Source of the DNA: Dietzia timorensis
GTDB taxonomy: Bacteria; Actinomycetota; Actinomycetes; Mycobacteriales; Mycobacteriaceae
NCBI RefSeq assembly: GCF_001659785.1
Contig: NZ_CP015961.1
Coordinates: forward strand, 2,046,001 to 2,110,000
Direction of reading: 5' to 3'
DNA length: 64,000 nucleotides
The notes under the pieces were generated by a model. It was given only the letters and a program-made list of their open reading frames with translations. It did no database searches and was not told where the DNA came from. Below, piece after piece: positions 1 through 64,000 of the stretch (position 1 is its first letter; every line of letters starts with the position of its first letter). The position numbers and the translations under genes were made by a program.

Positions 1-102
1 GTGGGAGACCCGGCCCTCGCCTCGCCCGCGGGCGCTGCAGCGATCCGCGACGACATCGAATCCCGTGTCCGCACACTGCTCGACACGCTCCTCACCGACT
101 GA
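1..102 (+). CDS. Arsenate reductase (LMW-PTP family), C-terminal end, partial
   Basis: The frame is open from the first base and ends with TGA at 100-102. It encodes the last 33 residues of a protein whose end (GDPALASPAG, then RDDIESRVRTLLDTLL) matches the DPA motif and final helix of the arsenate reductase that starts 15 bp downstream (EDPAGQG, RDEIRSRIEALIEELL). The DP pair supplies the general acid in low-molecular-weight-phosphatase-type arsenate reductases. The catalytic N-terminus lies outside the window. With the next gene this forms the end of an arsenic operon read rightward. Confidence 0.6.
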   Translation: MGDPALASPAGAAAIRDDIESRVRTLLDTLLTD

Positions 103-117
103 AACCGAAGGAATCTC

Positions 118-963
118 ATGACCGACCAGAAACCCTCCGTCCTGTTCGTCTGCGTCCACAACGCCGGACGCTCCCAGATGGCCGCCGGCTACCTCCGCGA
201 CCGCGCCGGCGACCGCATCGAGGTCCGCTCCGCAGGATCGATGCCAGCCGACCAGATCAACCCGGTCGCGGTCGAGGCCATGCGGGAAGAGGGCATCGAC
301 ATCACCGCCGAGCAGCCCAAGGTCCTCACGACCGAGGCCGTGCAGGACTCCGACGTCGTGATCACCATGGGCTGCGGCGACTCCTGCCCGTTCTTCCCGG
401 GCAAGCGCTACGAGGACTGGAAGCTCGAGGACCCGGCAGGGCAGGGCATCGAGGCGGTCCGGCCCATCCGCGACGAGATCCGCTCGCGCATCGAGGCGCT
501 CATCGAGGAACTGCTCCCCCCGGCCACCCCGCAGCAGCGGGACGAGCGCCAGCCTTCGGTGCTGTTCGTCTGCAAGAAGAACGGCGGTAAGTCCCAGATG
601 GCCGCCGCTCTCATGCGCAAGCTCGCCGGCGACGCCGTCCAAGCCCACTCGGCGGGCACGGCCCCGGGTTCGGCGCTCAACGCGTTGTCCGCCGCGTCCG
701 TCGCCGAGGTCGGGGCGAGCCTGGATGGCGAGCACCCAAAGCCGATCGACCCGGGCCTCCTGCTTTCCGTGGACCGCGTCGTCGTCGTCGGCGAGGAAGC
801 CGTGGTCGAGCCCGTGCCGGGAATGGCCGGGGTCCTCGAGACCTGGGTGATCGACGAGCCGTCGACGCGGGGCATCGAGGGCGAGGAGCGGATGCGCCTG
901 ATCCGCGATGAGATCTTCGGGAAGGTCCGCGAGCTCGCCACGGAGCTCGCATCTGAAGACTGA
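118..963 (+). CDS. Tandem two-domain arsenate reductase (ArsC-ArsC fusion)
   Basis: The 281-residue protein holds two low-molecular-weight-phosphatase-type domains, twice the usual length of about 130. Domain 1 (residues 7-140) has the P-loop CVHNAGRS (CX5R), two further cysteines in MGCGDSCP and the acid motif EDPAG; this three-cysteine layout is that of thioredoxin-coupled ArsC enzymes, which reduce arsenate to arsenite in the cytoplasm. Domain 2 (about 145-281) has CKKNGGKS, where the P-loop arginine is lysine, lacks the extra cysteines, and has DEPS in place of DP. Domain 2 may therefore be inactive, regulatory, or use another thiol such as mycothiol. The arsenite efflux partner is not adjacent; the nearest is the ACR3 gene in the next block. 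Family is certain; the role of domain 2 is not. Confidence 0.85.
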   Translation: MTDQKPSVLFVCVHNAGRSQMAAGYLRDRAGDRIEVRSAGSMPADQINPVAVEAMREEGIDITAEQPKVLTTEAVQDSDVVITMGCGDSCPFFPGKRYEDWKLEDPAGQGIEAVRPIRDEIRSRIEALIEELLPPATPQQRDERQPSVLFVCKKNGGKSQMAAALMRKLAGDAVQAHSAGTAPGSALNALSAASVAEVGASLDGEHPKPIDPGLLLSVDRVVVVGEEAVVEPVPGMAGVLETWVIDEPSTRGIEGEERMRLIRDEIFGKVRELATELASED

Positions 964-1126
964 GCGAACCTCTGCAAGAACGAAAGGCGTTCGCTCGCGC
1001 TGCTGGCGATCGAACTTTCTCGCACCGGAGCAGAAGCCCCCGCCGTCTCGTGACACTTCAGCTGTTCGTTGAATCATCGAGACAGGCGACTCCGAGTCCT
1101 GGACTCACTATCTGTAGTCGATATCG

Positions 1127-1477
1127 ATGTACGATACTGACATGGAGTCCAACGACGACGCTTCGACGGAGTTCGAGCACCACGACCTATTGTCCGGGCT
1201 CGTGCGCATGCACGTCCTGCACCACGCAGCGCAGGAGGAGATCTACGGGGCGTGGATGATCGAGGAGCTCGCAGGCCATGGCTACCGGCTTTCGCCCGGG
1301 ACGCTATACCCGATGCTGCGCCGGATGGTCGCCGACGGATATCTGACCGTGCGCTCCGAGCGCGACGGACGCACGGTGCGCAAGTACTACTCCGCCACCG
1401 ACAGGGGACGCGAAGGGCTCGCCCAAGCGCGGGAGCGCGTCCAGATCTTCACCCGAGAGGAACCCGAACATGGCTGA
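1127..1477 (+). CDS. PadR-family transcriptional regulator of chrA
   Basis: A 116-residue PadR-type winged-helix repressor, with the wing region LSPGTLYPMLRRMVADGYL and a short C-terminal helix. Its end overlaps the start of chrA by 8 bp, so the two form one operon, and PadR regulators next to chrA commonly respond to chromate. The start could be ATG 1127 or ATG 1142; neither has a clear Shine-Dalgarno, so the message may be nearly leaderless. A perfect 10-bp palindrome (TCGATATCGA, 1118-1127) inside a wider imperfect dyad at 1114-1132 is a candidate auto-operator. Confidence 0.75.
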   Translation: MYDTDMESNDDASTEFEHHDLLSGLVRMHVLHHAAQEEIYGAWMIEELAGHGYRLSPGTLYPMLRRMVADGYLTVRSERDGRTVRKYYSATDRGREGLAQARERVQIFTREEPEHG

Positions 1478-2690
1478 TGCCGTGTCCGCACCGACGAGAG
1501 CCGTGCGAGGCTCCGCCTGGGAGGTGTTCCGCGTCTTCCTCAGGCTCGGCGTCTCCTCCTTCGGCGGACCGATCGCGCACCTGGGCTACTTCCGCACCGA
1601 GGCCGTCGAGCGCCGGAAGTGGCTGGACGACAGGGAGTACGCCGACCTCGTCGCGCTCTGCCAGTTCCTGCCGGGCCCCGCGTCGAGCCAGGTCGGGTTC
1701 GCGATCGGCATGCACCGCGCCGGGGCCCTCGGCGCGCTGGCGGCGTTCCTCGCCTTTACGTTGCCATCGGCGGCGCTTATGGTCGCGTTCGCCTACGGGG
1801 CGTCGCTGTTCACCGGCCCCGTCGCCGAGGGACTGCTCATCGGGCTGAAGATAGTCGCGGTCGCCATCGTCGCCCAGGCGGTCCTGGGGATGGCGAAGAG
1901 CCTGGCTCCCGACAGGCAGCGCGCGTCGATCGCAGCCGTCGCCGCGGCCGCGGCCCTGCTGCTGGCCGGATCGTCAGGGCAGGTCATCGCGATCGCGCTC
2001 GGCGCGGTCGCCGGGTACTTCTTCTGCCGTGCTGCGAGCATGGCGACCGGCGGGGCGCTGCACTTCCCCGTCCGGCGCGGCGTCGGCGCAGCGAGCCTGG
2101 TCCTGTTCGGGATCCTGCTGCTCGGCCTGCCAGTGGCAGTGATCGCGACGGGCTCAGGAGGTCTAGCGCTCTTCGACGCCTTTTACCGCGCGGGCTCCCT
2201 GGTCTTCGGCGGCGGGCATGTCGTCCTGCCGCTGCTCCAGTCCGGAGTCGTCGAGACCGGGTGGGTGGGCGACCAGCAGTTCCTGGCCGGCTACGGTGCT
2301 GCGCAGGCGGTGCCCGGGCCGCTGTTCACCTTCGCCGCGCTCCTGGGCACGGCATCGACCACTGGGCCCGGCGGAGTCCTCGGAGCGGCGATCGCCCTTG
2401 TCGCCGTCTTCCTGCCCGGATTCCTGCTCCTGGTCGGCGTGCTGCCGTTCTGGAACTCGCTGCGCCAGCGCCCCTGGGCCCAGGCCGTGATGCGCGGAGC
2501 CAACGCCGCGGTCGTCGGCATCCTCGCCGCAGCCCTGTACTCCCCGGTGTTCTCCACCGCGATCACCGGCCCCGGCCCGTTCGCTCTCGCGCTGGTCTGC
2601 TTCGTGCTCCTGATCGCGTGGAAGCTGCCGCCGTGGGTCGTCGTGATCGTCGGCGCTGCTGGAGGAGTGCTGCTCTCGCTCGTGCCCTGA
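1470..2690 (+). CDS. chrA: Chromate efflux transporter ChrA (CHR family)
   Basis: The 406-residue membrane protein has the two-repeat layout of long-chain ChrA. The N-terminal repeat carries GVSSFGGPIAHLGYF and CQFLPGPASSQ (residues 27-85); the C-terminal repeat carries GSLVFGGGHVVLPLL and AAQAVPGPLFTF (about 240-290). Each is followed by several hydrophobic segments, about ten in all. ChrA exports chromate from the cytoplasm using the proton-motive force. It is translationally coupled to the PadR gene. It is the last cargo gene before fpg copy A, whose stop codon lies 95 bp beyond on the opposite strand. Confidence 0.9.
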   Translation: MADAVSAPTRAVRGSAWEVFRVFLRLGVSSFGGPIAHLGYFRTEAVERRKWLDDREYADLVALCQFLPGPASSQVGFAIGMHRAGALGALAAFLAFTLPSAALMVAFAYGASLFTGPVAEGLLIGLKIVAVAIVAQAVLGMAKSLAPDRQRASIAAVAAAAALLLAGSSGQVIAIALGAVAGYFFCRAASMATGGALHFPVRRGVGAASLVLFGILLLGLPVAVIATGSGGLALFDAFYRAGSLVFGGGHVVLPLLQSGVVETGWVGDQQFLAGYGAAQAVPGPLFTFAALLGTASTTGPGGVLGAAIALVAVFLPGFLLLVGVLPFWNSLRQRPWAQAVMRGANAAVVGILAAALYSPVFSTAITGPGPFALALVCFVLLIAWKLPPWVVVIVGAAGGVLLSLVP

Positions 2691-2785
2691 ACGGACAGCT
2701 TGTGTCGTCCGCGGGAGCCCTGAGCACTTTCTCCACATCTGTCTGCTCAACGTCCGTGACCTGGCCTCCTCAGGCAAACTCCTCA

Positions 2786-3640
2786 TCACGCTAGGGTCGT
2801 TGTCGATTTTCGCTGGCAGATCGGACACGAGTGGCTCGAGCGGTTCATGAATTGTTCCCGCACGATCGGCGTCCCGCAGCGCGTGCAAGGCTGGCCGGTA
2901 CGACCGTAGGCATTCAGGCTGCGGGCAAAATAACCGCTGCTGCCGGCCACGTCGACATAGAGGGAATCGAACGAGGTTCCGCCTTGGTTTAGCGCGGCGG
3001 CCATGACGTCGCGCGCAGCATCGATCAGCGCTGAGATCCTTGGCTTGCTCAAGGACGATGCCGCCGTCTCCCCGTGCACCTTGGCAGCCCAGAGTGCTTC
3101 GTCGGCGTAGATGTTCCCGATGCCGGACACTACCGTCTGGTCCAGCAGCACGCGCTTGATGCCGGTTTTTTTGGCCTTGATCAACGCAACTGCTGCCGCC
3201 TGGTCGAACAGCGGATCGAACGGATCCCGCGCGATGTGGGCGATCGGCGAGGGTAGCACCGCTCCGCCTTCGTCGTACATCAGATGCCCGAACGTGCGCT
3301 GGTCATCGAACCGCAGATCGTGGCCGCCGTCGGTGAAGGTGATCCGCGCCCGCTCGTGCGCAGCGACGGCAGCATCAGGCGACGTGATGAGCATCTGCCC
3401 GCTCATCCCCAGGTGAGCCAGCAGCGCGTCCTCGCCGTCCAGGATCAGCCACAGGTACTTACCGCGGCGGGCAGTCCCCGTGATCGTCGCCCCGACCATC
3501 CGTGCGGCCAAATCCTCCGTACCGCCCACATGACGGCGGGCCGCACGCGGATGCAGAATAGTGGCCGAGGCGATCGTCCGGCCACGGACATGATCGTCGA
3601 GTCCACGGCGCACGACCTCGACCTCAGGAAGTTCAGGCAC
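2786..3640 (-). CDS. fpg: Formamidopyrimidine-DNA glycosylase, island copy A
   Basis: A full-length Fpg (284 aa). Starting at GTG 3640 gives PELPEVE directly after the initiator, which places the catalytic proline at the mature N-terminus; upstream in-frame starts would bury it. Also present are the lysine of RRGKYLW, the motif [11 protein letters not shown], and a C-terminal C4 zinc finger (CTRC ... CPIC) with the conserved arginine in MNRSS. It should excise 8-oxoguanine and nick the abasic site. By eye it is close to copy B and much less like the native gene at 24563, and unlike the native gene it stands alone with its own leader. Its C-terminus reads [10 protein letters not shown] rather than CQRKR, so the end was altered exactly at the block junction. 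Confidence 0.92.
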
Positions 3641-4220
3641 GGGTAGCACCTCGCAGTGTCCGGGACCCAGGGCTACGGCGGTTCGTTGCTGAACAGGTCG
3701 GGCTATCGAAGTGCTTGGTCAGAGCCTTTCGTGCCAGGTCAGACCGGGAAACGACTCGTTGACGTCGGGCCACTGTCCGGCACTGCCAAGCGGGATCTTT
3801 GCGCGTGCGACTTGCTTCGACCCGCTTTGCATGAATGTAGAAGGGGCCCTACTTCCCACGATAGATACATTGAAAAACTGGGAGAGTAGGACGATGGCGT
3901 TTTCGCTGGTCAGAGGCTACTTCACCGCTAAGTGACGTGCGTATGATGTGTGCTGCCTCCACACCAGAGTACGGCCTCACGACGTCAACCTGCCAACTGC
4001 CCGGTCGAAGGAAGGATCGGGCATCCGCGACCCGTGCGCACAGGACGCCTTCGCCATCGAAGCAGTCCCGGCCTCCACTTCTCCTTCTCTTGGCCTTCTG
4101 TTCGATCAGGTGGTAGTGGGGACCTGAGCGACGCCCGCCGGCCGCCCTGACGAGAGCCGAGGCCCGCCTTCGGCACTTCTCTGATTGAGGGATCCCGGCA
4201 CCCCCCGTTGCACGAGGCTT
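3641..4220. other. Gene-free stretch: leader of fpg copy A and block boundary
   Basis: No supportable gene. Positions 3641-4042 are the upstream part of the repeated fpg unit, including the highly conserved block at 3738-3876. Positions 4043-4220 are unique and lead to the 3' end of the ACR3 gene. Short rightward reading frames exist here but are not supported as proteins. Confidence 0.6.
3738..3876 (-). promoter_or_regulatory. Highly conserved fpg leader block, copy A
   Basis: These 139 bases match 15186-15326 with about five differences by eye, fewer than in the adjoining fpg coding sequence. Read leftward toward fpg, a possible extended -10 (TGTATCTA) lies near the right end, about 220 bp before the fpg start, so most of the block would be 5' leader RNA. 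One strong potential stem pairs AAGCGGG with CCCGCTT across about 20 bases. It could be promoter plus structured leader, or a recombination arm. Only its right end (CCCACAATAG) survives in unit D at 8951. Confidence 0.45.
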
Positions 4221-5219
4221 CTACGACACGGACTTCGCCGGTCCTATCGCGGGATCGTGAGCCACGCGGATGATCCACGGGATCAGTCGCACGAAAACCA
4301 CCATGACGACCAGCTCGACCAGGGTCTGCGTGACGACCACGAGGGGAGCGAGGTCGAACGCCGCGGGCAGCGCGAGCACCAGCGGCAGCACGACGAGTGA
4401 GTTCCGGGTCGCGCCGATGAACACGATCGCCCGTCTGCCGGGCACGTCGAGGCCCGCGACTCTGCCCGCCAGCATCCCGACCGGCACCATCACGGCGGCG
4501 AAGAGGACGTAGACCGGCACCGCGAGGAGCAGAGAGCCGAGCCGCGCGCTCACGCGAGCGATCTGCGAGGCGACGACGACCGCGAGCGTGGCGACCATGA
4601 GCGGCACCATCGCGCCCATGACCGCCTGTTCGACCCTGCGCGCGGCGCGCGATCTGGCCGCGGACAGCTGGGTCAGCGCCGCGCCCACGAGGGGCAGGGC
4701 GATGATGAGCACGAAGGCCTCGACGAACGGCGCGAACTCCACGGACCCCACGAACTCCGCTCCGACGAACAGCCATAGGTACAGCGGCAGCAGGAGCATC
4801 TGGGTGAGCATCAGCAGCGGGGCGGCTGCCAAGAGCTTCTCCTCGTCGCCGCCGGCAAGCCCGGCGAAGACGATCACGTAGTCGATGCACGGGGTCAGCA
4901 GCACGAACAGCACGCCGACGAGGAGTACCTGGTCGTGGGCCACGATCCCCGACAGCAGCCAGACGACGGCGGGCACCAGCACGAAGTTCACGACGAGGAT
5001 CGCGGCAAGGAAGCGCCAGTCGCGGAAGGCGTGCCCGATTCTGCCGAACGGGATGCCGAGGAACGTGGCGTAGAGCAGCAGCGCGAGCACTGGGTGGATC
5101 GCCAGCTCGGCCGGGTAGGCGACCACGGGCCAGGCCAGCCCGACGACGGCCCCGATCGCCGGCCCCGCGACATAGAGCGCGACCTCGTGCCGCTCCATCC
5201 ATTCCACGCTCATCTGCAT
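4221..5219 (-). CDS. ACR3-type arsenite efflux permease (BASS superfamily)
   Basis: The 332-residue protein has about ten hydrophobic segments, as in the ACR3 / bile-acid-symporter superfamily, with the membrane cysteine in TPCIDYVIVF that aligns with the essential ACR3 cysteine, and a polar-in-helix motif GATRNSLVVLP near residue 275. It should export arsenite or antimonite from the cytoplasm. ATG 5219 is preferred over the longer GTG start at 5252 because AGGGAG lies 7 bp before it. It is divergent from a MerR-family gene across 105 bp holding a MerR-type promoter, rather than next to the usual ArsR repressor. The matching arsenate reductases are in the neighbouring block, beyond fpg copy A. 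Confidence 0.85.
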   Translation of the reverse strand: MQMSVEWMERHEVALYVAGPAIGAVVGLAWPVVAYPAELAIHPVLALLLYATFLGIPFGRIGHAFRDWRFLAAILVVNFVLVPAVVWLLSGIVAHDQVLLVGVLFVLLTPCIDYVIVFAGLAGGDEEKLLAAAPLLMLTQMLLLPLYLWLFVGAEFVGSVEFAPFVEAFVLIIALPLVGAALTQLSAARSRAARRVEQAVMGAMVPLMVATLAVVVASQIARVSARLGSLLLAVPVYVLFAAVMVPVGMLAGRVAGLDVPGRRAIVFIGATRNSLVVLPLVLALPAAFDLAPLVVVTQTLVELVVMVVFVRLIPWIIRVAHDPAIGPAKSVS

Positions 5220-5274
5220 CTGTTCTCCCTCATCACGTGCAAGGGCGGGCAATCCCGCCTACAGAAAAACGTTA

Positions 5275-5298
5275 GACCTTGAACCCGGGTTGAAGGTC
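5275..5298 (-). promoter_or_regulatory. MerR-type operator/promoter for acr3
   Basis: A near-perfect 24-bp dyad with half-sites GACCTT and AAGGTC separated by 12 bp. Read leftward, a -35 TTGACC and a -10 TAACGT flank the dyad with a 20-bp spacer, the lengthened spacing that MerR activators correct by DNA distortion. It therefore drives the ACR3 gene; the MerR gene reads the other way. Confidence 0.7.
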
Positions 5299-5324
5299 AA
5301 GCTAGCGAAGCATAGGCTCGAAGC

Positions 5325-5750
5325 ATGAAGATCTCCGAGGTCGCCGAGCGCAGCGGAGTGCCGGCGAGCACGCTGCGCTACTACGAGCGCCTCGGCTTCC
5401 TCGCGGCGCGCCGGAGCCCGAACGGATACCGGGACTTCGACGAGGGCCACCTCGAGCGGCTCGACTTCATCGCTTCAGCCAAGCGGCTCGGACTCGAACT
5501 GCCCGAGATCCGCCGCCTCTTGGAGCTCGCCGACACGGGCACCTGCACCGGCGTCAAGGTCGCGCTGCAGCCGCTGCTGGCCGAGCAGATCGCCGCCGTC
5601 GAACGGCAGATCAGCATCCCGACCGCACTCCAGGAACAACTGAGCGCGGCGCAGGCCCACGTCGACGACTGCCCGGACAGCGACGAGCAGTGCCGGTCCG
5701 AGTGCGCGTTCCGGGCCTTCGCACGGACCGCGCCGGTGCCCGATCAGTAA
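5325..5750 (+). CDS. MerR-family metal-responsive regulator of acr3
   Basis: A 141-residue MerR protein with helix-turn-helix ISEVAERSGVPASTLRYYERLGF at residues 3-25, a dimerisation helix (about 78-115), and cysteines in TGTCTG, DDCP and EQCRSEC that could bind a metal or metalloid. It is divergent from the arsenite permease and very probably activates it through the operator at 5275. MerR control of an ACR3 gene is less common than ArsR control; arsenic(III) or antimony(III) as the signal is inferred from context only. Confidence 0.8.
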   Translation: MKISEVAERSGVPASTLRYYERLGFLAARRSPNGYRDFDEGHLERLDFIASAKRLGLELPEIRRLLELADTGTCTGVKVALQPLLAEQIAAVERQISIPTALQEQLSAAQAHVDDCPDSDEQCRSECAFRAFARTAPVPDQ

Positions 5751-5754
5751 TAGC

Positions 5755-5800
5755 CAATAGGTCAGCCATTGCTGTATAGTTCAGTGCATGCTGACTATTG
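5755..5800 (+). promoter_or_regulatory. Inverted repeat overlapping the cmtR start (candidate operator)
   Basis: Arms CAATAG-G-TCAGC (5755-5766) and GCTGACTATTG (5790-5800) form an inverted repeat around a short AT-richer core with a possible -10 (TATAGT). The right arm covers the cmtR start codon, so repressor bound here could block both initiation and the first codons. Position and symmetry suggest CmtR autoregulation. Confidence 0.45.
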
Positions 5801-6147
5801 CTTCGCGTCTTGACGTCATGAACCGGCTCGGCCGGGCCATGGCGGACCCGACGCGCTCCCGGATCCTGATGACCCTGCTGGACGGGCCGAGCTACCCGGC
5901 CGTGCTCTCGCGCGAGCTGGAGCTGACGCGCTCGAACGTGTCGAACCATCTGACCTGTCTTCGTGACTGCGGGATCGTGGTCGCCGAGCCCGAGGGGCGG
6001 CAGACGCGCTACGAGATCGCCGACCCGCACCTCGCGGCGGCGCTCACGGCGCTGGTGGACGTGACGCTGGCCGTGGACGAGCACGCGCCGTGCGTGGACG
6101 CCGAGTGCACGGTGCCGGGCTGCTGCGGGACGGGAGCGGGCGCGTGA
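5788..6147 (+). CDS. cmtR: CmtR-like cadmium/lead sensor (ArsR/SmtB family)
   Basis: A 119-residue ArsR-family repressor that aligns end to end with Mycobacterium tuberculosis CmtR: ML at the start, then RLGRAMADPTRSRIL, LTRSNVSNHL and CLRDCGIVV. Cysteines in NHLTCLRDC and EHAPC correspond to the Cys57, Cys61 and Cys102 ligands of CmtR for Cd(II)/Pb(II). Three more cysteines follow in AECTVPGCC. Metal binding should release it from DNA and allow expression of the downstream ATPase. Its stop overlaps the ATPase start by 4 bp (GTGA), giving translational coupling. Confidence 0.9.
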   Translation: MLTIASRLDVMNRLGRAMADPTRSRILMTLLDGPSYPAVLSRELELTRSNVSNHLTCLRDCGIVVAEPEGRQTRYEIADPHLAAALTALVDVTLAVDEHAPCVDAECTVPGCCGTGAGA

Positions 6148-8054
6148 GCGCGGCGTGCGGCTGCGACGAGCCGGAGACCCGGGTCGGTGAGGAGGCCGAG
6201 GAGGAGCGGGAGCGTCCGTGGTGGCGCGACCGCGGGATCATGTTCCCGGTGTTCTCCGGCGTCGCCTTCGGAACCGGTCTGGTCCTGGAATGGGCAGGGG
6301 CGGAGAGCCCGGCGCTGGTGGCGTTCTGGATCGGCCTGCTGCTGGGCGCGTCGACGTTCACGCCCGGCGCGATCCGCAAGCTCTTCAAGGGCAAGCTGGG
6401 CATCGGGCTGCTGATGACGATCAGCGCGGTCGGCGCGGTCATCCTCGGCTACGTCGAGGAGGCCGCAGCGTTGGCGTTCTTGTACTCGATCGCCGAGGCG
6501 CTGGAGGACAAGGCGATGGACCGCGCCCGCGGCGGGCTGCGGGCGCTGCTCAAGCTGGTCCCGGAGACCGCGACCATCCCGCAGAACGGCGCGTCCGTGG
6601 AGGTCGCTGCGAAGGATCTGGCCGTTGGGCAGCTGATGCTCGTGCGGCCGGGTGAGCGGATCGCGACCGACGGGATCGTCCGCACGGGTCGGTCGAGCCT
6701 GGACACCTCGGCGATCACCGGGGAGTCGATCCCGGTGGAGGTCGAGCCCGGCGACGCGGTGTCGGCCGGGGCGATCAACACCGCCGGTGCCCTGGAGGTC
6801 GAGACGACCGCGGCGGGCACCGACAACTCGCTGACCACGATCGTGGAGCTGGTGGAGCAGGCGCAGGCCGAGAAGGGCGACCGCGCCCGCCTGGCCGACC
6901 GCATCGCCCGGCCGCTCGTGCCCGGCGTGCTGATCCTCGCCGCCCTCGTCGCGATCATCGGCTCGCTGCTGGGCGACCCGGAGCTGTGGATCACCCGCGC
7001 CCTCGTGGTGCTCGTCGCCGCGTCGCCGTGCGCGCTGGCGATCTCCGTTCCGCTGACCGTGGTCGCCGCGATCGGCTCGGCGAGCAGGTTCGGCGTGATC
7101 ATCAAGTCCGGCGCGGTCTTCGAGCGGTTCGGCGTGATCCGCCACGTCGCCGTCGACAAGACCGGCACCCTCACCCGCAACGAGCCCGCCGTCACCGCCG
7201 TCCTCACCGCCGACGGGGTGGACGAGGCGCTGGCATTGGCGTGGGCGGCGGCGCTGGAGCAGCACAGCACCCACCCGCTGGCCGCCGCGATCACCGCCGC
7301 CTCGCCCGGGGCCCCCGCCGCCTTGGACGTGACCGAGCAGGCCGGGCACGGGATCGAGGGCATCCTCGACGGGGCCCGGGTCACCGTCGGCAGCCCTCGA
7401 TGGCTCGACGCGGGAACGCTCAAGGACCGGGTCGCGGGCCTGGAGGAGCAGGGCATGACCGTCGTGATCCTGCACCGCGACGACGTCCCGGTCGCCGCGA
7501 TCGGGGTCCGCGACGAGCTGCGCCCCGAGGTCCCCGAGGTGGTCCGCACCCTCGCCGCGCAGGGCGTCGGGGCGACCATGCTCACCGGCGACAACGCCCG
7601 CACCGCCCGGGCGCTGGCCGTGCAGGCCGGGATCGAGGACGTGTGCGCCGAGCTGCGTCCCGAGGACAAGGCCACCGCGATCAGCGAGCTGGGCAGGCAC
7701 GGCTCGGTCGCGATGATCGGCGACGGCATCAACGACGCCCCCGCCCTGGCCGCCGCGGACATCGGCATCGCGATGGGCGCGACCGGCTCCGACGCCGCGA
7801 TCGAGTCCGCCGACGTCGCCTTCACCGGCCACGACCTCCGTCTGCTCCCGCGCGCGTTCGACCACGCCCGCCGCGGCAGGCACATCATCAACCAGAACAT
7901 CATCCTGTCCCTGCTGATCATCACCGCGCTGCTGCCGCTGGCCCTGTTCGGCGTGCTCGGCCTCGCAGCGGTGGTGCTCGTGCACGAGATCGCCGAGGTG
8001 ATAGTGATCCTCAACGGGCTCCGCGCCGCCAGGACGAGGAAGACCGCCTCGTGA
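6144..8054 (+). CDS. Heavy-metal P1B-type ATPase (CmtA/CadA-like)
   Basis: A 636-residue P1B ATPase starting at GTG 6144. Landmarks: actuator motif TGES, the metal-site motif SPC (SPCALAIS) typical of Zn/Cd/Pb exporters, phosphorylation motif DKTGTLT, the HP pair in STHPLAA, and the hinge GDGINDAPA. No HMA domain precedes the first membrane segment; instead a short N-terminus carries CGC. It should pump Cd(II), Pb(II) or Zn(II) out of the cytoplasm, matching the CmtR sensor upstream. It overlaps lspA by 4 bp, completing a three-gene operon with GTGA at both joints. Confidence 0.92.
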   Translation: MSAACGCDEPETRVGEEAEEERERPWWRDRGIMFPVFSGVAFGTGLVLEWAGAESPALVAFWIGLLLGASTFTPGAIRKLFKGKLGIGLLMTISAVGAVILGYVEEAAALAFLYSIAEALEDKAMDRARGGLRALLKLVPETATIPQNGASVEVAAKDLAVGQLMLVRPGERIATDGIVRTGRSSLDTSAITGESIPVEVEPGDAVSAGAINTAGALEVETTAAGTDNSLTTIVELVEQAQAEKGDRARLADRIARPLVPGVLILAALVAIIGSLLGDPELWITRALVVLVAASPCALAISVPLTVVAAIGSASRFGVIIKSGAVFERFGVIRHVAVDKTGTLTRNEPAVTAVLTADGVDEALALAWAAALEQHSTHPLAAAITAASPGAPAALDVTEQAGHGIEGILDGARVTVGSPRWLDAGTLKDRVAGLEEQGMTVVILHRDDVPVAAIGVRDELRPEVPEVVRTLAAQGVGATMLTGDNARTARALAVQAGIEDVCAELRPEDKATAISELGRHGSVAMIGDGINDAPALAAADIGIAMGATGSDAAIESADVAFTGHDLRLLPRAFDHARRGRHIINQNIILSLLIITALLPLALFGVLGLAAVVLVHEIAEVIVILNGLRAARTRKTAS

Positions 8055-8614
8055 ACGTGCTGGATGCCGTCGAGACGGCTGACGCCGGCGTCGCGGACGA
8101 GAAGGCCCCGCCTCCTCCCACCCGGCGGGCGGTCGGCGCAGCTCTCGCCGTCGGCGCGCTCGGCCTCGCTCTGGACCAGGGGACGAAGGCCCTCGCGGGC
8201 GCGCGGCTGACGCCGGGCGAACGGGTCCCGCTGCTCGGCGACGTGTTCGGCCTGTCCCTGGTCTACAACCCCGGGGCCGCGTTCTCGCTCGGCGCGGGAT
8301 CGACGTGGGTCTTCACGGCCGTCGGCGTCCTCGCTTCAGTGGCGGTGGTCGTGTTCGCCGTGCGCCTACGGGGCTTGCGGTGGGGCCTTGCCCTGGGCAT
8401 GACCCTCGGCGGTGCAGTCGGCAACCTCGTCGACCGGATCGGTAACCCGCCCGCGATCGCTCAAGGGCACGTCACGGACTTCCTCGCCTACGGGAGCCTC
8501 TTCGTCGGGAACGTCGCGGACGTCTTCGTGGTCGCCGGTGTCGGCCTGGTCTGCCTGAACCTCGCCTCGCCGAGGCCAGGCGAGAATCACCGCGCACGAA
8601 ATGCCCAGCCGTGA
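8051..8614 (+). CDS. lspA: Lipoprotein signal peptidase II, accessory copy
   Basis: A 187-residue LspA with four hydrophobic segments and the family motifs DQGTKALAG, YNPGAAFS, GNLVDRIGN (first catalytic aspartate) and GNVADVFVV (second catalytic aspartate). It cleaves the signal peptide of prolipoproteins in the membrane. It is translationally coupled to the metal ATPase, an arrangement known from lead/cadmium resistance loci such as pbr. It is presumably a second copy beside a housekeeping lspA elsewhere. A possible client, the TlpA-like lipoprotein at 10449, lies in the next block. Confidence 0.9.
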   Translation: MNVLDAVETADAGVADEKAPPPPTRRAVGAALAVGALGLALDQGTKALAGARLTPGERVPLLGDVFGLSLVYNPGAAFSLGAGSTWVFTAVGVLASVAVVVFAVRLRGLRWGLALGMTLGGAVGNLVDRIGNPPAIAQGHVTDFLAYGSLFVGNVADVFVVAGVGLVCLNLASPRPGENHRARNAQP

Positions 8615-8810
8615 TGAACTGGAACAGCTGAACATCGCCACCTACAGGAGATGTTTCGTCACGAAAGTGCGACCTCGGTATTCGGAATCCATTCCAGTTC
8701 TACTCCACCGAGTTCTTGCATCCGGCGGGGCGTATTCGATCGATGCTTGGGGCCTACCGTGCATTGATCAAGGCGTGTCGAAGCAACACTCATCGCGTGA
8801 AGCAGGGCCT
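8615..8810. other. Spacer between lspA and fpg remnant D
   Basis: I see no gene, repeat or clear terminator here. It is the left margin of the fpg remnant and would be the end of the block-2 cargo. Confidence 0.4.
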
Positions 8811-8930
8811 CTATCGTTCCACCTGGCAAACCGGGCAGAAGTGGCTCGATAAGTTCATGCTCTTCTTCCGCACCATCCGCGTTCCGCAACGCTCGCACGG
8901 GTATCTAGCGATCCCATAGCCAGCCACAAG
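8811..8930 (-). pseudogene. fpg 3'-end remnant D (zinc finger only)
   Basis: Read leftward, the last 34 or so codons of an fpg are recognisable: YGIARYPCERCGTRMVRK, then MNLSSHFCPVCQVER and a TAG stop at 8811. Both zinc-finger cysteine pairs survive, but the conserved arginine of MNRSS is leucine. Upstream of YG the frame no longer resembles Fpg, so about 240 codons are missing. It sits between the cadmium and mercury blocks in the same orientation as the full copies, as expected for a partial attachment site or decayed copy. Confidence 0.85.
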
Positions 8931-9112
8931 GTGCACCCCGTAGCCTGAGTCCCACAATAGATGCAATGAATTACGGGAGGGGTGACGAAGGGGTCTGAAC
9001 TGTTCACCGGCGGATTCACGCCGGCGGGCGTGGTGACGTACAGTGCCTATGTTACGAGAACGGAGCCTCAGGACTTCAGCCTGAGAGGAACGGGCGCAGT
9101 CGAGGAAAGAGC
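8811..9112. repeat. Shortened fpg unit D
   Basis: The left part matches the 3' end of fpg. The middle (8951-8972) matches the right end of the conserved leader block (CCCACAATAG against CCCACGATAG). The right part (about 9061-9110, CCTCAGGACTTCA then GTCGAGGAAAGA) matches the right end of unit B near 15421-15470. Both ends of the repeated unit are therefore kept while most of fpg and the leader are lost. Confidence 0.6.
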
Positions 9113-9527
9113 CGGCCACAAGCGATCTACGGTCCAGGAAACCTCTGCCATCGACGGATGGACATTACATCCCTGCTCCGAAGACCCAACTTCGACCTCT
9201 CATCTTCGTTTGGCATCACATTCGAGCAGGTGGTCAGCGAAGATCCGGGTGATGTCCTCGCCTGTTCGCGCGTCAGCCGCAGCGCTGCTTTGCCGATCTT
9301 CTGGACGTGCTCGTCGTGCACGACCGAGCCGAGCGCCTAGTCCAGGACCGAGACTCGGATCATTGTCCTGATGAGCGGGCGTCCGTCGCGTCCACTCACC
9401 TTCTCGGTACGGGCCGGAAGTCTTCCCCGCCATATTCGCCGCCAGATGATCTTGGCGCTGTAGTTTTGGCGCTCGGCGGTAGTTACGACGTCGAGTCAAT
9501 CGTCCTCAGATTCCAGCAGAGTCGTGC
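9113..9527. other. Gene-free stretch right of fpg unit D
   Basis: Overlapping short reading frames exist on both strands, but none shows recognisable motifs or a ribosome-binding site. It may contain decayed sequence from an earlier junction. The ccdA gene ends at its right side. Confidence 0.4.
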
Positions 9528-10445
9528 TCACTCCGTCGTCGCGCTCGGCCGGTCGTCGGCAGAGTGCGCTTGCTCGGCGTCGCAGCAGTCTCCCTTGGCC
9601 TTCCAGATGGACATAGGACGGCGTCCGGCGAGGGTTCCGAGCAGCAGCGCGACGAACACGGCCGCGACGGACACTCCGGTCACGACGCCGACGTGCCCCT
9701 GGACCCAGTCAGACACCGAAGTTGCGACCGCGGCGACGGCATTGGTGCGGCCGAACGCTGAAGCGTCACCGGTGACGGCCGGGTACCAGTACCAGGCCAG
9801 GTAGGCCCCGGTGAGGATGAGCACGGCGGCGGTGACCCTGGGGCCATAGCGTGCCAGTGAGGCAATGCGTCGCGAGAGCGCCGTACCGGCAGCGGCAGCG
9901 GTGACGGCGACGAGCAGCAGGACGCTCGCGGATCCCGCGGCGTAGACGGCGAAGACGAGGAGCAGGCCGGCGAAGCTGGCTGTGGCCTGCGCCTGCGCGA
10001 CGACGGCGAGGAACACTCCGAAGGTGCACGACAGCGACGCCGCGGCGTAGCCGACCCCGAAGACGACCATGCGTGCGGTGCTCGGCGGACGCGCCGTGAC
10101 CCGGCTGGGGATGCCGGGCAGCCGGAGCGAGAACGAGCGACCGGCCAGCATCGCCGCGCCGAACAGGACGAGCACGACGCCGACGGCGAGCCCCAGTGCT
10201 GGAGCGGCCTGGATCAGGCTCCGCGCTCCGGCACTCACAGCGATACCCGCCAGCGCCAGCGTGCCTGCGAACCCGATCGTCACGGCGAGGCCTGCCCGCA
10301 GCGATCGCAGGAGGCGCACCGGGGCCGGGGAGGATGCGGCGTCGCCCAGCGCGTGGGTGATCCATGCCGGAAGCAGTGCAAAACCGCAGGGGTTGACCGG
10401 GGCGATCATTCCGGCAGCGAAGGCGAGGGCAAGGAGTCCACCCAT
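9528..10445 (-). CDS. CcdA/DsbD-family membrane thiol transporter
   Basis: A 305-residue membrane protein with about seven or eight hydrophobic segments and the paired cysteines of the CcdA family: PVNPCGFALLP near residue 20 and SLSCTFG near residue 150. CcdA proteins carry electrons from cytoplasmic thioredoxin across the membrane to extracytoplasmic thioredoxin-like proteins. The partner is probably the TlpA-like lipoprotein encoded 3 bp upstream. The C-terminal tail KGDCCDAEQ adds a cysteine pair that could bind Hg(II). It is the last gene of the leftward mer operon, suggesting reduction of mercury-blocked thiols or Hg transfer. Confidence 0.8.
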   Translation of the reverse strand: MGGLLALAFAAGMIAPVNPCGFALLPAWITHALGDAASSPAPVRLLRSLRAGLAVTIGFAGTLALAGIAVSAGARSLIQAAPALGLAVGVVLVLFGAAMLAGRSFSLRLPGIPSRVTARPPSTARMVVFGVGYAAASLSCTFGVFLAVVAQAQATASFAGLLLVFAVYAAGSASVLLLVAVTAAAAGTALSRRIASLARYGPRVTAAVLILTGAYLAWYWYPAVTGDASAFGRTNAVAAVATSVSDWVQGHVGVVTGVSVAAVFVALLLGTLAGRRPMSIWKAKGDCCDAEQAHSADDRPSATTE

Positions 10446-10448
10446 GGC

Positions 10449-10976
10449 TCAGGCCCCGGCCTTTTCGAGCTCGCCGATGATCGTCTCAGCGTCGGGGTCG
10501 GTGGCGCGGAAAGTCACCCGGCCGTCGGAATCGACGATGATGAGCGTGGATAGCGCGGCGACGTCGAATCGCTGGGACAGGGTTGCGCCCTGGTCGATGG
10601 CGGCGGGGACGCGTTCAGCCTCGACGTATTTCATGAAGCCTTCGATAGTCTCCTTGGTTTCGCGCGGATCCATGTCGACGGCGAGGAATCCGGCACCGGT
10701 GCCGTTCGCTTCCGCGCTGGCGGCGGCCTCGCCGAGGGATCGGACCCCGCCGACGCATTCGCCGCAGCCGACAGAGAAGAAGAACACCGCGGTGGGCTTC
10801 CCCGCGGCGGGCAGGCTGACCTGCCTGCCGTCGATGCTGGTCACGGCCGCGGGCGAGCCGACATCGGCTGTGGGCGCGGCGTCGTCAGATTTGCCGCAGG
10901 CGGTCAGGACCAGCGGTCCTGCGACCATGAGGCCTGCGAACGAGAGCGCCGCGCGGCGGGTGAGGGGGGTGGTCAT
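10449..10976 (-). CDS. TlpA-like thioredoxin-fold lipoprotein
   Basis: The 175-residue protein starts with a twin-arginine-containing signal sequence and lipobox LTAC (Cys about residue 27), so it should be anchored outside the membrane. The thioredoxin-like domain has the redox motif CGEC after AVFFFSVG, near residue 72. Its start overlaps the stop of the preceding Cys-Cys membrane-protein gene by 4 bp (ATGA), and ccdA follows after 3 bp. The set resembles an extracytoplasmic thiol-reduction pair built into a mercury operon. Its substrate is not known; Hg(II) delivery or repair of oxidised mer proteins are inferences. Confidence 0.75.
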   Translation of the reverse strand: MTTPLTRRAALSFAGLMVAGPLVLTACGKSDDAAPTADVGSPAAVTSIDGRQVSLPAAGKPTAVFFFSVGCGECVGGVRSLGEAAASAEANGTGAGFLAVDMDPRETKETIEGFMKYVEAERVPAAIDQGATLSQRFDVAALSTLIIVDSDGRVTFRATDPDAETIIGELEKAGA

Positions 10977-11266
10977 AGGTTCTGGTCTTCCTTCGTGTCG
11001 GTGGCATGATCGGAATCAATGGTCGGGCAGCAGTCGTGGCCGGTGCGGTCGCTGCGGGTCCGGCGGTGGGCGGCGGCGAGTACGACGAGCACCACGAGCG
11101 CCATGCCGGTGCCTACCACCCAGGGGTTGGCGAGGATCCCGCCGAGGCCGGCGAGCACGCCGCCGGCGATGAGCAGCGGCAGACCGCAGCACAGTGCCAT
11201 GAGGAGCACGACCCCTGCCCCGAGCACCAGGCCGCCGCCGGGTCGGTCGTCGCGTCTGGTCGTCAT
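10973..11266 (-). CDS. Small Cys-Cys membrane protein, MerT/MerF-like
   Basis: A 97-residue protein with two hydrophobic segments. The first holds a vicinal cysteine pair followed by proline (LCCGLPLLIAGG), like the Hg(II)-binding pair in the first helix of MerT and MerF, and the C-terminal region has a second pair in HDCCPT. It lies between merB and the TlpA-like gene. Uptake of Hg(II) toward MerA is the likely role. I cannot assign it to MerT, MerF or MerE. Confidence 0.65.
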   Translation of the reverse strand: MTTRRDDRPGGGLVLGAGVVLLMALCCGLPLLIAGGVLAGLGGILANPWVVGTGMALVVLVVLAAAHRRTRSDRTGHDCCPTIDSDHATDTKEDQNL

Positions 11267-11294
11267 CGGTGTTCTCGTTTCATTCGGGGCCCGG

Positions 11295-11963
11295 CTAGCA
11301 GCAGCGGTGGCAGCAGTCGGCAGTCTGGGCGTCGGCCCGGAGCCGGTCGAGCAGGTGGGAAGCGAGTTCGATGCCGATCCGATGGGCTTCGATCACCGGC
11401 ACCGCTTGAGCCCCTGGGTGCTCAGCGAGCCATCCGGCGGCGTCGTCTGCAGATGTAAAGTAGTGCACCTGGTCGCAGAACGAGGAGCGGATCGAGGTGA
11501 TCTGCTCCGGGTTCACCAGGGACACGACGGCGCTCGAGGGTTCGACGCGGGTGACGCCGGTGGCAGGGTCGACGTTGACGGCGACGACGATCCTCTCGCC
11601 GCTGGCCGGGGAGACAGACTCCACGCGGGCCGCCCGGTCGAGGAGGCCAGGGAAGATCAGGGTGTCCAAGGCGCACCAGGTGTAGAGCTCCTGATCGGCC
11701 ACGGCGAATCGGTGCGGGGTCGGGCGCAGGGTGAGGCCCTGGCCGACGATGCGGCCCTGGTCGTCGTACTCAGTGTCGGGCACGGCGGCCAGTCCGTTGC
11801 AGACCTGCTCAGGGGTGCGGCCGGCGGCGGTGGCGAGCTGCTCGATCGTGACGGGGTCGCCGTCGACGAGCAGCCGCAGCAGCGGGACCAGCAGGCCGGG
11901 GTCGAGGCCGGTCTCCTCGGGCCTGTTGAGCCGATCGGGCAGTTGCGTGCTGAGGTCGGACAT
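11295..11963 (-). CDS. merB: Organomercurial lyase MerB
   Basis: A 222-residue MerB. The catalytic triad is visible: TWCALDTLIFP holds the first cysteine and the aspartate three residues later, and SSFCDQVHYF holds the second cysteine. The enzyme splits the carbon-mercury bond of organomercurials by protonolysis and hands Hg(II) to MerA. ATG 11963 is chosen because GGAGG lies 7 bp upstream; an ATG 15 bp earlier has no such site. The C-terminal tail ends CCHRCC, an extra cysteine cluster that may pass mercury on. Confidence 0.93.
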   Translation of the reverse strand: MSDLSTQLPDRLNRPEETGLDPGLLVPLLRLLVDGDPVTIEQLATAAGRTPEQVCNGLAAVPDTEYDDQGRIVGQGLTLRPTPHRFAVADQELYTWCALDTLIFPGLLDRAARVESVSPASGERIVVAVNVDPATGVTRVEPSSAVVSLVNPEQITSIRSSFCDQVHYFTSADDAAGWLAEHPGAQAVPVIEAHRIGIELASHLLDRLRADAQTADCCHRCC

Positions 11964-12013
11964 TTCGGTTTCCTCCATTTCTGAGTTCGGGCAGGTGCTG
12001 CTTCCGGGTCGGG

Positions 12014-13435
12014 TCAGGCGCAGCAGGACAGCTTCGAGACGTCGGCGGTGAAGGCCTTGGCGGCGATCCGGATGCCCTCGGCCATGGTCAGGTACGGGGC
12101 CCAGGCGTCGGCGACCTCCGCGACGCTCTTGCCAAGCACGTGGACTCCGGCAGCGGCGAGCTCTCCGGCGTCCTTGGCAACGGCGGTGAGGCCGAGGATC
12201 TCTCCGGTGTCCGCGTCGGCGACCATCTTGATGAACCCGCGGGTGTCCCGGTTCACCAGCGCGCGGGGCACGTACTCCAGCGGCAGCACCCGGCAGTCGC
12301 AGCGGATGCCTGCGTCGAGGACCTGCTTCTCGGTCATGCCGACCGCGCCGATGGCAGGCCCGGTGAACGTCACACGCGGCAACCGGGCATAGTCCACCGA
12401 CCTCTCGGCGTCGGCGAAGGCGTTCTCGGCGACCAGAGTGCCGTGGTGGGCGGCGACGTAGACGAATTCGGGGTGCCCGGTCACGTCGCCGGCGGCCCAG
12501 ATCCGGGGGTTCGAGGACTGCAGCTGGTCGGAGACCACGATCTGCCCGGATTCGCCGGTCTTGACCTCCACCGCCTCAGGGTTCAAGGCATCGGTCACGG
12601 GCCGGCGGCCGAGCGCGACCAGGAGCTGGTCGGCGCGGAACTCCTGCGAACCGCCGGACACGTCGGCGGCCACGATGACCTTCCCGTCGGCGCTGCGAGC
12701 GACGCTGGTCGGGACCGCTCGGCGGACCACCCGGATGCCCTCGTCGGCGAAGACCTCGGCCAGCGCCTTGGACACCTCCGGCTCCTCCTTCGAGGCCAGC
12801 CGGGAGCGCACCAGGAGGGTGACATTCGATCCGAGGCGGGCGAACAGCTGGGCCTGCTCCAGCGCCACGTATCCGCCGCCGAGCACCAGCAGCGACTCGG
12901 GGACCTCGGTCAGCTCCATCGCCGTCGTGGAGGTCAGGTACCCGGCCTCCTCCAGCCCGTCGATCGGCGGGGCCCAGGGATGTGAGCCTGTGGCGACCAG
13001 GTACTGGGCGGCCTCGATCGTCTCGACAGCGCCCTCGGCAGACCTGACCTCGAGGACCGGAGCTTCAGGGGTGCCGGCGAACGCGGCTTCGCCCTGCCGT
13101 ACGTGCCAGCCGTACGACTCGGCGACGTCCACGTACTTTTCACCCCGCAAGCCCTCGACGAGGTCCTGCTTCCCGCCAATCAGCGTCGGCATGTCCACCG
13201 GTCCCGCGGCCGTGGCGATGCCGGGGAACCGCTGCGAGGCGTCTACGGCAACATGCCGGGCATCAGCGGCGGCGATGAGCGCCTTCGACGGCACGCAGCC
13301 GGTGTTCACGCACGTGCCGCCGAAGGTCCCGCGCTCGATCATCGCCACCGACTTGCCGAGCGTGGTCGCGCGGATGGCGGCGGCGAACGCGCCGCCTCCG
13401 GATCCGATGATGGCGAGGTCGTACTTGGTAGGCAT
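12014..13435 (-). CDS. merA: Mercuric reductase MerA
   Basis: A 473-residue flavin disulfide reductase: FAD motif GSGGGAFAAA at residue 11, redox pair GTCVNTGCVPSK near 40, NAD(P)H motif GGGYVALEQAQ, and the C-terminal vicinal cysteine pair (SCCA) that binds Hg(II) and separates MerA from lipoamide dehydrogenase. The N-terminal MerP-like NmerA domain of many MerA proteins is absent. It reduces Hg(II) to volatile Hg(0) with NADPH in the cytoplasm. It is the first gene of the leftward operon merA-merB-(MerT-like)-tlpA-ccdA, divergent from merR. Confidence 0.96.
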   Translation of the reverse strand: MPTKYDLAIIGSGGGAFAAAIRATTLGKSVAMIERGTFGGTCVNTGCVPSKALIAAADARHVAVDASQRFPGIATAAGPVDMPTLIGGKQDLVEGLRGEKYVDVAESYGWHVRQGEAAFAGTPEAPVLEVRSAEGAVETIEAAQYLVATGSHPWAPPIDGLEEAGYLTSTTAMELTEVPESLLVLGGGYVALEQAQLFARLGSNVTLLVRSRLASKEEPEVSKALAEVFADEGIRVVRRAVPTSVARSADGKVIVAADVSGGSQEFRADQLLVALGRRPVTDALNPEAVEVKTGESGQIVVSDQLQSSNPRIWAAGDVTGHPEFVYVAAHHGTLVAENAFADAERSVDYARLPRVTFTGPAIGAVGMTEKQVLDAGIRCDCRVLPLEYVPRALVNRDTRGFIKMVADADTGEILGLTAVAKDAGELAAAGVHVLGKSVAEVADAWAPYLTMAEGIRIAAKAFTADVSKLSCCA

Positions 13436-13483
13436 CGCTGCTCCTGTCAGTCCTTGGATTTCTGCTCCGTCTCAGCCATACTG

Positions 13484-13507
13484 GACCTTCCAGTACAGGG
13501 GAAGGTC
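13484..13507 (-). promoter_or_regulatory. MerR operator/promoter of the mer operon
   Basis: A 24-bp dyad with half-sites GACCTT and AAGGTC and a 12-bp centre, the same frame as the site before the ACR3 gene. Read leftward it lies between a -35 TTGACC and a -10 CAGTAT with a 20-bp spacer, the MerR-type promoter for merA. Confidence 0.75.
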
Positions 13508-13538
13508 AAGCGCGGCCGCGACACGGATGGAGGAGGCC

Positions 13539-13928
13539 ATGAGGATCGGGGAATTCGCCGAGGCGGCCGGCACCACGGCGAAGACGCTGAGGTTCTACGA
13601 AGAGCAGGGGCTGCTCCCCCCGCCCGACAGGACGTCGTCGGGGTACCGCGACTACCCGCCGGACGCAATCGCGCGCGTCGACTTCGTCCACCGCGGCCAG
13701 GCTGCCGGCCTCACGCTCGCCCAGATCCGCCAGATTGTGGACATCCGCGACGCCGGCCACGCCCCGTGCGCCCACGTCCGAGACCTGCTCGACGCGCGCC
13801 TGCGCGACATCGAGCAGCAGATCGCCCAGCTCACCGCCTTGCGCGACACCATCGCCAACCTCCGGGACGACGCGGCGCACCCCGAGCCCGAGACCTGCAG
13901 CGCGGACCAGGTCTGCCGGTACGTATAG
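13539..13928 (+). CDS. merR: Mercury-responsive regulator MerR
   Basis: A 129-residue MerR with helix-turn-helix IGEFAEAAGTTAKTLRFYEE and a long dimerisation helix. Three cysteines lie where the Hg(II) ligands of MerR are expected: one in GHAPCAHV and two in ETCSADQVC at the C-terminus. GGAGGAGG lies just before ATG 13539. It is divergent from merA and should repress then activate that operon on binding Hg(II). Its operator half-sites match those next to the other MerR gene at 5325, so limited cross-talk is possible. Confidence 0.9.
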   Translation: MRIGEFAEAAGTTAKTLRFYEEQGLLPPPDRTSSGYRDYPPDAIARVDFVHRGQAAGLTLAQIRQIVDIRDAGHAPCAHVRDLLDARLRDIEQQIAQLTALRDTIANLRDDAAHPEPETCSADQVCRYV

Positions 13929-14280
13929 ACAAGAGAGCCGCGACCGGCGAATCCGACAGACCGCTGTTCCAGGGCGCACGACGATGCGCAGTGGCGCAAC
14001 GATGCTGCCCCCTTCAGGGATGGCGGCAGGGACGATGGCCAGAGGAGCCGTTCTGGCATCGACATCTCGGTTTGGTCGATTGGCGAGCACCACGTCAGGA
14101 CACGAGGACAGACCGGTTCAGAAGGGCCGGATCTGTTCACTCGGGACTCGCCGAGCTAGCAGAGCTGACCGCGGTCCACCATCCACGGCGATGAGACTCG
14201 CTATATATCTATGTACAGCGGATCGAGCCGAACCCCACTGCGACCGCGGTCCGCCTGCAACTCGAGAGACGACCTCTCGA
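13929..14280. other. Gene-free stretch between merR and fpg copy B
   Basis: No supportable gene. The last 80 bp or so (CGCTATATAT, then GCGACCGCGGTCCGCCTGCAA) loosely resemble the DNA just left of the native fpg stop (24490-24562, GCGATCGAGGTCGGCGTGCGA). This is a candidate island-end sequence. Confidence 0.35.
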
Positions 14281-15120
14281 CTAGCGTTTCCGCTGGCAGA
14301 GCGGGCAAGAATAGCTCGACCCGTTCATCAACTTCTCCCGCACGATCGGCGTCCCGCAGCGCCTGCAGGGCCGGCCGGCACGACCGTAGGCATTCAGCCT
14401 GCGGGCAAAATACCCGCTGCTGCCGGCCACGTCGACATAGAGGGAATCGAACGACGTTCCGCCCTGAACGAGCGCTGCATCCATGACCTCCCGCGCGGCA
14501 TCGATCAGCGCAGAGATCCTTGGCTTGCTCAACGACGATGCCGCCGTCTCCCCGTGCACCTTGGCAGCCCAGAGCGCCTCGTCGGCGTAGATGTTCCCGA
14601 TACCGGACACCACCCTCTGATCCAGCAGCACGCGCTTGATCCCGGTGCGCCTGGTCTTGATCCGCGCGACCGCTGCCGCCTGGTCGAACAGCGGATCGAA
14701 CGGATCCCGCGCGATGTGGGCAATCGGCGAAGGCAGCACCGCACCGCCCTCGTCGTACATCAGATGCCCGAACGTGCGCTGGTCTTCGAACCGCAGATCA
14801 TGGCCGCCGTCGGTGAAGGTGAACCGAGCCCGCTCGTGAGTAGCGACTGCCGCCTCCGGCGAGGCGATGAGCATCTGCCCGCTCATCCCCAGATGCGCGA
14901 GCAGCGCGTCCTCGCCGTCCAGGACCAGCCACAAGTACTTACCGCGTCGCGCAGTCCCGGTGATCATCGCACCGACCAACCGCACTGCCAGATCCCCCGG
15001 ACCGCCCACATGACGGCGGGCCGCACGCGGATGCAGAATAGTGGCCGAGGCGATCGTACGGTCACGGACATGATCGTCGAGTCCACGGCGCACGACCTCG
15101 ACCTCAGGAAGTTCAGGCAC
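14281..15120 (-). CDS. fpg: Formamidopyrimidine-DNA glycosylase, island copy B
   Basis: A full-length Fpg (279 aa) starting at GTG 15120, which puts PELPEVE at the N-terminus; the stop is TAG 14281. [18 protein letters not shown] and a C4 zinc finger (CRRC ... CPLC) are present. The zinc-finger arginine that contacts DNA phosphate in Fpg, kept in copies A and C (MNRSS), is glycine here (MNGSS), so activity may be reduced. It sits between the mercury block and block 4 and shares its leader with copy A. It is either useful cargo against metal-induced 8-oxoguanine or the relic of an attachment arm. Confidence 0.92.
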
Positions 15121-15653
15121 GGCTAGCACCTCGCATGATCCGGGACCCGGAGTTACGGCGGTGCGCTACTGAGCATGTCGGGCCTGGTCAGACCGGGAAA
15201 CGACTCGTTGACGTCGGGCCACTGTCCGGCACTGCCATGCGGGATCTTTGCGCGTGCGACTTGCTTCGACCCGCTTTACATGAATGTAGAAGGGGCCCTA
15301 CTTCCCACGTTAGGTACATTGAAAAAAGGTGAGTCCGATAAGACGGTGTTTCCGCTGGTCAGAGATCATTTCCCCGCGAAATGACGTGCCAAGGAAGTGT
15401 GCTGCCCACAGACCAGAGTACGGCCTCAGGACTTCAACATGCCAACGGCCCGGTCGAAGGAAGAATCGGGCGCTCGCGACCGTGCGCACCGAGTACCGCT
15501 GCCGAATATTGGACCGTGTCCCACGACTGAGCCCCGGTTCGTGAGTGTCAAGCTCGCACGAGGAGCTCGGTTGACCATGCGATTCACGCGAGGGTCCTGC
15601 GACCTCGTGCGGGAGTCCCGCGTCGCGCCTGGCATGCGCTCATCGGGTCGCCC
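15121..15653. other. Gene-free stretch: leader of fpg copy B and block boundary
   Basis: The left part to 15490 belongs to the fpg unit. From 15491 to the end of the FAD-monooxygenase gene at 15654 I see no gene or repeat. Confidence 0.55.
15186..15326 (-). promoter_or_regulatory. Highly conserved fpg leader block, copy B
   Basis: Counterpart of 3738-3876. The leftward extended -10-like word is TGTACCTA. The GCGGG/CCCGC stem is kept, though one outer pair is lost without compensation. Differences from copy A would change amino acids in the only shared rightward reading frame, so protein coding is unlikely to explain the conservation. Confidence 0.45.
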
Positions 15654-16772
15654 CTACGCCGCGCGGGTGAACGAGCGGCTGAAGCCTTGCCCGCCGAGGA
15701 CCAGGCTTCGTGCCGGCGCTAGGCGCTCGGCCTCATAGGCCTCCAGCGCTGCAGGCCCGCCCGCTGCGACTACGTCCCGGAGATGGCGCGCGAGGGCCTC
15801 GGCGTCGTCGAGCGAGGTCGCGAAGCCGCGTCCGGTCATCGGCGTCGGCACGTGGGCGGCGTCTCCGACGAGCACGATGCGCCCGTTCGCGAGCTTCTCC
15901 GGGACGTACTCGGCGATCGGTGTTCCGGCGAACTCCGACCGGCGCATCGAGTCGAGGATCGCGTCGCGCCAGGGCCGCGGCCACCTGCGTCCGGCCTCGC
16001 GCTCGAGCTCGCGAACCACGCCTGCGTCCAGATCAGCCGCTCTCAAGGAGTGATGGGCGGCGGTTCCACGGACCGCGCCGAGCCTGCGGAACAGCGCGTT
16101 GCGGGTGCCGTCGTACCACGCCCAGCCCAGGCGGCGCTCCCCCGGCTCGGTGGAGCCGTCGGGACTGGCCAGCGGGTAGCCGAGCAGGACGTGGTCGCCG
16201 CTGTCGAGGATGTCGAACCGGCCGGGCCACCGGCCGCCGTAGTCCAGGTCGCGCTCGGAGGCGACGCCGAGCCACAGCCCGTAGCCGGCGAACAGAGCGT
16301 CCGGCTTGTCGGGCGCGACGGCACTTCGCACGAGGCTGCGGTGGCCGTCCGCGCCGACGAGGACGCCGGCTTCGAAGCGGCGTCCGTCATCGGTGCTGGC
16401 CCATGCTCGGTCACCGTCCTGGCCGATCCCGGTGGCTCGGGCACCGTGCAGCAGGTTGATTCTCGGCTCGCTCTCCGCGGCGCGGCAGAGCCCCTCGTAC
16501 AGGCCTGCCCAGGTGGAGGGGACGTCGGCGCGCGCGTCGCCGTCACGAGGCCCGGCCATGCGGGCGGCGGCGCGGGCGTGGTCGGGTCCGAGGATCCTGC
16601 GCAGCGCGGACTCGCTGACCGACAGCGCCGCGCCGGAAGGGCGGTGCCGCTGCGCTCGTTCGAGCAGGGTGACGTCGTGGCCCTGGCGGGCCAAGGCGAT
16701 GCCCGCCATGAGTCCTGCCAGGGATCCGCCGACGACGATCACGGCAACGGGTCGCTCCAGTGTGCTGGTCAA
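15654..16772 (-). CDS. FAD-dependent monooxygenase (PHBH-like)
   Basis: A 372-residue flavoprotein with the Rossmann motif VVGGSLAGLMAGIALARQG near the N-terminus and the second FAD motif GDAAHVPTPMTGRG near residue 310, typical of aromatic or heterocyclic single-component monooxygenases. The frame lacks an ATG; TTG 16772 with AGAGG 6 bp before it gives a normal N-terminus just ahead of the FAD motif. It lies 83 bp downstream of an aldo-keto reductase gene, separated by a strong hairpin, so it may be the attenuated last gene of that operon. The substrate cannot be told. Confidence 0.8.
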   Translation of the reverse strand: MTSTLERPVAVIVVGGSLAGLMAGIALARQGHDVTLLERAQRHRPSGAALSVSESALRRILGPDHARAAARMAGPRDGDARADVPSTWAGLYEGLCRAAESEPRINLLHGARATGIGQDGDRAWASTDDGRRFEAGVLVGADGHRSLVRSAVAPDKPDALFAGYGLWLGVASERDLDYGGRWPGRFDILDSGDHVLLGYPLASPDGSTEPGERRLGWAWYDGTRNALFRRLGAVRGTAAHHSLRAADLDAGVVRELEREAGRRWPRPWRDAILDSMRRSEFAGTPIAEYVPEKLANGRIVLVGDAAHVPTPMTGRGFATSLDDAEALARHLRDVVAAGGPAALEAYEAERLAPARSLVLGGQGFSRSFTRAA

Positions 16773-16801
16773 TGTGGTCCTCTCATCTCTCAAGAGGCAG
16801 A

Positions 16802-16835
16802 GGGGCCGCATGGATCCTGTGGTCCATGCGGCCCC
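16802..16835. terminator. Strong hairpin between aldo-keto reductase and monooxygenase genes
   Basis: A perfect 13-bp stem (GGGGCCGCATGGA and its complement) with an 8-base loop. The leftward tail (TCTGCCTCTTG) is only mildly T-rich, so it may terminate partly or stabilise the upstream message. Confidence 0.5.
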
Positions 16836-16855
16836 TGCGCCGGCGTTCATCGTGC

Positions 16856-17755
16856 TCAGGCCTCGGGGATCTCCGCGCCGTGCTCGGCGATGGTGAACAG
16901 CTCCGGGTCGGGGCCGCCGCGCACGCCGGTGTCGAGGGCGTCGATCGCGGCCAGCTCGTCCGCGGACAGCTCGAAGCCGAAGACGTCGAGGTTCTCCGCG
17001 ATCCGCTCCGGGTTGGTCGACTTCGGGATCGCCTGGCGGCCCTGCTCGAGGTGCCAGCGCAGCATGACCTGCGCCGGGGTCCTGCTGTGCCTGTCGGCGA
17101 TCTCCCGGATCGTCGGGTCGTCCAGGGTGCTGCGGCGGTCGTCGTCTCCCCATCCGGGGTAGAACGTGATGCCGCCGATCGGCGACCAGGCCTGCGTCAG
17201 GACGCCGTGCTTCGCGTTGGCTTCCTGGACGGCGCTCTGGCGGAAGTACGGGTGGACCTCGACCTGGTTGACGGCCGGGACGATCTCGGTCTCGGCCAGG
17301 AGCCGATCCAGGTGGTGGGGCATGAAGTTGCTGATGCCGATTGCGCGCACCCTCCCCTCGGCCAGCAGCGACTCCAGTGCCTTGTAGGCCTGGACGGTGA
17401 GATCGAAGCGGGACGGCATCGGCTGGTGCAGGATGAGCAGGTCGATGGACTCGACGCCGAGCTTCCCCGCGGACTTCTCGAACGCGTGGCGCGTGGCGTC
17501 GTAGCCGTAGTCGTTGAGCCAGATCTTGGTCTCGAGGAACACCTGGTCGCGGTCCAGGCCGGATCTGCGCAGGCCCTCGCCGACCTCGCGCTCGTTGAAG
17601 TACGCCGCGGCGGTGTCGATGTGGCGGTAGCCGCTGCGCAGGGCCGTCTCGACGGCGCTGGCGGTCTCCTCGGGTGAGGACTGGAAGACGCCGAAGCCAA
17701 GGGCGGGCATCTCGACGCCGTTGTTCAGCGTGAATCGTGGGGTCGTGCCTGTCAT
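16856..17755 (-). CDS. Aldo-keto reductase 1 (AKR5-like)
   Basis: A 299-residue AKR with the catalytic tetrad in context: Asp and Tyr in DTAAAYFNE, Lys in LETKIW, His in LILHQP. The NADPH-binding C-terminal motif IPKSTNPERIAENLDVF is present. It reduces aldehydes or ketones, or works on sugar-derived carbonyls, in the cytoplasm. AAGGAG precedes ATG 17755. It lies 26 bp downstream of a second AKR and reads in the same direction as the MFS pseudogene, forming one operon. Confidence 0.88.
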   Translation of the reverse strand: MTGTTPRFTLNNGVEMPALGFGVFQSSPEETASAVETALRSGYRHIDTAAAYFNEREVGEGLRRSGLDRDQVFLETKIWLNDYGYDATRHAFEKSAGKLGVESIDLLILHQPMPSRFDLTVQAYKALESLLAEGRVRAIGISNFMPHHLDRLLAETEIVPAVNQVEVHPYFRQSAVQEANAKHGVLTQAWSPIGGITFYPGWGDDDRRSTLDDPTIREIADRHSRTPAQVMLRWHLEQGRQAIPKSTNPERIAENLDVFGFELSADELAAIDALDTGVRGGPDPELFTIAEHGAEIPEA

Positions 17756-17781
17756 GGTGGTCGCTCCTTTCGGGAGGGAGT

Positions 17782-18636
17782 TCAGTCGAGGGTGAGGAGC
17801 AGGTCGAGCATGCGCGGGTCGCGGTGGTCGAAGTCCATGCTGGACTGCTGCCGGTCGATCGCGGCGATGCGGGACATCTCCTCCTCCGTGAGCGCGAAGT
17901 CGAAGACGGCCGCGTTCTGGGCCAGCCGCTCGGCGCGGGTGGACTTGGCGACCAGGGCGATGCCGCGCTGGACGTGCCAGCGCAGGATCACCTGGGGCAC
18001 GCTCAGGCCATGCGCCGCGGCGATCTCTGCCAGCCCCGGGTGGCCCAGGATCTCGGGGTCGCCCTGGCCCAGCGGGCCCCAGGCCTGCAGAACCGTGCCG
18101 TGCTTCGCGAGCAGTTCCTCGGTGGCGATCTGCTGGTTGAACGGATAGGTCTCGCGCTGGTTCACGGCCGGGACGACGCGGTTGTGCTGCACGAGGTCGG
18201 CGTAGCGGTCGTCGAAGAAGTTCGAGACGCCGATCGCGCGGATCAGGCCCTCGTCGAGCAGCTCCTCCATCGCGCGCCAGGAGCCGTAGTAGTCGCCGAA
18301 CGGCTGGTGGATCAGCCACAGGTCCAGGTAGTCGAGGCCGAGGTGGTCCAGCGAGACCTGGAAGGCCTCCTTGGTCCGCTCGTAGCCGTGGTCCTTGAAC
18401 CAGAGCTTCGTGGTGACGAACAGTTCCTCGCGCGGCACGTCGGCCCGGGCGAGGGCCTGGCCGAGGGCCTTCTCGTTGTAGTAGCGCGAGGCGGAGTCGA
18501 AAAGCCGGTAGCCGGCCTCGATGGCCTTCGGAACGGTCTCGAGGACCTCCTGGTCGCTCATCTGGAAGACGCCGAGGCCGAGCTGCGGCATCTGGACGCC
18601 GTTGTTGAGCTCGATGGTCGGGATGTTCGTGGTCAT
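17782..18636 (-). CDS. Aldo-keto reductase 2 (AKR5-like)
   Basis: A 284-residue paralogue of the neighbouring AKR. Tetrad contexts: DSASRYYNE, TTKLWF and LIHQP; the cofactor motif is VAKSTRAERLAQNAAVF. The two share about 40% of residues by eye and differ in active-site loops, so they probably have different substrates. The start ATG 18636 lies 15 bp after the MFS stop at 18652. Confidence 0.88.
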   Translation of the reverse strand: MTTNIPTIELNNGVQMPQLGLGVFQMSDQEVLETVPKAIEAGYRLFDSASRYYNEKALGQALARADVPREELFVTTKLWFKDHGYERTKEAFQVSLDHLGLDYLDLWLIHQPFGDYYGSWRAMEELLDEGLIRAIGVSNFFDDRYADLVQHNRVVPAVNQRETYPFNQQIATEELLAKHGTVLQAWGPLGQGDPEILGHPGLAEIAAAHGLSVPQVILRWHVQRGIALVAKSTRAERLAQNAAVFDFALTEEEMSRIAAIDRQQSSMDFDHRDPRMLDLLLTLD

Positions 18637-18651
18637 GGGTGCTTCTCCTGT

Positions 18652-19887
18652 TCAGACGGTTGCGGTCTCGGGAGTGGTGGAGCCAGAGGCGGTCTCCGCC
18701 GCTCGATCGGCCTCGGCGGCGGTGAGGATCGGCTTGATGCCGATGAGCAGGGCGAGGGTGGCCACGGCGATGAGCGCGCCCACCAGGGGCGTGGCCAGCA
18801 CCCCGAACTGCCCGAGGACGATCCCGCCGAGGGCGGCACCGGCGGCCATCCCGGCCTGGGTGAGGACGACGCCGATGCCCATCGACATCTCCGGGGAGCG
18901 GTGGCCGACCAGCAGCAGCGTCTGCTGCCATGCCAGGATCAGACCCGAGAACCCGATCCCCCAGACGAACAGCAGCGCCAGCACCACCGGGATCGCGGTG
19001 ATCCCGATCGACATCAGCACCAGGCACGCGGCCATCAGCAGCGGCATCGAGACCAGTGCGGCGATCCGGGAGCGGGCGGCGACCCGCCCGCCGAGCCACA
19101 CGCCGAGCACGCCGCCGGTGCCGAAGACGAGTAGCGACAGGCTGGTCACCAAGGCCGGTGCGCCGAGCGCTGCCAGGTAGGGGTCGATGTAGGAGATGAC
19201 GGCCATGTAGCCGACCATCATCAGCATCCATCCCGCGCCGATCCTGAGCACGCCGGGCTGGCGCAGCGCCTGCAGCAGCGGCATCCGCTCGGTCTACTCG
19301 GCCCGCATCGGCGGGATCTTGATCGCCAGCAGGGCAGCGCACAGCAGGGCCATCAGCGCTGCGCCGGCGAAGGTAGCCCGCCAGCCGAGCGTGGTGCCGA
19401 CCAGGGAGGCCAGGGGCGCGCCGAGGGCGATGCCGACGGTGTTCGCGCCGATCACGATGCTCAGGGCCCGGCGCTCGTGCTTCAGGCCCGCGACGCCGAT
19501 CGCCACCGCCGGGGCCAGCGACATGAGCAGCCCGTGCGCGCCGCCGGAGACGAACCGGCCGACCAGGGCCGGCATCAGGTCCGAGGCGAAGAACACCACG
19601 GCGTTGCCGGCGACGAACACCAGCAGGGTTCCGGTCAGGGCGAAGCGGCGCGAGAACCGCACCGCCAGCGCGGTCAGCGGCAGCGCGAGGACCGCGTTGC
19701 CCAGCGAGTACAGGGCCGTCAGCGACCCGGCCATCGCGATGTTCGTGTTCAGGCCGGGGGCCATCTGGTTGAGCAGCCCGGCGGGGCTGAGCTCGACCGC
19801 GAGGGCGAGGAAGCCGGCGGAGGCGAGCACGAGGATCGCCACCCAGGGGAACCTCTCGGTCGCGGCACGATCTGTCTGTGAGGTCAC
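18652..19887 (-). pseudogene. MFS efflux transporter broken by an in-frame TAG
   Basis: Read leftward from GTG 19887, the first 197 codons encode six transmembrane segments of a DHA1-type major facilitator, ending PPMRAE at TAG 19294-19296. The same frame continues without shift (TER, then MPLLQALRQPG) for 210 more codons with the other six segments. A single substitution in the cytoplasmic loop between the halves is the likely lesion. An ATG at 19284 could restart the second half, but a weakly supported restart would give two half-transporters. It would have been the first gene of the MFS-AKR-AKR-monooxygenase operon. Confidence 0.8.
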
Positions 19888-19954
19888 GTGAGCCTTTCGG
19901 TGCGTCGTAGGAAGGCAGGGCGATCATCCGCCCCGGGCCGACGCCCGCACTGAT

Positions 19955-20009
19955 GCGGATACGTCATGTCCGCTTTAACGGTACCACGTAAACGGATACT
20001 CCGCGTCCG
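19955..20009 (-). promoter_or_regulatory. Paired candidate TetR operators before the MFS/AKR operon
   Basis: Two dyads: GCGGATACGTCATGTCCGC (19955-19973) and CGGATACTCCGCGTCCG (19993-20009), spaced 38 bp start to start. The same CGGATAC/TCCG pattern recurs upstream of the glycosidase operon and tetR. They lie 70-120 bp before the MFS start. Confidence 0.55.
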
Positions 20010-20056
20010 GTACTGTCGTTCTGACGGCTTCTGCCGCTCGTCCCCGCGATCCGAGC

Positions 20057-22297
20057 TCATGAGCTCGCCTCGCCGACGATGCGCAGAGCCTCGTTGTAGG
20101 GCAGCGGGAATCCGTCCACCCGGCCGATCGGGAACATGCCCAGCACGCGCAGCGCATGCTCGTCCGTGGCCTGGCCGTTGCGTTCGAGCGCCTCGAGCAG
20201 CAGCGGCCCCGCGACGGGGTGCGCAAGCACTTCGTCGACACCGGACTCCATCGACAGGGAGCGTGCGACCTCGTCGCCCCGGAGCGCGACCGACGTGACG
20301 GCGCGGATGTCGCGGCTGGACGCCCCGACCTCGATCCGGTACTCGCCGCCCTCCAGGACCCAGTCGTCGACCCGGACGTCCCAGTAGGCGAGCTCGCCGC
20401 GACGCAGCAGGATCTCGGCCACCGCAGTCTGCCCGGGCTCGAGGTCCAGTAGCGCGAACCCCTTCAGCTCCCGGGGCGGGCGCTGAACCACCGACGCGTC
20501 AAGGGCCGTGTAGACCTGGACGACCTCGCGGCCCGCGACCGCGCCGGCGTTCGTCACGGGGACGCTCACGAGCACGTCGCCGTCGGACTGCACGGCGGCG
20601 GCGTCGCCGTAGACGAACCGCGTGTACGACAGGCCGTGGCCGAAGGGGAACGCAACCGCGCGGTGCTCGGCGTCGTAGCCCCGGTATCCGACGAGCAGCC
20701 CCTCGCCGTAGCGGACATGGTGCAGCTCGCCCGGGAAGCTCCCATATGAGGGCGCGTCTTCCAGCCGCAGCGGGATCGTCTCGGCGAGCCGCCCGGAGGG
20801 GTTGACCCCGCCGAAGAGGACGTCGGCCGTGGCCGGGCCGCCCGCTTGGCCGAGGAGCCAGCCTTCGACGATCGCAGGTATGTCATCGGCGAACGGCAGG
20901 AGCACGACTCCCCCGTTGGAGAGCACGACCACCGTGCGGGGGTTCGCGGCGCGCACGGCCTCCAGGAGGTCGAGCTGCGCGCCGGGCAGGTCGAGGTGGG
21001 TTCGGTCGAAGCCCTCGGACTCGTCCTCGAGCGGGACGCCGAGGAAGACGACCGCGACGTCGGCGTCGGCGGCAGCCGACGCGGCCTCCGCGCGAAGCCC
21101 CGGCTCGTCGCCTGACCCGTCGCATGCGAACCCCGGGGCGAAGATCACCTCGCCGGCAGCTTCTCGTCGGATCGCGTCGAGCGCCGCGTCGACGCGGGTC
21201 GGGTTCACCTGGGAGGAGCCTCCGCCCTGGAAGCGCGGCGTGCGGGCGAACTCGCCGATCACGGCGATGCGGGATCGCCGGTCCAGCGGGAGCAGGCCGC
21301 CCTCGTTCTTGAGGAGCACGATGCTGCGCGCCGCGGCCTCCCTCGCGAGCGCATGGTGCGCGTCCGCATCGACGGGTTCGGGCCGTGTCGGCCTCTCGGA
21401 CGCCTTCTTCACGAGGTCGAGCACCCGGCCAGCGACAGCGTCCAGAGCGGCCTCGTCGAGCACCCCGTCTCGCACGGCGTCGACGACCTGGGCGTCGGTG
21501 CGCCCGCCACAGGCCGGCATCTCCAGGTCCATTCCCGCGGCGACGCCCGCGACGCGGTCGCTGACCGCGCCCCAGTCGGAGACGACGAGACCTTCGAAGC
21601 CCCACTCGTCGCGCAGCACGTCGGTGAGCAGCCACCGGTTGTGGGAGCAGAATGTCCCGTTGATCGCGTTGTAGGCGGCCATCACGGTCCACGGCTGGGC
21701 GTCCTTCACGACCCGTTCGAAGGCCCGCAGGTAGATCTCCCGCAGCGGACGGGGGTCGACGTCGCTGGAGACGCGCAGCCGGTCGGTCTCCTGGTTGTTC
21801 GCCGCGAAGTGCTTCAGCGACGCCCCCACGCCTTGGGACTGCAGGCCCTTCACGAGCGCGGTGCCGAGAACGCCGGAGACGATCGGGTCCTCCGAGAGGT
21901 ACTCGAAGTTCCGGCCGCACAGCGGGGAGCGCTTGATGTTGATCCCCGGCCCGAGCAGGACGTCTACGCCGAGCAGGGACGCCTCCCGGCCGAGGGCTCG
22001 TCCAACGCGCTCGGCGAGCTCTGCGTCCCAGGAGGAGCCGAGGGCGACCGCGGGCGGGAAGCAGGTCGCGGGCAGGCTGCCCGACAGGCCCAAGTGGTCC
22101 CCTTCGCCCCGGGGCATGCGCACGCCGTGGGGTCCGTCGACCATGGTGATCGTCGGGAGCGCTGCGCGGTCGATCGCCTTGGTGGCCCAGAAGCTGCCGC
22201 CGCTGGTCAGGGACGCCTTCTCCTCAAGCGTCAGGTGGTGCACGTCCAATTCTCGCTCCTTCTGTCCGTTCTGCGCAGACGACAAGGGGCCGCTCAT
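20057..22297 (-). CDS. Glycoside hydrolase family 3 (beta-glucosidase-like)
   Basis: A 746-residue GH3 enzyme. The N-terminal barrel includes ITMVDGPHGVR, LLGPGINIKRSPLCGRNFEYLSED in part, SLKHFAANNQE, and the nucleophile aspartate in LVVSDWGAV near residue 245. The second alpha/beta domain and a C-terminal fibronectin-III-like domain follow (FGHGLSYTRF, then TNAGAVAGREVVQVY). There is no signal peptide, so it acts in the cytoplasm on imported oligosaccharides or glycosides. Its start overlaps the stop of the sugar-transporter gene by 4 bp (ATGA), so uptake and hydrolysis are translationally coupled. Confidence 0.92.
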   Translation of the reverse strand: MSGPLSSAQNGQKERELDVHHLTLEEKASLTSGGSFWATKAIDRAALPTITMVDGPHGVRMPRGEGDHLGLSGSLPATCFPPAVALGSSWDAELAERVGRALGREASLLGVDVLLGPGINIKRSPLCGRNFEYLSEDPIVSGVLGTALVKGLQSQGVGASLKHFAANNQETDRLRVSSDVDPRPLREIYLRAFERVVKDAQPWTVMAAYNAINGTFCSHNRWLLTDVLRDEWGFEGLVVSDWGAVSDRVAGVAAGMDLEMPACGGRTDAQVVDAVRDGVLDEAALDAVAGRVLDLVKKASERPTRPEPVDADAHHALAREAAARSIVLLKNEGGLLPLDRRSRIAVIGEFARTPRFQGGGSSQVNPTRVDAALDAIRREAAGEVIFAPGFACDGSGDEPGLRAEAASAAADADVAVVFLGVPLEDESEGFDRTHLDLPGAQLDLLEAVRAANPRTVVVLSNGGVVLLPFADDIPAIVEGWLLGQAGGPATADVLFGGVNPSGRLAETIPLRLEDAPSYGSFPGELHHVRYGEGLLVGYRGYDAEHRAVAFPFGHGLSYTRFVYGDAAAVQSDGDVLVSVPVTNAGAVAGREVVQVYTALDASVVQRPPRELKGFALLDLEPGQTAVAEILLRRGELAYWDVRVDDWVLEGGEYRIEVGASSRDIRAVTSVALRGDEVARSLSMESGVDEVLAHPVAGPLLLEALERNGQATDEHALRVLGMFPIGRVDGFPLPYNEALRIVGEASS

Positions 22298-23589
22298 CGC
22301 ACGCCCCGAATCCTGGCGACCATCACGAGCCCGACCAGGGCGGCGATGATCGAGACGGGGAACGCGAGCAGGTACGCCCCGGTGGCGGTCACGATCGCGG
22401 AGGTGATGATCGGGCCCACGGTCTGGCCCGCCGTGGTGGACATGTTGAGGATCGCCAGATCCTTGCCGGCCTTCTCCTTGTCCGGCAGCACGTCCACGAG
22501 CAGCGCCTGGTCGACGGACATGTACACCCCGTACCCGAACCCGGCGATGCCGGCCAGGAGGAACAGGCCCGTCGTGCTGGGCATCAGCCAGGGCATCGCG
22601 ATCCCGACGCAGAACAGCAGACTGGAGAGGATCACCGGGAGCTTGCGGCGGCCAATGAGATCGGAGATCGGTCCTGCGACGGCCGAGCCGATCAGCGACA
22701 CGACGAGGGTGATCAGCGCCATCGTCGAGATCGTGACCGCGGATTCAGCCACGGTCTGGCCGACGTAGTCCTGGATGATGTAAAGCTGGTAGGCCATGAT
22801 CATCTGGTAGCTGATGAGCATGAAGAAGCGCGACCCGAAGGCCCAGTAGAAGTCCGGGGCCCTGCGCGGCGGTGCCATCGATACCAGGACGTCCTTCAGG
22901 CCCCGGCTCGCCGGAGGCAGGTCCGCAGAGGAGGGCTCGCGGGGCCACAGAGCCACCGCCGCGATGCCGCTGATCAGCACGACCCCGCCTCCGACGAGGA
23001 ACCCCGACGCCAGGTTGGTGATGAACGCAGCGCCCAGCAGGGTTCCCGCCGAGACACCCACGGCCACGCCGGTGCCGTAGAACGTGGAGACCGTACCGCG
23101 TCGCTCCTGCGGCACGCGGTCCGAGAGGACCGCAACGGCCGACGCCAGGAGCATGTTCAGCGCAGCCTGGAAGACGCAGAACGCCGCGATGATCGCAGCC
23201 GGTCCGCTCATCCAGCCCACTGAGGCGAGCACCAGGCCCACGATGGCCGCGCCCGCGAGGATCCAGGGAGTCCTGCGCCCCAGACGGCTCCGCGTACGGT
23301 CCGACAGGTTGCCGAACACGATGTTGGCCACCAGCGCCGATGCGGTCCCGAAGGCGTTGACCGCACCCAGAACCCCGGCCGGGTTCTCCACTCCCATGTC
23401 CGTGAGCCGCTGAGGGAGCACCACAGCGGCCACGATCATCATTCCGCTGATCCACAGGAAGCCGAAGACGCCGAACCCGATCCCGTAGCGGACCACGCCT
23501 GAACGCGAGACCGGGACGGCCTGGATGATCGACGTCGCGCTACCCTCGACGGGTTCTCGCTCGACCGGCGGCTTTGTTGCTTCAGACAT
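22294..23589 (-). CDS. MFS sugar/glycoside transporter
   Basis: A 431-residue major facilitator with 12 predicted membrane segments and the intracellular loop motif GNLSDRTRSRLGRRTPW, typical of glycoside-pentoside-hexuronide-like and plant-oligosaccharide symporters. Coupled to the GH3 gene, it probably imports a beta-glucoside for intracellular hydrolysis. Its promoter region (23590-23744) is shared with the divergent tetR and carries two candidate operators. Confidence 0.85.
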   Translation of the reverse strand: MSEATKPPVEREPVEGSATSIIQAVPVSRSGVVRYGIGFGVFGFLWISGMMIVAAVVLPQRLTDMGVENPAGVLGAVNAFGTASALVANIVFGNLSDRTRSRLGRRTPWILAGAAIVGLVLASVGWMSGPAAIIAAFCVFQAALNMLLASAVAVLSDRVPQERRGTVSTFYGTGVAVGVSAGTLLGAAFITNLASGFLVGGGVVLISGIAAVALWPREPSSADLPPASRGLKDVLVSMAPPRRAPDFYWAFGSRFFMLISYQMIMAYQLYIIQDYVGQTVAESAVTISTMALITLVVSLIGSAVAGPISDLIGRRKLPVILSSLLFCVGIAMPWLMPSTTGLFLLAGIAGFGYGVYMSVDQALLVDVLPDKEKAGKDLAILNMSTTAGQTVGPIITSAIVTATGAYLLAFPVSIIAALVGLVMVARIRGVR

Positions 23590-23666
23590 GGCGTCTTTGC
23601 CCTTTCAGTTGGCCACCCATGCCCGATCTGCGCACCCTGCGCCGAAGTGGATGGACCCCGAGATAA

Positions 23667-23728
23667 GCGGATGCGACACATCCGCCTCTTGGAAGGTAGC
23701 ACCGAAAGCGGATACGTCGCAACCGTTT
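23667..23728. promoter_or_regulatory. Two candidate TetR operators in the MFS-tetR divergent promoter
   Basis: A perfect 7-bp-arm dyad GCGGATGCGACACATCCGC (23667-23685) and a weaker dyad at 23706-23728 beginning AAGCGGATACG. Both resemble the sites at 19955-20009. The second lies 17 bp before tetR, suggesting autoregulation. Confidence 0.55.
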
Positions 23729-23744
23729 CTGGTATCATGAAGCC

Positions 23745-24416
23745 ATGGCCGAGACGAAGCTGCGCAAGGATGCCGCCCGCAACAGGGACCTGCTCATGAA
23801 GGCGGGGCGCGAGCTGTTCGCCCAGCGCGGCCTCGAGGCGACGCTCAACGACGTCGCCCACCACGCAGGCGTCGGCGTGGGCACCGCCTACCGGCGCTTC
23901 GCCGACAAGGACGAGCTCATCGACGCCATCCACGCCCAGCAGGTCGACGAGCTCGAGGCGATCCTGAACGAGGTGCTCGCCTGCCCCGACCCCTGGGAAG
24001 GACTGGTGCTGTACCTGGAGCGGGCGCTGCAGATCCAGGCGCAGGACCTCGGCATGGCGCAGATCCTCTCGGGACAGCACGCTCGACCGGAGAAGTACGA
24101 CTGGAGCCGCGACCGCCTCGCTCCCCTGGTCGAGAAGATCGCCGAGCGCGCACGGTTGGCCGGCGTCGTCCGCGACGACCTGACCGGCGTCGACTTGATC
24201 CTGCTGCAGGTCTCCCTCACCGCTCTGGCCAAGGTCGCCCATGGCCGCGCCGAATCGGTGGGCCGCGAAGACCTCGCCGAGCTCTACCGTCGCTACCTCT
24301 GGGTCTTCCTCGACGGCCTGCGCCCCGGACGCGACGCCCCGTCAGAGCTCCCGATACCGTCACTGACCACCCAGCAGGCCCACATCATGCTCGGGGCAGC
24401 GCGCCCCAGCGCCTGA
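23745..24416 (+). CDS. TetR-family transcriptional repressor
   Basis: A 223-residue TetR protein. The DNA-binding helices are at residues 10-55 (LFAQRGLEATLNDVA, then VGVGTAYRRFADKDEL); the C-terminal ligand domain is of the common type with no assignable ligand. It is divergent from the sugar-transporter operon. The same operator pattern before the MFS/AKR operon 4 kb away implies that it controls both operons of block 4. It is the last cargo gene before the native fpg. Confidence 0.85.
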   Translation: MAETKLRKDAARNRDLLMKAGRELFAQRGLEATLNDVAHHAGVGVGTAYRRFADKDELIDAIHAQQVDELEAILNEVLACPDPWEGLVLYLERALQIQAQDLGMAQILSGQHARPEKYDWSRDRLAPLVEKIAERARLAGVVRDDLTGVDLILLQVSLTALAKVAHGRAESVGREDLAELYRRYLWVFLDGLRPGRDAPSELPIPSLTTQQAHIMLGAARPSA

Positions 24417-24562
24417 GAGACACTTCGGGCGCACGTCGACCCCGTTCGACTTCCAGTGAGTCCGCAACCCTGCATTCGACGTGACGGCGAGCGATATACG
24501 TTGACCTAGTGCAGGTCGAAGCAGCGCCGCGATCGAGGTCGGCGTGCGAGCGACCGCTCAGA

Positions 24563-25450
24563 CTAGCGTTTTCGCTGGCAGACGGGGCAAAAGTGGCTCG
24601 ATCGGTTCATGAACTTCTCCCGCACGATCGGCGTCCCGCAACGCCTGCAGGGGCGGCCAGCAAGCCCATAGACAGCTCGAAAGAGGCCCGCTGAACCCGA
24701 ACGACCGTTGACGTTGACGTAAAGCGCGTCGAAGCTCGTGCCGCCGGCTTCGAGGGCTCGGCCCATCACCTCGCGTGCGGCCTCCAGCAGCTCGACAAGT
24801 CGCGTGAGCGTCAGCCGCGAACCGAGGCGGCGCCCGTGAACGCGCGCGGTCCACAGCGCCTCGTCGGCGTAAATGTTGCCGATCCCGGCCACTAGCGTCT
24901 GCTCGAGGAGTTGCCGCTTGATCTCGACGTCGCGCGAGCGCATCCGCTTGGCGATCGCCCGGATATCGAACGTCGGCTCGAAGGGGTCGGGCGCTATGTG
25001 CGCGATGGACGCGGGCACCACTCGTGCAGGGCCGGCGGGCGCAGAGTGAGGGTCGCGGATAAGCATCTCCGTCGTCATATATCCAAAGGTGCGTTGGTCG
25101 ACGAAACGGAGCTCCTGGCCATCGGACAACGTGAGGCGGGCGTGGGTGTGCCGGGCCGCGGGAAGTTCGGGAGCGGCGATGAGGAGTTGGCCCGACATGC
25201 GCAGGTGGACAACCAGGGCGCGATCGCCGGGCGCGGATTCGGCATCGCCGAGTGTGAGCCACAGGTACTTGCCGCGGCGCTCGGCCGAATGGATGCGGGC
25301 GCCGGCGAGCTCATCGGCGAGGCCCTCCGCGCCGCCAGGGTGTTCGCGGGCGACGCGACGCCCGGTGAACGCGGCGAAGTCGATCGTATGGCCCACGACG
25401 TGGTCGGCAAGGCCGCGACGGACGACCTCAACCTCGGGAAGCTCGGGCAT
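24563..25450 (-). CDS. fpg: Formamidopyrimidine-DNA glycosylase, native copy C
   Basis: The 295-residue housekeeping Fpg/MutM starts at ATG 25450 (MPELPEVE), 12 bp after the rnc stop, in the sepIVA-DUF177-rnc-fpg order of the Mycobacteriales. Catalytic N-terminal proline, [18 protein letters not shown] and the zinc finger (CRRC ... CPVC with MNRSS) are all present, so it should remove 8-oxoguanine. By eye it is only about half identical to copies A and B over most of its length, yet almost identical over the last 28 residues. That pattern would fit exchange of its 3' end during island insertion, although the zinc finger is also conserved in the family. Confidence 0.96.
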   Translation of the reverse strand: MPELPEVEVVRRGLADHVVGHTIDFAAFTGRRVAREHPGGAEGLADELAGARIHSAERRGKYLWLTLGDAESAPGDRALVVHLRMSGQLLIAAPELPAARHTHARLTLSDGQELRFVDQRTFGYMTTEMLIRDPHSAPAGPARVVPASIAHIAPDPFEPTFDIRAIAKRMRSRDVEIKRQLLEQTLVAGIGNIYADEALWTARVHGRRLGSRLTLTRLVELLEAAREVMGRALEAGGTSFDALYVNVNGRSGSAGLFRAVYGLAGRPCRRCGTPIVREKFMNRSSHFCPVCQRKR

Positions 25451-25462
25451 GGCGCGACGCCG

Positions 25463-26191
25463 CTACCCGGCCGAAAGGTTCTTATAGGCCTTCTCGGCGG
25501 CCTTCTGCTCGGCTTCCTTCTTGGTGCGGCCGGTGCCGCTGCCCCGCTCGACCTCGGACACCAGCGCCTGGGCGGTGAACTCCTTGGCGTGATCCGGGCC
25601 CGAATCGGTGATTCGGTAGCGAGGGGCGCCGTGCCCGGACGCTGCGCACAACTCCTGCAGGCTCGTCTTCCAGTCGAGCGCCGCACCCATTTCCGGGGCC
25701 TCGTGGAGGCGATGACCGAGAAGCTCGAGCACGACCTTGCGGGACGGTTCGAGCCCGTGCTCGAGGTAGATCGCGCCGAACACCGCCTCCATGGTGTCGG
25801 CGAGAATCGAATGCTTGTCGCGCCCGCCGGTGAGCTCCTCGCCCTTGCCGAGCCGCACATAGGCGCCCAGCCCCCCGTCGCCGAGCTCCCTTGCGACCTC
25901 GGCGAGGGTGTACATGTTGACCAGGCTCGCGCGGATCTTCGCAAGCTCCCCCTCCGCGCGGTCCGGGTAGTTTACGTAGAGGAATTCGGTGACCGACAGG
26001 CCGAGCACGGTGTCGCCGAGGAATTCGAGGCGCTCGTTGTGCGGGAGGCCACCGTTCTCGTAGGCGAAAGAGCGGTGGGTGACGGCGTGCTGCATCAGTC
26101 CCGGGTCGATCTCGATGCCCAACGCCTCGAACAGCGCGGTGTACGCCCCGGCATCGGGCGGCGTGAGTTCGGCGGACCCGTTTTTGGCCAT
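25463..26191 (-). CDS. rnc: Ribonuclease III
   Basis: A 242-residue RNase III with the signature HNERLEFLGDTVLGL near residue 50, the second acidic site DTMEAVFGAIYLE, and a C-terminal double-stranded RNA-binding domain (about 170-240). It processes rRNA precursors and other duplex RNA. The start is set at ATG 26191 because a longer reading frame upstream has no RNase III similarity. It is in operon with DUF177 upstream and fpg downstream. Confidence 0.95.
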   Translation of the reverse strand: MAKNGSAELTPPDAGAYTALFEALGIEIDPGLMQHAVTHRSFAYENGGLPHNERLEFLGDTVLGLSVTEFLYVNYPDRAEGELAKIRASLVNMYTLAEVARELGDGGLGAYVRLGKGEELTGGRDKHSILADTMEAVFGAIYLEHGLEPSRKVVLELLGHRLHEAPEMGAALDWKTSLQELCAASGHGAPRYRITDSGPDHAKEFTAQALVSEVERGSGTGRTKKEAEQKAAEKAYKNLSAG

Positions 26192-26250
26192 GATTTCTCG
26201 ACTACCTTCTCTTCGCTCGTGGCGCCGGCTCTGGAACCGCGCGGGCGGTA

Positions 26251-26835
26251 CTACTTTTCTTCCCCGGTTTCCGGGTCGCGGCCGAACTTCTCCGCGAGAC
26301 CCGCCCAGCGCGGGTCGATCTTCCCTTCCCAGTCCTCCGCGGTGCCATCGGGGGCCGGAACGTCGTTGTCCGGGCACGGCTTGCCGGTGACCGATTCGCA
26401 GGTAGGCGCCAGCTCGAACGACAAGCCGAAGCCGTCGATGAGTGCCTGGGTGAGGTCCACTCGGCCGTCGTCGAGCAGCCGGACCTCTTCCTCCTCTGCC
26501 GCCTCGGCGGAAGGGCTACCCGGTTCCGCGTACAGATCCCCAAGCGTGACGGTTGCGTCGCGGCCGAGCTCGGTGAGGCAGCGCACGCACTCCGCGACGG
26601 CCTCTGCGGATGCCGTTCCGGAGACGTAGACGCCGTCCTCGACTCGTGAGACTGTCAGGTCGAGCTCGACCTCGCGCCCGGCGGGGACCTTGACCATCTC
26701 GACCCCGATGTCCTCGGACAGGACGACGGTGTCGCGCCAGTCCGCGATCGTGCCGAGCGAGGTGCCCAGCCGCTGGGTGTCGAACGTCAGGCCGTGGCCG
26801 TGGGTATGGGCTGAGTTTCGGGCGTTATCAGACAC
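26251..26835 (-). CDS. DUF177 (YceD-like) protein
   Basis: The 194-residue protein has the family cysteines in CVRCLTEL (about residue 90) and the later PC. YceD/DUF177 proteins precede rpmF or rnc in many bacteria and are linked to 23S rRNA or L32 handling. No rpmF follows here before rnc; the 59-bp gap is too short for it. It is homologous in position to M. tuberculosis Rv2926c. Confidence 0.85.
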   Translation of the reverse strand: MSDNARNSAHTHGHGLTFDTQRLGTSLGTIADWRDTVVLSEDIGVEMVKVPAGREVELDLTVSRVEDGVYVSGTASAEAVAECVRCLTELGRDATVTLGDLYAEPGSPSAEAAEEEEVRLLDDGRVDLTQALIDGFGLSFELAPTCESVTGKPCPDNDVPAPDGTAEDWEGKIDPRWAGLAEKFGRDPETGEEK

Positions 26836-26868
26836 GCCTCCAGATGATACCCGCCGACACGGCGGCCC

Positions 26869-27660
26869 CTAGCGACGGACGCGTTCGTCCCGGTAGCCGC
26901 GCTCGTCGCCGGCAGCGGCGCCATCGTCGTAGCTGTCGCGGCCGTAGGCGTAGCCGCCGGCCATTTCGGCCCGACCACGCTGCACCGTCCTGATCGTCGT
27001 GGCGAGCACATCCTCGAAGTCGGCCATCTTCTGCTCGACGTAGTCGTCGCATTCGTCGCGGCGACGCGAGGCCTCCGCGTATGCGTCCTCCCGCACGCGG
27101 CGCGCTTCTTCGTCGGCGACTCGCGACACCTCGGATTCGGAGACCATGCGCTGCTGCTCGTTGCGAGCCTCGGTGAGCATGCGGTCGTACAGCGCCTCAG
27201 CGTCGTCGACGGTCCGCTCGGCTTCTGCGCGTGCACGGGAGGTCGTGTCCTCGGCCTGGCGCTGAGCGGAGTCGACGGTCGCGGCCGCTTCGGTCTCGGC
27301 GGTGAGCATCATCGCGTCGCTGCGCTCGCGTGCATCGACGACGAGCTTGTTCGCCTGGGCGTTGGCGTCTGCGACCATGCCCTCGGACTCCGCGCGCGCG
27401 TCGGTGAGCGTCTGGTTCGCCTCGGCCTGTGCGTTGCCGACGAGCTCACGCGCCTTCGCTTCGGCCTCGGCGAGGATGCTGTCTCGCTGGTCGAGAACGT
27501 CCTGGGCATCGTCGAGTTCGCCCGGGAAAGCGTCGCGAATCTCATCGAGAAGGAGCAGCGAATCCTGGCGCGGGACCACGCAGTTATTCGTCATCGGGAT
27601 GTTGCGTGCTTCCTCGATCATCGCGATCAAGTCGTCAAGCGCCTGGAAAACTCTATACAC
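26869..27660 (-). CDS. sepIVA: SepIVA-like DivIVA-domain septation protein
   Basis: A 263-residue, largely helical protein. GTG 27660 (VYRVFQALDDL) matches the N-terminus of M. tuberculosis Rv2927c (SepIVA). The DivIVA-like N-terminus includes ARNIPMTNNCVVPR; residues 60-220 are an Ala/Glu/Arg-rich coiled coil of long heptads. SepIVA is needed for septum formation and localises at the division site in mycobacteria. It is upstream of DUF177 and next to coaD; in M. tuberculosis a lipid-synthesis locus separates these neighbours. Confidence 0.88.
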   Translation of the reverse strand: MYRVFQALDDLIAMIEEARNIPMTNNCVVPRQDSLLLLDEIRDAFPGELDDAQDVLDQRDSILAEAEAKARELVGNAQAEANQTLTDARAESEGMVADANAQANKLVVDARERSDAMMLTAETEAAATVDSAQRQAEDTTSRARAEAERTVDDAEALYDRMLTEARNEQQRMVSESEVSRVADEEARRVREDAYAEASRRRDECDDYVEQKMADFEDVLATTIRTVQRGRAEMAGGYAYGRDSYDDGAAAGDERGYRDERVRR

Positions 27661-27750
27661 CCTGCTGTCCTTCCCTTGCACTGCCTGTGCGGATGGGTCA
27701 CTGTCCCATCTTGTCGGTTTATCGATGACCCCGGACGGTGCCGCGCCGGG

Positions 27751-28242
27751 TCAGCCGAACTTCGCCGCCATGGCGCTTGCCACAGCGGGTGGAACGAGGT
27801 GCCCTACCTCACCCCCGAGCTTCGCCACTTCCCGGACAAGCGAGGACGACACGAATGACAAGCCCGGCTGCCCCGACAGGAACAACGTGTCGACGCTGTG
27901 CTCGGAGCCGGCGCCGGTGATCTCCCAGTTCATGTGCGCCATCGGTTCCTCATAGGAGTAGTCCGTGGCGCCGCGCAGACCCTTGACCACAGCTTTCGCG
28001 CCTTGCTCGCGGCAGTAGTCGACGAGGAGGCCGGTGAAATCGTCTACGCGCACGTTGTCCAGGTGCGCCACCGACTCGGATATGAGCTCGCGGCGCTGGG
28101 CAACGTCGAACGTCCCCTGCTTGTTGGGGTTGTACACGACGCATGCGATGACCTCGTCGAACAGCCTCGCCGCACGCTCGAATACGTCGACGTGGCCGAG
28201 GGTCACGGGGTCGAAAGAGCCGGGGCATACTGCGATAGTCAT
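27751..28242 (-). CDS. coaD: Pantetheine-phosphate adenylyltransferase
   Basis: A 163-residue CoaD. The nucleotidyltransferase motif CPGSFDPVTLGHVDV is at residue 6, and RGATDYSYE and the ISSS-like FVSSSLVRE follow. It makes dephospho-CoA from phosphopantetheine and ATP. ATG 28242 gives the standard N-terminus MTIAVCPG. It follows rsmD by 10 bp, the usual pair. Confidence 0.95.
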   Translation of the reverse strand: MTIAVCPGSFDPVTLGHVDVFERAARLFDEVIACVVYNPNKQGTFDVAQRRELISESVAHLDNVRVDDFTGLLVDYCREQGAKAVVKGLRGATDYSYEEPMAHMNWEITGAGSEHSVDTLFLSGQPGLSFVSSSLVREVAKLGGEVGHLVPPAVASAMAAKFG

Positions 28243-28252
28243 GATCCCCAGG

Positions 28253-28837
28253 CTAGCGATCTTCTCTGGCTCCGATGTCGACGCGCGTTTCGCCATAGGC
28301 TCTGCTGAACTCCGACGTCATGCCTTGGGGCCATTCGATGACGGCGGAGCGGACCGAACTCTCGACGACGACGTGCGCGATGTCCGACAGCCAGTCATGC
28401 GCGAGGAGCCGGTCGAGGATTTCCGGCACCAGCCCGTCGACCTGCTCGTAGGGCGGGTCGATGAGCACGAGGTCAAAACCGCCCGCGCGTGGGCACGTGC
28501 CGGTGATGGCGCCCGGAAGTGCGGTGCGATGCAGCGCGAAGTTGCCGCGCGGCGAGTCCAGAGCTGTGCGGACGCTTTCGATGTTGCCCTGGAGGATTCG
28601 AGCGGCGGGGCCGGCGGATTCGACGAAGTCGGCCGTCTCCGCTCCACGCGACAAGGCCTCGAGGCCGAGCGCTCCGGATCCGGCGAACAGGTCGAGCACG
28701 AACGTCCCGTCCAGGTCGAGGCGCGATTCGATGGCGCTGAACATCGCCTCGCGCACACGGTCGGTGGTGGGCCGCGTGCCGGCGTCAGGCACATCCAGGC
28801 GTATGGAGCGGAGCCTGCCGGCGATCAGTCTGGTCAC
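28253..28837 (-). CDS. rsmD: 16S rRNA (guanine966-N2)-methyltransferase RsmD
   Basis: A 194-residue SAM-dependent methyltransferase: RPTTDRVREAMF, the SAM loop VLDLFAGSGALGLEALSRG and the catalytic motif LIDPPYEQ. The GTG start overlaps the recG stop by 4 bp (GTGA). Confidence 0.94.
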   Translation of the reverse strand: MTRLIAGRLRSIRLDVPDAGTRPTTDRVREAMFSAIESRLDLDGTFVLDLFAGSGALGLEALSRGAETADFVESAGPAARILQGNIESVRTALDSPRGNFALHRTALPGAITGTCPRAGGFDLVLIDPPYEQVDGLVPEILDRLLAHDWLSDIAHVVVESSVRSAVIEWPQGMTSEFSRAYGETRVDIGAREDR

Positions 28838-31194
28838 GTGCGATCAAGGTAGTCGGCTTCGGCGAATTCGTCTATCTCCCCGCCGAGCGTCGTGTAGTGC
28901 TCAAGTTCCGGGTCCTCGGACAAGATGCGCGTGGATAGCTCGCTCGCCTCGGTGATGATCTCCGCATCGCGCACCACGGAAAGGATGCGGTTCATTCCGC
29001 GGCCTCCCGATTGCCGGGCGCCGAACACGTCGCCCTCGCCGCGAAGCTCTAGGTCACGTTGGGACAGCTCGAAGCCGTCGCGAGTCTCTGCAACCGCCTT
29101 GAGGCGTTCCTCGGCCGTCGACCCGGGTTCGACCGTGGAGACCAACAGACACACCCCTGGCTTATCCCCACGGCCGATGCGCCCGCGGAGCTGGTGGAGC
29201 TGGGAAATACCGAAGCGTTCTGCATCCATGATGACCATCACGGTGGCGTCGGGAACATCGACTCCCACCTCGATGACTGTGGTCGATACGAGCACGTCGA
29301 GCTGGCCGCCCGCGAAGGCATTCATCGTCATGTCTTTGACATCGGAGGGCAGTCTGCCGTGGACCATGCCGACGCGCAGGTCCGCCAACTCGTCGGCCAC
29401 CAGTTCGTCGAAGAGGTCCTCGACGCCGATACCCGGACGTGCCGGCCCGTCTGCGGGACCGTAATTGCGTTGGAAATTGCCCTCGGAATCATCGGGCTCT
29501 GAGCTGTCGATGCGGGGCGCGACGATGAACGCGCGGCCGCCGTCCTCGACCTCCTCGTGGATGCGGTCGAAGATGCGCTCGACCCAGCGTTGTTGATGGG
29601 CGGGATCGAGGGCGCCCAGCTGCACGACGTGCGTGTCCACCGGCTGCCTCCCGGCGGGAAGCTCGGTGAGCGTCGAGGTAGACATGTCGCCGAAGCTCAT
29701 CATCGCGATGGTGCGCGGGATCGGAGTGGCCGTCATGGTGAGGATGTGCGGGGTGGCGTCGTCGGCGCGCTTGGCGCGCAGCTTCTGCCGCTGATCGACG
29801 CCGAAGCGATGTTGTTCGTCCACGACCGCCAGGCCGAGGTCGAAGAATTGCACGGAATTCTCGAGCAGCGCGTGGGTGCCGATAACGATGTCGATCTCGC
29901 CGTTGACCAAGCCGAGCAGCGCCTCGCGGCGCGCGCCCGTGGACATGGATCCGGTGACCAGCGCCAGCGAAATCGGATCAGCTCCGGTGGTTTCGTCGGG
30001 CTTCACCGAATCGCCGAACAACGTGCCGCTCACGGAGCCGGCGGGCCTGGCCAGCTGTCGAAGCAGGCGGCGCAGCGCGCGCTCGTGCTGGGCGGCGAGG
30101 ACCTCGGTGGGTGCGAGAAGCGCGCATTGGCGGCCGGCGTCGACGGCCTGGCACATGGCGAGCAGGGACACGACGGTCTTACCGGAACCGACTTCGCCCT
30201 GCAGGAGCCTGGCAGTGGGATAGCTCTTTTCGAGGTCCCCCGAAATTTCCTCGAGCACCTCGTCCTGACCGGAGGTGAGCGAGTACGGAAGCATCTCGAG
30301 CAACGCTTCGCGGACGCCGTCCGCCCTCGCGGGGCTCGCGGGCGCGGCCCCTGATTCCAGCCGCAGCCGGCGAAGCCCCAAGCGCAGGTGCACGGAGAGG
30401 GCGACGTCGAACTTCACTCGGCGCAGGGCCGCCGCTAGCTGCTCGTGCGTCTGCGGGAAATGGAGCGCGCGCCTCGATTCATCGCGCGGGGCGAGGCGGA
30501 ATCGTTTGCGGTCGAGCTGCGAGAGCGTCTCGGGGATTTCCGGCAGGAGCGGAAGCGCGATGGCGACGGCCGACATGACGTCCCACGTGGTGGTCTTCTT
30601 CGAGGCGGGATAGACCGGCAGGATCGGCCGCTCCAGGAGGGACTGCTCGCCCCGGCCTATGACGATCTCATCGGCGACGTCGAGGATTTCCTTGGCAGAG
30701 GACTCTTTCTTTTCCTCGCTGGCGAGGGGCTCTGCGTCGTCCGACACCATCCCCGATGCGTCCGAGGCCACGCGGAAGGTGGGATTGACGCAGGTGATCT
30801 TGCCTTTGCGGATTTTGGCGACGCCGATGACCTCGATGAAGTCGTGCGTTTTGACCTTGTGCTTGACCCACGTCATGTTGAAGAACACCGCGGTTCGCTC
30901 ACCGGCGTCGGTGGCGACGGTGACGAACACCGTGCGCACCCGGGGCATCTGGCCGCGGGAATAGTTGTCCGAGACGCCGAAGACCGTGCCGGAGAAGCCG
31001 ATGGGATCGCCGTCCGAGATGCCGGTGGCCGGGTCGCTCTGCCCGCGATCGCGGTAGGTGCGCGGGACGGAGTCGAGCAGCTCGGCAAGCGTGTGCAGTT
31101 CGAGGTCGCGGGCGAGTTTTTTCGCCAGGGTGCCGGGCAGGATGTCCGCGAGCGGGGTGTCGTCGGGGCCGGCGAGGTCGTCCGTCTCGCTCAT
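28834..31194 (-). CDS. recG: ATP-dependent DNA helicase RecG
   Basis: A 786-residue RecG. The N-terminal wedge/OB region comes first (about 1-250), then helicase motif I GEVGSGKTVV, motif II VVDEQHRFG (the DEQH box of RecG), motif III TMTATPIPRT, and motif VI QLRGRIGRG. It remodels stalled forks and branched recombination intermediates. It overlaps the DAK2-domain gene upstream and rsmD downstream by 4 bp each. Confidence 0.95.
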   Translation of the reverse strand: MSETDDLAGPDDTPLADILPGTLAKKLARDLELHTLAELLDSVPRTYRDRGQSDPATGISDGDPIGFSGTVFGVSDNYSRGQMPRVRTVFVTVATDAGERTAVFFNMTWVKHKVKTHDFIEVIGVAKIRKGKITCVNPTFRVASDASGMVSDDAEPLASEEKKESSAKEILDVADEIVIGRGEQSLLERPILPVYPASKKTTTWDVMSAVAIALPLLPEIPETLSQLDRKRFRLAPRDESRRALHFPQTHEQLAAALRRVKFDVALSVHLRLGLRRLRLESGAAPASPARADGVREALLEMLPYSLTSGQDEVLEEISGDLEKSYPTARLLQGEVGSGKTVVSLLAMCQAVDAGRQCALLAPTEVLAAQHERALRRLLRQLARPAGSVSGTLFGDSVKPDETTGADPISLALVTGSMSTGARREALLGLVNGEIDIVIGTHALLENSVQFFDLGLAVVDEQHRFGVDQRQKLRAKRADDATPHILTMTATPIPRTIAMMSFGDMSTSTLTELPAGRQPVDTHVVQLGALDPAHQQRWVERIFDRIHEEVEDGGRAFIVAPRIDSSEPDDSEGNFQRNYGPADGPARPGIGVEDLFDELVADELADLRVGMVHGRLPSDVKDMTMNAFAGGQLDVLVSTTVIEVGVDVPDATVMVIMDAERFGISQLHQLRGRIGRGDKPGVCLLVSTVEPGSTAEERLKAVAETRDGFELSQRDLELRGEGDVFGARQSGGRGMNRILSVVRDAEIITEASELSTRILSEDPELEHYTTLGGEIDEFAEADYLDRT

Positions 31195-32906
31195 TCCAGT
31201 CCCACGTAGGCCATCACGTCGCCGTCTCCCATGGGGTAGGTGACGATTTCCAGGTCGGGGTAGTCCGCGGAAAGCCTATCCACCTCGGTCTCGACCTCGC
31301 GATCGAGCTCGGCGACCGCGATGATCGTGAGCATCTCCCCGCCAAGAGTGAGGAGGCGGTCGATCACCGCGGAAAGCGCAGCGGCGGGGCTCGATTCCAC
31401 CACGGCGACGTCGAACCCGATCACCCCGACGACGTCGCCGACCTCGCAGGGGCCGACGAGGGTCAATGCGCGCTGTGCCGCACGGTCGAGTCGGGCGAAA
31501 CGTACGGATGTTGCCGCATCGGCCATGTCGAAACCGTCGATGGACAGTGATGAATCGGGGTCGTGCACCGCGAGGGCCGCGAGCCCCTGGACGATGGATT
31601 GGGTCGGGAGGATAATGCAGTGGCGCCCGCGGGCGCGGAGCTCGGCATCGACCGCAGTGATCTGGGAATGCCCGAGCGAGCCGTTGGGCAGGACGATGAT
31701 TTCGGCGGTCTCCACCTCGAGCAATTTGCGCACCATGACCGCTTCGTCGGCATCCGAGTCGATCGTCACCGCGCCGGCGCCCTCGAACAGCTTGGCGACC
31801 GGCCCGGGGCTGGCGAGCGCGACTACCGTGCGCCCTTGTTCGAACGTCTCCGGTGCCGACGTTCCCGCCGGGCCGAGCAATTCCTCGACACGGATCTCGG
31901 CAACCTTCCCGAGGTCGACGCCTGCCTGGATGGCGCCGCCGATATCGTTTGTGTGGACGTGGATGGTCCAGTACGAGTCGGCGCCGCCCGAGCTATCCGA
32001 GGCGACGATGACACTGTCGCCCAGCCCGCGCAGGGTGGCACGTAGCGCATCGCCCGCCGCCGATTCCAAGCCGCGCAGCGCATACATGACTTCGAATCTG
32101 GAGACCTCGCATTCGGGGACGCCCGGTCCGTGATCTACGTCCGTAGAGGCTTCCTCGCTTCCAGGGTGCGCGGCATCTCCGCCGTCATACCCCGACAGGT
32201 CCACGGGCGTGCGTGCGAAATCCGGCCGCTGCGGGGTAACGCCGGTGACGACCTTGACCAGCGAGTCGAGGACGATGAGTAGTCCGCGTCCCCCGGCGTC
32301 GACGACCCCGGCCTCGCGGAGCACATCGAGTTGGTCCGGCGTCCGTTCCAGCGACTCGCACGCGGCATCTGCTGCCGCCTTGCACACTGCCGCCAGCGAC
32401 TTGTCCGCTTGGCGGGCGGCGGCCGCAGAATCGCGAAGGACCGTGATGATCGTACCCTCGACCGGGTCGGACAGCGACCGGGAGGCGACGTCCACGGCGG
32501 AAGACAACGCGGTCGACACAACCTCTGCCGAGACGCCGGAGGCCTCGGCGTGATCGCCGAGCGCGCGCAGCACCTGCGACAGGATGACCCCCGAATTGCC
32601 GCGCGCCTCCCGCACCGCTCCCTTGCCGAGGGCCACAGCCACCCTGTCGGCGTGCGCGGCTGCGGAGGCGGTGCCAATCGAATCGACGAGATCGTCCGCG
32701 AAGTCGACAGCGGCGGCCATGGTGTGCGCCATGTTGGTGCCCGTGTCCGAATCGGGAACGGGAAAGACGTTGAGCGTGTTGATCGCGCCGCGATGCACGG
32801 CGAGCGAGTCGGCGACGAGCCGCGCCCAATCGAGCACCGCCATGCCGTCCAGCACGTCGAGAATCCCGGCCGCTGATGCGGCGGGAGCGCTACCAACCTG
32901 GCTCAT
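31191..32906 (-). CDS. DAK2-domain kinase (FakA/YloV-like)
   Basis: A 571-residue protein. The N-terminal DAK2 domain has the metal/nucleotide motif PVPDSDTGTNM near residue 45 and RGNSGVILSQ; a middle region and a C-terminal DegV-facing domain follow. Homologues such as FakA phosphorylate fatty acids bound to FakB. The order DAK2-recG-rsmD-coaD is conserved in Actinobacteria. The start ATG 32906 is preferred because the extra 16 residues upstream have no family similarity. Confidence 0.88.
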   Translation of the reverse strand: MSQVGSAPAASAAGILDVLDGMAVLDWARLVADSLAVHRGAINTLNVFPVPDSDTGTNMAHTMAAAVDFADDLVDSIGTASAAAHADRVAVALGKGAVREARGNSGVILSQVLRALGDHAEASGVSAEVVSTALSSAVDVASRSLSDPVEGTIITVLRDSAAAARQADKSLAAVCKAAADAACESLERTPDQLDVLREAGVVDAGGRGLLIVLDSLVKVVTGVTPQRPDFARTPVDLSGYDGGDAAHPGSEEASTDVDHGPGVPECEVSRFEVMYALRGLESAAGDALRATLRGLGDSVIVASDSSGGADSYWTIHVHTNDIGGAIQAGVDLGKVAEIRVEELLGPAGTSAPETFEQGRTVVALASPGPVAKLFEGAGAVTIDSDADEAVMVRKLLEVETAEIIVLPNGSLGHSQITAVDAELRARGRHCIILPTQSIVQGLAALAVHDPDSSLSIDGFDMADAATSVRFARLDRAAQRALTLVGPCEVGDVVGVIGFDVAVVESSPAAALSAVIDRLLTLGGEMLTIIAVAELDREVETEVDRLSADYPDLEIVTYPMGDGDVMAYVGLE

Positions 32907-33029
32907 GGTCCCTTCCGGCTCGTTTCTCGTCTCGCTTCGGCCCTTGTGCTCCACACAACACTAGTACGCTAGGGCATCTAGCCGGTGCCCTTACAGGCAT
33001 CTCGTCACCCTGAATCATTGGAGGAATTC

Positions 33030-33824
33030 GTGCCCACCGATCTTTCCGCGCTTCCGCTCGTACGGTTCGAGGAGGGCATACTCTACCTTCCGGTCTCTAC
33101 CTCGGAGAATGCGTGCGCGCTCAGTAACGAGGCGATGGAACAGTCGATCGAGGCGCTCAACCTCGTGTCCGTGGGACGCCTGGAGGCGCGCGTAGCCGTG
33201 CTCGTCGGCCTGGGCAAGCACTTCTCCGTCGGCGGAAATGTGCGCGGCTTCGCCGAAGCCGACGATACCGAGCAGCACATCCTCGATGTGGCCGCGATCG
33301 CCCACGCTCTCGTCGCTCGGGTCTATGCGCTGCAGATTCCCGTTGTCGCCGCGATGAAGGGCGCGACGGCCGGCGCCGGGTTGTCGCTGTGCTTGGCGGC
33401 AGATGTCGTCGTCGGGGGAAGCTCTTCGCGCCTGGCATTCGCCTACTCGGCAATCGGCCTTTCCCCGGACGGCGGTATGAGCTACTTTTTGCCTCGCGTG
33501 GTCGGACGAACCCGCGCCGCAACGCTCCTGCTCACCAGCGCCCAGCTCAGCGGCGAAGAAGCCCGGGATATGGGCATCATTTCGCACTGGGTGGGCGACG
33601 AGGACATCGACTCCGCCGCCGCCGAGTTCGCCCGCACGCTCGCGAACGGACCGCATAATTCCTACGCCTCTATCAAGCAGAGCCTCGCGATCGCCGAGGA
33701 GGGCAGCCTCGACTCCGTGTTGCGAACGGAGCGCTTCAATATCGCCCACAACTCCGTGACGCCGAATGGACGCGAGGGCGTGGCCGCATTCATGGAAAAG
33801 CGCGCCCCGAAGTTCCCGAGCTAG
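33030..33824 (+). CDS. Enoyl-CoA hydratase/isomerase family protein
   Basis: A 264-residue crotonase-fold protein beginning at GTG 33030, with GGAGG 5 bp upstream. Oxyanion-hole segments are [15 protein letters not shown] and [30 protein letters not shown] follows. The second catalytic glutamate of classical hydratases is not evident (SPDGG), so isomerase or another acyl-CoA chemistry is possible. It converges on ung with a 4-bp overlap of stop regions. Confidence 0.82.
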
Positions 33825-34528
33825 GCGCGCGAGGGCGCGGACGCCGGCAGGCGCCAGTCCACCTGGGACGCGCCTTGCTGCCCGAGTGCCGCATTCGCAC
33901 GGCTGAACGGCCGTGAACCGAAGAACCCTCGCGACGCCGAAAGTGGCGATGGATGCGCCGATTCGATGCGCGGCACCGAGCCGAGTTGCGGGGCCAGGGA
34001 CTGAGCGTCTCGCCCCCAGAGGATCGCGACCAGCGGGGCATCGCGTTCCACTAGAGCCGCGATCGCCCTATCGGTGATCTTTTCCCATCCCTTCTTGCGG
34101 TGGGACGCCGCGGCGCCGGGCCGCACGGTCAGGCATCGGTTCAAAAGCATCACTCCCTGCGCGGACCACGCGGTGAGGTCACCGTGCTCAGCGGGCTCGA
34201 TCCCGAGGTCGTCATGCAACTCGCGGTAGATGTTCGTCAGCGAACGAGGGAGCGGTCGGACATCCGCGTCGACCGCAAAGCTCAGACCGATCGGATGCCC
34301 CGGGGTCGGATACGGATCCTGCCCGACTATGAGCACCCGCACCTCGTCGAACGGCTGGGTGAACACGCGCAGCACATTGCTTCCCGCGGGTAGGTAGCCG
34401 CGCCCCGCGGCGTTCTCCTCGCGGAGAAAATCGCCCATCGCATGGATATCGTCCTCCACCGGGGCGAGCGCGCGCGCCCAGCCGGGGTCCAAGATCTGGC
34501 CCAGAGGCTGCTTCCCGGCGCTAGTCAA
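33821..34528 (-). CDS. ung: Uracil-DNA glycosylase
   Basis: A 235-residue family-1 UDG. The catalytic water-activating motif [10 protein letters not shown] is near residue 66 and the DNA-insertion motif HPSPLS near 195. It excises uracil from DNA. The start is TTG 34528, which overlaps the stop of the gamma-carbonic-anhydrase gene upstream by 8 bp. Confidence 0.95.
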
Positions 34529-35042
34529 GGCGACGCAATTCCGCGAGATAGCGCTGTCCGTTCTCGAAGTACTTCTGGGTATTGCCCGCCATCATCTCCG
34601 GGTCGACGTCGAAGTCCGGGCGGATCTTCGCGGGCATGCCCATTGCCATTTTGCGTGCGGGCAGGTGGAATCGCGGCGGGATCAGGCAGCCGGCGGCCAC
34701 GACAGCTCCCGCTTCGATCACCGAGTTATTGAGCACGATCGACCCGGACGAGATCAGCGCGCCATCTCCGATCTTCGCTCCCTCGACGTGCACGCCATGC
34801 CCGACGATGCAGTGCTCGCCGAAAATCGTCGGCTCCGTCGCGGTGCAGTGGATGATCGAACCGTCCTGGATGTTGCTCATCGCGCCGACCTCGATCCGTC
34901 CGTAGTCCCCGCGCAGCACCGCGTTGGGCCAGACCGACACCCCCTGACCAAGCGACACGTTGCCGATGACCACCGCGTCGGGATGGACGAAGGCATCGTC
35001 CGCGATGTCTGGTTCCAGGTCTCCAAGTGCGTATATCGCCAT
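34521..35042 (-). CDS. Gamma-carbonic anhydrase-like hexapeptide protein
   Basis: A 173-residue left-handed beta-helix protein with repeated hexapeptides ([20 protein letters not shown] and so on) and three histidines ([15 protein letters not shown]) placed as zinc ligands of the gamma-class carbonic anhydrase/PaaY family. Start ATG 35042 gives MAIYALGD. It lies between thiL and ung. Confidence 0.85.
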
Positions 35043-35052
35043 GGGCTCAAGT

Positions 35053-36078
35053 TTACGTTTGCTGCCCGCGCGCCGAGTCCCACCCCGAGATTTTCCGTGC
35101 CTCGCCGTCAACCAGCACGGTCCCCGGACCGTGTTCCCGTGTCGGCTCGCGAATGACGCCGCACGCCGCATACCCGGCAGGGATATCGCTGCCGGCGGGG
35201 AAGGACGCGAGAAGTCCATGGTCCTCTCCCCCCGTGAGCTGCCACTCGGATACCGCGGACCGGGGATCTTTACCGAGAACCACGGCCGCATCCCGCAGAA
35301 CTTCGTCGTCAACAAAAGTAGAGCGATCGAGGTCTGCGACGACTCCGCTGGTCCGGCACAACCCCGACAGGTCGCGAAGTAAACCATCGGTGACGTCGGT
35401 GAGCGCAGTCGCCCCGCAGCGCCGCGCAGCCGGACCGAGTGGGTACTCGGGCCTGGGGACACGAAAGAGGTCCTGCGCTATGCCATCTGTGTGTCCGGAA
35501 GAGATCAACTCGAGCCCGGCCGCGGAACGCCCCGGTAGACCGCTGAGCGCGAGGGTGTCGCCGGGCCGGGCACCCGAAAGCAGGACGGCCGATCCCCCGT
35601 CCTCGAAATCTCCGAGGGCCATCGGCGCAAGGACGATGCAAGGACCAGTGGTCACGTCCCCGCCGACGATCCGCGCACCCGCGCGCCTCGCTTCCGTCGC
35701 CGCGCCTGTGGCAAGGTCCTCGACATCCGTGAGCAACATGTCCGTCGTGAGAGACAGAGCGATGACGATGTAGCGGACCTGCGCGCCCATCGCCGCGATG
35801 TCCGAGGCGGCCTGCGCCACGGCGCGAGCGCCGATGTCCGCGGGAGTCGACCACTGCCTCCGGAAGTGAGTGCCTTCGACGATCATGTCGGTACTCGCAA
35901 CTACATCTGTCGAGGCGGCGAATACAGCAGCATCGTCGCCGTTTCCGACGACGAGTGTCGTTGGAGGGTGCCCGGCCGCCGCACGCGTCGCTGCTGCGGT
36001 AAAGATCTGAATGATCTCAGCCTCGGTCGACTCGGCAATGGTCTCCGGGCCCGACGATCGATCGTAGGGATCGGTCAC
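35053..36078 (-). CDS. thiL: Thiamine-monophosphate kinase
   Basis: A 341-residue ThiL with NGDDAAVF and STDMIVEGTHF metal/nucleotide motifs in the first 70 residues, ASDIAAMGA, and GGDVTTGP. It phosphorylates thiamine monophosphate to thiamine pyrophosphate. It is divergent from the DUF3515 gene across a 63-bp gap. Confidence 0.93.
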   Translation of the reverse strand: MTDPYDRSSGPETIAESTEAEIIQIFTAAATRAAAGHPPTTLVVGNGDDAAVFAASTDVVASTDMIVEGTHFRRQWSTPADIGARAVAQAASDIAAMGAQVRYIVIALSLTTDMLLTDVEDLATGAATEARRAGARIVGGDVTTGPCIVLAPMALGDFEDGGSAVLLSGARPGDTLALSGLPGRSAAGLELISSGHTDGIAQDLFRVPRPEYPLGPAARRCGATALTDVTDGLLRDLSGLCRTSGVVADLDRSTFVDDEVLRDAAVVLGKDPRSAVSEWQLTGGEDHGLLASFPAGSDIPAGYAACGVIREPTREHGPGTVLVDGEARKISGWDSARGQQT

Positions 36079-36141
36079 GGTCGCTCCTTATGTGGTCTCC
36101 ATCGTTCGTGGCTCTCCGCGGCGGCCGTCGGCGCACATCGT

Positions 36142-36807
36142 ATGGTGAACGGTATGGCGAAAGACTCTTCTGCGGACGATGCGGCACCGGCTTCGGATTC
36201 CGTCGACCACGCGACTACCGCCACCAGCGACCCGATGGGCCGGAAACCTTGGGCCATAGCGGCCGCCGTGGCGATTCCGCTGATTCTGGTGGGCGGTGTC
36301 CTATACGGCGCCTCCCAAGTCTATAACTCGACCGGCGAAAGTCAGGATGACCCGCTCAATGCGGTAACGGTGCCGAACCCTGATGGGGACTCGCCAGAAT
36401 GCGCCGAATTCCTCGCCGCCCTGGGAGACGAACTGGGAGACGCCAAGCGCGTGGAATTCGCGGATCCCGCGCCGGATGCCGCCGCGGGATACCGTCTCGA
36501 CTCCGGCGCCCCGGTAATCGTTCGATGCGGGCTGCCCGCCCCGCAGGGGTTCGAGGTCGGCGCGGCGCTGACCGAGGTCAACGAGGTCCAGTGGTTCAAC
36601 GAGCCCGATCCGGTCGCCGAAGTCACCGACTCGACCTGGGTTGCGGTCGACAGGCCCGTTTACGTGGCGATCACGCTTCCGGAGGACTCCGGCACCGGCC
36701 CCATTCAGGCGGTCTCCGATACGCTCAAGGAGACGATGGAAGCGACCGAACCGGCGCCCGCGGACATTGCCACCGATGATGGAACGCCCGCCGGCCCCGG
36801 CAACTAA
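36142..36807 (+). CDS. DUF3515 membrane-anchored protein
   Basis: A 221-residue protein with a cytoplasmic N-terminus, one membrane segment (PWAIAAAVAIPLILVGGVLYG, about residues 37-56), and an extracytoplasmic domain with two cysteines (SPECAEFL, IVRCGLP) that could form a disulfide. It matches the actinobacterial DUF3515 family found beside thiL. Function unknown. The start is ATG 36142 or ATG 36154; neither has a strong ribosome site. Confidence 0.8.
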   Translation: MVNGMAKDSSADDAAPASDSVDHATTATSDPMGRKPWAIAAAVAIPLILVGGVLYGASQVYNSTGESQDDPLNAVTVPNPDGDSPECAEFLAALGDELGDAKRVEFADPAPDAAAGYRLDSGAPVIVRCGLPAPQGFEVGAALTEVNEVQWFNEPDPVAEVTDSTWVAVDRPVYVAITLPEDSGTGPIQAVSDTLKETMEATEPAPADIATDDGTPAGPGN

Positions 36808-36852
36808 GGCGACGCGCCGAACTCCGGCCACCCCACCCCAGGAGATTCAATA

Positions 36853-37338
36853 GTGGACTTTCTCAATGGACCGGCCCGCGACAGCGTCGAGGTATTCGAC
36901 ATCCCCGCAGTCAAAACCGTGTGCGTCAAGGCGACTGGCTGGCAGATGTCCAAGCTAGAGGAGCTTTTCGACACGGGCTTTACGTCGCTGGCCACCGCGG
37001 TTCAGCCCGCCGGCCCCGCGTACGCGCTGTTCACCCGCCAGCCTTCGGACACGGTCGATATCGAGATCGGGTTCCCGACGTCCACGGCACTGATCGCGCC
37101 GATCCCCGCCCAGAAGGTCACCCTGGAACCCGGCGAGATTCCCGCGGGTAAGGTCGCGAGCCTGTCCCACATCGGTGCGTTCGACAAGCTCCCCCAGGCC
37201 TATGAAGAGTTGCTCGCTCGAGTCGAACAACTGGGTTTGACGCCGAAGTTGCCGTTTTTCGAGGTGTACGTGACCGAGCCGAGCCCCGATAAGGACCCGG
37301 CCGATCTGCGCACCGACATCTACACCTACATCGAGTAG
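36853..37338 (+). CDS. GyrI-like effector-binding domain protein
   Basis: A 161-residue single-domain protein of the GyrI/SOUL-like superfamily: two repeated beta-alpha-beta-beta units, with EIGFPTSTAL and GKVASLSHIGAFDKLPQAYEEL. Such stand-alone domains bind small drug-like ligands. It starts at GTG 36853, with AGGAG 9 bp upstream, 45 bp after the DUF3515 gene and probably co-transcribed. Confidence 0.75.
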   Translation: MDFLNGPARDSVEVFDIPAVKTVCVKATGWQMSKLEELFDTGFTSLATAVQPAGPAYALFTRQPSDTVDIEIGFPTSTALIAPIPAQKVTLEPGEIPAGKVASLSHIGAFDKLPQAYEELLARVEQLGLTPKLPFFEVYVTEPSPDKDPADLRTDIYTYIE

Positions 37339-37358
37339 TCGCGAGGCCCGGCACTTCT

Positions 37359-37386
37359 CAGGCAGCGAGCATGCGATCGCTGCCTG
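37359..37386. terminator. Hairpin between convergent GyrI-like and ddl genes
   Basis: A 10-bp perfect stem (CAGGCAGCGA and complement) with an 8-base loop, ending next to the ddl stop codon. The rightward tail TTATCGG is short in T, so termination may be partial; it could serve both strands. Confidence 0.5.
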
Positions 37387-38502
37387 TTATCGGCCTCCGA
37401 GGGCCGTCTGCACGAGGGTGTCGAGCAACTCGGTGTATCCGATTCCGCTCGCCTCCCACATCTTCGGGTACATCGAGATCGGAGTGAACCCGGGGATCGT
37501 GTTCACCTCGTTGATAACCGCCCCATCGGCCGTCACGAAGAAATCGACACGAGAGAGCCCCTTCGCGTCAAGGGCTTCGAATGCCTCCACCGCCATCCGG
37601 CGCACCTCGTCGGTCTCCGCATCCGAGATATTCGCCGGCAGGTCGTAGGAGCTCACGGCGTCGATGTACTTGGTGTCGAAATCGTAGAAGGCGGCATCGC
37701 CTGCGCCTTCCTCGGAAGCAGTCCCCGGTTCGTCCGGGAAATGGATTTCGGCGGGAAGGCTCGCGCGCACCTCGCCGGACGGCAGCTCAAGTACGCCGCA
37801 TTCGATCTCGCGACCAACGATCCCGGCCTCGACGATCACCTTAGTGTCGTGTTTGCGTGCCTCGGCGATCGCCATCTCCAGGCCCGCCCAATCGGCGACC
37901 TTCGTGATCCCGATCGACGATCCGCCGCGAGCGGGCTTGACGAACACAGGCAGTCCGAGTCGCTCGCGGTCCTCGGCGGATACGGTGTCCTCGCCCCGAC
38001 GCAGCACTACCTGCACCCCGATCGCCAAGCCGGCCTGACCGAGCACCTTCTTGGTGAATTCCTTGTCCATCGACGCAGACGACGCGAACACCCCGGGGCC
38101 CACGTAGGGCACGCCGGACAACTCCAACAGCCCCTGAATGGTGCCGTCCTCGCCATTGGGCCCGTGTAGAACGGGGAATATGACGTCGGCGTGCGCGTAC
38201 ACCTCGCCGGCGTGAGGGCCCTCGACGTAGCGAATCACTCCGCGGTCGGTCTCACAGGTACCGATCGCGACGCGCTGCGCGGCGTCATCCACTTTGGGAA
38301 GCCGGCGATCTTCGATCCGCAGCGATGCGAAGTCGCGCGTTCCCTCGACCCAGGCACCCGCGGTGGTGATGCCCACCGGGACGACCTCATAGCGCTCGGG
38401 ATCGAGGTGGCTCATGACGGCACCCGCCGAGACACAGGAGATGCTGTGTTCGGGGCTTCGCCCGCCATACAGGACTGCAACGGTTATACGACTCACGGCC
38501 AC
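37387..38502 (-). CDS. ddl: D-alanine--D-alanine ligase
   Basis: A 371-residue Ddl in the ATP-grasp fold: N-terminal YGGRSPEHSIS, FPVLHGPNGEDGTIQG, KPARGGSSIGI, and the C-terminal EVNTIPGFTPISMYPKMW with its metal ligands. It makes the D-Ala-D-Ala dipeptide of peptidoglycan. The N-terminus is best served by GTG 38502 or 38496. It lies 57 bp downstream of gpsA, as in mycobacteria. Confidence 0.95.
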   Translation of the reverse strand: MAVSRITVAVLYGGRSPEHSISCVSAGAVMSHLDPERYEVVPVGITTAGAWVEGTRDFASLRIEDRRLPKVDDAAQRVAIGTCETDRGVIRYVEGPHAGEVYAHADVIFPVLHGPNGEDGTIQGLLELSGVPYVGPGVFASSASMDKEFTKKVLGQAGLAIGVQVVLRRGEDTVSAEDRERLGLPVFVKPARGGSSIGITKVADWAGLEMAIAEARKHDTKVIVEAGIVGREIECGVLELPSGEVRASLPAEIHFPDEPGTASEEGAGDAAFYDFDTKYIDAVSSYDLPANISDAETDEVRRMAVEAFEALDAKGLSRVDFFVTADGAVINEVNTIPGFTPISMYPKMWEASGIGYTELLDTLVQTALGGR

Positions 38503-38559
38503 AAGGCTACCGTCTACCCGCGCACGGTCCGCGCACCACCGCGCCCGCACCGGAACGAG

Positions 38560-39558
38560 TCATTCGCTCTTCTTCGTACGTCCCATCAATGCCTGCACGA
38601 GTTGCGAGACGGGGATGCCTTCGTGGCACACGAGATGGGCGGCCTCCGTGAGCGGCATCTCCACGCCGGCCTCCTGCGAAAGCGCGCGAATCGAGGTGCA
38701 CGACTTCACGCCCTCGGCGACCTGTCCGTTGGTCGCCTCCTGGGCTTCGTCCATAGTCCGTCCCATTCCGAGCTGCTCGCCGAATCGGCGGTTGCGCGAC
38801 AGCGAGGACGAGCAGGTCGCCACGAGGTCCCCGATCCCCGCGAGCCCCGAGAACGTCGCCTGTTCCGCGCCGAGCGCGATCCCGAGTCGGGTAATCTCCG
38901 CCAGCCCGCGCGTGATCAATGTAGCGCTGGTGTTGTACCCCATCCCGAGCCCCGCGGCCATACCGCATACCAGCGCGATGACGTTTTTCGACGCCCCTGC
39001 GATTTCGCATCCCACGACGTCATTATTGGTATAGGGGCGCAAATACGAGGTGGCGAAAATGCCCTGTAGTTCCTCGGCGAGCTGCGCGTTCTCGGACGCG
39101 ATCACGGTCGCTGCGAACTGGCCTTCTGCGATTTCCTTCGCGAGGTTGGGGCCCGACAGCACACCGATCCGCGACGGATCAACCGCGCCGTCCTCGGCGA
39201 TGATCTGGCTGGCGCGGCGCAGCGACGCGGTTTCGACGCCTTTGGCGAGCGAAATGTACCCGGCCCCCTTCGGCAAGAGGCTTGCCCACGTGCGCATGTT
39301 CTCGCCGAGTGACTGCGCAGGCACGCCGAGCACGACATGGCTGGCACCCTCGAGGGCCTCGGCAGGATCGGAGGTCCCCGACATCTGCTCGGGAAGTGGC
39401 ACCTCGGGTAGGTAACGGTCGTTGGTATGGCGCGATCGGATCTCTTCGGCGACCTGCTCCCTGCGCGCCCACATCACGACGTCGTTTCCGCCATCGGCCA
39501 ACACCTTGCCCACGGCCGTCCCCCACGAGCCTGATCCCATGACCGCTACCCGAACCAA
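38560..39558 (-). CDS. gpsA: Glycerol-3-phosphate dehydrogenase [NAD(P)+]
   Basis: A 332-residue GpsA: N-terminal Rossmann motif VMGSGSWGTAVGKVLADGG, SGPNLAKEIAEGQ, the catalytic lysine in EIAGASKNVIAL, and LAGIGDLVATCSS. It supplies sn-glycerol-3-phosphate for phospholipids. TTG 39558 with GGGAG 6 bp upstream places the Rossmann motif at residue 7; the longer frame has no similarity. Confidence 0.94.
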   Translation of the reverse strand: MVRVAVMGSGSWGTAVGKVLADGGNDVVMWARREQVAEEIRSRHTNDRYLPEVPLPEQMSGTSDPAEALEGASHVVLGVPAQSLGENMRTWASLLPKGAGYISLAKGVETASLRRASQIIAEDGAVDPSRIGVLSGPNLAKEIAEGQFAATVIASENAQLAEELQGIFATSYLRPYTNNDVVGCEIAGASKNVIALVCGMAAGLGMGYNTSATLITRGLAEITRLGIALGAEQATFSGLAGIGDLVATCSSSLSRNRRFGEQLGMGRTMDEAQEATNGQVAEGVKSCTSIRALSQEAGVEMPLTEAAHLVCHEGIPVSQLVQALMGRTKKSE

Positions 39559-39671
39559 AGCACGCTCCCAACACCATGATGTCCGCCGAGCCGGCGAGTG
39601 AGGGTGGCCCGTCCCGCCTTCGGCGCATTGCACAATCAAGATACCCGAGCACCTGTGGCACGATGGGTTAA

Positions 39672-40442
39672 ATGCTGAGATCGGCTGCAGAACCACCCAC
39701 CGCTCCCCGCGTCGGCGGACAGTGGGCCGTGGTCGTGCCCGCCAAGTCCTTGAGCAGGGCCAAATCGAGGATGACGGCGGAGTTGTCCGATCCCGCCCGG
39801 CGGCTTCTCGTCCGCGCGATGCTCCTCGATGTGCTTGCGGCGAGTCTCCGTTGCCCAGTCGTCGACGTCGTTGCCGTGGTGACTGCGGATCGGGAGCTCG
39901 CGAGCCTCGCTGCGGGCGCCGGGGCGCGTGTCCTTGCCGAATTCGACGAGCCGTCGGCCGAACCTCTCGTGGTCTCCGGCGGTGACCAGACGTTCCGCTA
40001 CGCCGCCGCCGTCGGCCTTTCGTGGGCCCGGAAATCTCCGGCCCCGTACGCCCGAGTGGCCGTGCTCGCCTCGGACCTTCCGGGTATCACCATCGGCGAA
40101 CTCGACTCGGCCCTCGACGCCGCGAGCAGTGTCGACCGCGGCTTTGTGCCCGACGCGGACGAGGCGGGTACGACTTTGGCGACTTTCAACGCCAACTGCG
40201 AGGTCGCAGACGACATCCGCACGTTCTTCGGACCGAATTCCGCTCGCGAATTCGCCTCCTCCGGCGCCCACGATCTCGCCTCCGGGGCCCGCTGGAATGG
40301 GCTGCGCCGCGATGTCGATTCAATCGCCCATCTCGGAAGCATCTCGGACCTGGGAGAACACACACGACAAGTCGTGGATTCGTGGCTCGCCGACGTACCG
40401 AACACCCACGCCCCTAGGTCATTAGGCAAAATGAAGGGGTGA
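39672..40442 (+). CDS. cofC: Phosphoenolpyruvate guanylyltransferase (F420 biosynthesis)
   Basis: A 256-residue CofC/FbiD nucleotidyltransferase: [14 protein letters not shown] at residue 21, [16 protein letters not shown], and [13 protein letters not shown] (metal site). It makes the activated lactyl or enolpyruvyl-guanosine precursor of coenzyme F420. F420 occurs in Mycobacterium, Rhodococcus and relatives but not in Corynebacterium, so this gene helps place the organism. It is divergent from gpsA and overlaps the ppk start by 4 bp (GTGA). Confidence 0.88.
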
Positions 40443-42577
40443 GCGAAACCGAATCCACCTCAGGCACTCCGCAATCGCCTTCTACCCCGGTTACGGCGAG
40501 TCAGACGGGGAGCTCGAAGCCCCGGCTGCCTGCCAACCGCTATATCAACCGCGAGCTCAGCTGGCTCGACTTCAACGGGCGGGTTCTCGCCATGGCTGCC
40601 GACGAGCGTCAGCCTCTCCTGGAGCGCGCGAAGTTCCTGGCGATCTTCTCGTCCAACCTCGACGAGTTCTACATGGTCCGGGTCGCAGGCCTCAAACGTC
40701 GAGACGATTCGGGACTCCCCGTTCGCAGTGCCGACGGAAAGACGCCGGCGGAGCAGCTCACGTTGATCGGCGAGCGCGCTCACGAACTCAGCGCCGAGCA
40801 GGACCACATCCTCGTCGACGAGGTCCTTCCAGCGCTGGCTGAGGAAGGAGTGCTACTCCTCCCCTGGGCGGAGCTCAGCGCCGACGAACGGTCACTGCTT
40901 TCACAGCAGTTCCACGACCGGATTTTCCCGGTCCTCACCCCGCTCGCCGTCGATCCTTCGCACCCGTTCCCATACATCTCCGGGCTGAGTCTCAACCTCG
41001 CCGTCACCGTGCGGGAAACCGAATCCGGGCAGGAGCACTTCGCGCGGGTCAAGATCCCGAACAACGTTCCGCGCTTCGTCCGCGTGGAGCGGCGCGATAC
41101 CAAACAGATCGTCTTCGTCTCGGCCGAAGAGGTTATCGCCGCTCATCTGGATCAGCTGTTCCACGGCATGGAGATTGTCGACTACCACGTGTTCCGCGTC
41201 ACGAGGAACGCCGATCTCGCCGTCGAGGAGGACCGCGACGAGGACCTACTCAAGGCCCTGGAACGCGAACTCGCGCGGCGCCGCTTCGGTTCGGTGGTTC
41301 GCCTCGAGGTCGCCGAGGACATGACCGACCATATGCTCCATCTGCTCAAGTCCGAGCTCGAGGTTTCCGACGAGGACGTGTACTGGCATCGCGGACTGAT
41401 CGACCGGACCGCGCTGTGGCAGATCTACGGCGTCAACCTTCCCGATCTCAAGGAAAAGGCCTGGGTGCCGTCAACTCCCCCTGCGTTCGGTGAGCGCGAA
41501 GCGCAACGCAACATCTTCGCATCGCTACAGGACGGCGACGTCCTCGTCCACCACCCTTACGACTCGTTCTCGACGACCGTGCAGCGCTTCCTCGAGCAGG
41601 CCGCCGCCGACCCCAACGTACTGGCGATCAAACAGACGCTGTATCGGACCTCGGGGGACTCTCCGATCATCAACGCTCTGGTCGAAGCCGCGGCCGCGGG
41701 CAAGCAGGTCGTGGCAATGGTCGAGCTGATGGCGCGGTTCGATGAGCAGAACAATATTCGTTGGGCACGCGAGCTCGAGCAGGCGGGCGTACACGTCGTC
41801 TACGGCCTCCTCGGCCTCAAAACGCACTGCAAGACTTCGCTCGTGGTTCGCGACGAGGGCGACAGGCTCCGCCGCTATTGCCACATCGGCACCGGCAACT
41901 ACAACCCCAAGACGGCACGCCTCTACGAGGACGTGGGACTTTTCACCGCCGACGAGGACATCGCGGCCGATCTCAACGAGCTGTTCAATTACCTGACCGG
42001 ATACTCCCACCCCACGAAATACCGCAAGATCCTCGTCGCGCCGGAGGGAATAAGGAAGGGAATCATCCGCAAGATCGAGCACGAAGTGCAGCTCGCCGCG
42101 GACGGCCACGATGCGCGAATCCGCATCAAGGCAAACGCGATCGTCGACGAGCAGGTCATCGACGCCCTGTACCGGGCGTCGCAGGCCGGTGTTCCCGTCG
42201 AGGTCGTGGTCCGCGGAATCTGCGGGCTCCGTGCCGGCGTTCCTGGGCTCAGCGAGAACATCGAGGTCCGCTCGATCCTCGGCCAGTTCCTCGAGCACTC
42301 GCGCATCTTCACCTTCAAGGCCTCCGACGAGGTGCTCTTCGGTTCGGCGGACATGATGCACCGAAACCTCGATCGCCGCGTCGAGGTGCTCACGCCGGTG
42401 GACGATCCCAAGCTCAAGGCCGATCTCGAGCATGTCTTCGACTCGGCAATGGATCCCCGCACCCGTTGCTGGTCCCTGATGGCCGACGGAACATGGAAGC
42501 GTCGTCCCGATAATCGGGACGACGAGCGCGACCATCAGATGGAGCTTCTCGCCGAGCACGGAGGCCTGCGCGACTGA
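40439..42577 (+). CDS. ppk: Polyphosphate kinase 1
   Basis: A 712-residue PPK1 starting at GTG 40439. Landmarks: [14 protein letters not shown] at the N-terminus, [14 protein letters not shown], and the catalytic histidine context [19 protein letters not shown]. It reversibly builds polyphosphate from ATP at the membrane. Its TGA overlaps the mutT1 ATG (TGATG), giving the cofC-ppk-mutT1 operon also seen in mycobacteria. Confidence 0.96.
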
Positions 42578-43548
42578 TGTCGAAGAAGCATTCCAACGAG
42601 AACGAGAAACCCGTGTCTTTCGATACCCGTAAGACCGTGCTCGCCGCCGGAGCGGTGATGTACCGGATGTCAGAGAACTTCGAGCTCGAGGTCGCCGTCG
42701 TCCACCGACCGCGGTACGACGACTGGTCGCTACCCAAGGGCAAGCTCGATCGTGGAGAAGCATTGCCTGTGACGGCGAGGCGAGAGCTTCTCGAGGAGAC
42801 CGGACACGAGTGCATTCTCGGCCAATCGCTCGGAGAGTCGAATTATCGGCTGAAGAACGGGGCCTTCAAGCGGGTGTGGTATTGGGCCGCCCGCGAGATC
42901 GGCGGGGAGTTCGTCCCGTCGGACGAGTGCGACAGGATGGACTGGCTTTCGGTGTCCGAAGCTTTCGAACGAGTCTCCTACGAACTCGATCAGAGCGTTC
43001 TCGAGACCTTCCGTACTTCCGTCGTGCCGCACGCCGACAGGGTGCGCCAGGTAGTTCTCATCCGGCACGCCCGCGCCGGCGACCGGAGCGACTGGAAGGG
43101 TGACGATGCGCGGCGCCCGCTCGACAAGAAGGGCCTTTTGCAGGCGGAATATCTCGCCCCGCAATTGCGGGCCTTCGGCGTAAACAATGTTGTATCCGCA
43201 GAACCCGACCGATGTATCCAGACCGTGATACCTCTGGCCGAGGGATTAGGGATCACGCCGCTTATCGACCATACGATTGGAGATAGCGGCGCCTCGAAGT
43301 CACCTAAGTCCGCCGTCAAGACTCTGCTGTCCTATGTCGAAGACGGTGTGCCGGACGCCTCGGGGACGATAACGGTACTGTCATCGCAGGGTACCGCGAT
43401 CCCGCTCATTCTCGAGCGAATCACCAAGGGCACCGGACTGGCCGCGCGAGACTTCTCGACGAAGAAGTCCGGACAGTGGACGCTCAGTTTCGCCGATGGG
43501 AAGCTCGTCGACGCGAACTATTTGCCCAGACCACTGCCACTTAGCTGA
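42577..43548 (+). CDS. mutT1: MutT1-like Nudix/histidine-phosphatase fusion
   Basis: A 323-residue two-domain protein. The Nudix box GKLDRGEALPVTARRELLEETG is at about residues 50-72; the histidine-phosphatase domain begins with LIRHARAGDR near residue 162. Mycobacterial MutT1 has the same layout and hydrolyses 8-oxo-GTP/8-oxo-dGTP and diadenosine polyphosphates. It is coupled to ppk. Confidence 0.92.
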   Translation: MSKKHSNENEKPVSFDTRKTVLAAGAVMYRMSENFELEVAVVHRPRYDDWSLPKGKLDRGEALPVTARRELLEETGHECILGQSLGESNYRLKNGAFKRVWYWAAREIGGEFVPSDECDRMDWLSVSEAFERVSYELDQSVLETFRTSVVPHADRVRQVVLIRHARAGDRSDWKGDDARRPLDKKGLLQAEYLAPQLRAFGVNNVVSAEPDRCIQTVIPLAEGLGITPLIDHTIGDSGASKSPKSAVKTLLSYVEDGVPDASGTITVLSSQGTAIPLILERITKGTGLAARDFSTKKSGQWTLSFADGKLVDANYLPRPLPLS

Positions 43549-43578
43549 TTCGGTTCCCAACGGAGCGAGACGAACAAA

Positions 43579-43613
43579 GGGACGGTGGCGAAGAATACTT
43601 TCGCCACCGTCCC
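43579..43613. terminator. Terminator between convergent mutT1 and hupB
   Basis: GGGACGGTGGCGAA pairs with its complement across a short AT loop, a stem of about 14 bp. Leftward the tail TTTGTTCG is T-rich, so it best fits hupB; it may also stop the rightward operon. Confidence 0.75.
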
Positions 43614-43646
43614 TCGTGCACGAACGACCGCGGCCCGCGGTCTGCA

Positions 43647-44105
43647 CTACTTTCCGGCTCCCCCTCGCTTCGCCGCGCGCTCGGCGCCCGACGATCCACC
43701 GTCATCCAGCGCAGCGATCGGTTTCGACGGCGCCACGATTCCGGCGCGCGGCTCGCCCGTGGTCCCGTCTCCAAATGCCTGATGCGAGCTCGTCCGCTTA
43801 GCGGCGAGGCGATCCTCGGGCAGGCTATTGGTGCCTTGGACGACAGCCTTGAAGTATTGGCCGGGACGGAAAACCGGCGTCATCGTCGGAGCGACCGGGA
43901 TGCTTTCGCCAGTGTGGGGATTTCGGGCCACTCGAGCCGCCCGCGCCCTCTTCTCGAAGATGCCGAAACCCATGAACGTTATCGACTCGCCCGACTCGAC
44001 GGTCCGCACGATGATGTCCAGGGTATTTTCCAGCGCCTCCGTCGCGAGCTGCTGGTCCCCGCCGAGCCGATCAGCCAGGGCGTTGATGAACTCCGCCTTA
44101 TTCAT
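43647..44105 (-). CDS. hupB: HU-like nucleoid protein HupB, short-tailed
   Basis: A 152-residue protein. Residues 1-95 are a canonical HU fold (MNKAEFINALADRLGG, then FGIFEKRARAARVARNPHTG and VPVFRPG-like arm sequences). The tail (96-152) is not the long Lys/Ala-rich PAKK-repeat tail of mycobacterial HupB; it is short, with isolated AAKR motifs and Asp/Gly/Ser. It compacts DNA; loss of the basic tail may weaken binding. The start at ATG 44105 is fixed by the HU N-terminus. It lies next to leuD, as in the order. Confidence 0.9.
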   Translation of the reverse strand: MNKAEFINALADRLGGDQQLATEALENTLDIIVRTVESGESITFMGFGIFEKRARAARVARNPHTGESIPVAPTMTPVFRPGQYFKAVVQGTNSLPEDRLAAKRTSSHQAFGDGTTGEPRAGIVAPSKPIAALDDGGSSGAERAAKRGGAGK

Positions 44106-44441
44106 GAAACTGCCTCCGGATGTGTGTCGCCTTCCCACAAGAATGCGAACTCCGCGGGATACGAATAGTCGAAAAGCCGCAATGCGCACCACCGAGAGAG
44201 TGGAAGAACCGGAAAGGATTCGTTTAACGCTCCAACGCCCGCCCAACAAACATTGCGTGCGTGCCCAAACCCTAACAGTCCACACCGATCCCGCAACATG
44301 GTTGCACGGCGCCGAATCTTCGTTTGTCACAGTTGAATCTGCCCAATACCAGGCATTTACTTACGTTAGTTTATCTAAACATTGGCGCACGCGCCCGCTA
44401 ACGCAGAAGTCGGAATGAATTCATGTTCGGCGCTATCAGGA
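44106..44441. other. Intergenic region upstream of hupB
   Basis: Holds the hupB promoter region; an AT-rich segment near 44355-44385 stands out from the GC-rich surroundings. No gene or clear terminator for leuD is visible. Confidence 0.4.
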
Positions 44442-45032
44442 TCAAAGCGTCTGAGGCTTGAAAGAGGGGCGTTTCGACTCGAACTCCGTGATCGCTTCTT
44501 CGGTCCGAAGGGTCAGCCCGATATCGTCCAGCCCCTCCATCAGGCGCCACCGCGTGTAGTCGTCGATCTCGAACGGAACGGTGACATCGTCGACGCTCAC
44601 CGTCCGAGTTTCGAGATCCACGGTCATCTCGATTCCCGGCTTCTCCTCGAGCACCTTCCACAGAAGTTCGACATCATTTTGTTCGACTTGCGCCGCCACG
44701 AGGCCGGCTTTACCCGCGTTACCGCGGAAGATGTCGGCGAAGCGGGAGGAAATGACGACGCGGAAACCGAAGTCCATCAATGCCCACACCGCGTGTTCGC
44801 GAGATGATCCCGTGCCGAAGTCGGGGCCGGCGACGAGCACCGAGGCGGACGAATAGATCTGCTGATTGAGAACGAAGTCCGGTTCCTTCGAGCGCCAATT
44901 GGAGAACAGTCCGTCCTCGAAACCGGTGCGGGTGACCCGCTTGAGGTACACGGCCGGGATGATCTGGTCGGTATCGACGTTGGTGCGACGCAGCGGCGCA
45001 CCGACGCCCTTGTGGGTGATGATCGCTTCCAT
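44442..45032 (-). CDS. leuD: 3-Isopropylmalate dehydratase small subunit
   Basis: A 196-residue LeuD with [16 protein letters not shown] near the start and the swivel-domain motif [17 protein letters not shown]. Pairs with LeuC to isomerise 2- to 3-isopropylmalate in leucine synthesis. It lies 13 bp after leuC. Confidence 0.95.
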
Positions 45033-45045
45033 ATTTCGTCGCTCC

Positions 45046-46497
45046 CTACGCGTGGATGTGCTCGAGATCGGACGGAGCCGCGAGGTGCCCCGTGACCGCA
45101 GACGCCGCGGCTACCGCGGGCGAGACGAGATGGGTCCTGCCGCCCTTGCCCTGTCGTCCCTCGAAGTTTCGGTTCGAGGTCGAAGCGCAGCGCTCGCCCG
45201 GTGCGAGCTGATCCGGATTCATTCCCAGACACATCGAACAACCCGGTTGGCGCCAATCGGCCCCGGCCTCGATGAAGATGCGGTCGAGTCCCTCGGCGAT
45301 GGCCTGTTCCCGGACACGGCCCGAGCCGGGCACGACCATCATGCGGACGCCCGGCGCGACACTGCGCCCATCCATTACCTCCGCGACGGCGCGCAGATCC
45401 TCGATTCGACCGTTGGTGCACGATCCGACGAATACGACGTCGATGCCCACCTCGCGCATCGGCGTACCCGGTTCGAGATCCATGTATTCGAGCGCGCTAC
45501 GGCAGGCCGCAGCGTCGCCGTCATCCCCGAAGTCTTCCGGGAACGGGACCGCATCGCCAAGCGGAATACCCTGCCCCGGGTTGGTACCCCAAGTGACGAA
45601 CGGGGTGAGTGCGGAACCGTCGATGACGACCTCGGTGTCGTAGACCGCGTCCTCATCGGTACGCAGGCTCTTCCAGTAGTCGACCGCGGCGTCCCAGTCC
45701 TCGCCCTGCGGGGCATGCGGACGCCCCTTTACGTACTCGAACGTCGTCTCATCGGGCGCGACCATGCCGGCACGAGCACCCGCCTCGATCGACATGTTGC
45801 ACATCGTCATCCGAGCCTCCATGGACAGTTTCTCCACTGCCTCACCGCGGTATTCGATGATGTGACCTTGTCCGCCGCCAGTGCCGATCTCGGCGATGAC
45901 GGCGAGGATCAGATCCTTCGACGTCACTCCGGGCTGTAGTTCGCCCGTGACGGTCACCGCCATGGTCTTGAAGGGCCGGAGAGAAAGCGTCTGCGTCGCG
46001 AGAACGTGCTCCACCTCGGAGGTGCCGATGCCCATCGCTATTGAACCGAACGCGCCGTGAGTAGAGGTGTGGGAGTCGCCGCAGACAACCGTCATGCCCG
46101 GCTGGGTCAACCCCAACTGGGGGCCGACGACGTGGACGATGCCCTGCTCCTTATCCCCCATCGGGTGCAGGCGGATACCGAACTCCTCGCAATTTCGGCG
46201 GAGGGTATCGACCTGCGTCCGCGACACGAGATCCGCGATAGGCTTGTCGATATCGACAGTGGGAACGTTGTGGTCCTCGGTCGCGATCGTGAGGTCGGGC
46301 CGGCGGACCGGGCGCCCTGCAAGGCGCAGACCGTCGAACGCCTGCGGGCTGGTCACCTCGTGGACCAGCTGAAGATCGATATAGATCAGGTCCGGCTTGC
46401 GGTTCTCGCCTTCTCCTTCGCCGCGGACGACCACGTGGTCGTCCCAGACCTTTTCCGCGAGGGTACGGGGCCGATTTTGTGCCGCCGATCCGCTCAT
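45046..46497 (-). CDS. leuC: 3-Isopropylmalate dehydratase large subunit
   Basis: A 483-residue aconitase-family protein with the [4Fe-4S] cysteines in [12 protein letters not shown] and GCSMCLGMN, and [15 protein letters not shown] 46497 is preferred with AGAGGAG 8 bp upstream. It is divergent from an IclR regulator across 71 bp that probably contains its operator. Confidence 0.95.
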
Positions 46498-46544
46498 GTC
46501 GATCACTCCTCTTGGAGAAAATTCCCTAAAAACTGGATTCCCAG

Positions 46545-46560
46545 AATATAGGACGATATT
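46545..46560. promoter_or_regulatory. Candidate operator between leuC and the IclR gene
   Basis: AATAT and ATATT arms around a 6-bp centre, 9-48 bp from the two divergent starts. LtbR/NdgR-type regulators bind this intergenic region in relatives; the exact site here is inferred from symmetry. Confidence 0.35.
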
Positions 46561-46568
46561 GTCGAAGT

Positions 46569-47270
46569 GTGAGACAGTCTAGCGGAATCGGCGTCCTCGA
46601 CAAAGCCATGACGGTGCTGCACGCAGTGGCGGAGCAGCCCTGCGTGCTTTCCGAATTATGCGAGAGAACATCCCTACCCCGGGCCACCGCGCATCGCCTC
46701 GCGGTGGGCCTCGAAGTCCATCAGATGCTCGTGCGTGACGAAGCCGGCGTCTGGCGCCTCGGCCCCGTCCTCGGGTCTCTTGCCGCGAACGCAACCGACA
46801 CAGTGGCCGAGGCTGCGGCCCACGTCCTCCCCCGATTGCGGGAAGTGACAGAAGAGAGCGTCCAGGTCTATCGCCGAGAGGGCGCCCAGCGCGTGTGTAT
46901 CGCCTCCGTCGAACCGCTGTCCGGCCTACGAGACACGGTCCCGGTGGGCACGGTCCTGCCGATGACTCGTGGCTCGGGCGCGAAGGTACTACTCGCGTGG
47001 GCCGATCCCATGACCCAGCGCGCGATCCTCGCGGAGTCGGTATTCACCGAACGTCAGTTGGCCGAGGTCCGGCGTCGTGGCTGGGCACAGTCGGTCGCCG
47101 AGCGAGAAGCGGGAGTCGCGAGCGTGTCCGCGCCGATCCGGGACGCTTCGGGCCAGATGGTCGCCGCGATCTCGGTATCCGGACCAGTGGACCGGATCGG
47201 CCGGAGGCCCGGTTCGCGATGGGCTGCCGATCTCCTCGCGGCTGCGGAGGCAATCCACAAGCGCCTTTGA
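46569..47270 (+). CDS. IclR-family regulator of leucine synthesis (LtbR/NdgR-like)
   Basis: A 233-residue IclR protein. The winged helix is at the N-terminus ([34 protein letters not shown]) and the effector domain follows ([26 protein letters not shown]). Homologues divergent from leuCD repress leucine genes: LtbR in Corynebacterium glutamicum, NdgR in Streptomyces. It starts at GTG 46569. A bidirectional terminator separates it from tRNA-Glu. Confidence 0.9.
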
Positions 47271-47296
47271 CAGGACCCGCCCTGAACGCCAAAACA

Positions 47297-47336
47297 AACG
47301 ATCCCGGCGAGTGGAAACTCGCCGGGATCGTTTTTC
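47297..47336. terminator. Bidirectional terminator between IclR gene and tRNA-Glu
   Basis: A perfect 16-bp stem (AACGATCCCGGCGAGT and complement) with a GGAA loop. A T-rich run follows on both strands (GTTTTTCTCT rightward, GTTTGTTTT leftward), so it ends both the regulator and the tRNA transcripts. Confidence 0.9.
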
Positions 47337-47340
47337 TCTG

Positions 47341-47413
47341 TACCCCCGATGGGATTCGAACCCACGCTACCGCCGTGAGAGGGCGGCGTCCTAGGCCGCT
47401 AGACGACGGGGGC
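47341..47413 (-). tRNA. tRNA-Glu (CTC), copy 1
   Basis: A 73-nt cloverleaf: acceptor GCCCCCG pairing with CGGGGGT (first pair G-T), anticodon stem CCGCC/GGCGG, loop CTCTCAC with anticodon CTC, T arm GTGGG-TTCGAAT-CCCAT-type. CCA is not encoded. It is identical to the copy at 48937-49009; an insertion sequence lies between them. Confidence 0.95.
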
Positions 47414-47532
47414 GCACGCTCCGAGACGATCGCTCGCGCTCGGAAACCTCAACAACCTTAACGGCTGGAATGTCCATATTCCAAATCGATGACCTGCACT
47501 TACCCGGGAGCAATCGAATGCGGACAAAGCGA

Positions 47533-48887
47533 GGGCTAAGGGACAAAAAGTGTGTCTGAGATCGGTGATTTGTGAGGGATGAGCTGCGCGGATTCGATAT
47601 TTATAATCCGCTGATCATTATTTCGCGACCTTACGTGACATCTGCAGCCGGTTATGAGTGCCGGGGCGTGTGCTGGCGTAATGGCCCAAAATCACCCCGC
47701 ATGCCCGATATGTGGTCACACGATGAAACGCAACGGCACAACAGGCGCCGGCACGACCAGATGGCGATGCCGATCGTGTGGATCCTCTTCGACCAAACAC
47801 CGCCCCGATCGGCGGCTCGATGCTCGTTTCCGCTGGTTCATCGATTACCTCACCGGAACCGGCTCTCTCGACCAGGTTGCGGCCGACCACGGAATTTCCA
47901 GGCGCACCCTCAATCGCTATTTCCACACGTTCTGGTACGTCCAAGTCCCGGTCCCCGCCGACCGTTTCCGCGTCTATGACCAGCTATTTATCGACGGAAC
48001 CTATACCGCAGCCGGGTGCCTGCTGGTGGCCGCGACCCGCACACACGTTGTGGCCTGGCACTGGGCCCGCCGTGAAAATATCCAGGCCTACCGCACCTTG
48101 CTCGAACATATGGCCCCACCACTGATGGTCGTCATCGACGGCGGCCAAGGCGCTGCCACCGCGATCGCCAAGCAATGGCCTCGCACGATCGTGCAACGCT
48201 GCCTGGTCCATGCCCAACGCAACGTCCGCCGCCACACCACCAGCAGGCCACGAACCGACGCCGGTCGAGCGATCTACCAACTTGCCCTGCAACTGACCCG
48301 CATCACGACCGTGGAACAGGCCACCGAATGGATCGTCCACCTCAACGACTTCGGACGGATCTACAAACACTGGCTCAACGAAAAGACCCCGCCACCTCCA
48401 GGTAAGACCGGCGCGTGGACCTTCACCCACGACCGAACCCGGAAAGCGTATAACAGCCTGCTCTACCTGCACAGACACAAACTGTTATTTCGCTATCTCG
48501 ACCCGCCACCGGGCGCGATAGCCCCCGAACTCATCACAGCAACCACGAACACTCTCGAGGGCGGCATCAATGCCGGGATCAAAGTCCACGCCTTCGCCCA
48601 CCGCGGACAAGCCGCCGAACACCAACGCCTGATGTGCGAATGGTGGCTCTATCTCAAAACCGAAGCCCCTGACGACCCGCTACAGATCGCCAGAGGCCAA
48701 CAGTGGGGCAAGAACGCACTCGCCAAAGCACAAGCCCTCACCCACAACGAGAACCTCGCCGACCACGAAACCGGACGACCAGCCCTCTACGACAACGCTA
48801 TCGAATGGTCCAACTCCCAAGGCATCCAAAAAGGATGGATCCACTAACGACACGCCCGAGCCAGACACACATTTTGTCCCTTAGCCC
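47533..48887 (+). mobile_element. IS1249-like insertion sequence (1355 bp)
   Basis: Terminal inverted repeats start GGGCTAAGGGACAAAA at both ends and remain similar for about 26 bp. An exact 8-bp target duplication, CAAAGCGA, flanks it (47525-47532 and 48888-48895). One transposase gene fills the element. It landed right beside the terminator stem of tRNA-Glu copy 2, so no gene is broken. Perfect ends and direct repeats suggest a recent insertion. Confidence 0.93.
47681..48847 (+). CDS. IS1249-family (IS256-group) transposase
   Basis: A 388-residue transposase from ATG 47681 (an ATG 27 bp earlier is possible). Zinc-ribbon cysteines CPICGH and CRSCGS are at the N-terminus, then a helix-turn-helix (LDQVAADHGISRRTLNRYF), and the catalytic triad DDE: FIDGTY, VVIDGGQGAA and TTNTLEGGIN. 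The frame is intact, so the element may be active. Confidence 0.9.
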   Translation: MAQNHPACPICGHTMKRNGTTGAGTTRWRCRSCGSSSTKHRPDRRLDARFRWFIDYLTGTGSLDQVAADHGISRRTLNRYFHTFWYVQVPVPADRFRVYDQLFIDGTYTAAGCLLVAATRTHVVAWHWARRENIQAYRTLLEHMAPPLMVVIDGGQGAATAIAKQWPRTIVQRCLVHAQRNVRRHTTSRPRTDAGRAIYQLALQLTRITTVEQATEWIVHLNDFGRIYKHWLNEKTPPPPGKTGAWTFTHDRTRKAYNSLLYLHRHKLLFRYLDPPPGAIAPELITATTNTLEGGINAGIKVHAFAHRGQAAEHQRLMCEWWLYLKTEAPDDPLQIARGQQWGKNALAKAQALTHNENLADHETGRPALYDNAIEWSNSQGIQKGWIH

Positions 48888-48895
48888 CAAAGCGA

Positions 48896-48925
48896 AAGGC
48901 TCGCGTCCTCATGGACGCGAGCCTT
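48896..48925 (-). terminator. Terminator of tRNA-Glu copy 2
   Basis: A 13-bp perfect stem (AAGGCTCGCGTCC and complement) with a 4-base loop, followed leftward by TCGCTTTG. The right target duplication of the IS touches the stem, so the insertion has replaced the DNA just after the T-run. Confidence 0.75.
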
Positions 48926-48936
48926 GATCTATTTTG

Positions 48937-49009
48937 TACCCCCGATGGGATTCGAACCCACGCTACCGCCGTGAGAGGGCGGCGTCCTAGGCCGCTAGAC
49001 GACGGGGGC
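48937..49009 (-). tRNA. tRNA-Glu (CTC), copy 2
   Basis: Identical 73-nt sequence to copy 1, anticodon CTC. It is 23 bp downstream of tRNA-Gln and probably co-transcribed with it. Confidence 0.95.
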
Positions 49010-49032
49010 CTAAGCACGCTGAACGTGCTGCG

Positions 49033-49104
49033 CTGGCCTACCAGGACTCGAACCTAGAACGACGGTACCAGAAACCGCTGTGTTGCCAATTACACCATAG
49101 GCCA
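49033..49104 (-). tRNA. tRNA-Gln (CTG)
   Basis: A 72-nt cloverleaf: acceptor TGGCCTA/TAGGCCA, discriminator G, anticodon CTG in a TTCTGGT loop, T loop TTCGAGT. It lies just downstream of gltX; actinobacterial GltX often charges tRNA-Gln with glutamate for later amidation. Confidence 0.95.
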
Positions 49105-49236
49105 TCGCAATCCTCGTTCCTCCGGCTTCCCTCTCGGGAGCGGCGGTTCAAGGTGCGTTGAACACAATACCAACACGCCCCCTGTGATTTGCAAACCGGG
49201 AGGTCGGCGCGCCACAGGGCGTGTAGGCCTTCAGCC

Positions 49237-50739
49237 TCACTCCCCTTCCGGAGCGGCCACTGGAGCACTGCGGAGGCGTTCGAGCGTGAGCTCGCGCCCG
49301 AGCAGCTCAAGCGATTCGAACAACGGCGGCGAGACATGCGAGCCTGTGACGGCGACACGGACTGGGCCGAATGCCTTTCGCGGCTTCAGCTCGAGCCGAT
49401 CGATCAGCGCACCCTTCAGCGCTGCTTCGATGGAGGCGGTGTTCCACTCGCCCACGGCCTCCAGCGCCGCGATGGACGCATCTACGACCTCTTGGGTATC
49501 AGCCTTGAGGTTCTTACGTGCAGCTGCCTCGTCTACCTCGAAACGGTCCTTCGGCACGTAGAGGAAACGAATGAGATTCCACGCATCGGAGAGCACGACG
49601 ATGCGCGTCTGCAGCATCTCCGCGACGAGAGCCCATTCATTCGGGTCGAGAGACTCCGGAAGCACTGCCCCGCCGGTGTCCGGATGGTTGCGGAGATGGG
49701 TCTCGAGCCGAGAAGCGAAATCGGATGGTGCGAGGAGCCGGATGTGGTCGGCATTGATCGAGTCGGCCTTTTTCTGGTCGAATTTTGCCGGGTTCGAATT
49801 GACATCACGAACGTCGAAGGCGGCAACCATCTCGTCCAGTGAGAAGACGTCCTGGTCATCGGACAGCCCCCACCCGAGAAGAGCCAGGTAGTTGAGCAGC
49901 CCCTCGGGGATCATCCCGCGATCCCGGTGCAGGAAGAGATCCGATTCGGGATCTCGCTTCGAGAGCTTTTTCTTCCCCTCGCCCATCACGAACGGTAGAT
50001 GCCCGAACTCGGGCACACGCTCGGCCACGCCGATACGCGTCAGCGCCTCGTAAAGCGCGATCTGCCGCGGCGTGGACGACAACAGGTCCTCGCCACGCAG
50101 CACGTGCGTGATCCCCATGAGAGCATCATCGACGGGATTGACGAGCGTGTAGAGGGGAATCCCGTTCGAACGAGTCAGTGCAAAATCGGGAACCGATCCG
50201 GCCTTGAACTCCGTCTGGCCGCGCACGAGGTCGTCCCACGCCAGGTCGTGGTCCGGCATCCGCAGGCGGATCACGGGTGAGCGCCCCTCGTCGCGGTACG
50301 CCTGCTTCTGTTCCTCGGTGAGATCGCGGTCATAGCCGTCGTAGCCGAGCTTGGGATCACGTCCGGCGGCCTTGTGCCGCTCTTCCACCTCTTCAGGCGT
50401 AGAGAACGCTTCGTAGGCCTCGCCCGCCTCGACCAATTTGCGCACGACGTCGAGGTGGAGATCGCGACGCTCGGACTGCCGGTACGGCCCGTGGGGTCCG
50501 CCCACCTCCGGCCCCTCGTCCCAGTCCAGGCCCAGCCACCGCAAGGCGTCGAGAATCGCGCCGTACGACTCTTCGGAGTCGCGGCTCGCGTCCGTGTCCT
50601 CGATTCGGAACACGAAGGTTCCGCCCGTGTGGCGTGCATACGCCCAATTGAAAAGCGCTGTACGAATGAGTCCCACGTGCGGCGTCCCCGTCGGAGACGG
50701 GCAGAACCGGACGCGGACGTGGCTATTTTCTGTCGTCAT
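49237..50739 (-). CDS. gltX: Glutamyl-tRNA synthetase
   Basis: A 500-residue class I synthetase: HIGH-type motif PTGTPHVG at residue 14, KMSKS-type motif [10 protein letters not shown] near 255, and the anticodon-binding helical C-terminus. It precedes tRNA-Gln and tRNA-Glu on the same strand, so enzyme and substrates are clustered. Confidence 0.95.
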
Positions 50740-50891
50740 ACATTCAGGTTAATGCCCGAGCCGTAGATGACGCCGGAGTGCCTCATCCGCCCGCCGGAAG
50801 CAGGCGCTCTGTCGCCAATCTCACACCCTCCGATCGACGCAGCACCCAGGCGGGCTTGATTCTCGTCCGCCCCCTTGGGCTATGGTGAAAG

Positions 50892-50910
50892 TTAGGTAAA
50901 CCTACGCTAT
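50892..50910 (+). promoter_or_regulatory. DtxR/IdeR-like iron box before the siderophore-interacting gene
   Basis: TTAGGTAAACCTACGCTAT matches the DtxR consensus at about 13 of 19 positions and contains the palindrome TAGGT-AA-ACCTA. It ends 18 bp before ATG 50929, so iron-loaded DtxR/IdeR would block the promoter. Confidence 0.65.
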
Positions 50911-50928
50911 TGGAGATTGTGAATTTCG

Positions 50929-51738
50929 ATGCTCAACACCTTGACGCTTCTCTCTCGTGAATTCGTCTCACCCAACATGGTGAGGCTGAATTTCCAGGCA
51001 GAGTCGCCCGTCTTCGCCGACGCGCCGAGCACCGACAGCTACATCAAACTCGTGTTTCCCGTGGACGGCACCCTGTTTCCAGAAGACACCAACATTCGCG
51101 AACTCCGTGCCTCTCTCCCCGACTCGGAACAGCCCCGCGTTCGCACGTACACCATCCGCAAGATCGACAGGGCCCAAAACATCGTGTCGGTTGACTTCGT
51201 CACGCACGAAGGCGAGTCGGTAGCGGCATCCTGGGCCGAGTCCGCTCCAGGAGGCGAGCGCATTCAGGTGGCCGGACCCGGCGGCGTCTACGTTCCGGAC
51301 CCGGACGCACACAATCTCTTCGTTGCCGACGATGCCGGGCTTCCCGCCGCGTTGGCGGGAATCGAGTCAATCTCCGAAGGAGGGCGCGCAACGCTCTTCG
51401 CCGAGGTCGAATCGCCCGAGCACACACAGCCCGTCGAGAGCCGGGGCGAGGTCGAGGTCGTATGGAGCTACCGCAATGGCGCCGAAACCAGCGACCTGGT
51501 CGACAAAGTCCTCGCTTGGGACTGGCCCGACTCACGTGTGCGAGTCTTCGCACACGGCGAACGCACGACGATGATGCAGGATTTACGCCCACACTTCCGT
51601 TCCCATGGCGTCGGAGGAAGAGATCTTTCCGTCTCCGGTTACTGGCGACGGGGATTCGATGAGGACGCGTTCCAGGCCGGCAAGAGAACCGATCCACTTG
51701 TGGCCGCCGCGAACGCCGAATCAGCTCAGGACAAGTAG
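50929..51738 (+). CDS. Siderophore-interacting protein 1 (ViuB/FAD-binding)
   Basis: A 269-residue SIP-family flavoprotein. The FAD-binding barrel has RVRTYTIRKID (flavin site) and SWAESAPGGERIQVAGPGG; the NAD(P)H domain ends with VSGYWRRGFDEDAF. Such enzymes reduce ferric siderophores in the cytoplasm to free iron. It is followed 46 bp later by isochorismate synthase, with which it likely forms an iron-regulated operon. Confidence 0.9.
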   Translation: MLNTLTLLSREFVSPNMVRLNFQAESPVFADAPSTDSYIKLVFPVDGTLFPEDTNIRELRASLPDSEQPRVRTYTIRKIDRAQNIVSVDFVTHEGESVAASWAESAPGGERIQVAGPGGVYVPDPDAHNLFVADDAGLPAALAGIESISEGGRATLFAEVESPEHTQPVESRGEVEVVWSYRNGAETSDLVDKVLAWDWPDSRVRVFAHGERTTMMQDLRPHFRSHGVGGRDLSVSGYWRRGFDEDAFQAGKRTDPLVAAANAESAQDK

Positions 51739-51784
51739 CCCGCCCACGTAGACTGCGGATAGTCGACCGGCGGATCCGTCGCTG

Positions 51785-52993
51785 ATGCCGCAGGAGACAC
51801 CAAAGGAAATTGGTACCGATATGCCCGATGAGTTCCCCGCCGAAAGACGCACCGATTCCGCCCAGGAGCGGCCCACCTCAGCCGACATCGCCCGACCAAC
51901 CGGGGCACCGGACTTCGCCTTGTCGCATCCGGAATTCTCGGTGCGCACCCAGGGAGTCGCGAAGCAGTTCGACTCCCCGGAGCCGGCGCGTGAAGCTCTC
52001 CGGGACGGCTCGGCGGACATGGTCGTCGGTGCGATTCCGTTCGATGCTTCGAGAAGGTGGGCGCTGTCCGTGCCTGAATCCGTGACCTCGTCGCCTAATC
52101 CCCTGGAACCACCGAGCTTCTATCGTTCCGGAGATTTTCCGTCGTTCACCCTGGCCTCCCAAATGCCGTCCCCGCGCTTGCACCGCGACCGCGTGGCGCA
52201 CGCGGTGTCGGTCCTCGGGTCCGGCGAGCTGGATAAGGTTGTGCTCGCCCGGCGCGAACTCTTCCGCGCTGACCGGCCGTTCGATTCCCGCGCTGTCGCG
52301 GCCCGGCTGATGTCCGCGAACCCCAACGGCTACGGTTTTCTCACCGACCTGTCGGCTGCAGGGCCCGGCTACTCGAAGCACTACCTCGTGGGCTCGAGCC
52401 CAGAGCTACTCGTCCGAAAGAAAGGCAACCGGGTGACGAGCTTCCCGCTCGCCGGGTCGACCGCTCGTCGCACGAACCCGGACGAGGACGAGAAGGCGGC
52501 AACTCAGCTGCAGGCCTCGGCCAAGGATCTCCGCGAGCACAGGTACGTCGTCGAGCACATCGCAGAGGTCCTCGGCCAGTTCTCTTCATCTGTAGTGGCG
52601 CCCGGCGTGCCGGAGCTGTTGTCGACGCGGGAACTGTGGCATCTCGGCACACCGATCAGCGCAATCGTCGACGACCCCGAGGTCACCGCCCTCGATCTGG
52701 CCGCGGCGCTGCATCCGACGCCGGCGCTCGGCGGGGCGCCACGCCAACCCGCTCTCGACTACATCCTCGCGAACGAGGAGGACCGCCGCTTCTACGGCGG
52801 CGCGGTCGGCTGGTGCGCGGCAGACGGCGATGGGATCTTCATGGTCTCGATTCGATGCGGGGAGACCGATGAGGCGAACCGAAGCCTCACCGCGTGGGGC
52901 GGGGGCGGAATCGTCTCCGATTCCGACCCCGACTCCGAGCTCGACGAGACGAAGGTCAAACTCACGACGATTCGCAAGGCTCTCGGCCTCTAG
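51785..52993 (+). CDS. Isochorismate synthase (EntC/DhbC-like)
   Basis: A 402-residue chorismate-binding enzyme: LDKVVLARRE (substrate site lysine region), FPLAGSTARR, the LHPTPALGGAPR loop typical of isochorismate synthases, and GGAVGWCAADGDG with the acidic metal ligands. It converts chorismate to isochorismate. With the isochorismatase (59715) and the EntA-like dehydrogenase (60489) it completes synthesis of 2,3-dihydroxybenzoate. A MenF role in menaquinone is possible, but the iron box and SIP neighbour favour siderophore precursor. The first 40 residues are not conserved; ATG 51821 is an alternative start. Confidence 0.88.
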   Translation: MPQETPKEIGTDMPDEFPAERRTDSAQERPTSADIARPTGAPDFALSHPEFSVRTQGVAKQFDSPEPAREALRDGSADMVVGAIPFDASRRWALSVPESVTSSPNPLEPPSFYRSGDFPSFTLASQMPSPRLHRDRVAHAVSVLGSGELDKVVLARRELFRADRPFDSRAVAARLMSANPNGYGFLTDLSAAGPGYSKHYLVGSSPELLVRKKGNRVTSFPLAGSTARRTNPDEDEKAATQLQASAKDLREHRYVVEHIAEVLGQFSSSVVAPGVPELLSTRELWHLGTPISAIVDDPEVTALDLAAALHPTPALGGAPRQPALDYILANEEDRRFYGGAVGWCAADGDGIFMVSIRCGETDEANRSLTAWGGGGIVSDSDPDSELDETKVKLTTIRKALGL

Positions 52994-53012
52994 CAATCGC
53001 CGATCGCCCTTG

Positions 53013-53807
53013 CTATCCGGCGACCACCGGATTGCGAAGCGAGCCGATGCCCTCGATCTCGATTTCGATCTCGTCGCCCGGCGTCATGGGCCCGACCCCC
53101 GCAGGGGTTCCGGTGAGGATGACATCGCCGGGGAGAAGCGTCATCACCTTCGAGATGTATTCGATGATCTCGCCGATCGTGTGGATGAACTGCGAGGTGG
53201 ACCCTTCCTGGCGGACCTCGCTGGATCCGTCGGCGTGGTGCAGGGTCGACCGCACATCGATTCCCGAGGGATCCATGTCGGTGACGATCCACGGCCCGAG
53301 CGGACAGAAGGAATCGTAGCCCTTGGCGCGCGTCCACTGCCCATCGCTGGCCTGCTGGTCGCGAGCGGTGACATCGTTCGCGATGGTGTATCCGAGGATC
53401 ACCTCTGCGGCACGCGAAGCCGGGACTGCCTTACACGGTTGCCCGATGACGACGGCGAGCTCGCCCTCGTGGTCCACGCGTTCCGATGAGGGCGGGTAGA
53501 CGATCTCGTTCCCGGGACCGACGACCGCCGTGCTCGGCTTGAGGAAAATCAACGGAGACTCGGGCGCCTCGGACCCCATCTCCGCAGCATGCTCGGCATA
53601 GTTCTTTCCGATACACACGATCTTCGGCGGGAGAATCGGCGCGAGGAGCCTGACCTCCGGCATCGGCCATTCGCGGCCGGTGAACGTGGGCTCACCGAAC
53701 GGATGCTGGTCGATCTCGGCACAGATGGCGTCGGATTCTCCTCCGCCGTTTTCGCGGATCTCGACGAATGCGAAGCCTTGTGGGTGGGCGATTCTGGCGA
53801 GTTTCAT
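53013..53807 (-). CDS. Fumarylacetoacetate hydrolase-family protein
   Basis: A 264-residue FAH-fold protein with the metal-binding glutamates in DHEGELAVVIG and the motif GYTIANDVTARDQQ. The family includes acylpyruvate hydrolases and the oxaloacetate decarboxylase of Corynebacterium glutamicum, whose gene is near gltX. The substrate here is unproven. It converges on the isochorismate-synthase gene. Confidence 0.85.
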   Translation of the reverse strand: MKLARIAHPQGFAFVEIRENGGGESDAICAEIDQHPFGEPTFTGREWPMPEVRLLAPILPPKIVCIGKNYAEHAAEMGSEAPESPLIFLKPSTAVVGPGNEIVYPPSSERVDHEGELAVVIGQPCKAVPASRAAEVILGYTIANDVTARDQQASDGQWTRAKGYDSFCPLGPWIVTDMDPSGIDVRSTLHHADGSSEVRQEGSTSQFIHTIGEIIEYISKVMTLLPGDVILTGTPAGVGPMTPGDEIEIEIEGIGSLRNPVVAG

Positions 53808-53861
53808 GACACCAGGTTAGCCATCAGGTGTTCTATCGCGCCGAGCGGATCGGTGAGAACT

Positions 53862-54176
53862 CTAGACATCACTCGAGGAGAAGCCCGTGAGCGGCCAACC
53901 GCCGGCGGCAAGCCTGGCCGCGACGTGTCTGATGTCCTCGTCAGTGGGTTCGGACTTGGTCGTCTTCTCGATCGCGGCGTGGATCTGCTGGCGAGAGACC
54001 TCGTCGGGCCGCGATTCGAGAAGCGAGCCGATGATGCGCTCGGACTGCTCCGGGGACAGTTCCTTCTTCAAGAGCGCGAGCAGCGGGAAATAGTCCTTCG
54101 GAGGGATACCTTCCGGATAACCGCGGTGCATCCATTCGAGGACGCTGGCGAAGACACTTTCGGAACGAGATTCCAT
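53862..54176 (-). CDS. DUF3349 protein
   Basis: A 104-residue helical protein matching the mycobacterial Rv0543c family (VLEWMHRGYPEGIPPKDYFPLLALL). Function unknown. The order DUF3349, small membrane protein, pitA is that of Rv0543c-Rv0544c-Rv0545c. Confidence 0.78.
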   Translation of the reverse strand: MESRSESVFASVLEWMHRGYPEGIPPKDYFPLLALLKKELSPEQSERIIGSLLESRPDEVSRQQIHAAIEKTTKSEPTDEDIRHVAARLAAGGWPLTGFSSSDV

Positions 54177-54212
54177 TTTCGGTGACCTTCCGGGGTCGAG
54201 GACTGGGCAGCG

Positions 54213-54509
54213 CTATTTCTTGACGTCGTCGAACGGGATCGGATCGAAGCCGAGATAGTGGATGATCGACTTCTCAGTGATCAGTAGTAGGCCTGCGAGG
54301 GCGAACAATCCGACAATGGTGAAACACACCGACGCGAGCACCTTCCCCTCGGTGCTCGGTACGTGATGTCCCCCGTCTGCGACTACCGCGTTGAGGCTCA
54401 AAGCCTTGATTCCGAGCGAGAAGATCAGCGGAAGGCCGGCACCGAACGCGAGGCCGAGAAGGAGGACGTTGAACAGGCTGGAACCCATTCCTGCGAAGTC
54501 GAGACCCAT
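54213..54509 (-). CDS. Small two-helix membrane protein (Rv0544c-like)
   Basis: A 98-residue protein with two hydrophobic segments (about 10-38 and 58-78). Always next to pitA in this order, so it may be an accessory subunit of phosphate transport; this is inferred from position only. Confidence 0.7.
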   Translation of the reverse strand: MGLDFAGMGSSLFNVLLLGLAFGAGLPLIFSLGIKALSLNAVVADGGHHVPSTEGKVLASVCFTIVGLFALAGLLLITEKSIIHYLGFDPIPFDDVKK

Positions 54510-54543
54510 GATATTTCCCTTGTGCCTTGTCTACTAACCCGAA

Positions 54544-55785
54544 CTACTTGTTTGCGCCGATGGTGACGGGCTCGTTCTCGTGATCCCAGTCGTTGTTCAC
54601 CGAATCCGCGGACACGGTCTGCGAACGCGAGTGCTGGTAGATGTACAACGACAGCGCGACGAGAATGATGAAGATCACGCTTCCGCCGATGAGCGCATCG
54701 CCCGTGGCCTTGGAGATGGATTCGGCGACGAGGAACGCGGTGAATCCGACGAGTCCGGCAAGCGGCAGAGTAATGACCCACGCTGCGAGCATTCGCCCGG
54801 CCACACCCCACCGCACCTTCGCGCCGGGCTTGCCGACACCGGAGCCGAGGATCGAGCCGGTAGCAACGTGCGTGGTGGACAGCGCCATGCCCGCGTGCGA
54901 GGACGTCATGATGATCGCTGCCGAGGCAGCCTCGGCCGCCATCCCCTGAGGGGATTCGATCTCGACGAGCCCCTTGCCCAAAGTGCGGATAATTCTCCAT
55001 CCACCCATGTACGTACCGGCTGCGATCGCCACGGCACAGGAGACGATGATCCAGACCGGGAGACCGTTCTCTGCGGCGTCAGAGGCATTGAGCTGGCCGG
55101 CAGCGACGAGCGCGAGGGCAATAACGCCCATCGTCTTCTGCGCATCGCCGGTGCCGTGCGCGAGAGAAACGAGCGAGGCGGTGCCGATTTGGCCCCAGCG
55201 GAAGCCACTGCGGCGGAAGTTATCGCCGACCGACTTTGTGATCGCGTACACCAGGGCCGTGCCGATCGCTGCGATTACGCCGGCAATGACCGGAGAGAAC
55301 AACGCGGGGACGACAACCTTGGAGATGACGCCGTTCCAGTTGACCGCGCCGGAGATGCCCGCGATCGCGGTGGCTCCGAGCCCCGCCCCGATCAGGCCGC
55401 CGAACAGCGCGTGTGAAGAGCTGGAGGGCAGGCCGAACAGCCACGTGAGCAAGTTCCAGATGATACCGCCGACAAGACCGGCGAAGACGATGAGAAGAGC
55501 CGTTTGGGAGTCGAGTCCGGCGACGAGTGCGCCGGATGCTTCCTTGCTCTGGATATGAAGAACGTCTGTCGTCACCGTGAGAGCAACCTCGACGGATAGG
55601 AACGCACCGACGAGATTGAGAATCGCAGACAGACCGACGGCGACCCTAGGGCTCAGAGCGCCGGTCGCGATGGAGGTCGCCATCGCGTTGCCGGTGTCGT
55701 GAAAGCCGTTGGTGAAGTCGAATGCCAGCGCGGTCATGACGACGAGCACGAGAATGATGAGGACAGAAATGGTCACGAGCATCAT
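54544..55785 (-). CDS. pitA: Low-affinity inorganic phosphate transporter PitA
   Basis: A 413-residue PiT-family carrier with the duplicated signature: FDFTNGFHDTGNAMATSIATGAL near the N-terminus and SLAHGTGDAQKTMGVIALAL in the second half. It takes up metal-phosphate with protons and is also a known low-level entry route for arsenate. About ten membrane segments. Confidence 0.92.
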   Translation of the reverse strand: MMLVTISVLIILVLVVMTALAFDFTNGFHDTGNAMATSIATGALSPRVAVGLSAILNLVGAFLSVEVALTVTTDVLHIQSKEASGALVAGLDSQTALLIVFAGLVGGIIWNLLTWLFGLPSSSSHALFGGLIGAGLGATAIAGISGAVNWNGVISKVVVPALFSPVIAGVIAAIGTALVYAITKSVGDNFRRSGFRWGQIGTASLVSLAHGTGDAQKTMGVIALALVAAGQLNASDAAENGLPVWIIVSCAVAIAAGTYMGGWRIIRTLGKGLVEIESPQGMAAEAASAAIIMTSSHAGMALSTTHVATGSILGSGVGKPGAKVRWGVAGRMLAAWVITLPLAGLVGFTAFLVAESISKATGDALIGGSVIFIILVALSLYIYQHSRSQTVSADSVNNDWDHENEPVTIGANK

Positions 55786-55930
55786 TGTGCTCTTGCGCTA
55801 GGCAATGGACAAAAATCATCGGCGCCAACTCACGGTGCTGACCTGCAATTATCTCAATTTTTCCCAGAGTTCACCTTCTGTACACCAAGACTGAGGACAA
55901 ACTCTAATCCTCTATGCGAAAACAAAAATG

Positions 55931-55967
55931 CCAAAGGCCGGAACGAGTGCCCGTTCCGGCCTTGGCA
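55931..55967 (-). terminator. Terminator after leuB
   Basis: GCCAAGGCCGGAACG and its complement form a stem of about 15 bp with a single bulge. The leftward tail TTTTTGTTTT is strongly T-rich, so it ends the leuB transcript before pitA. Confidence 0.88.
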
Positions 55968-55988
55968 GTGCGAGAATCCGAATGCGAA

Positions 55989-57002
55989 TCAGAGTGCGGC
56001 CACGATGGCGTCTCCGATCTCAGGCGTGGACATTTCGTCTTCTCCGCGATTGGACAGGAAGCTTTCCACGGCGTCCTCGACGCGAACGGCTTCGGCCTCA
56101 TGCCCGAGGTGGCGAAGGAGAAGCACGGCGGACAAGATCGCAGCGGTCGGATCGGCCAACTGCTGTCCCGCGATATCCGGAGCGGATCCGTGGACGGGTT
56201 CGAACATCGACGGGTTGGTTCCCGAGGCGTCGATATTGCCGGATGCAGCCGTGCCGATCCCCCCGGTTACCGCTCCGGCCAGGTCGGTGATGATGTCGCC
56301 GAAGAGGTTGTCGGTGACGATCACGTCGAAGCGCGAGGGGTTGTCCACGAGGTAGATCATCGCGGCATCGATGTGGCAATAGTCGACCTCGACTCCGGGG
56401 TAGTCCCTGGAGACCTCGGTGACCGTGCGCTGCCACAGTCCCCCACCGTTGACCAGAACGTTGGTCTTATGGACCAGAGTGAGCTTGTTCCGTCTCGCCG
56501 CGGCACGCTCGAACGCGTCGCGAACCACTCGCTCGACGCCGAACCTGGTGTTCATGCTCGTTTCGGTGGCGACCTCATGCGGGGTGCCCACACGGATCGC
56601 ACCACCGTTACCGGTGTAGAGCCCCTCGGTTCCCTCGCGGACGACGACGAAGTCGATCTCCCCGGGCTCGGCCAGCGGGCTCCGCTCGCCCGGGTAGAGC
56701 CGAGAAGGGCGCAAGTTCACGTGGTGGTCCAACGCGAAGCGCAGGGGCAGAAGCAACCCGCGCTCGAGCACGCCGGGCGCAACCTTGCGCGGATCTCCGA
56801 TGGCTCCGAGCAGAATGGCGTCGTGCTCTCGCAGTGCGGCGACATCGGCGTCGGTGAGCAGATCGTTGGTGCGAAGGTAGCGCTCCGCACCGAAATCGAA
56901 CTCGGTCTTCTCGATACCCGGGAGTACGGCGTCGAGCACCTTGACGGCTTCCGCCGTGACCTCGGTGCCGATTCCGTCGCCGGGAATGACCGCTAGTTTC
57001 AT
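55989..57002 (-). CDS. leuB: 3-Isopropylmalate dehydrogenase
   Basis: A 337-residue LeuB: N-terminal [14 protein letters not shown], substrate arginines in LRPSRLYPG and [24 protein letters not shown], and the metal aspartates in [13 protein letters not shown]. It oxidises and decarboxylates 3-isopropylmalate for leucine. It follows serA by 42 bp. Confidence 0.95.
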
Positions 57003-57044
57003 TTCACACCCACTTCTATCGAAGGAACTCTGGTGACCTGGCTG

Positions 57045-58637
57045 CTAGTCCAGGTTGACCTGCGACACCTGTGCATCCAGCTGCTCGGTGATTTGATCGA
57101 TCACTGAACCGGAGACGAGTCGGTCGACCCGGAGGATCACTGTCGCCCCATCACCCTCGGCGTCCTGGCTCAGCGCCGCGGCTTGGATGTCGATTCCCTC
57201 GCCTCCGAGAATCGTGCCGACCTTGCCGAGCACGCCCGGGCGATCGCCGTACGACACGATGAGGTTGAAGCCCTCGGCGCGAAGGTCCAGGCTGCGCTCG
57301 TTGATGCGAACGATCTTCTGCACGTTCTGCAGGCCCGTGAGTGCGCCGGAGACCGTCGCCTTGCTGCCGTCTGCGGTCACAGCCGTGACGGTGACGGTCG
57401 AACGGTGGGTCGCCGACTCCGAACGAGTGGACACGTCGACAGTGACCCCACGCTGCTCGGCGAGCTGCCCGACGTTGACGAACGTGGCCGGGGTGTCCGT
57501 GGTGGCGGCGAAGAGCCCGCGAAGGGCTGCAAGCCCGAGCACATCTACCGTCTCGGCCGATAGCTCGCCGGCGACCTCGACCTGCACGGTGCTCGTCACA
57601 TCCGGAGCAAGCTCGCCCGCGACGCTGCCGAGCTTGCGGACAAGGTCGAGCCAAGGGGCGACCTCGTCGCCGACCGGGCCACCGGAAACGTTCACGGCGT
57701 CCGGAACGAACTCCCCTTGCAGCGCCAGCAGCACCGAACGCGCCACGTCGGTTCCGGCGCGGTCCTGCGCCTCCGCCGTGGATGCGCCAAGGTGCGGAGT
57801 GACGACGGTGTTGTCGAGTTCGAACAGCGGCGAGTCCGTGCACGGTTCGCTGTCGAACACGTCGAGCCCAGCCGCGCGAACCTTGCCTGACTTGAGGGCT
57901 TCGACGAGGTCCGCCTCGACGATGAGTCCACCGCGGGCCGCGTTGACGATGATGATTCCGTCCTTCGCCTTCGCGAAGCGACCGGCATCGATGAGCCCGG
58001 CGGTCTCGGCGGTCTTCGGCAGGTGGACGGTAATGATGTCGGCGCGGGACATGAGCTCGTCGAGCTCGACGAGCTCGATTCCGAGCTGGGCGGCGCGCGC
58101 AGCGGGAAGGTAGGGATCGTATGCGACGACGTGAGTCTCGAAGGCCGCGAGGCGGCTCGCCACGAGCTGGCCGATGCGGCCGAGTCCGACGACGCCGACC
58201 GTCTTGTCGCGGAGCTCGACACCGTTGAAGGACGAGCGCTTCCACGTGTGCTCGCGCAACGTCTTGTCCGCGGCCGGCACCTGTCGGCACGCGGAGAGGA
58301 TAAGAGCGAGAGCATGCTCTGCAGCCGAGTGGATATTCGACGTCGGCGCGTTGACGACCATGACGCCACGCTCGGTCGCCGCGGGGATCTCGACATTGTC
58401 CAGGCCTACACCGGCGCGCCCAACGATCTTCAGCTTCGGTGCGGCCGCGAGAACCTCGGCGTCGACCTTCGTTGCCGAACGAACGAGAAGTGCGTCTGCA
58501 TCGGCTACGGCCTCGAGCAGCTTCGGACGGTCTGGGCCATCCACCCAACGGACCTCGACGCTGTCGCCGAGCGCATCGACGGTGGACTGGGCGAGCTTGT
58601 CGGCGATAAGTACGACCGGACGGCCACTAGCACTCAC
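57045..58637 (-). CDS. serA: D-3-phosphoglycerate dehydrogenase
   Basis: A 530-residue SerA of the long mycobacterial type. The NAD-binding domain has GVVGLGRIGQLVASRL near residue 145, the catalytic histidine is in VTPHLGASTAEAQDR, then the intervening domain (about 320-450) and a C-terminal ACT domain (FNLIVSYGDRPGVLG) for serine feedback. First step of serine synthesis. Confidence 0.95.
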   Translation of the reverse strand: MSASGRPVVLIADKLAQSTVDALGDSVEVRWVDGPDRPKLLEAVADADALLVRSATKVDAEVLAAAPKLKIVGRAGVGLDNVEIPAATERGVMVVNAPTSNIHSAAEHALALILSACRQVPAADKTLREHTWKRSSFNGVELRDKTVGVVGLGRIGQLVASRLAAFETHVVAYDPYLPAARAAQLGIELVELDELMSRADIITVHLPKTAETAGLIDAGRFAKAKDGIIIVNAARGGLIVEADLVEALKSGKVRAAGLDVFDSEPCTDSPLFELDNTVVTPHLGASTAEAQDRAGTDVARSVLLALQGEFVPDAVNVSGGPVGDEVAPWLDLVRKLGSVAGELAPDVTSTVQVEVAGELSAETVDVLGLAALRGLFAATTDTPATFVNVGQLAEQRGVTVDVSTRSESATHRSTVTVTAVTADGSKATVSGALTGLQNVQKIVRINERSLDLRAEGFNLIVSYGDRPGVLGKVGTILGGEGIDIQAAALSQDAEGDGATVILRVDRLVSGSVIDQITEQLDAQVSQVNLD

Positions 58638-58971
58638 GAGGGGACTCTCCTTGCGGTTGCGGTTGGTGATTCTTTTCGTCTTCGTTGCTTCTCATCATTG
58701 CGTCGGACGGGACTTCCGCGCCTGTCCGGCGAATTTCTCATTCCAGCCTAGTCGCCCGCGCGTCGGGGACATACACCGCCGGCACCGAGGTGGCTCAACT
58801 CACATGTTCAAGATATGGACCTCGCGTCCCACGGAACGAACCGTATGGGGTCGGAGGAAGTCGCCGCCTGTAGGCCACGGACCTCACTGGCAGATAGACT
58901 TGGTCGACGCGCAGAACACCAGCTAGGCGCCTGCGAAAGTCCCCGATTCAACACTCGCACGAGGAGCACAA
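58638..58971. other. Intergenic region between serA and SIP2
   Basis: Divergent promoter region. AGGAG lies 5 bp before GTG 58972. I found no convincing DtxR box here and no gene. Confidence 0.4.
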
Positions 58972-59718
58972 GTGTCCTACCTACTCAAGGTCGTCGAGGC
59001 GAGTACCCACAGCGACGCATTCCGGCGAATCGTCTTTACCGGAAAAGGGATCGGGCCCCTTCTCAAGGCGTCCGACGGCGACGCCTACGTGAAGTTGTTC
59101 TTTTTCCCCGAAGGTGTCAAGCCACCTAAGGACGCTGACATGAAGAAGCTGCGCAAGTCGCTCGCCCCCAAAGATCGTCCGCAGTCGCGCAGCTACACGA
59201 TTGCCGCCGTCAACAAGAAGGACAAGACCCTCACGATCGATTTCACGCGTCACTCCAACGGTGGTGTCGGCTCGGCGTGGGCCGAGACTGCGGCACCCGG
59301 TTCGTGGGTTTATGCGTTCGGCCCACGAGGCAAGTACTCCCCGGATCCGAAGGCCGACGCGATCATCATCCTCGCCGACAATCCGGGGATTCCGGCCGCA
59401 AGGCGCGTCATCGAACGTGCGAAGCACCCAAAACGTCTTCGCGTGATCTTCGATACGACCCTCTCCCACGAGGAGCTGGACCTGCCGGAGAAGGTCGGTT
59501 CGGTCACGCTCATCGACTCCACCAGAGGCAAGACGACCCTTCGAGACGAGGTCGAAAGGCTCACACTGCCCCGGGGTGACGTCGAGGTTTTCGCGCGCGG
59601 AGAGAAGTACGTAACCAAGAAACTCCTCGGTCAGTACTTTCGCGAGCTGGGACTGCCATCGAAGCGGGTATCGATCTCGGGCTATTGGGGCGCACCGAAA
59701 AGCGATAAGAAGCGTTAG
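58972..59718 (+). CDS. Siderophore-interacting protein 2
   Basis: A 248-residue SIP-family flavoprotein: RSYTIAAVNKKDKTL (flavin site), GSAWAETAAPGSWVYAFGPRG, and VSISGYWGAPKSDKKR at the end. It is a distant paralogue of SIP1 at 50929, converging on the entB-like gene by 4 bp. It likely reduces a ferric siderophore. Confidence 0.88.
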   Translation: MSYLLKVVEASTHSDAFRRIVFTGKGIGPLLKASDGDAYVKLFFFPEGVKPPKDADMKKLRKSLAPKDRPQSRSYTIAAVNKKDKTLTIDFTRHSNGGVGSAWAETAAPGSWVYAFGPRGKYSPDPKADAIIILADNPGIPAARRVIERAKHPKRLRVIFDTTLSHEELDLPEKVGSVTLIDSTRGKTTLRDEVERLTLPRGDVEVFARGEKYVTKKLLGQYFRELGLPSKRVSISGYWGAPKSDKKR

Positions 59719-60410
59719 CCTCTACCGGTGTAGGAGGTCGACTCGGCCGGCCCGTGGGGAGATAGGCCAGGGGTGATCCCCTGGCGAATAAACGCGGACT
59801 CGACCTCGTCGGCGGTCACCGAGACGCCGCAGCGCTTGTTGACGAAATCGATCGTCGTCGCGTGTTCTTCCCGCGAGAAGTCGGCTAGCGCGTCCGAGAC
59901 GACGAACGGCTTGATGTCGTTCATGAAGGCATCTACTGCGGTGGCCTGACATCCCATGTGCGCGTACACACCGGTGATCACGAGCTGATCTAGGCCCGCC
60001 TCACTCATGAGGTGCAGGAGATCGGTGCGAGCGAAAGCAGAATAGCGCCACTTCGTGATGACGATGTCCTCTTCGCGAGGGCGGAGGCGGTCGACGACCT
60101 CGGTGTCGACACCGTCGGACATCCCGTTGCCCCAGAACTCGCGAAGTAGGCCGCGGCGATAGGGATGCTGATCGCCCGGCTGAACCGAATAGATGACAGG
60201 GACATTGTTCGCTCGGGCCGTCTCGACGACCGAGGCCATCGAATCGATCGCAGTGGACATCGGTTCTGCGCACTCGTCATAGGCGCGGATGAAGTAGTTC
60301 TGCATGTCGTGGACGAGGACCGCACAGGTTTCGGGCTCAATGCCCCAGTTCACGCGTCGTTCTTGCGTGGGCTCTGGTATCTCGTACGGCGCGATGGCCG
60401 GAATCGCCAT
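59715..60410 (-). CDS. Isochorismatase (EntB/DhbB N-domain type)
   Basis: A 231-residue isochorismatase: VHDMQNYFIRAYD, KWRYSAFARTDL and GVYAHMGCQATAVDAF, carrying the catalytic Asp-Lys-Cys set of the cysteine-hydrolase fold. It turns isochorismate into 2,3-dihydro-2,3-dihydroxybenzoate. The aryl-carrier domain of bifunctional EntB is absent; the C-terminus stops after the hydrolase fold and a short helix. ATG 60410 has GGGAA upstream; an earlier GTG is less likely. It lies downstream of the entA-like gene with an iron box in the 78-bp gap. Confidence 0.88.
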   Translation of the reverse strand: MAIPAIAPYEIPEPTQERRVNWGIEPETCAVLVHDMQNYFIRAYDECAEPMSTAIDSMASVVETARANNVPVIYSVQPGDQHPYRRGLLREFWGNGMSDGVDTEVVDRLRPREEDIVITKWRYSAFARTDLLHLMSEAGLDQLVITGVYAHMGCQATAVDAFMNDIKPFVVSDALADFSREEHATTIDFVNKRCGVSVTADEVESAFIRQGITPGLSPHGPAESTSYTGRG

Positions 60411-60453
60411 GGGTGTTCCCTTTCCGCAGGCCATAGACCGCTTTTCGAAGGTC

Positions 60454-60472
60454 TATGCGAAGGCTAACCTTA
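60454..60472 (-). promoter_or_regulatory. DtxR/IdeR-like iron box before the isochorismatase gene
   Basis: TATGCGAAGGCTAACCTTA, with core AAGGCTAACCTT, matches the DtxR consensus at about 13 of 19 positions. It lies 44 bp before the entB-like start and just after the entA-like stop, suggesting a separate iron-controlled promoter. Confidence 0.6.
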
Positions 60473-60488
60473 ATTACGTTGGGCAACC

Positions 60489-61310
60489 TTACCTCTGCGC
60501 CGCGCCGCCGTCCACGACCAGGTCTTGCATCGTCATATGTTGTGCAGACTCACTCAACAGGAAAGATACGACGCCGGCGAGGTCAGACGGATCGGCAATG
60601 CGCCCCAGCGGTATACCGGTTTTGAAGTCGGCGGGGACGCCTGCGATGACGTCTTCCTCCCCCGACGGATCGGCCCAACCATCGGTCACCATCGGAGTGC
60701 GCGTCGTACCCGGCGCAACGACGTTGCATCTGACGCCGAACTCCGCGGCCTCCAGTCCCAGGGACTTGGTGAAGTGCGCGGCCGCTGCCTTCGATGCGGC
60801 ATAGGCCGCCATGCTCGCACGCGGCACAACCGCGGAATTGGAGGCGACCGTGACGATCCCGCGGCCATTTCGCGGATCGCCGGGGAGTTGACGCCGCATG
60901 AGCGCCAACGCAGCCTTGCTCACGAGAAACACGCCGAAGGCATTGACCGAGAACAGCGCATTCCAATCGTCCGCCGGGGTCTCGAGGACACGGCTCGAAC
61001 GAAGCACGCCCGCGACGTTGACAGCGCCGTGCAGAGTCGCCCCGCGTTCACTACACACCTGATCCACGAACGTGAAAACAGAATCGACATCATTCTCGTC
61101 ATCGACCCGCATCCTTCGCGTCAAGACCTGACCTGAAGAGGCGCGTGGCTCTTCTCGGTCGGTCGCGACCACGAGGTAACCCGCCGCGTCGAGGGCCTCG
61201 ACGACCGCCGATCCGATCCCACCGGACGCGCCGGTCACCACAACCACCTTGTTGGGTTGATCCTCGGCTGCGCCGGTGGTTCCGGCTGCCTCCCTGCTCT
61301 CAGCTCCCAT
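60489..61310 (-). CDS. EntA-like 2,3-dihydro-2,3-dihydroxybenzoate dehydrogenase
   Basis: A 273-residue short-chain dehydrogenase: TGASGGIGSAVVEAL, NVAGVLR, the active site MAAYAASKAAAAHFTKSLGLE, and RCNVVAPGTTRTPM. The run PRASMAAYAASKAA and the RCNVV(A/S)PG(T/S)T segment are typical of EntA/DhbA. It oxidises the product of the neighbouring isochorismatase to 2,3-dihydroxybenzoate. ATG 61310 is chosen; the upstream extension lacks similarity. Confidence 0.82.
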   Translation of the reverse strand: MGAESREAAGTTGAAEDQPNKVVVVTGASGGIGSAVVEALDAAGYLVVATDREEPRASSGQVLTRRMRVDDENDVDSVFTFVDQVCSERGATLHGAVNVAGVLRSSRVLETPADDWNALFSVNAFGVFLVSKAALALMRRQLPGDPRNGRGIVTVASNSAVVPRASMAAYAASKAAAAHFTKSLGLEAAEFGVRCNVVAPGTTRTPMVTDGWADPSGEEDVIAGVPADFKTGIPLGRIADPSDLAGVVSFLLSESAQHMTMQDLVVDGGAAQR

Positions 61311-61403
61311 GCGCCCTCTTCCCTCTACTGCGGGATTGCTGCGCATCCCGCGACTTCTCCGATCGGCAGGCACAATGGTGCCACGAAAGGAAGGGATGCC
61401 GCC

Positions 61404-62978
61404 GTGCCGCATGACACTGACCGTGATGACCCAGCCTGCGAGAGCGAAAGTGCTGACGCGGGCGCGCGCAGCCGTCCCGGCAGAGTCGATGTCGACATAG
61501 TCGGCTCGGGGCCCAATGGGCTGTCCGCGGCAATTTCCCTGGCCAGGCAGGGGTTCTCGGTCCGCGTCCTCGAGGCCTCGGACACTCCCGGCGGCGGCAG
61601 TCGGACGGTGCCATTGGCGAGCCAGGGGCCCCACGCCGATCTCCTCAGCGACCCCTGTGCTGCGGTGCACCCGCTGGCGCTGGCCTCGCCGTTTTTCCGT
61701 TCGCTCGACTTGGAAAGGCACGGGCTCACGTTTCTCCACGCACCGTTCGCGCTCGGCCACCCCCTCCCCTCGCGGGGGACCTCCGTCGCGCTGCGCCGCG
61801 ATCTTTCCACGGTCGATGCCGAATCGTTCGGATCGGAGGCGGAGGCGTCGGCCTGGCGGCGAATCATCGGGACGGCATCACGGTATTCCGACGACTTGGC
61901 CGCGCTTCTCCTCGGGGATGGACGGCGTCCGACGTCAGGAGCAGATTTTGCTCTTGCCGACACCACTGGGCAGGCCGTGCGCTCGGTGGTGCGCGGGGCT
62001 CGTGGCTTCGCTTCCGCGCTTGCCCGTTCGTACGGGGAGATCGCGCTGCGCCCGGGTTCGGCGGTATCGGCAGTGCTCGCGGGGCTCGCGGTACATGCGA
62101 TCGCGCCGCCTGCACGCCCGGTGTCGATGGCGTCCGGTGTGCTGTTGGGGGCGACCCTGCACGGCCACGGCTGGCCGATCGTGAACGGCGGCTCGGGCGC
62201 GATCGTCGCCGCGATGCGTGCCGAGCTCGAGTCTTACGGCGGCCAGGTGGAATGCGGTCGGCGGATCGACTCACTGGATCACCTCGATGGTCGCGCCATC
62301 GTGCTCGCGGTCGGTGCGCTTGAGGCGAGGCGTATCCTCGGCGCTTCGGCGGGACTTCGAGCCCGCCTGCTGAGGCCTTCGCCCGGTGGGGCTGCCGCTC
62401 GCGTCGACTTCGTTCTACACGGCGACGTGCCGTGGACCGACGAACGGCTCGGCCACGCGGGAACGGTGCACCTCACCGGCGACTATCGTCATGTCGACAC
62501 TGCGGAAAAGGCGGCCCGCTCAGGCGAGGTGCCGGACTCCCCCGCCATACTCGCCAGCCAGCCATGGACTGCCGACCCCGCCCGTATTTCGCCAGATGGG
62601 CGCCGAGTGTTGTGGAGCTACGCCCACGTCCCGAACGGGAGCGAGGTGTCGGTGACCGAGCGGGTCACGCGCGTCATCGAGGCCTCCGCGCCGGGTTTCC
62701 GGGATGTCGTCGACGCGACTATCGAGCGCGGTCCGGCGGATCTGGAAAGATACAACGCCTCCTACCCCGGTGGGGATATCGCGTCGATCGCAGCCGATGT
62801 ACCGGGCATGGCGTTTCGATTCGCCCGCTCCGCCGATCCGTACTCCGGAGGCGCACGGGGAGTGTGGATGGCCTCCGCGTCGACGCCCCCCGGGCCTGGT
62901 GTGCACGGGATGGCAGGCGCTCACGCGGCGCGCCGGGTTGCCGAATATCTTCACAGCGACCACTCCTCGCGGGGCTAG
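61404..62978 (+). CDS. FAD-dependent oxidoreductase (phytoene-desaturase-like)
   Basis: A 524-residue amine-oxidase/carotenoid-desaturase-type flavoprotein: DIVGSGPNGLSAAISLARQG with LEASDTPGGGSRT near the N-terminus and the C-terminal GVWMASASTPPGPGVHGMAG flavin motif. GTG 61404 with AAGGAAGGG 8 bp upstream gives a normal start. The substrate is unknown; no other carotenoid genes are nearby. It is divergent from the entA-like gene by 93 bp. Confidence 0.82.
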   Translation: MPHDTDRDDPACESESADAGARSRPGRVDVDIVGSGPNGLSAAISLARQGFSVRVLEASDTPGGGSRTVPLASQGPHADLLSDPCAAVHPLALASPFFRSLDLERHGLTFLHAPFALGHPLPSRGTSVALRRDLSTVDAESFGSEAEASAWRRIIGTASRYSDDLAALLLGDGRRPTSGADFALADTTGQAVRSVVRGARGFASALARSYGEIALRPGSAVSAVLAGLAVHAIAPPARPVSMASGVLLGATLHGHGWPIVNGGSGAIVAAMRAELESYGGQVECGRRIDSLDHLDGRAIVLAVGALEARRILGASAGLRARLLRPSPGGAAARVDFVLHGDVPWTDERLGHAGTVHLTGDYRHVDTAEKAARSGEVPDSPAILASQPWTADPARISPDGRRVLWSYAHVPNGSEVSVTERVTRVIEASAPGFRDVVDATIERGPADLERYNASYPGGDIASIAADVPGMAFRFARSADPYSGGARGVWMASASTPPGPGVHGMAGAHAARRVAEYLHSDHSSRG

Positions 62979-62985
62979 TCGCAGG

Positions 62986-64000
62986 CTACTGGAACGTCAC
63001 CAGCCAGGGCTGCGGCTCCATGTCCATGGTCTGCTCGGGCGTGAACATCGGCGTGTCCTCGTCGTAGAAGTTCTTCCAGGCGAGATGAACATTATCGGGG
63101 AGGTCCTTCTTCATCGCGTCCCAAGTCAAGATCTTGTCTTCCGGCGGTCCGTGCCCGTCTGCGTGGATTACATACGCCAACTCGTCCCGGGTGGTATCCA
63201 TGCGCTCGCGATCGCGGATCATCTGCAGCTGGAACTGGTGCACCACGAACATCTTCTGCGGCAGTCCTTTGTCCTCGGTGAGATCGGCGAGCCACTCGCT
63301 CACCCGGTTGACCTCGTCCACGCCGACGTGGCCGACCTCTTGAGCGGGAAGCATGCCGTCCTCGAGGCGCCATTCCGGATCGAGTGCCAACCCGACCCCG
63401 GGCTCCGAGAGAAGATCCTCGTATAGCTTTGCCTGTTCGAGGAAGTCGGCGCGCCCCGGCTGCAAATCGATGAGCGCATAACCTCCGGCGTCGGTAATCG
63501 CATCAACCGTCGCCCGAACCTCTTCGACGGGCCGCGCGATCGTGTACTTACCGTCAGGCCCCGGCGACCCGGACGCGATCGTCGTGATCACTTCGAATGT
63601 CGGGATGATTCCTTGCTGCGAGAACGGCTGATACTCGGCCGCAAGATCCTTCACGCGCTGCACGCTCGCCGCATCGTCCTGTTCGCCCAGGATGCCCAGC
63701 GCGGGCACGCCCGGAGAACCGTACGCCGCCACGAATCTGTGTCCCGGGAACACGAGCTGCCCACCCCCGGGTAGCTCGGTCTCGGTGCGCGCCTTGTCCA
63801 CTTTATCTGCGAATTCCTCGTCGTCGCCCCAGCCCTCACCCAGCGCGACGACAGAACCTTCGCGTTTGACGGCGGAGACCGAGTCCCCGTTGACGCGCGG
63901 GTCCGGCCCCGGCAAATGAACGAACTCGGCGCCGCTCGACTTGCCCGTCAGAGTGCCGGAAAGAGAGGTGTCCCCACTGGAGAGCAACGTCGGTGAGTCA
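62986..64000 (-). CDS. Unrecognised protein, partial at 5' end
   Basis: The frame is open through the right edge; only the last 338 codons are visible and the start lies outside. It has an Asp-rich N-terminal part (LGEGWGDDEEFADKVD) and a region with GYALIDLQPGRADFLEQAKLYEDLL and LALDPEWRLEDG, suggesting an alpha/beta (possibly TIM-barrel) fold. No signal, membrane or catalytic motif is certain. I do not recognise a family. Confidence 0.6.
   Translation of the reverse strand, partial: DSPTLLSSGDTSLSGTLTGKSSGAEFVHLPGPDPRVNGDSVSAVKREGSVVALGEGWGDDEEFADKVDKARTETELPGGGQLVFPGHRFVAAYGSPGVPALGILGEQDDAASVQRVKDLAAEYQPFSQQGIIPTFEVITTIASGSPGPDGKYTIARPVEEVRATVDAITDAGGYALIDLQPGRADFLEQAKLYEDLLSEPGVGLALDPEWRLEDGMLPAQEVGHVGVDEVNRVSEWLADLTEDKGLPQKMFVVHQFQLQMIRDRERMDTTRDELAYVIHADGHGPPEDKILTWDAMKKDLPDNVHLAWKNFYDEDTPMFTPEQTMDMEPQPWLVTFQ

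Follow-up and report, generated by a model that had tools for sequence, protein, structure and literature searches.

Four tandem cargo cassettes at one site in fpg of Dietzia timorensis, interpreted as passively mobile elements

The locus raises the question of why fpg sequence recurs between successive blocks of cargo genes in Dietzia timorensis. Four such blocks were located in or across the edge of the window (the whole stretch of DNA analysed, 64,000 nt). As the first-pass annotation had described, each block ended at its right side in fpg sequence of the same orientation (copy A, tail D, copy B and copy C, all on the minus strand), and the native gene, copy C, was in its usual place after rnc. 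The array consisted of four cassettes in tandem, spanned window positions −3880 to 24694 and occupied the whole gap between copy C and osmC. The annotation had suggested extending to the left in search of a recombinase and another fpg 3' end. A further fpg 3' tail (E) indeed formed the left edge of the array, approximately 4 kb outside the window and before osmC, while no tyrosine or serine recombinase was found in the array. A conserved non-coding element of approximately 180 nt (CE1), absent from the earlier feature list, was present at the left start of all four cassettes, to the right of each of E, A, D and B. The features were as follows, in window coordinates unless stated otherwise; labels such as G420 denote other genomes.

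Genome 2,041,947–2,042,120: fpg tail E, directly before osmC
1–2690, plus strand: window part of cassette 4, which starts outside the window at about −3880; begins with the end of an ArsR-ArsC fusion
118–963, plus strand: LMWPc/ArsC-like protein with two LMWPc (ArsC-like) stretches, cassette 4
1127–1477, plus strand: PadR, cassette 4
1503–2690, plus strand: ChrA, cassette 4
2786–3649, minus strand: fpg copy A, full and cassette-borne, right end of cassette 4
3650–3839: right-end segment of cassette 4, located upstream of fpg A; its G420 homologue separates the cassette fpg from the truncated native fpg
3840–3855: junction core GAAGG-N6-ACTTC, cassettes 4/3
3848–4131, plus strand: CE1, left end of cassette 3
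4221–8614: cargo of cassette 3 (SBF-family transporter, MerR, ArsR-type regulator, heavy-metal P-type ATPase, LspA)
4221–5252, minus strand: SBF-family transporter, cassette 3, scoring far under the ACR3 cut-off
6105–8054: heavy-metal P-type ATPase, cassette 3
8811–8936, minus strand: fpg 3' tail D, tail only, right end of cassette 3
8937–9380, plus strand: divergent CE1, left end of cassette 2, with frame-broken remains of an excisionase-like ORF
9528–13928: cargo of cassette 2 (CcdA-like protein, named from plasmid annotation; redoxin; small protein without family match; MerB; MerA; MerR)
14281–15129, minus strand: fpg copy B, full and cassette-borne, right end of cassette 2
15130–15288: right-end segment of cassette 2, counterpart of 3650–3839
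15289–15489, plus strand: junction core GAAGG-N6-ACTTC and CE1, left end of cassette 1
15654–24416: cargo of cassette 1 (FAD mono-oxygenase-like protein, two aldo-keto reductases, MFS in two ORFs, GH3, MFS, TetR)
24563–25450, minus strand: fpg copy C, full and native, adjoining rnc
24563–24694, minus strand: cassette-type 3' tail of copy C, right end of cassette 1, fused in frame after ...NGRSG
24695–25450, minus strand: native fpg body of copy C, grouping with Dietzia fpg
25463–26191: rnc

Gene families were assigned with Pfam for 25 of the 26 non-fpg array genes and with NCBIfam for the remaining one, and these gene and domain assignments bore out the earlier description of the cargo. The leftmost block, crossing the left window edge, encoded thioredoxin reductase, thioredoxin, ACR3, the ArsR-ArsC fusion, the LMWPc protein, PadR and ChrA. 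Metal-resistance genes were found in three of the four cassettes. An IS-driven composite transposon was ruled out, as there were zero transposases among the called array genes.

The recombination point had been placed at the fpg stop; it lay instead within the gene, 132 nt from the end of copy C, where the Gly codon of an SG/YF motif meets the Tyr codon (the slash marks the crossover). The native body joined to the displaced tail gave an in-frame Fpg in all five genomes compared (the own genome, G420, G611, G1559 and G1519). In the same five genomes, the junctions had the form of attL and attR with the end of the target gene restored, comprising the displaced tail and a replacement tail or gene. 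In the congeners, fpg and osmC were adjacent in 17 of 21 loci, whereas in the own genome osmC followed E, in line with the proposed comparison to relatives without islands. E, the congeners and the unrelated genomes all supported the claim that successive islands inserted into the 3' part of fpg and that every one of them contributed an fpg end. The tail of copy C was 75–79% identical to those of A and B, compared with 60% for its body. The difference between body and tail identity, calculated for 18 congener genes and copy C (omitting G001, with masked letters, and G007, G018 and G022, from which no full gene was recovered), was −4.7 to +4.3 points in 16 of the 18 congener genes and +16.8 and +15.6 in G006 and G009, the tails of which had been replaced. 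The value for copy C was −4.6, so this control did not set copy C apart. No CE1 was detected by blastn in the inserts of G006 and G009. G001 carried an insert between fpg and the missing osmC, termed hipBA-like by resemblance, yet had a native-type tail, which indicates that some inserts at the fpg locus do not use SG/YF. A protein of 402–453 amino acids without family match was common to two insert loci.

Copies A and B proved to be whole fpg genes carried by their islands, as had been proposed. They shared 89% protein identity, and the identity of A with C was only 58%, so A and B are not local duplicates of C. Local duplication of the native gene was also ruled out by phylogeny, since A and B fell in a clade with the fpg genes of other cassettes. 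This clade comprised the whole cassette fpg genes and was supported at 99/88 against 38 others, in a tree that included eight of the congener rows. At the DNA level, cassette and host fpg were only about 60% identical. The dN/dS was 0.14–0.25 in all ten cassette fpg pairs, which points to purifying selection on these genes. Copy A retained the catalytic and zinc-finger motifs and an intact SG-YF site. The N-terminal PELPE, RRGKYLW and the zinc finger, which we take to have the residue roles known for Fpg, were intact in five of five cassette copies. By these sequence criteria, the cassette copies would be functional Fpg/MutM.

CE1 had no homology to fpg. All five CE1 junctions that adjoin a displaced tail contained the palindrome GAAGT-N6-ACTTC, as did a sixth site without CE1; the palindrome had one mismatch at the junctions of A and B and was absent at D and at the second G1519 junction. 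The CE1 consensus fold was weak (−2.56 kcal/mol), with change on both sides in one of nine pairs. A structured RNA was rejected based on this weak fold and on Rfam, which gave three weak matches in L010 and none at CE1. Beside CE1, an excisionase-like ORF (HTH_17) was intact in one genome, G611, where its match scored 22.3 bits against a Pfam cut-off of 27. Recognisable copies outside G611 were frame-broken, and many cassettes may thus be fixed. CE1 was rare overall.

Repeated fpg ends around cargo had been predicted for other genomes, and the same architecture was found in unrelated ones. In model searches, CE1 was located at fpg ends or next to them in five further genomes, which represent five other families (G420, G611, G1559, G1519 and G1402). 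The cadmium cassette was common to G420 (5772–8573, 86% identity) and the mer cassette to G1559 and G1519 (9065–13928, 83% identity to both). The mer cassettes of G1559 and G1519 were 95.7% identical over 5.76 kb, with identity starting at CE1, compared with 66–73% for other matching stretches of these regions. Starting at the Gly codon, the G1519 tail matched the G1559 cassette fpg at 129 of 129 nt. G611 had a tail next to a full fpg, and its upstream segment aligned poorly with those of A and B. Among the matches listed, relatives of copy A in genome contigs (at least 80 loci) reached 61% at best and had no CE1. Neither CE1 nor its ORF was found in plasmids, phages or viral contigs, except for 63 matching bases in a Deinococcus plasmid. 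The fpg-end 18-mer occurred in six viral contigs; these were discarded, as none encodes an fpg tail, and so was a CE1 hit in G061, located in an ABC-permease-like gene with no fpg nearby.

The array contained no match to PF00589 or PF00239, of which the own genome had nine and five, respectively; the nearest PF00589 match was a XerD-like gene approximately 27 kb left of the array. The other cassettes yielded no tyrosine or serine recombinases with home-made HMMs, the reach of which is limited by their construction from four tyrosine and four serine rows. Near fpg, in the fetched regions and at least 80 loci, the only recombinases among the matches listed were those of L008 (XerD-like) and L065 (XerC-like), both named by place, and L123, a Bacilli locus. 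Since no recombinase was found, recombination is probably driven in trans or by unrecognised machinery.

With a probability of roughly 0.8, the array is therefore the product of site-specific recombination, by which four passively mobile cassettes entered a single attB, SG/YF of fpg. Comparison of the sequences documents the site, the ends, the displaced tail, its replacement and the fact that other lineages have this cargo between ends of the same kind. Each cassette would comprise a CE1 left end, often with excisionase-like remains, the cargo, and a right end of foreign fpg, either complete with an upstream segment of approximately 160–190 nt (A, B) or as tail alone (C, D). Integration, presumably of a circular intermediate, would split the host fpg and move its original tail to the far side (E, by osmC), while the cassette would supply an in-frame replacement tail or whole fpg. 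Att-like sites persisting in the junctions and in the carried fpg would allow more cassettes to add. With the SG-YF site intact in both A and B, these copies may be usable as further targets; this and the start of identity at exactly that site in G1519 are consistent with the earlier idea that each insertion creates a new target, a step that we still infer. The recombinase would act in trans from a helper element; the short inverted core and the excisionase-like ORF make a tyrosine integrase the most likely candidate.

A variant of this reading differs in origin: ordinary integrase-bearing elements would have arrived at fpg and lost the integrase later, as in CIME formation and accretion. Such a route has been described for ICEs and IMEs (PMC5704250, in the passages on accretion), and the mostly frame-broken excisionase-like relics adjoining CE1 would fit it. 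Against it, the integrase-less layout recurred in all three genomes with the mer cassette and in both with the cadmium cassette, two mer copies were 95.7% identical yet came from different families, and no integrase-bearing fpg element was found in searches of plasmids, phages and viral contigs. Independent identical losses are improbable, which suggests that it is the integrase-less form that moves, and we consider the variant rather unlikely. Movement by host XerC/XerD, as for IMEX, would make an element recombinase unnecessary and entail wide spread without integrase, and XerC/XerD-like proteins, named by position and similarity, occurred near native loci; with no dif-like site evident by eye, this seems improbable. 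Assembly by homologous recombination, with fpg ends as homology arms, would account for the single orientation of the flanking fpg, for the exact G1559 cassette tail on the native G1519 gene and for the same blocks beside fpg in the gene list of Brevibacterium casei 13A (PMC12467314, island table), so that whole stretches may travel together, but it is very improbable given left ends that coincide with a single codon boundary in divergent hosts, a CE1 without fpg homology and cassette fpg so diverged from host fpg. Homologous recombination may still have trimmed full-fpg ends to tail-only ends later.

SG/YF of fpg is thereby defined as an exact, checkable chromosomal entry point for metal-resistance and phage-defence cargo in several Actinomycetes families. 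Extra or truncated fpg genes in annotations, for example in the part of the Brevibacterium island table concerned, are explained as attachment parts. Movement without an own recombinase would make the moving enzyme, and the cost or benefit to the host of a swapped base-excision repair gene, direct questions. Tentatively, the cassettes may represent a hitherto unrecognised mobile system of Actinomycetes that is recombinase-less, has at least two left-end types and a shared SG/YF target, spreads between families via another element's dedicated recombinase or an unrecognised one, and delivers a full, selected-for replacement of the broken fpg, serving as an integron-like platform for resistance and, in other hosts, phage defence.

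Tandem accretion itself is already known from CIMEs, ssrA islands and SCC. SCC and SCCmec cassettes stack at one housekeeping gene (orfX), and ccr is sometimes absent. The present array differs in inserting into fpg rather than rlmH/orfX, in carrying the whole target gene and in having no ccr-type large serine recombinase (no PF00239 match). Integron arrays likewise consist of recombinase-less cassettes that pile up in one orientation at one site. Here, neither intI nor another tyrosine recombinase lies by the array, and the cassettes are multi-gene and carry target-gene sequence; as to attC-type folded single-strand sites, the junctions have a short palindrome and the CE1 consensus fold is weak. 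GInts resemble the cassettes in that they are islands inserted site-specifically, have diverse cargo and possess one short end, but they encode ginABCD with three putative integrases (PMC5385486), tyrosine recombinases that are absent from the array (no PF00589 match). In the relevant sections on Dehalococcoides, tandem islands lie downstream of the single-copy ssrA, bounded by 3'-end repeats of 20 bp; sixteen have a serine-recombinase module, and islands without an integration module were proposed to be cis-mobilizable (PMC3146451). In comparison with those sections, the cassettes here target fpg and carry tails of approximately 130 nt or the whole gene, and those searched had no recognised recombinase. 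In a 2025 table, islands 6 and 7 of Brevibacterium casei 13A are separate IslandViewer predictions (PMC12467314). By gene list, fpg1-merR1-merA-merB matches cassette 2, and lspA-ctpG-cmtR-cueR-fpg1-srpC matches cassettes 3/4 in the window's own order; the passages around the table do not discuss fpg as target or end (PMC12467314). Parallels in layout also exist with CIMEs, which keep att sites, lack integrase and transfer genes, stack at one gene end and are regarded as decay products of ICEs and IMEs (PMC5704250). The array shares with CIMEs, as characterised there, a gene end restored by att sites, the lack of an internal integrase and stacking, in this case at fpg. Unlike CIMEs so described, the same recombinase-less cassette occurs here in different families.

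The window corresponds to bases 2,046,001–2,110,000 of a 3.61-Mb single-contig chromosome, in which a profile search placed three fpg genes above the cut-off: A and B, the complete copies borne by cassettes, and C, the native gene next to rnc. D and E were fpg 3′ tails matching 33 and 46 profile positions, respectively, with E lying left of the window by osmC. Outside the array, the search detected two other matches, one to a weaker relative (2.509 Mb) and one to a further tail (436.65 kb). Self-comparison indicated that the repeat extended beyond fpg, as each of E, A, D and B had a conserved non-coding element (CE1) directly on its right, with a length of approximately 180 nt in all four and more in some. 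The cargo genes were confirmed with Pfam and NCBIfam. The transporter at 4221–5252 belonged to the SBF family and scored 43 bits, far below the ACR3 cut-off of 283, whereas the one at −1996 to −887 exceeded it (435 bits). One MFS efflux gene (18652–19842) was apparently divided over two adjacent ORFs. The window also contained an identical pair of tRNA-Glu (CTC) genes at 47340–47413 and 48936–49009, spaced 1.6 kb apart.

The first-pass annotation suggested extending leftward in search of another fpg 3′ end followed by the usual downstream genes, and comparing with relatives that lack the islands. On its left, tail E was followed by OsmC, four further called genes and smc (2,033,432–2,036,992). 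An annotated Tsukamurella record has the order rnc-mutM-[four genes]-osmC-acylphosphatase-hypothetical-glutathionylspermidine synthase family-DUF350-smc. Among the five genes between E and smc, the permease had no tblastn match in this record, and the other four matched at 63%, 33% over 78 aa, 72% and 47%. In 18 of 21 congener loci, osmC was present within the 1.5-kb flank of fpg; its distance from the fpg match was below approximately 140 nt in 17 loci and approximately 0.8 kb in G006. The three exceptions were G009, where a 5.4-kb ABC-transporter/two-component insert separates fpg from osmC, G001, where an insert resembling HTH and HipA genes follows an fpg with a Dietzia-type tail, and G022, where the contig ends before any osmC. 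Given this adjacency and the position of E beside OsmC, the array was placed exactly between fpg and osmC. G001 shows that some inserts between these genes leave the fpg tail unreplaced. In Tsukamurella tyrosinosolvens NZ_LR134452.1 (labelled a plasmid, yet encoding rnc, coaD and smc), a block in reverse orientation that contains arr (rifampin ADP-ribosyltransferase), between mutM and osmC (L181 8171–10284), may be a further insert at this site. HTH/HipA-like genes, assigned by resemblance, adjoined fpg or a displaced tail in three genomes (L053 2380–3771 in G001, L064 7444–7635 in G009 and L177 6128–7653 in G1519).

The crossover point was located within fpg. E reads as a Dietzia-like tail (CQPAPRK), and the native body joined to the displaced tail formed one in-frame protein with the zinc-finger pattern in five of five cases (own genome, G420, G611, G1559 and G1519), placing the insertion between the Gly and Tyr codons of the SG-YF motif. 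The earlier proposal of insertion at the fpg 3′ end is supported, for the 3′ part of the gene, by the displaced tail E, with the junction inside the gene. G006 and G009 were sister taxa at species level in the fpg tree, and the identity of their fpg genes fell from 89% through SG to 60.5% beyond YF. Against 16 other congeners, body minus tail identity was +16.8 and +15.6 points for G006 and G009, respectively, compared with −4.7 to +4.3 among those 16. Copy C, at −4.6 points, fell within this control range, so that this measure does not separate it; its tail was 75–79% identical to A and B, its body 60%.

Four genomes of other families shared the layout with CE1. In G420, a displaced tail and CE1 were followed by a cadmium cassette (86% identical to 5772–8573), a complete fpg (86% protein identity to A) and a native fpg cut at NGRSGY, without zinc finger. 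G1559 had the same order with a mer cassette (83%) and a complete fpg 90% identical to A. In G611, a displaced tail, CE1, cargo and a complete fpg (78%) preceded, by approximately 0.2 kb, a native body with cassette-type tail. G1519 contained a displaced tail, a 9-kb cassette, a cassette-type tail, CE1, a mer cassette and a native fpg with cassette-type tail. The cargo of the 9-kb cassette (L177 8186–16647) is phage-defence-like: an ApeA-like HEPN protein, a T5orf172/MUG113 protein of GIY-YIG type, a DEAD helicase and an MmeI-type restriction-modification enzyme. The mer cassettes of G1559 and G1519, two genomes of different families, were 95.7% identical over 5.76 kb starting at CE1, against 66–73% where the two regions matched elsewhere. 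Counted from the Gly codon, the fpg tail of G1519 equalled that of the G1559 cassette fpg (129/129 nt); the preceding codons differed. G1402 had a possibly native fpg tail and a truncated CE1, adjoining a 402-aa protein and an ORF resembling a transposase.

The complete cassette copies (A, B, G420, G611 and G1559) formed a single clade (99/88) against 38 other rows, and C grouped with Dietzia fpg (96/92), in a tree whose bootstrap was not fully settled. Pairwise dN/dS was 0.14–0.25 in all ten pairs, and motifs were intact in all five copies. Since dS between A and B was 0.30, they probably arrived separately rather than by duplication here.

CE1 is rare, given the few matches across samples. 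The model, which is sequence-only, was run on overlapping samples with stricter filters above 40 genomes. It matched only the own genome, plus one match judged chance, among 397 genomes of its order, and only the own genome among 396 of the phylum. G420 and G611 were matched among 394 genomes of the class, with no additional genome in their orders (166 and 22), and G1559, G1519 and G1402 among 396 of the order of G448. In blastn, 41 genomes yielded the own genome only.

GAAGT-N6-ACTTC was present at all five CE1 junctions abutting a displaced tail (E, G420, G611, G1559 and G1402) and at a site without CE1 near 436.8 kb. In A and B the sequence was GAAGG-N6-ACTTC, and D and the second G1519 junction did not fit the pattern. 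GAAGT represents the host Tyr-Phe codons and ACTTC belongs to CE1. By eye, ACATTGA-like motifs were close to the junction in both ends. The remote fpg tail at 436,620–436,800 (L067 approximately 6,620–6,800), beside a pair resembling IS21 genes, has the same junction and a different left end. The ORF adjoining CE1 in G611 is intact, and its product is excisionase-like (E 1.6e-4 to HTH_17, under the Pfam cut-off; E 0.054 to a PHROG excisionase). Every copy recognised in E, D, G1559 and G1519 was frame-broken, and none was seen in A, B and G420.

A second left-end type may be read from two sequences, the first G1519 cassette and a 3.1-kb insert in MT835574.1, whose left ends resemble each other. 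MT835574.1, a contig of fecal origin listed as Bacteriophage sp., has rnc-fpg neighbours resembling those of a bacterial chromosome; its insert encodes Abi_2 and a relative of the G1402 402-aa protein. This protein of 402–453 aa, common to two unrelated insert loci (L180 12300–13661 and L179 346–1554), had no Pfam match and, for the one of the two run, no NCBIfam match.

The array and its relatives thus have in common one target, a fixed left end, a replaced tail or gene and a displaced native tail, and the same cargo occurred with the same ends across families. The recombinase sought at the island was not found: PF00589 and PF00239 had no match inside the array, and home-made HMMs, which did detect Xer-like proteins in L008 and L065, found none in the other cassettes. 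Since the recombinase-less form was identical in layout in three genomes (mer cassette) and two genomes (Cd cassette), we infer that these cassettes are mobile as such, served by a recombinase acting in trans. Crossover at SG-YF inside the carried fpg would convert a whole-gene cassette to a tail-only end, and the G1519 tail suggests such an origin.

In the open-licence literature searched for fpg with island, integration or attachment, the parts seen contained no description of fpg/mutM as an insertion target. SCC composites are another system for comparison. The gene blocks themselves are already in print: in the portions consulted, predicted islands of Brevibacterium casei 13A comprise fpg1-merR1-merA-merB and lspA-ctpG-cmtR-cueR-fpg1-srpC, a gene content as in cassettes 2 and 3/4 here, with glycosylases counted as DNA-repair genes and array and target unrecognised (PMC12467314). 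Dehalococcoides ssrA (PMC3146451) and CIME accretion (PMC5704250) provide known examples of islands stacked in tandem at the end of a gene, some of them lacking integration genes, and GInts have a gin operon (PMC5385486), unlike the cassettes here. Tandem islands at a gene end are therefore not new; the new part is the passive, whole-gene-carrying, cross-family spread.
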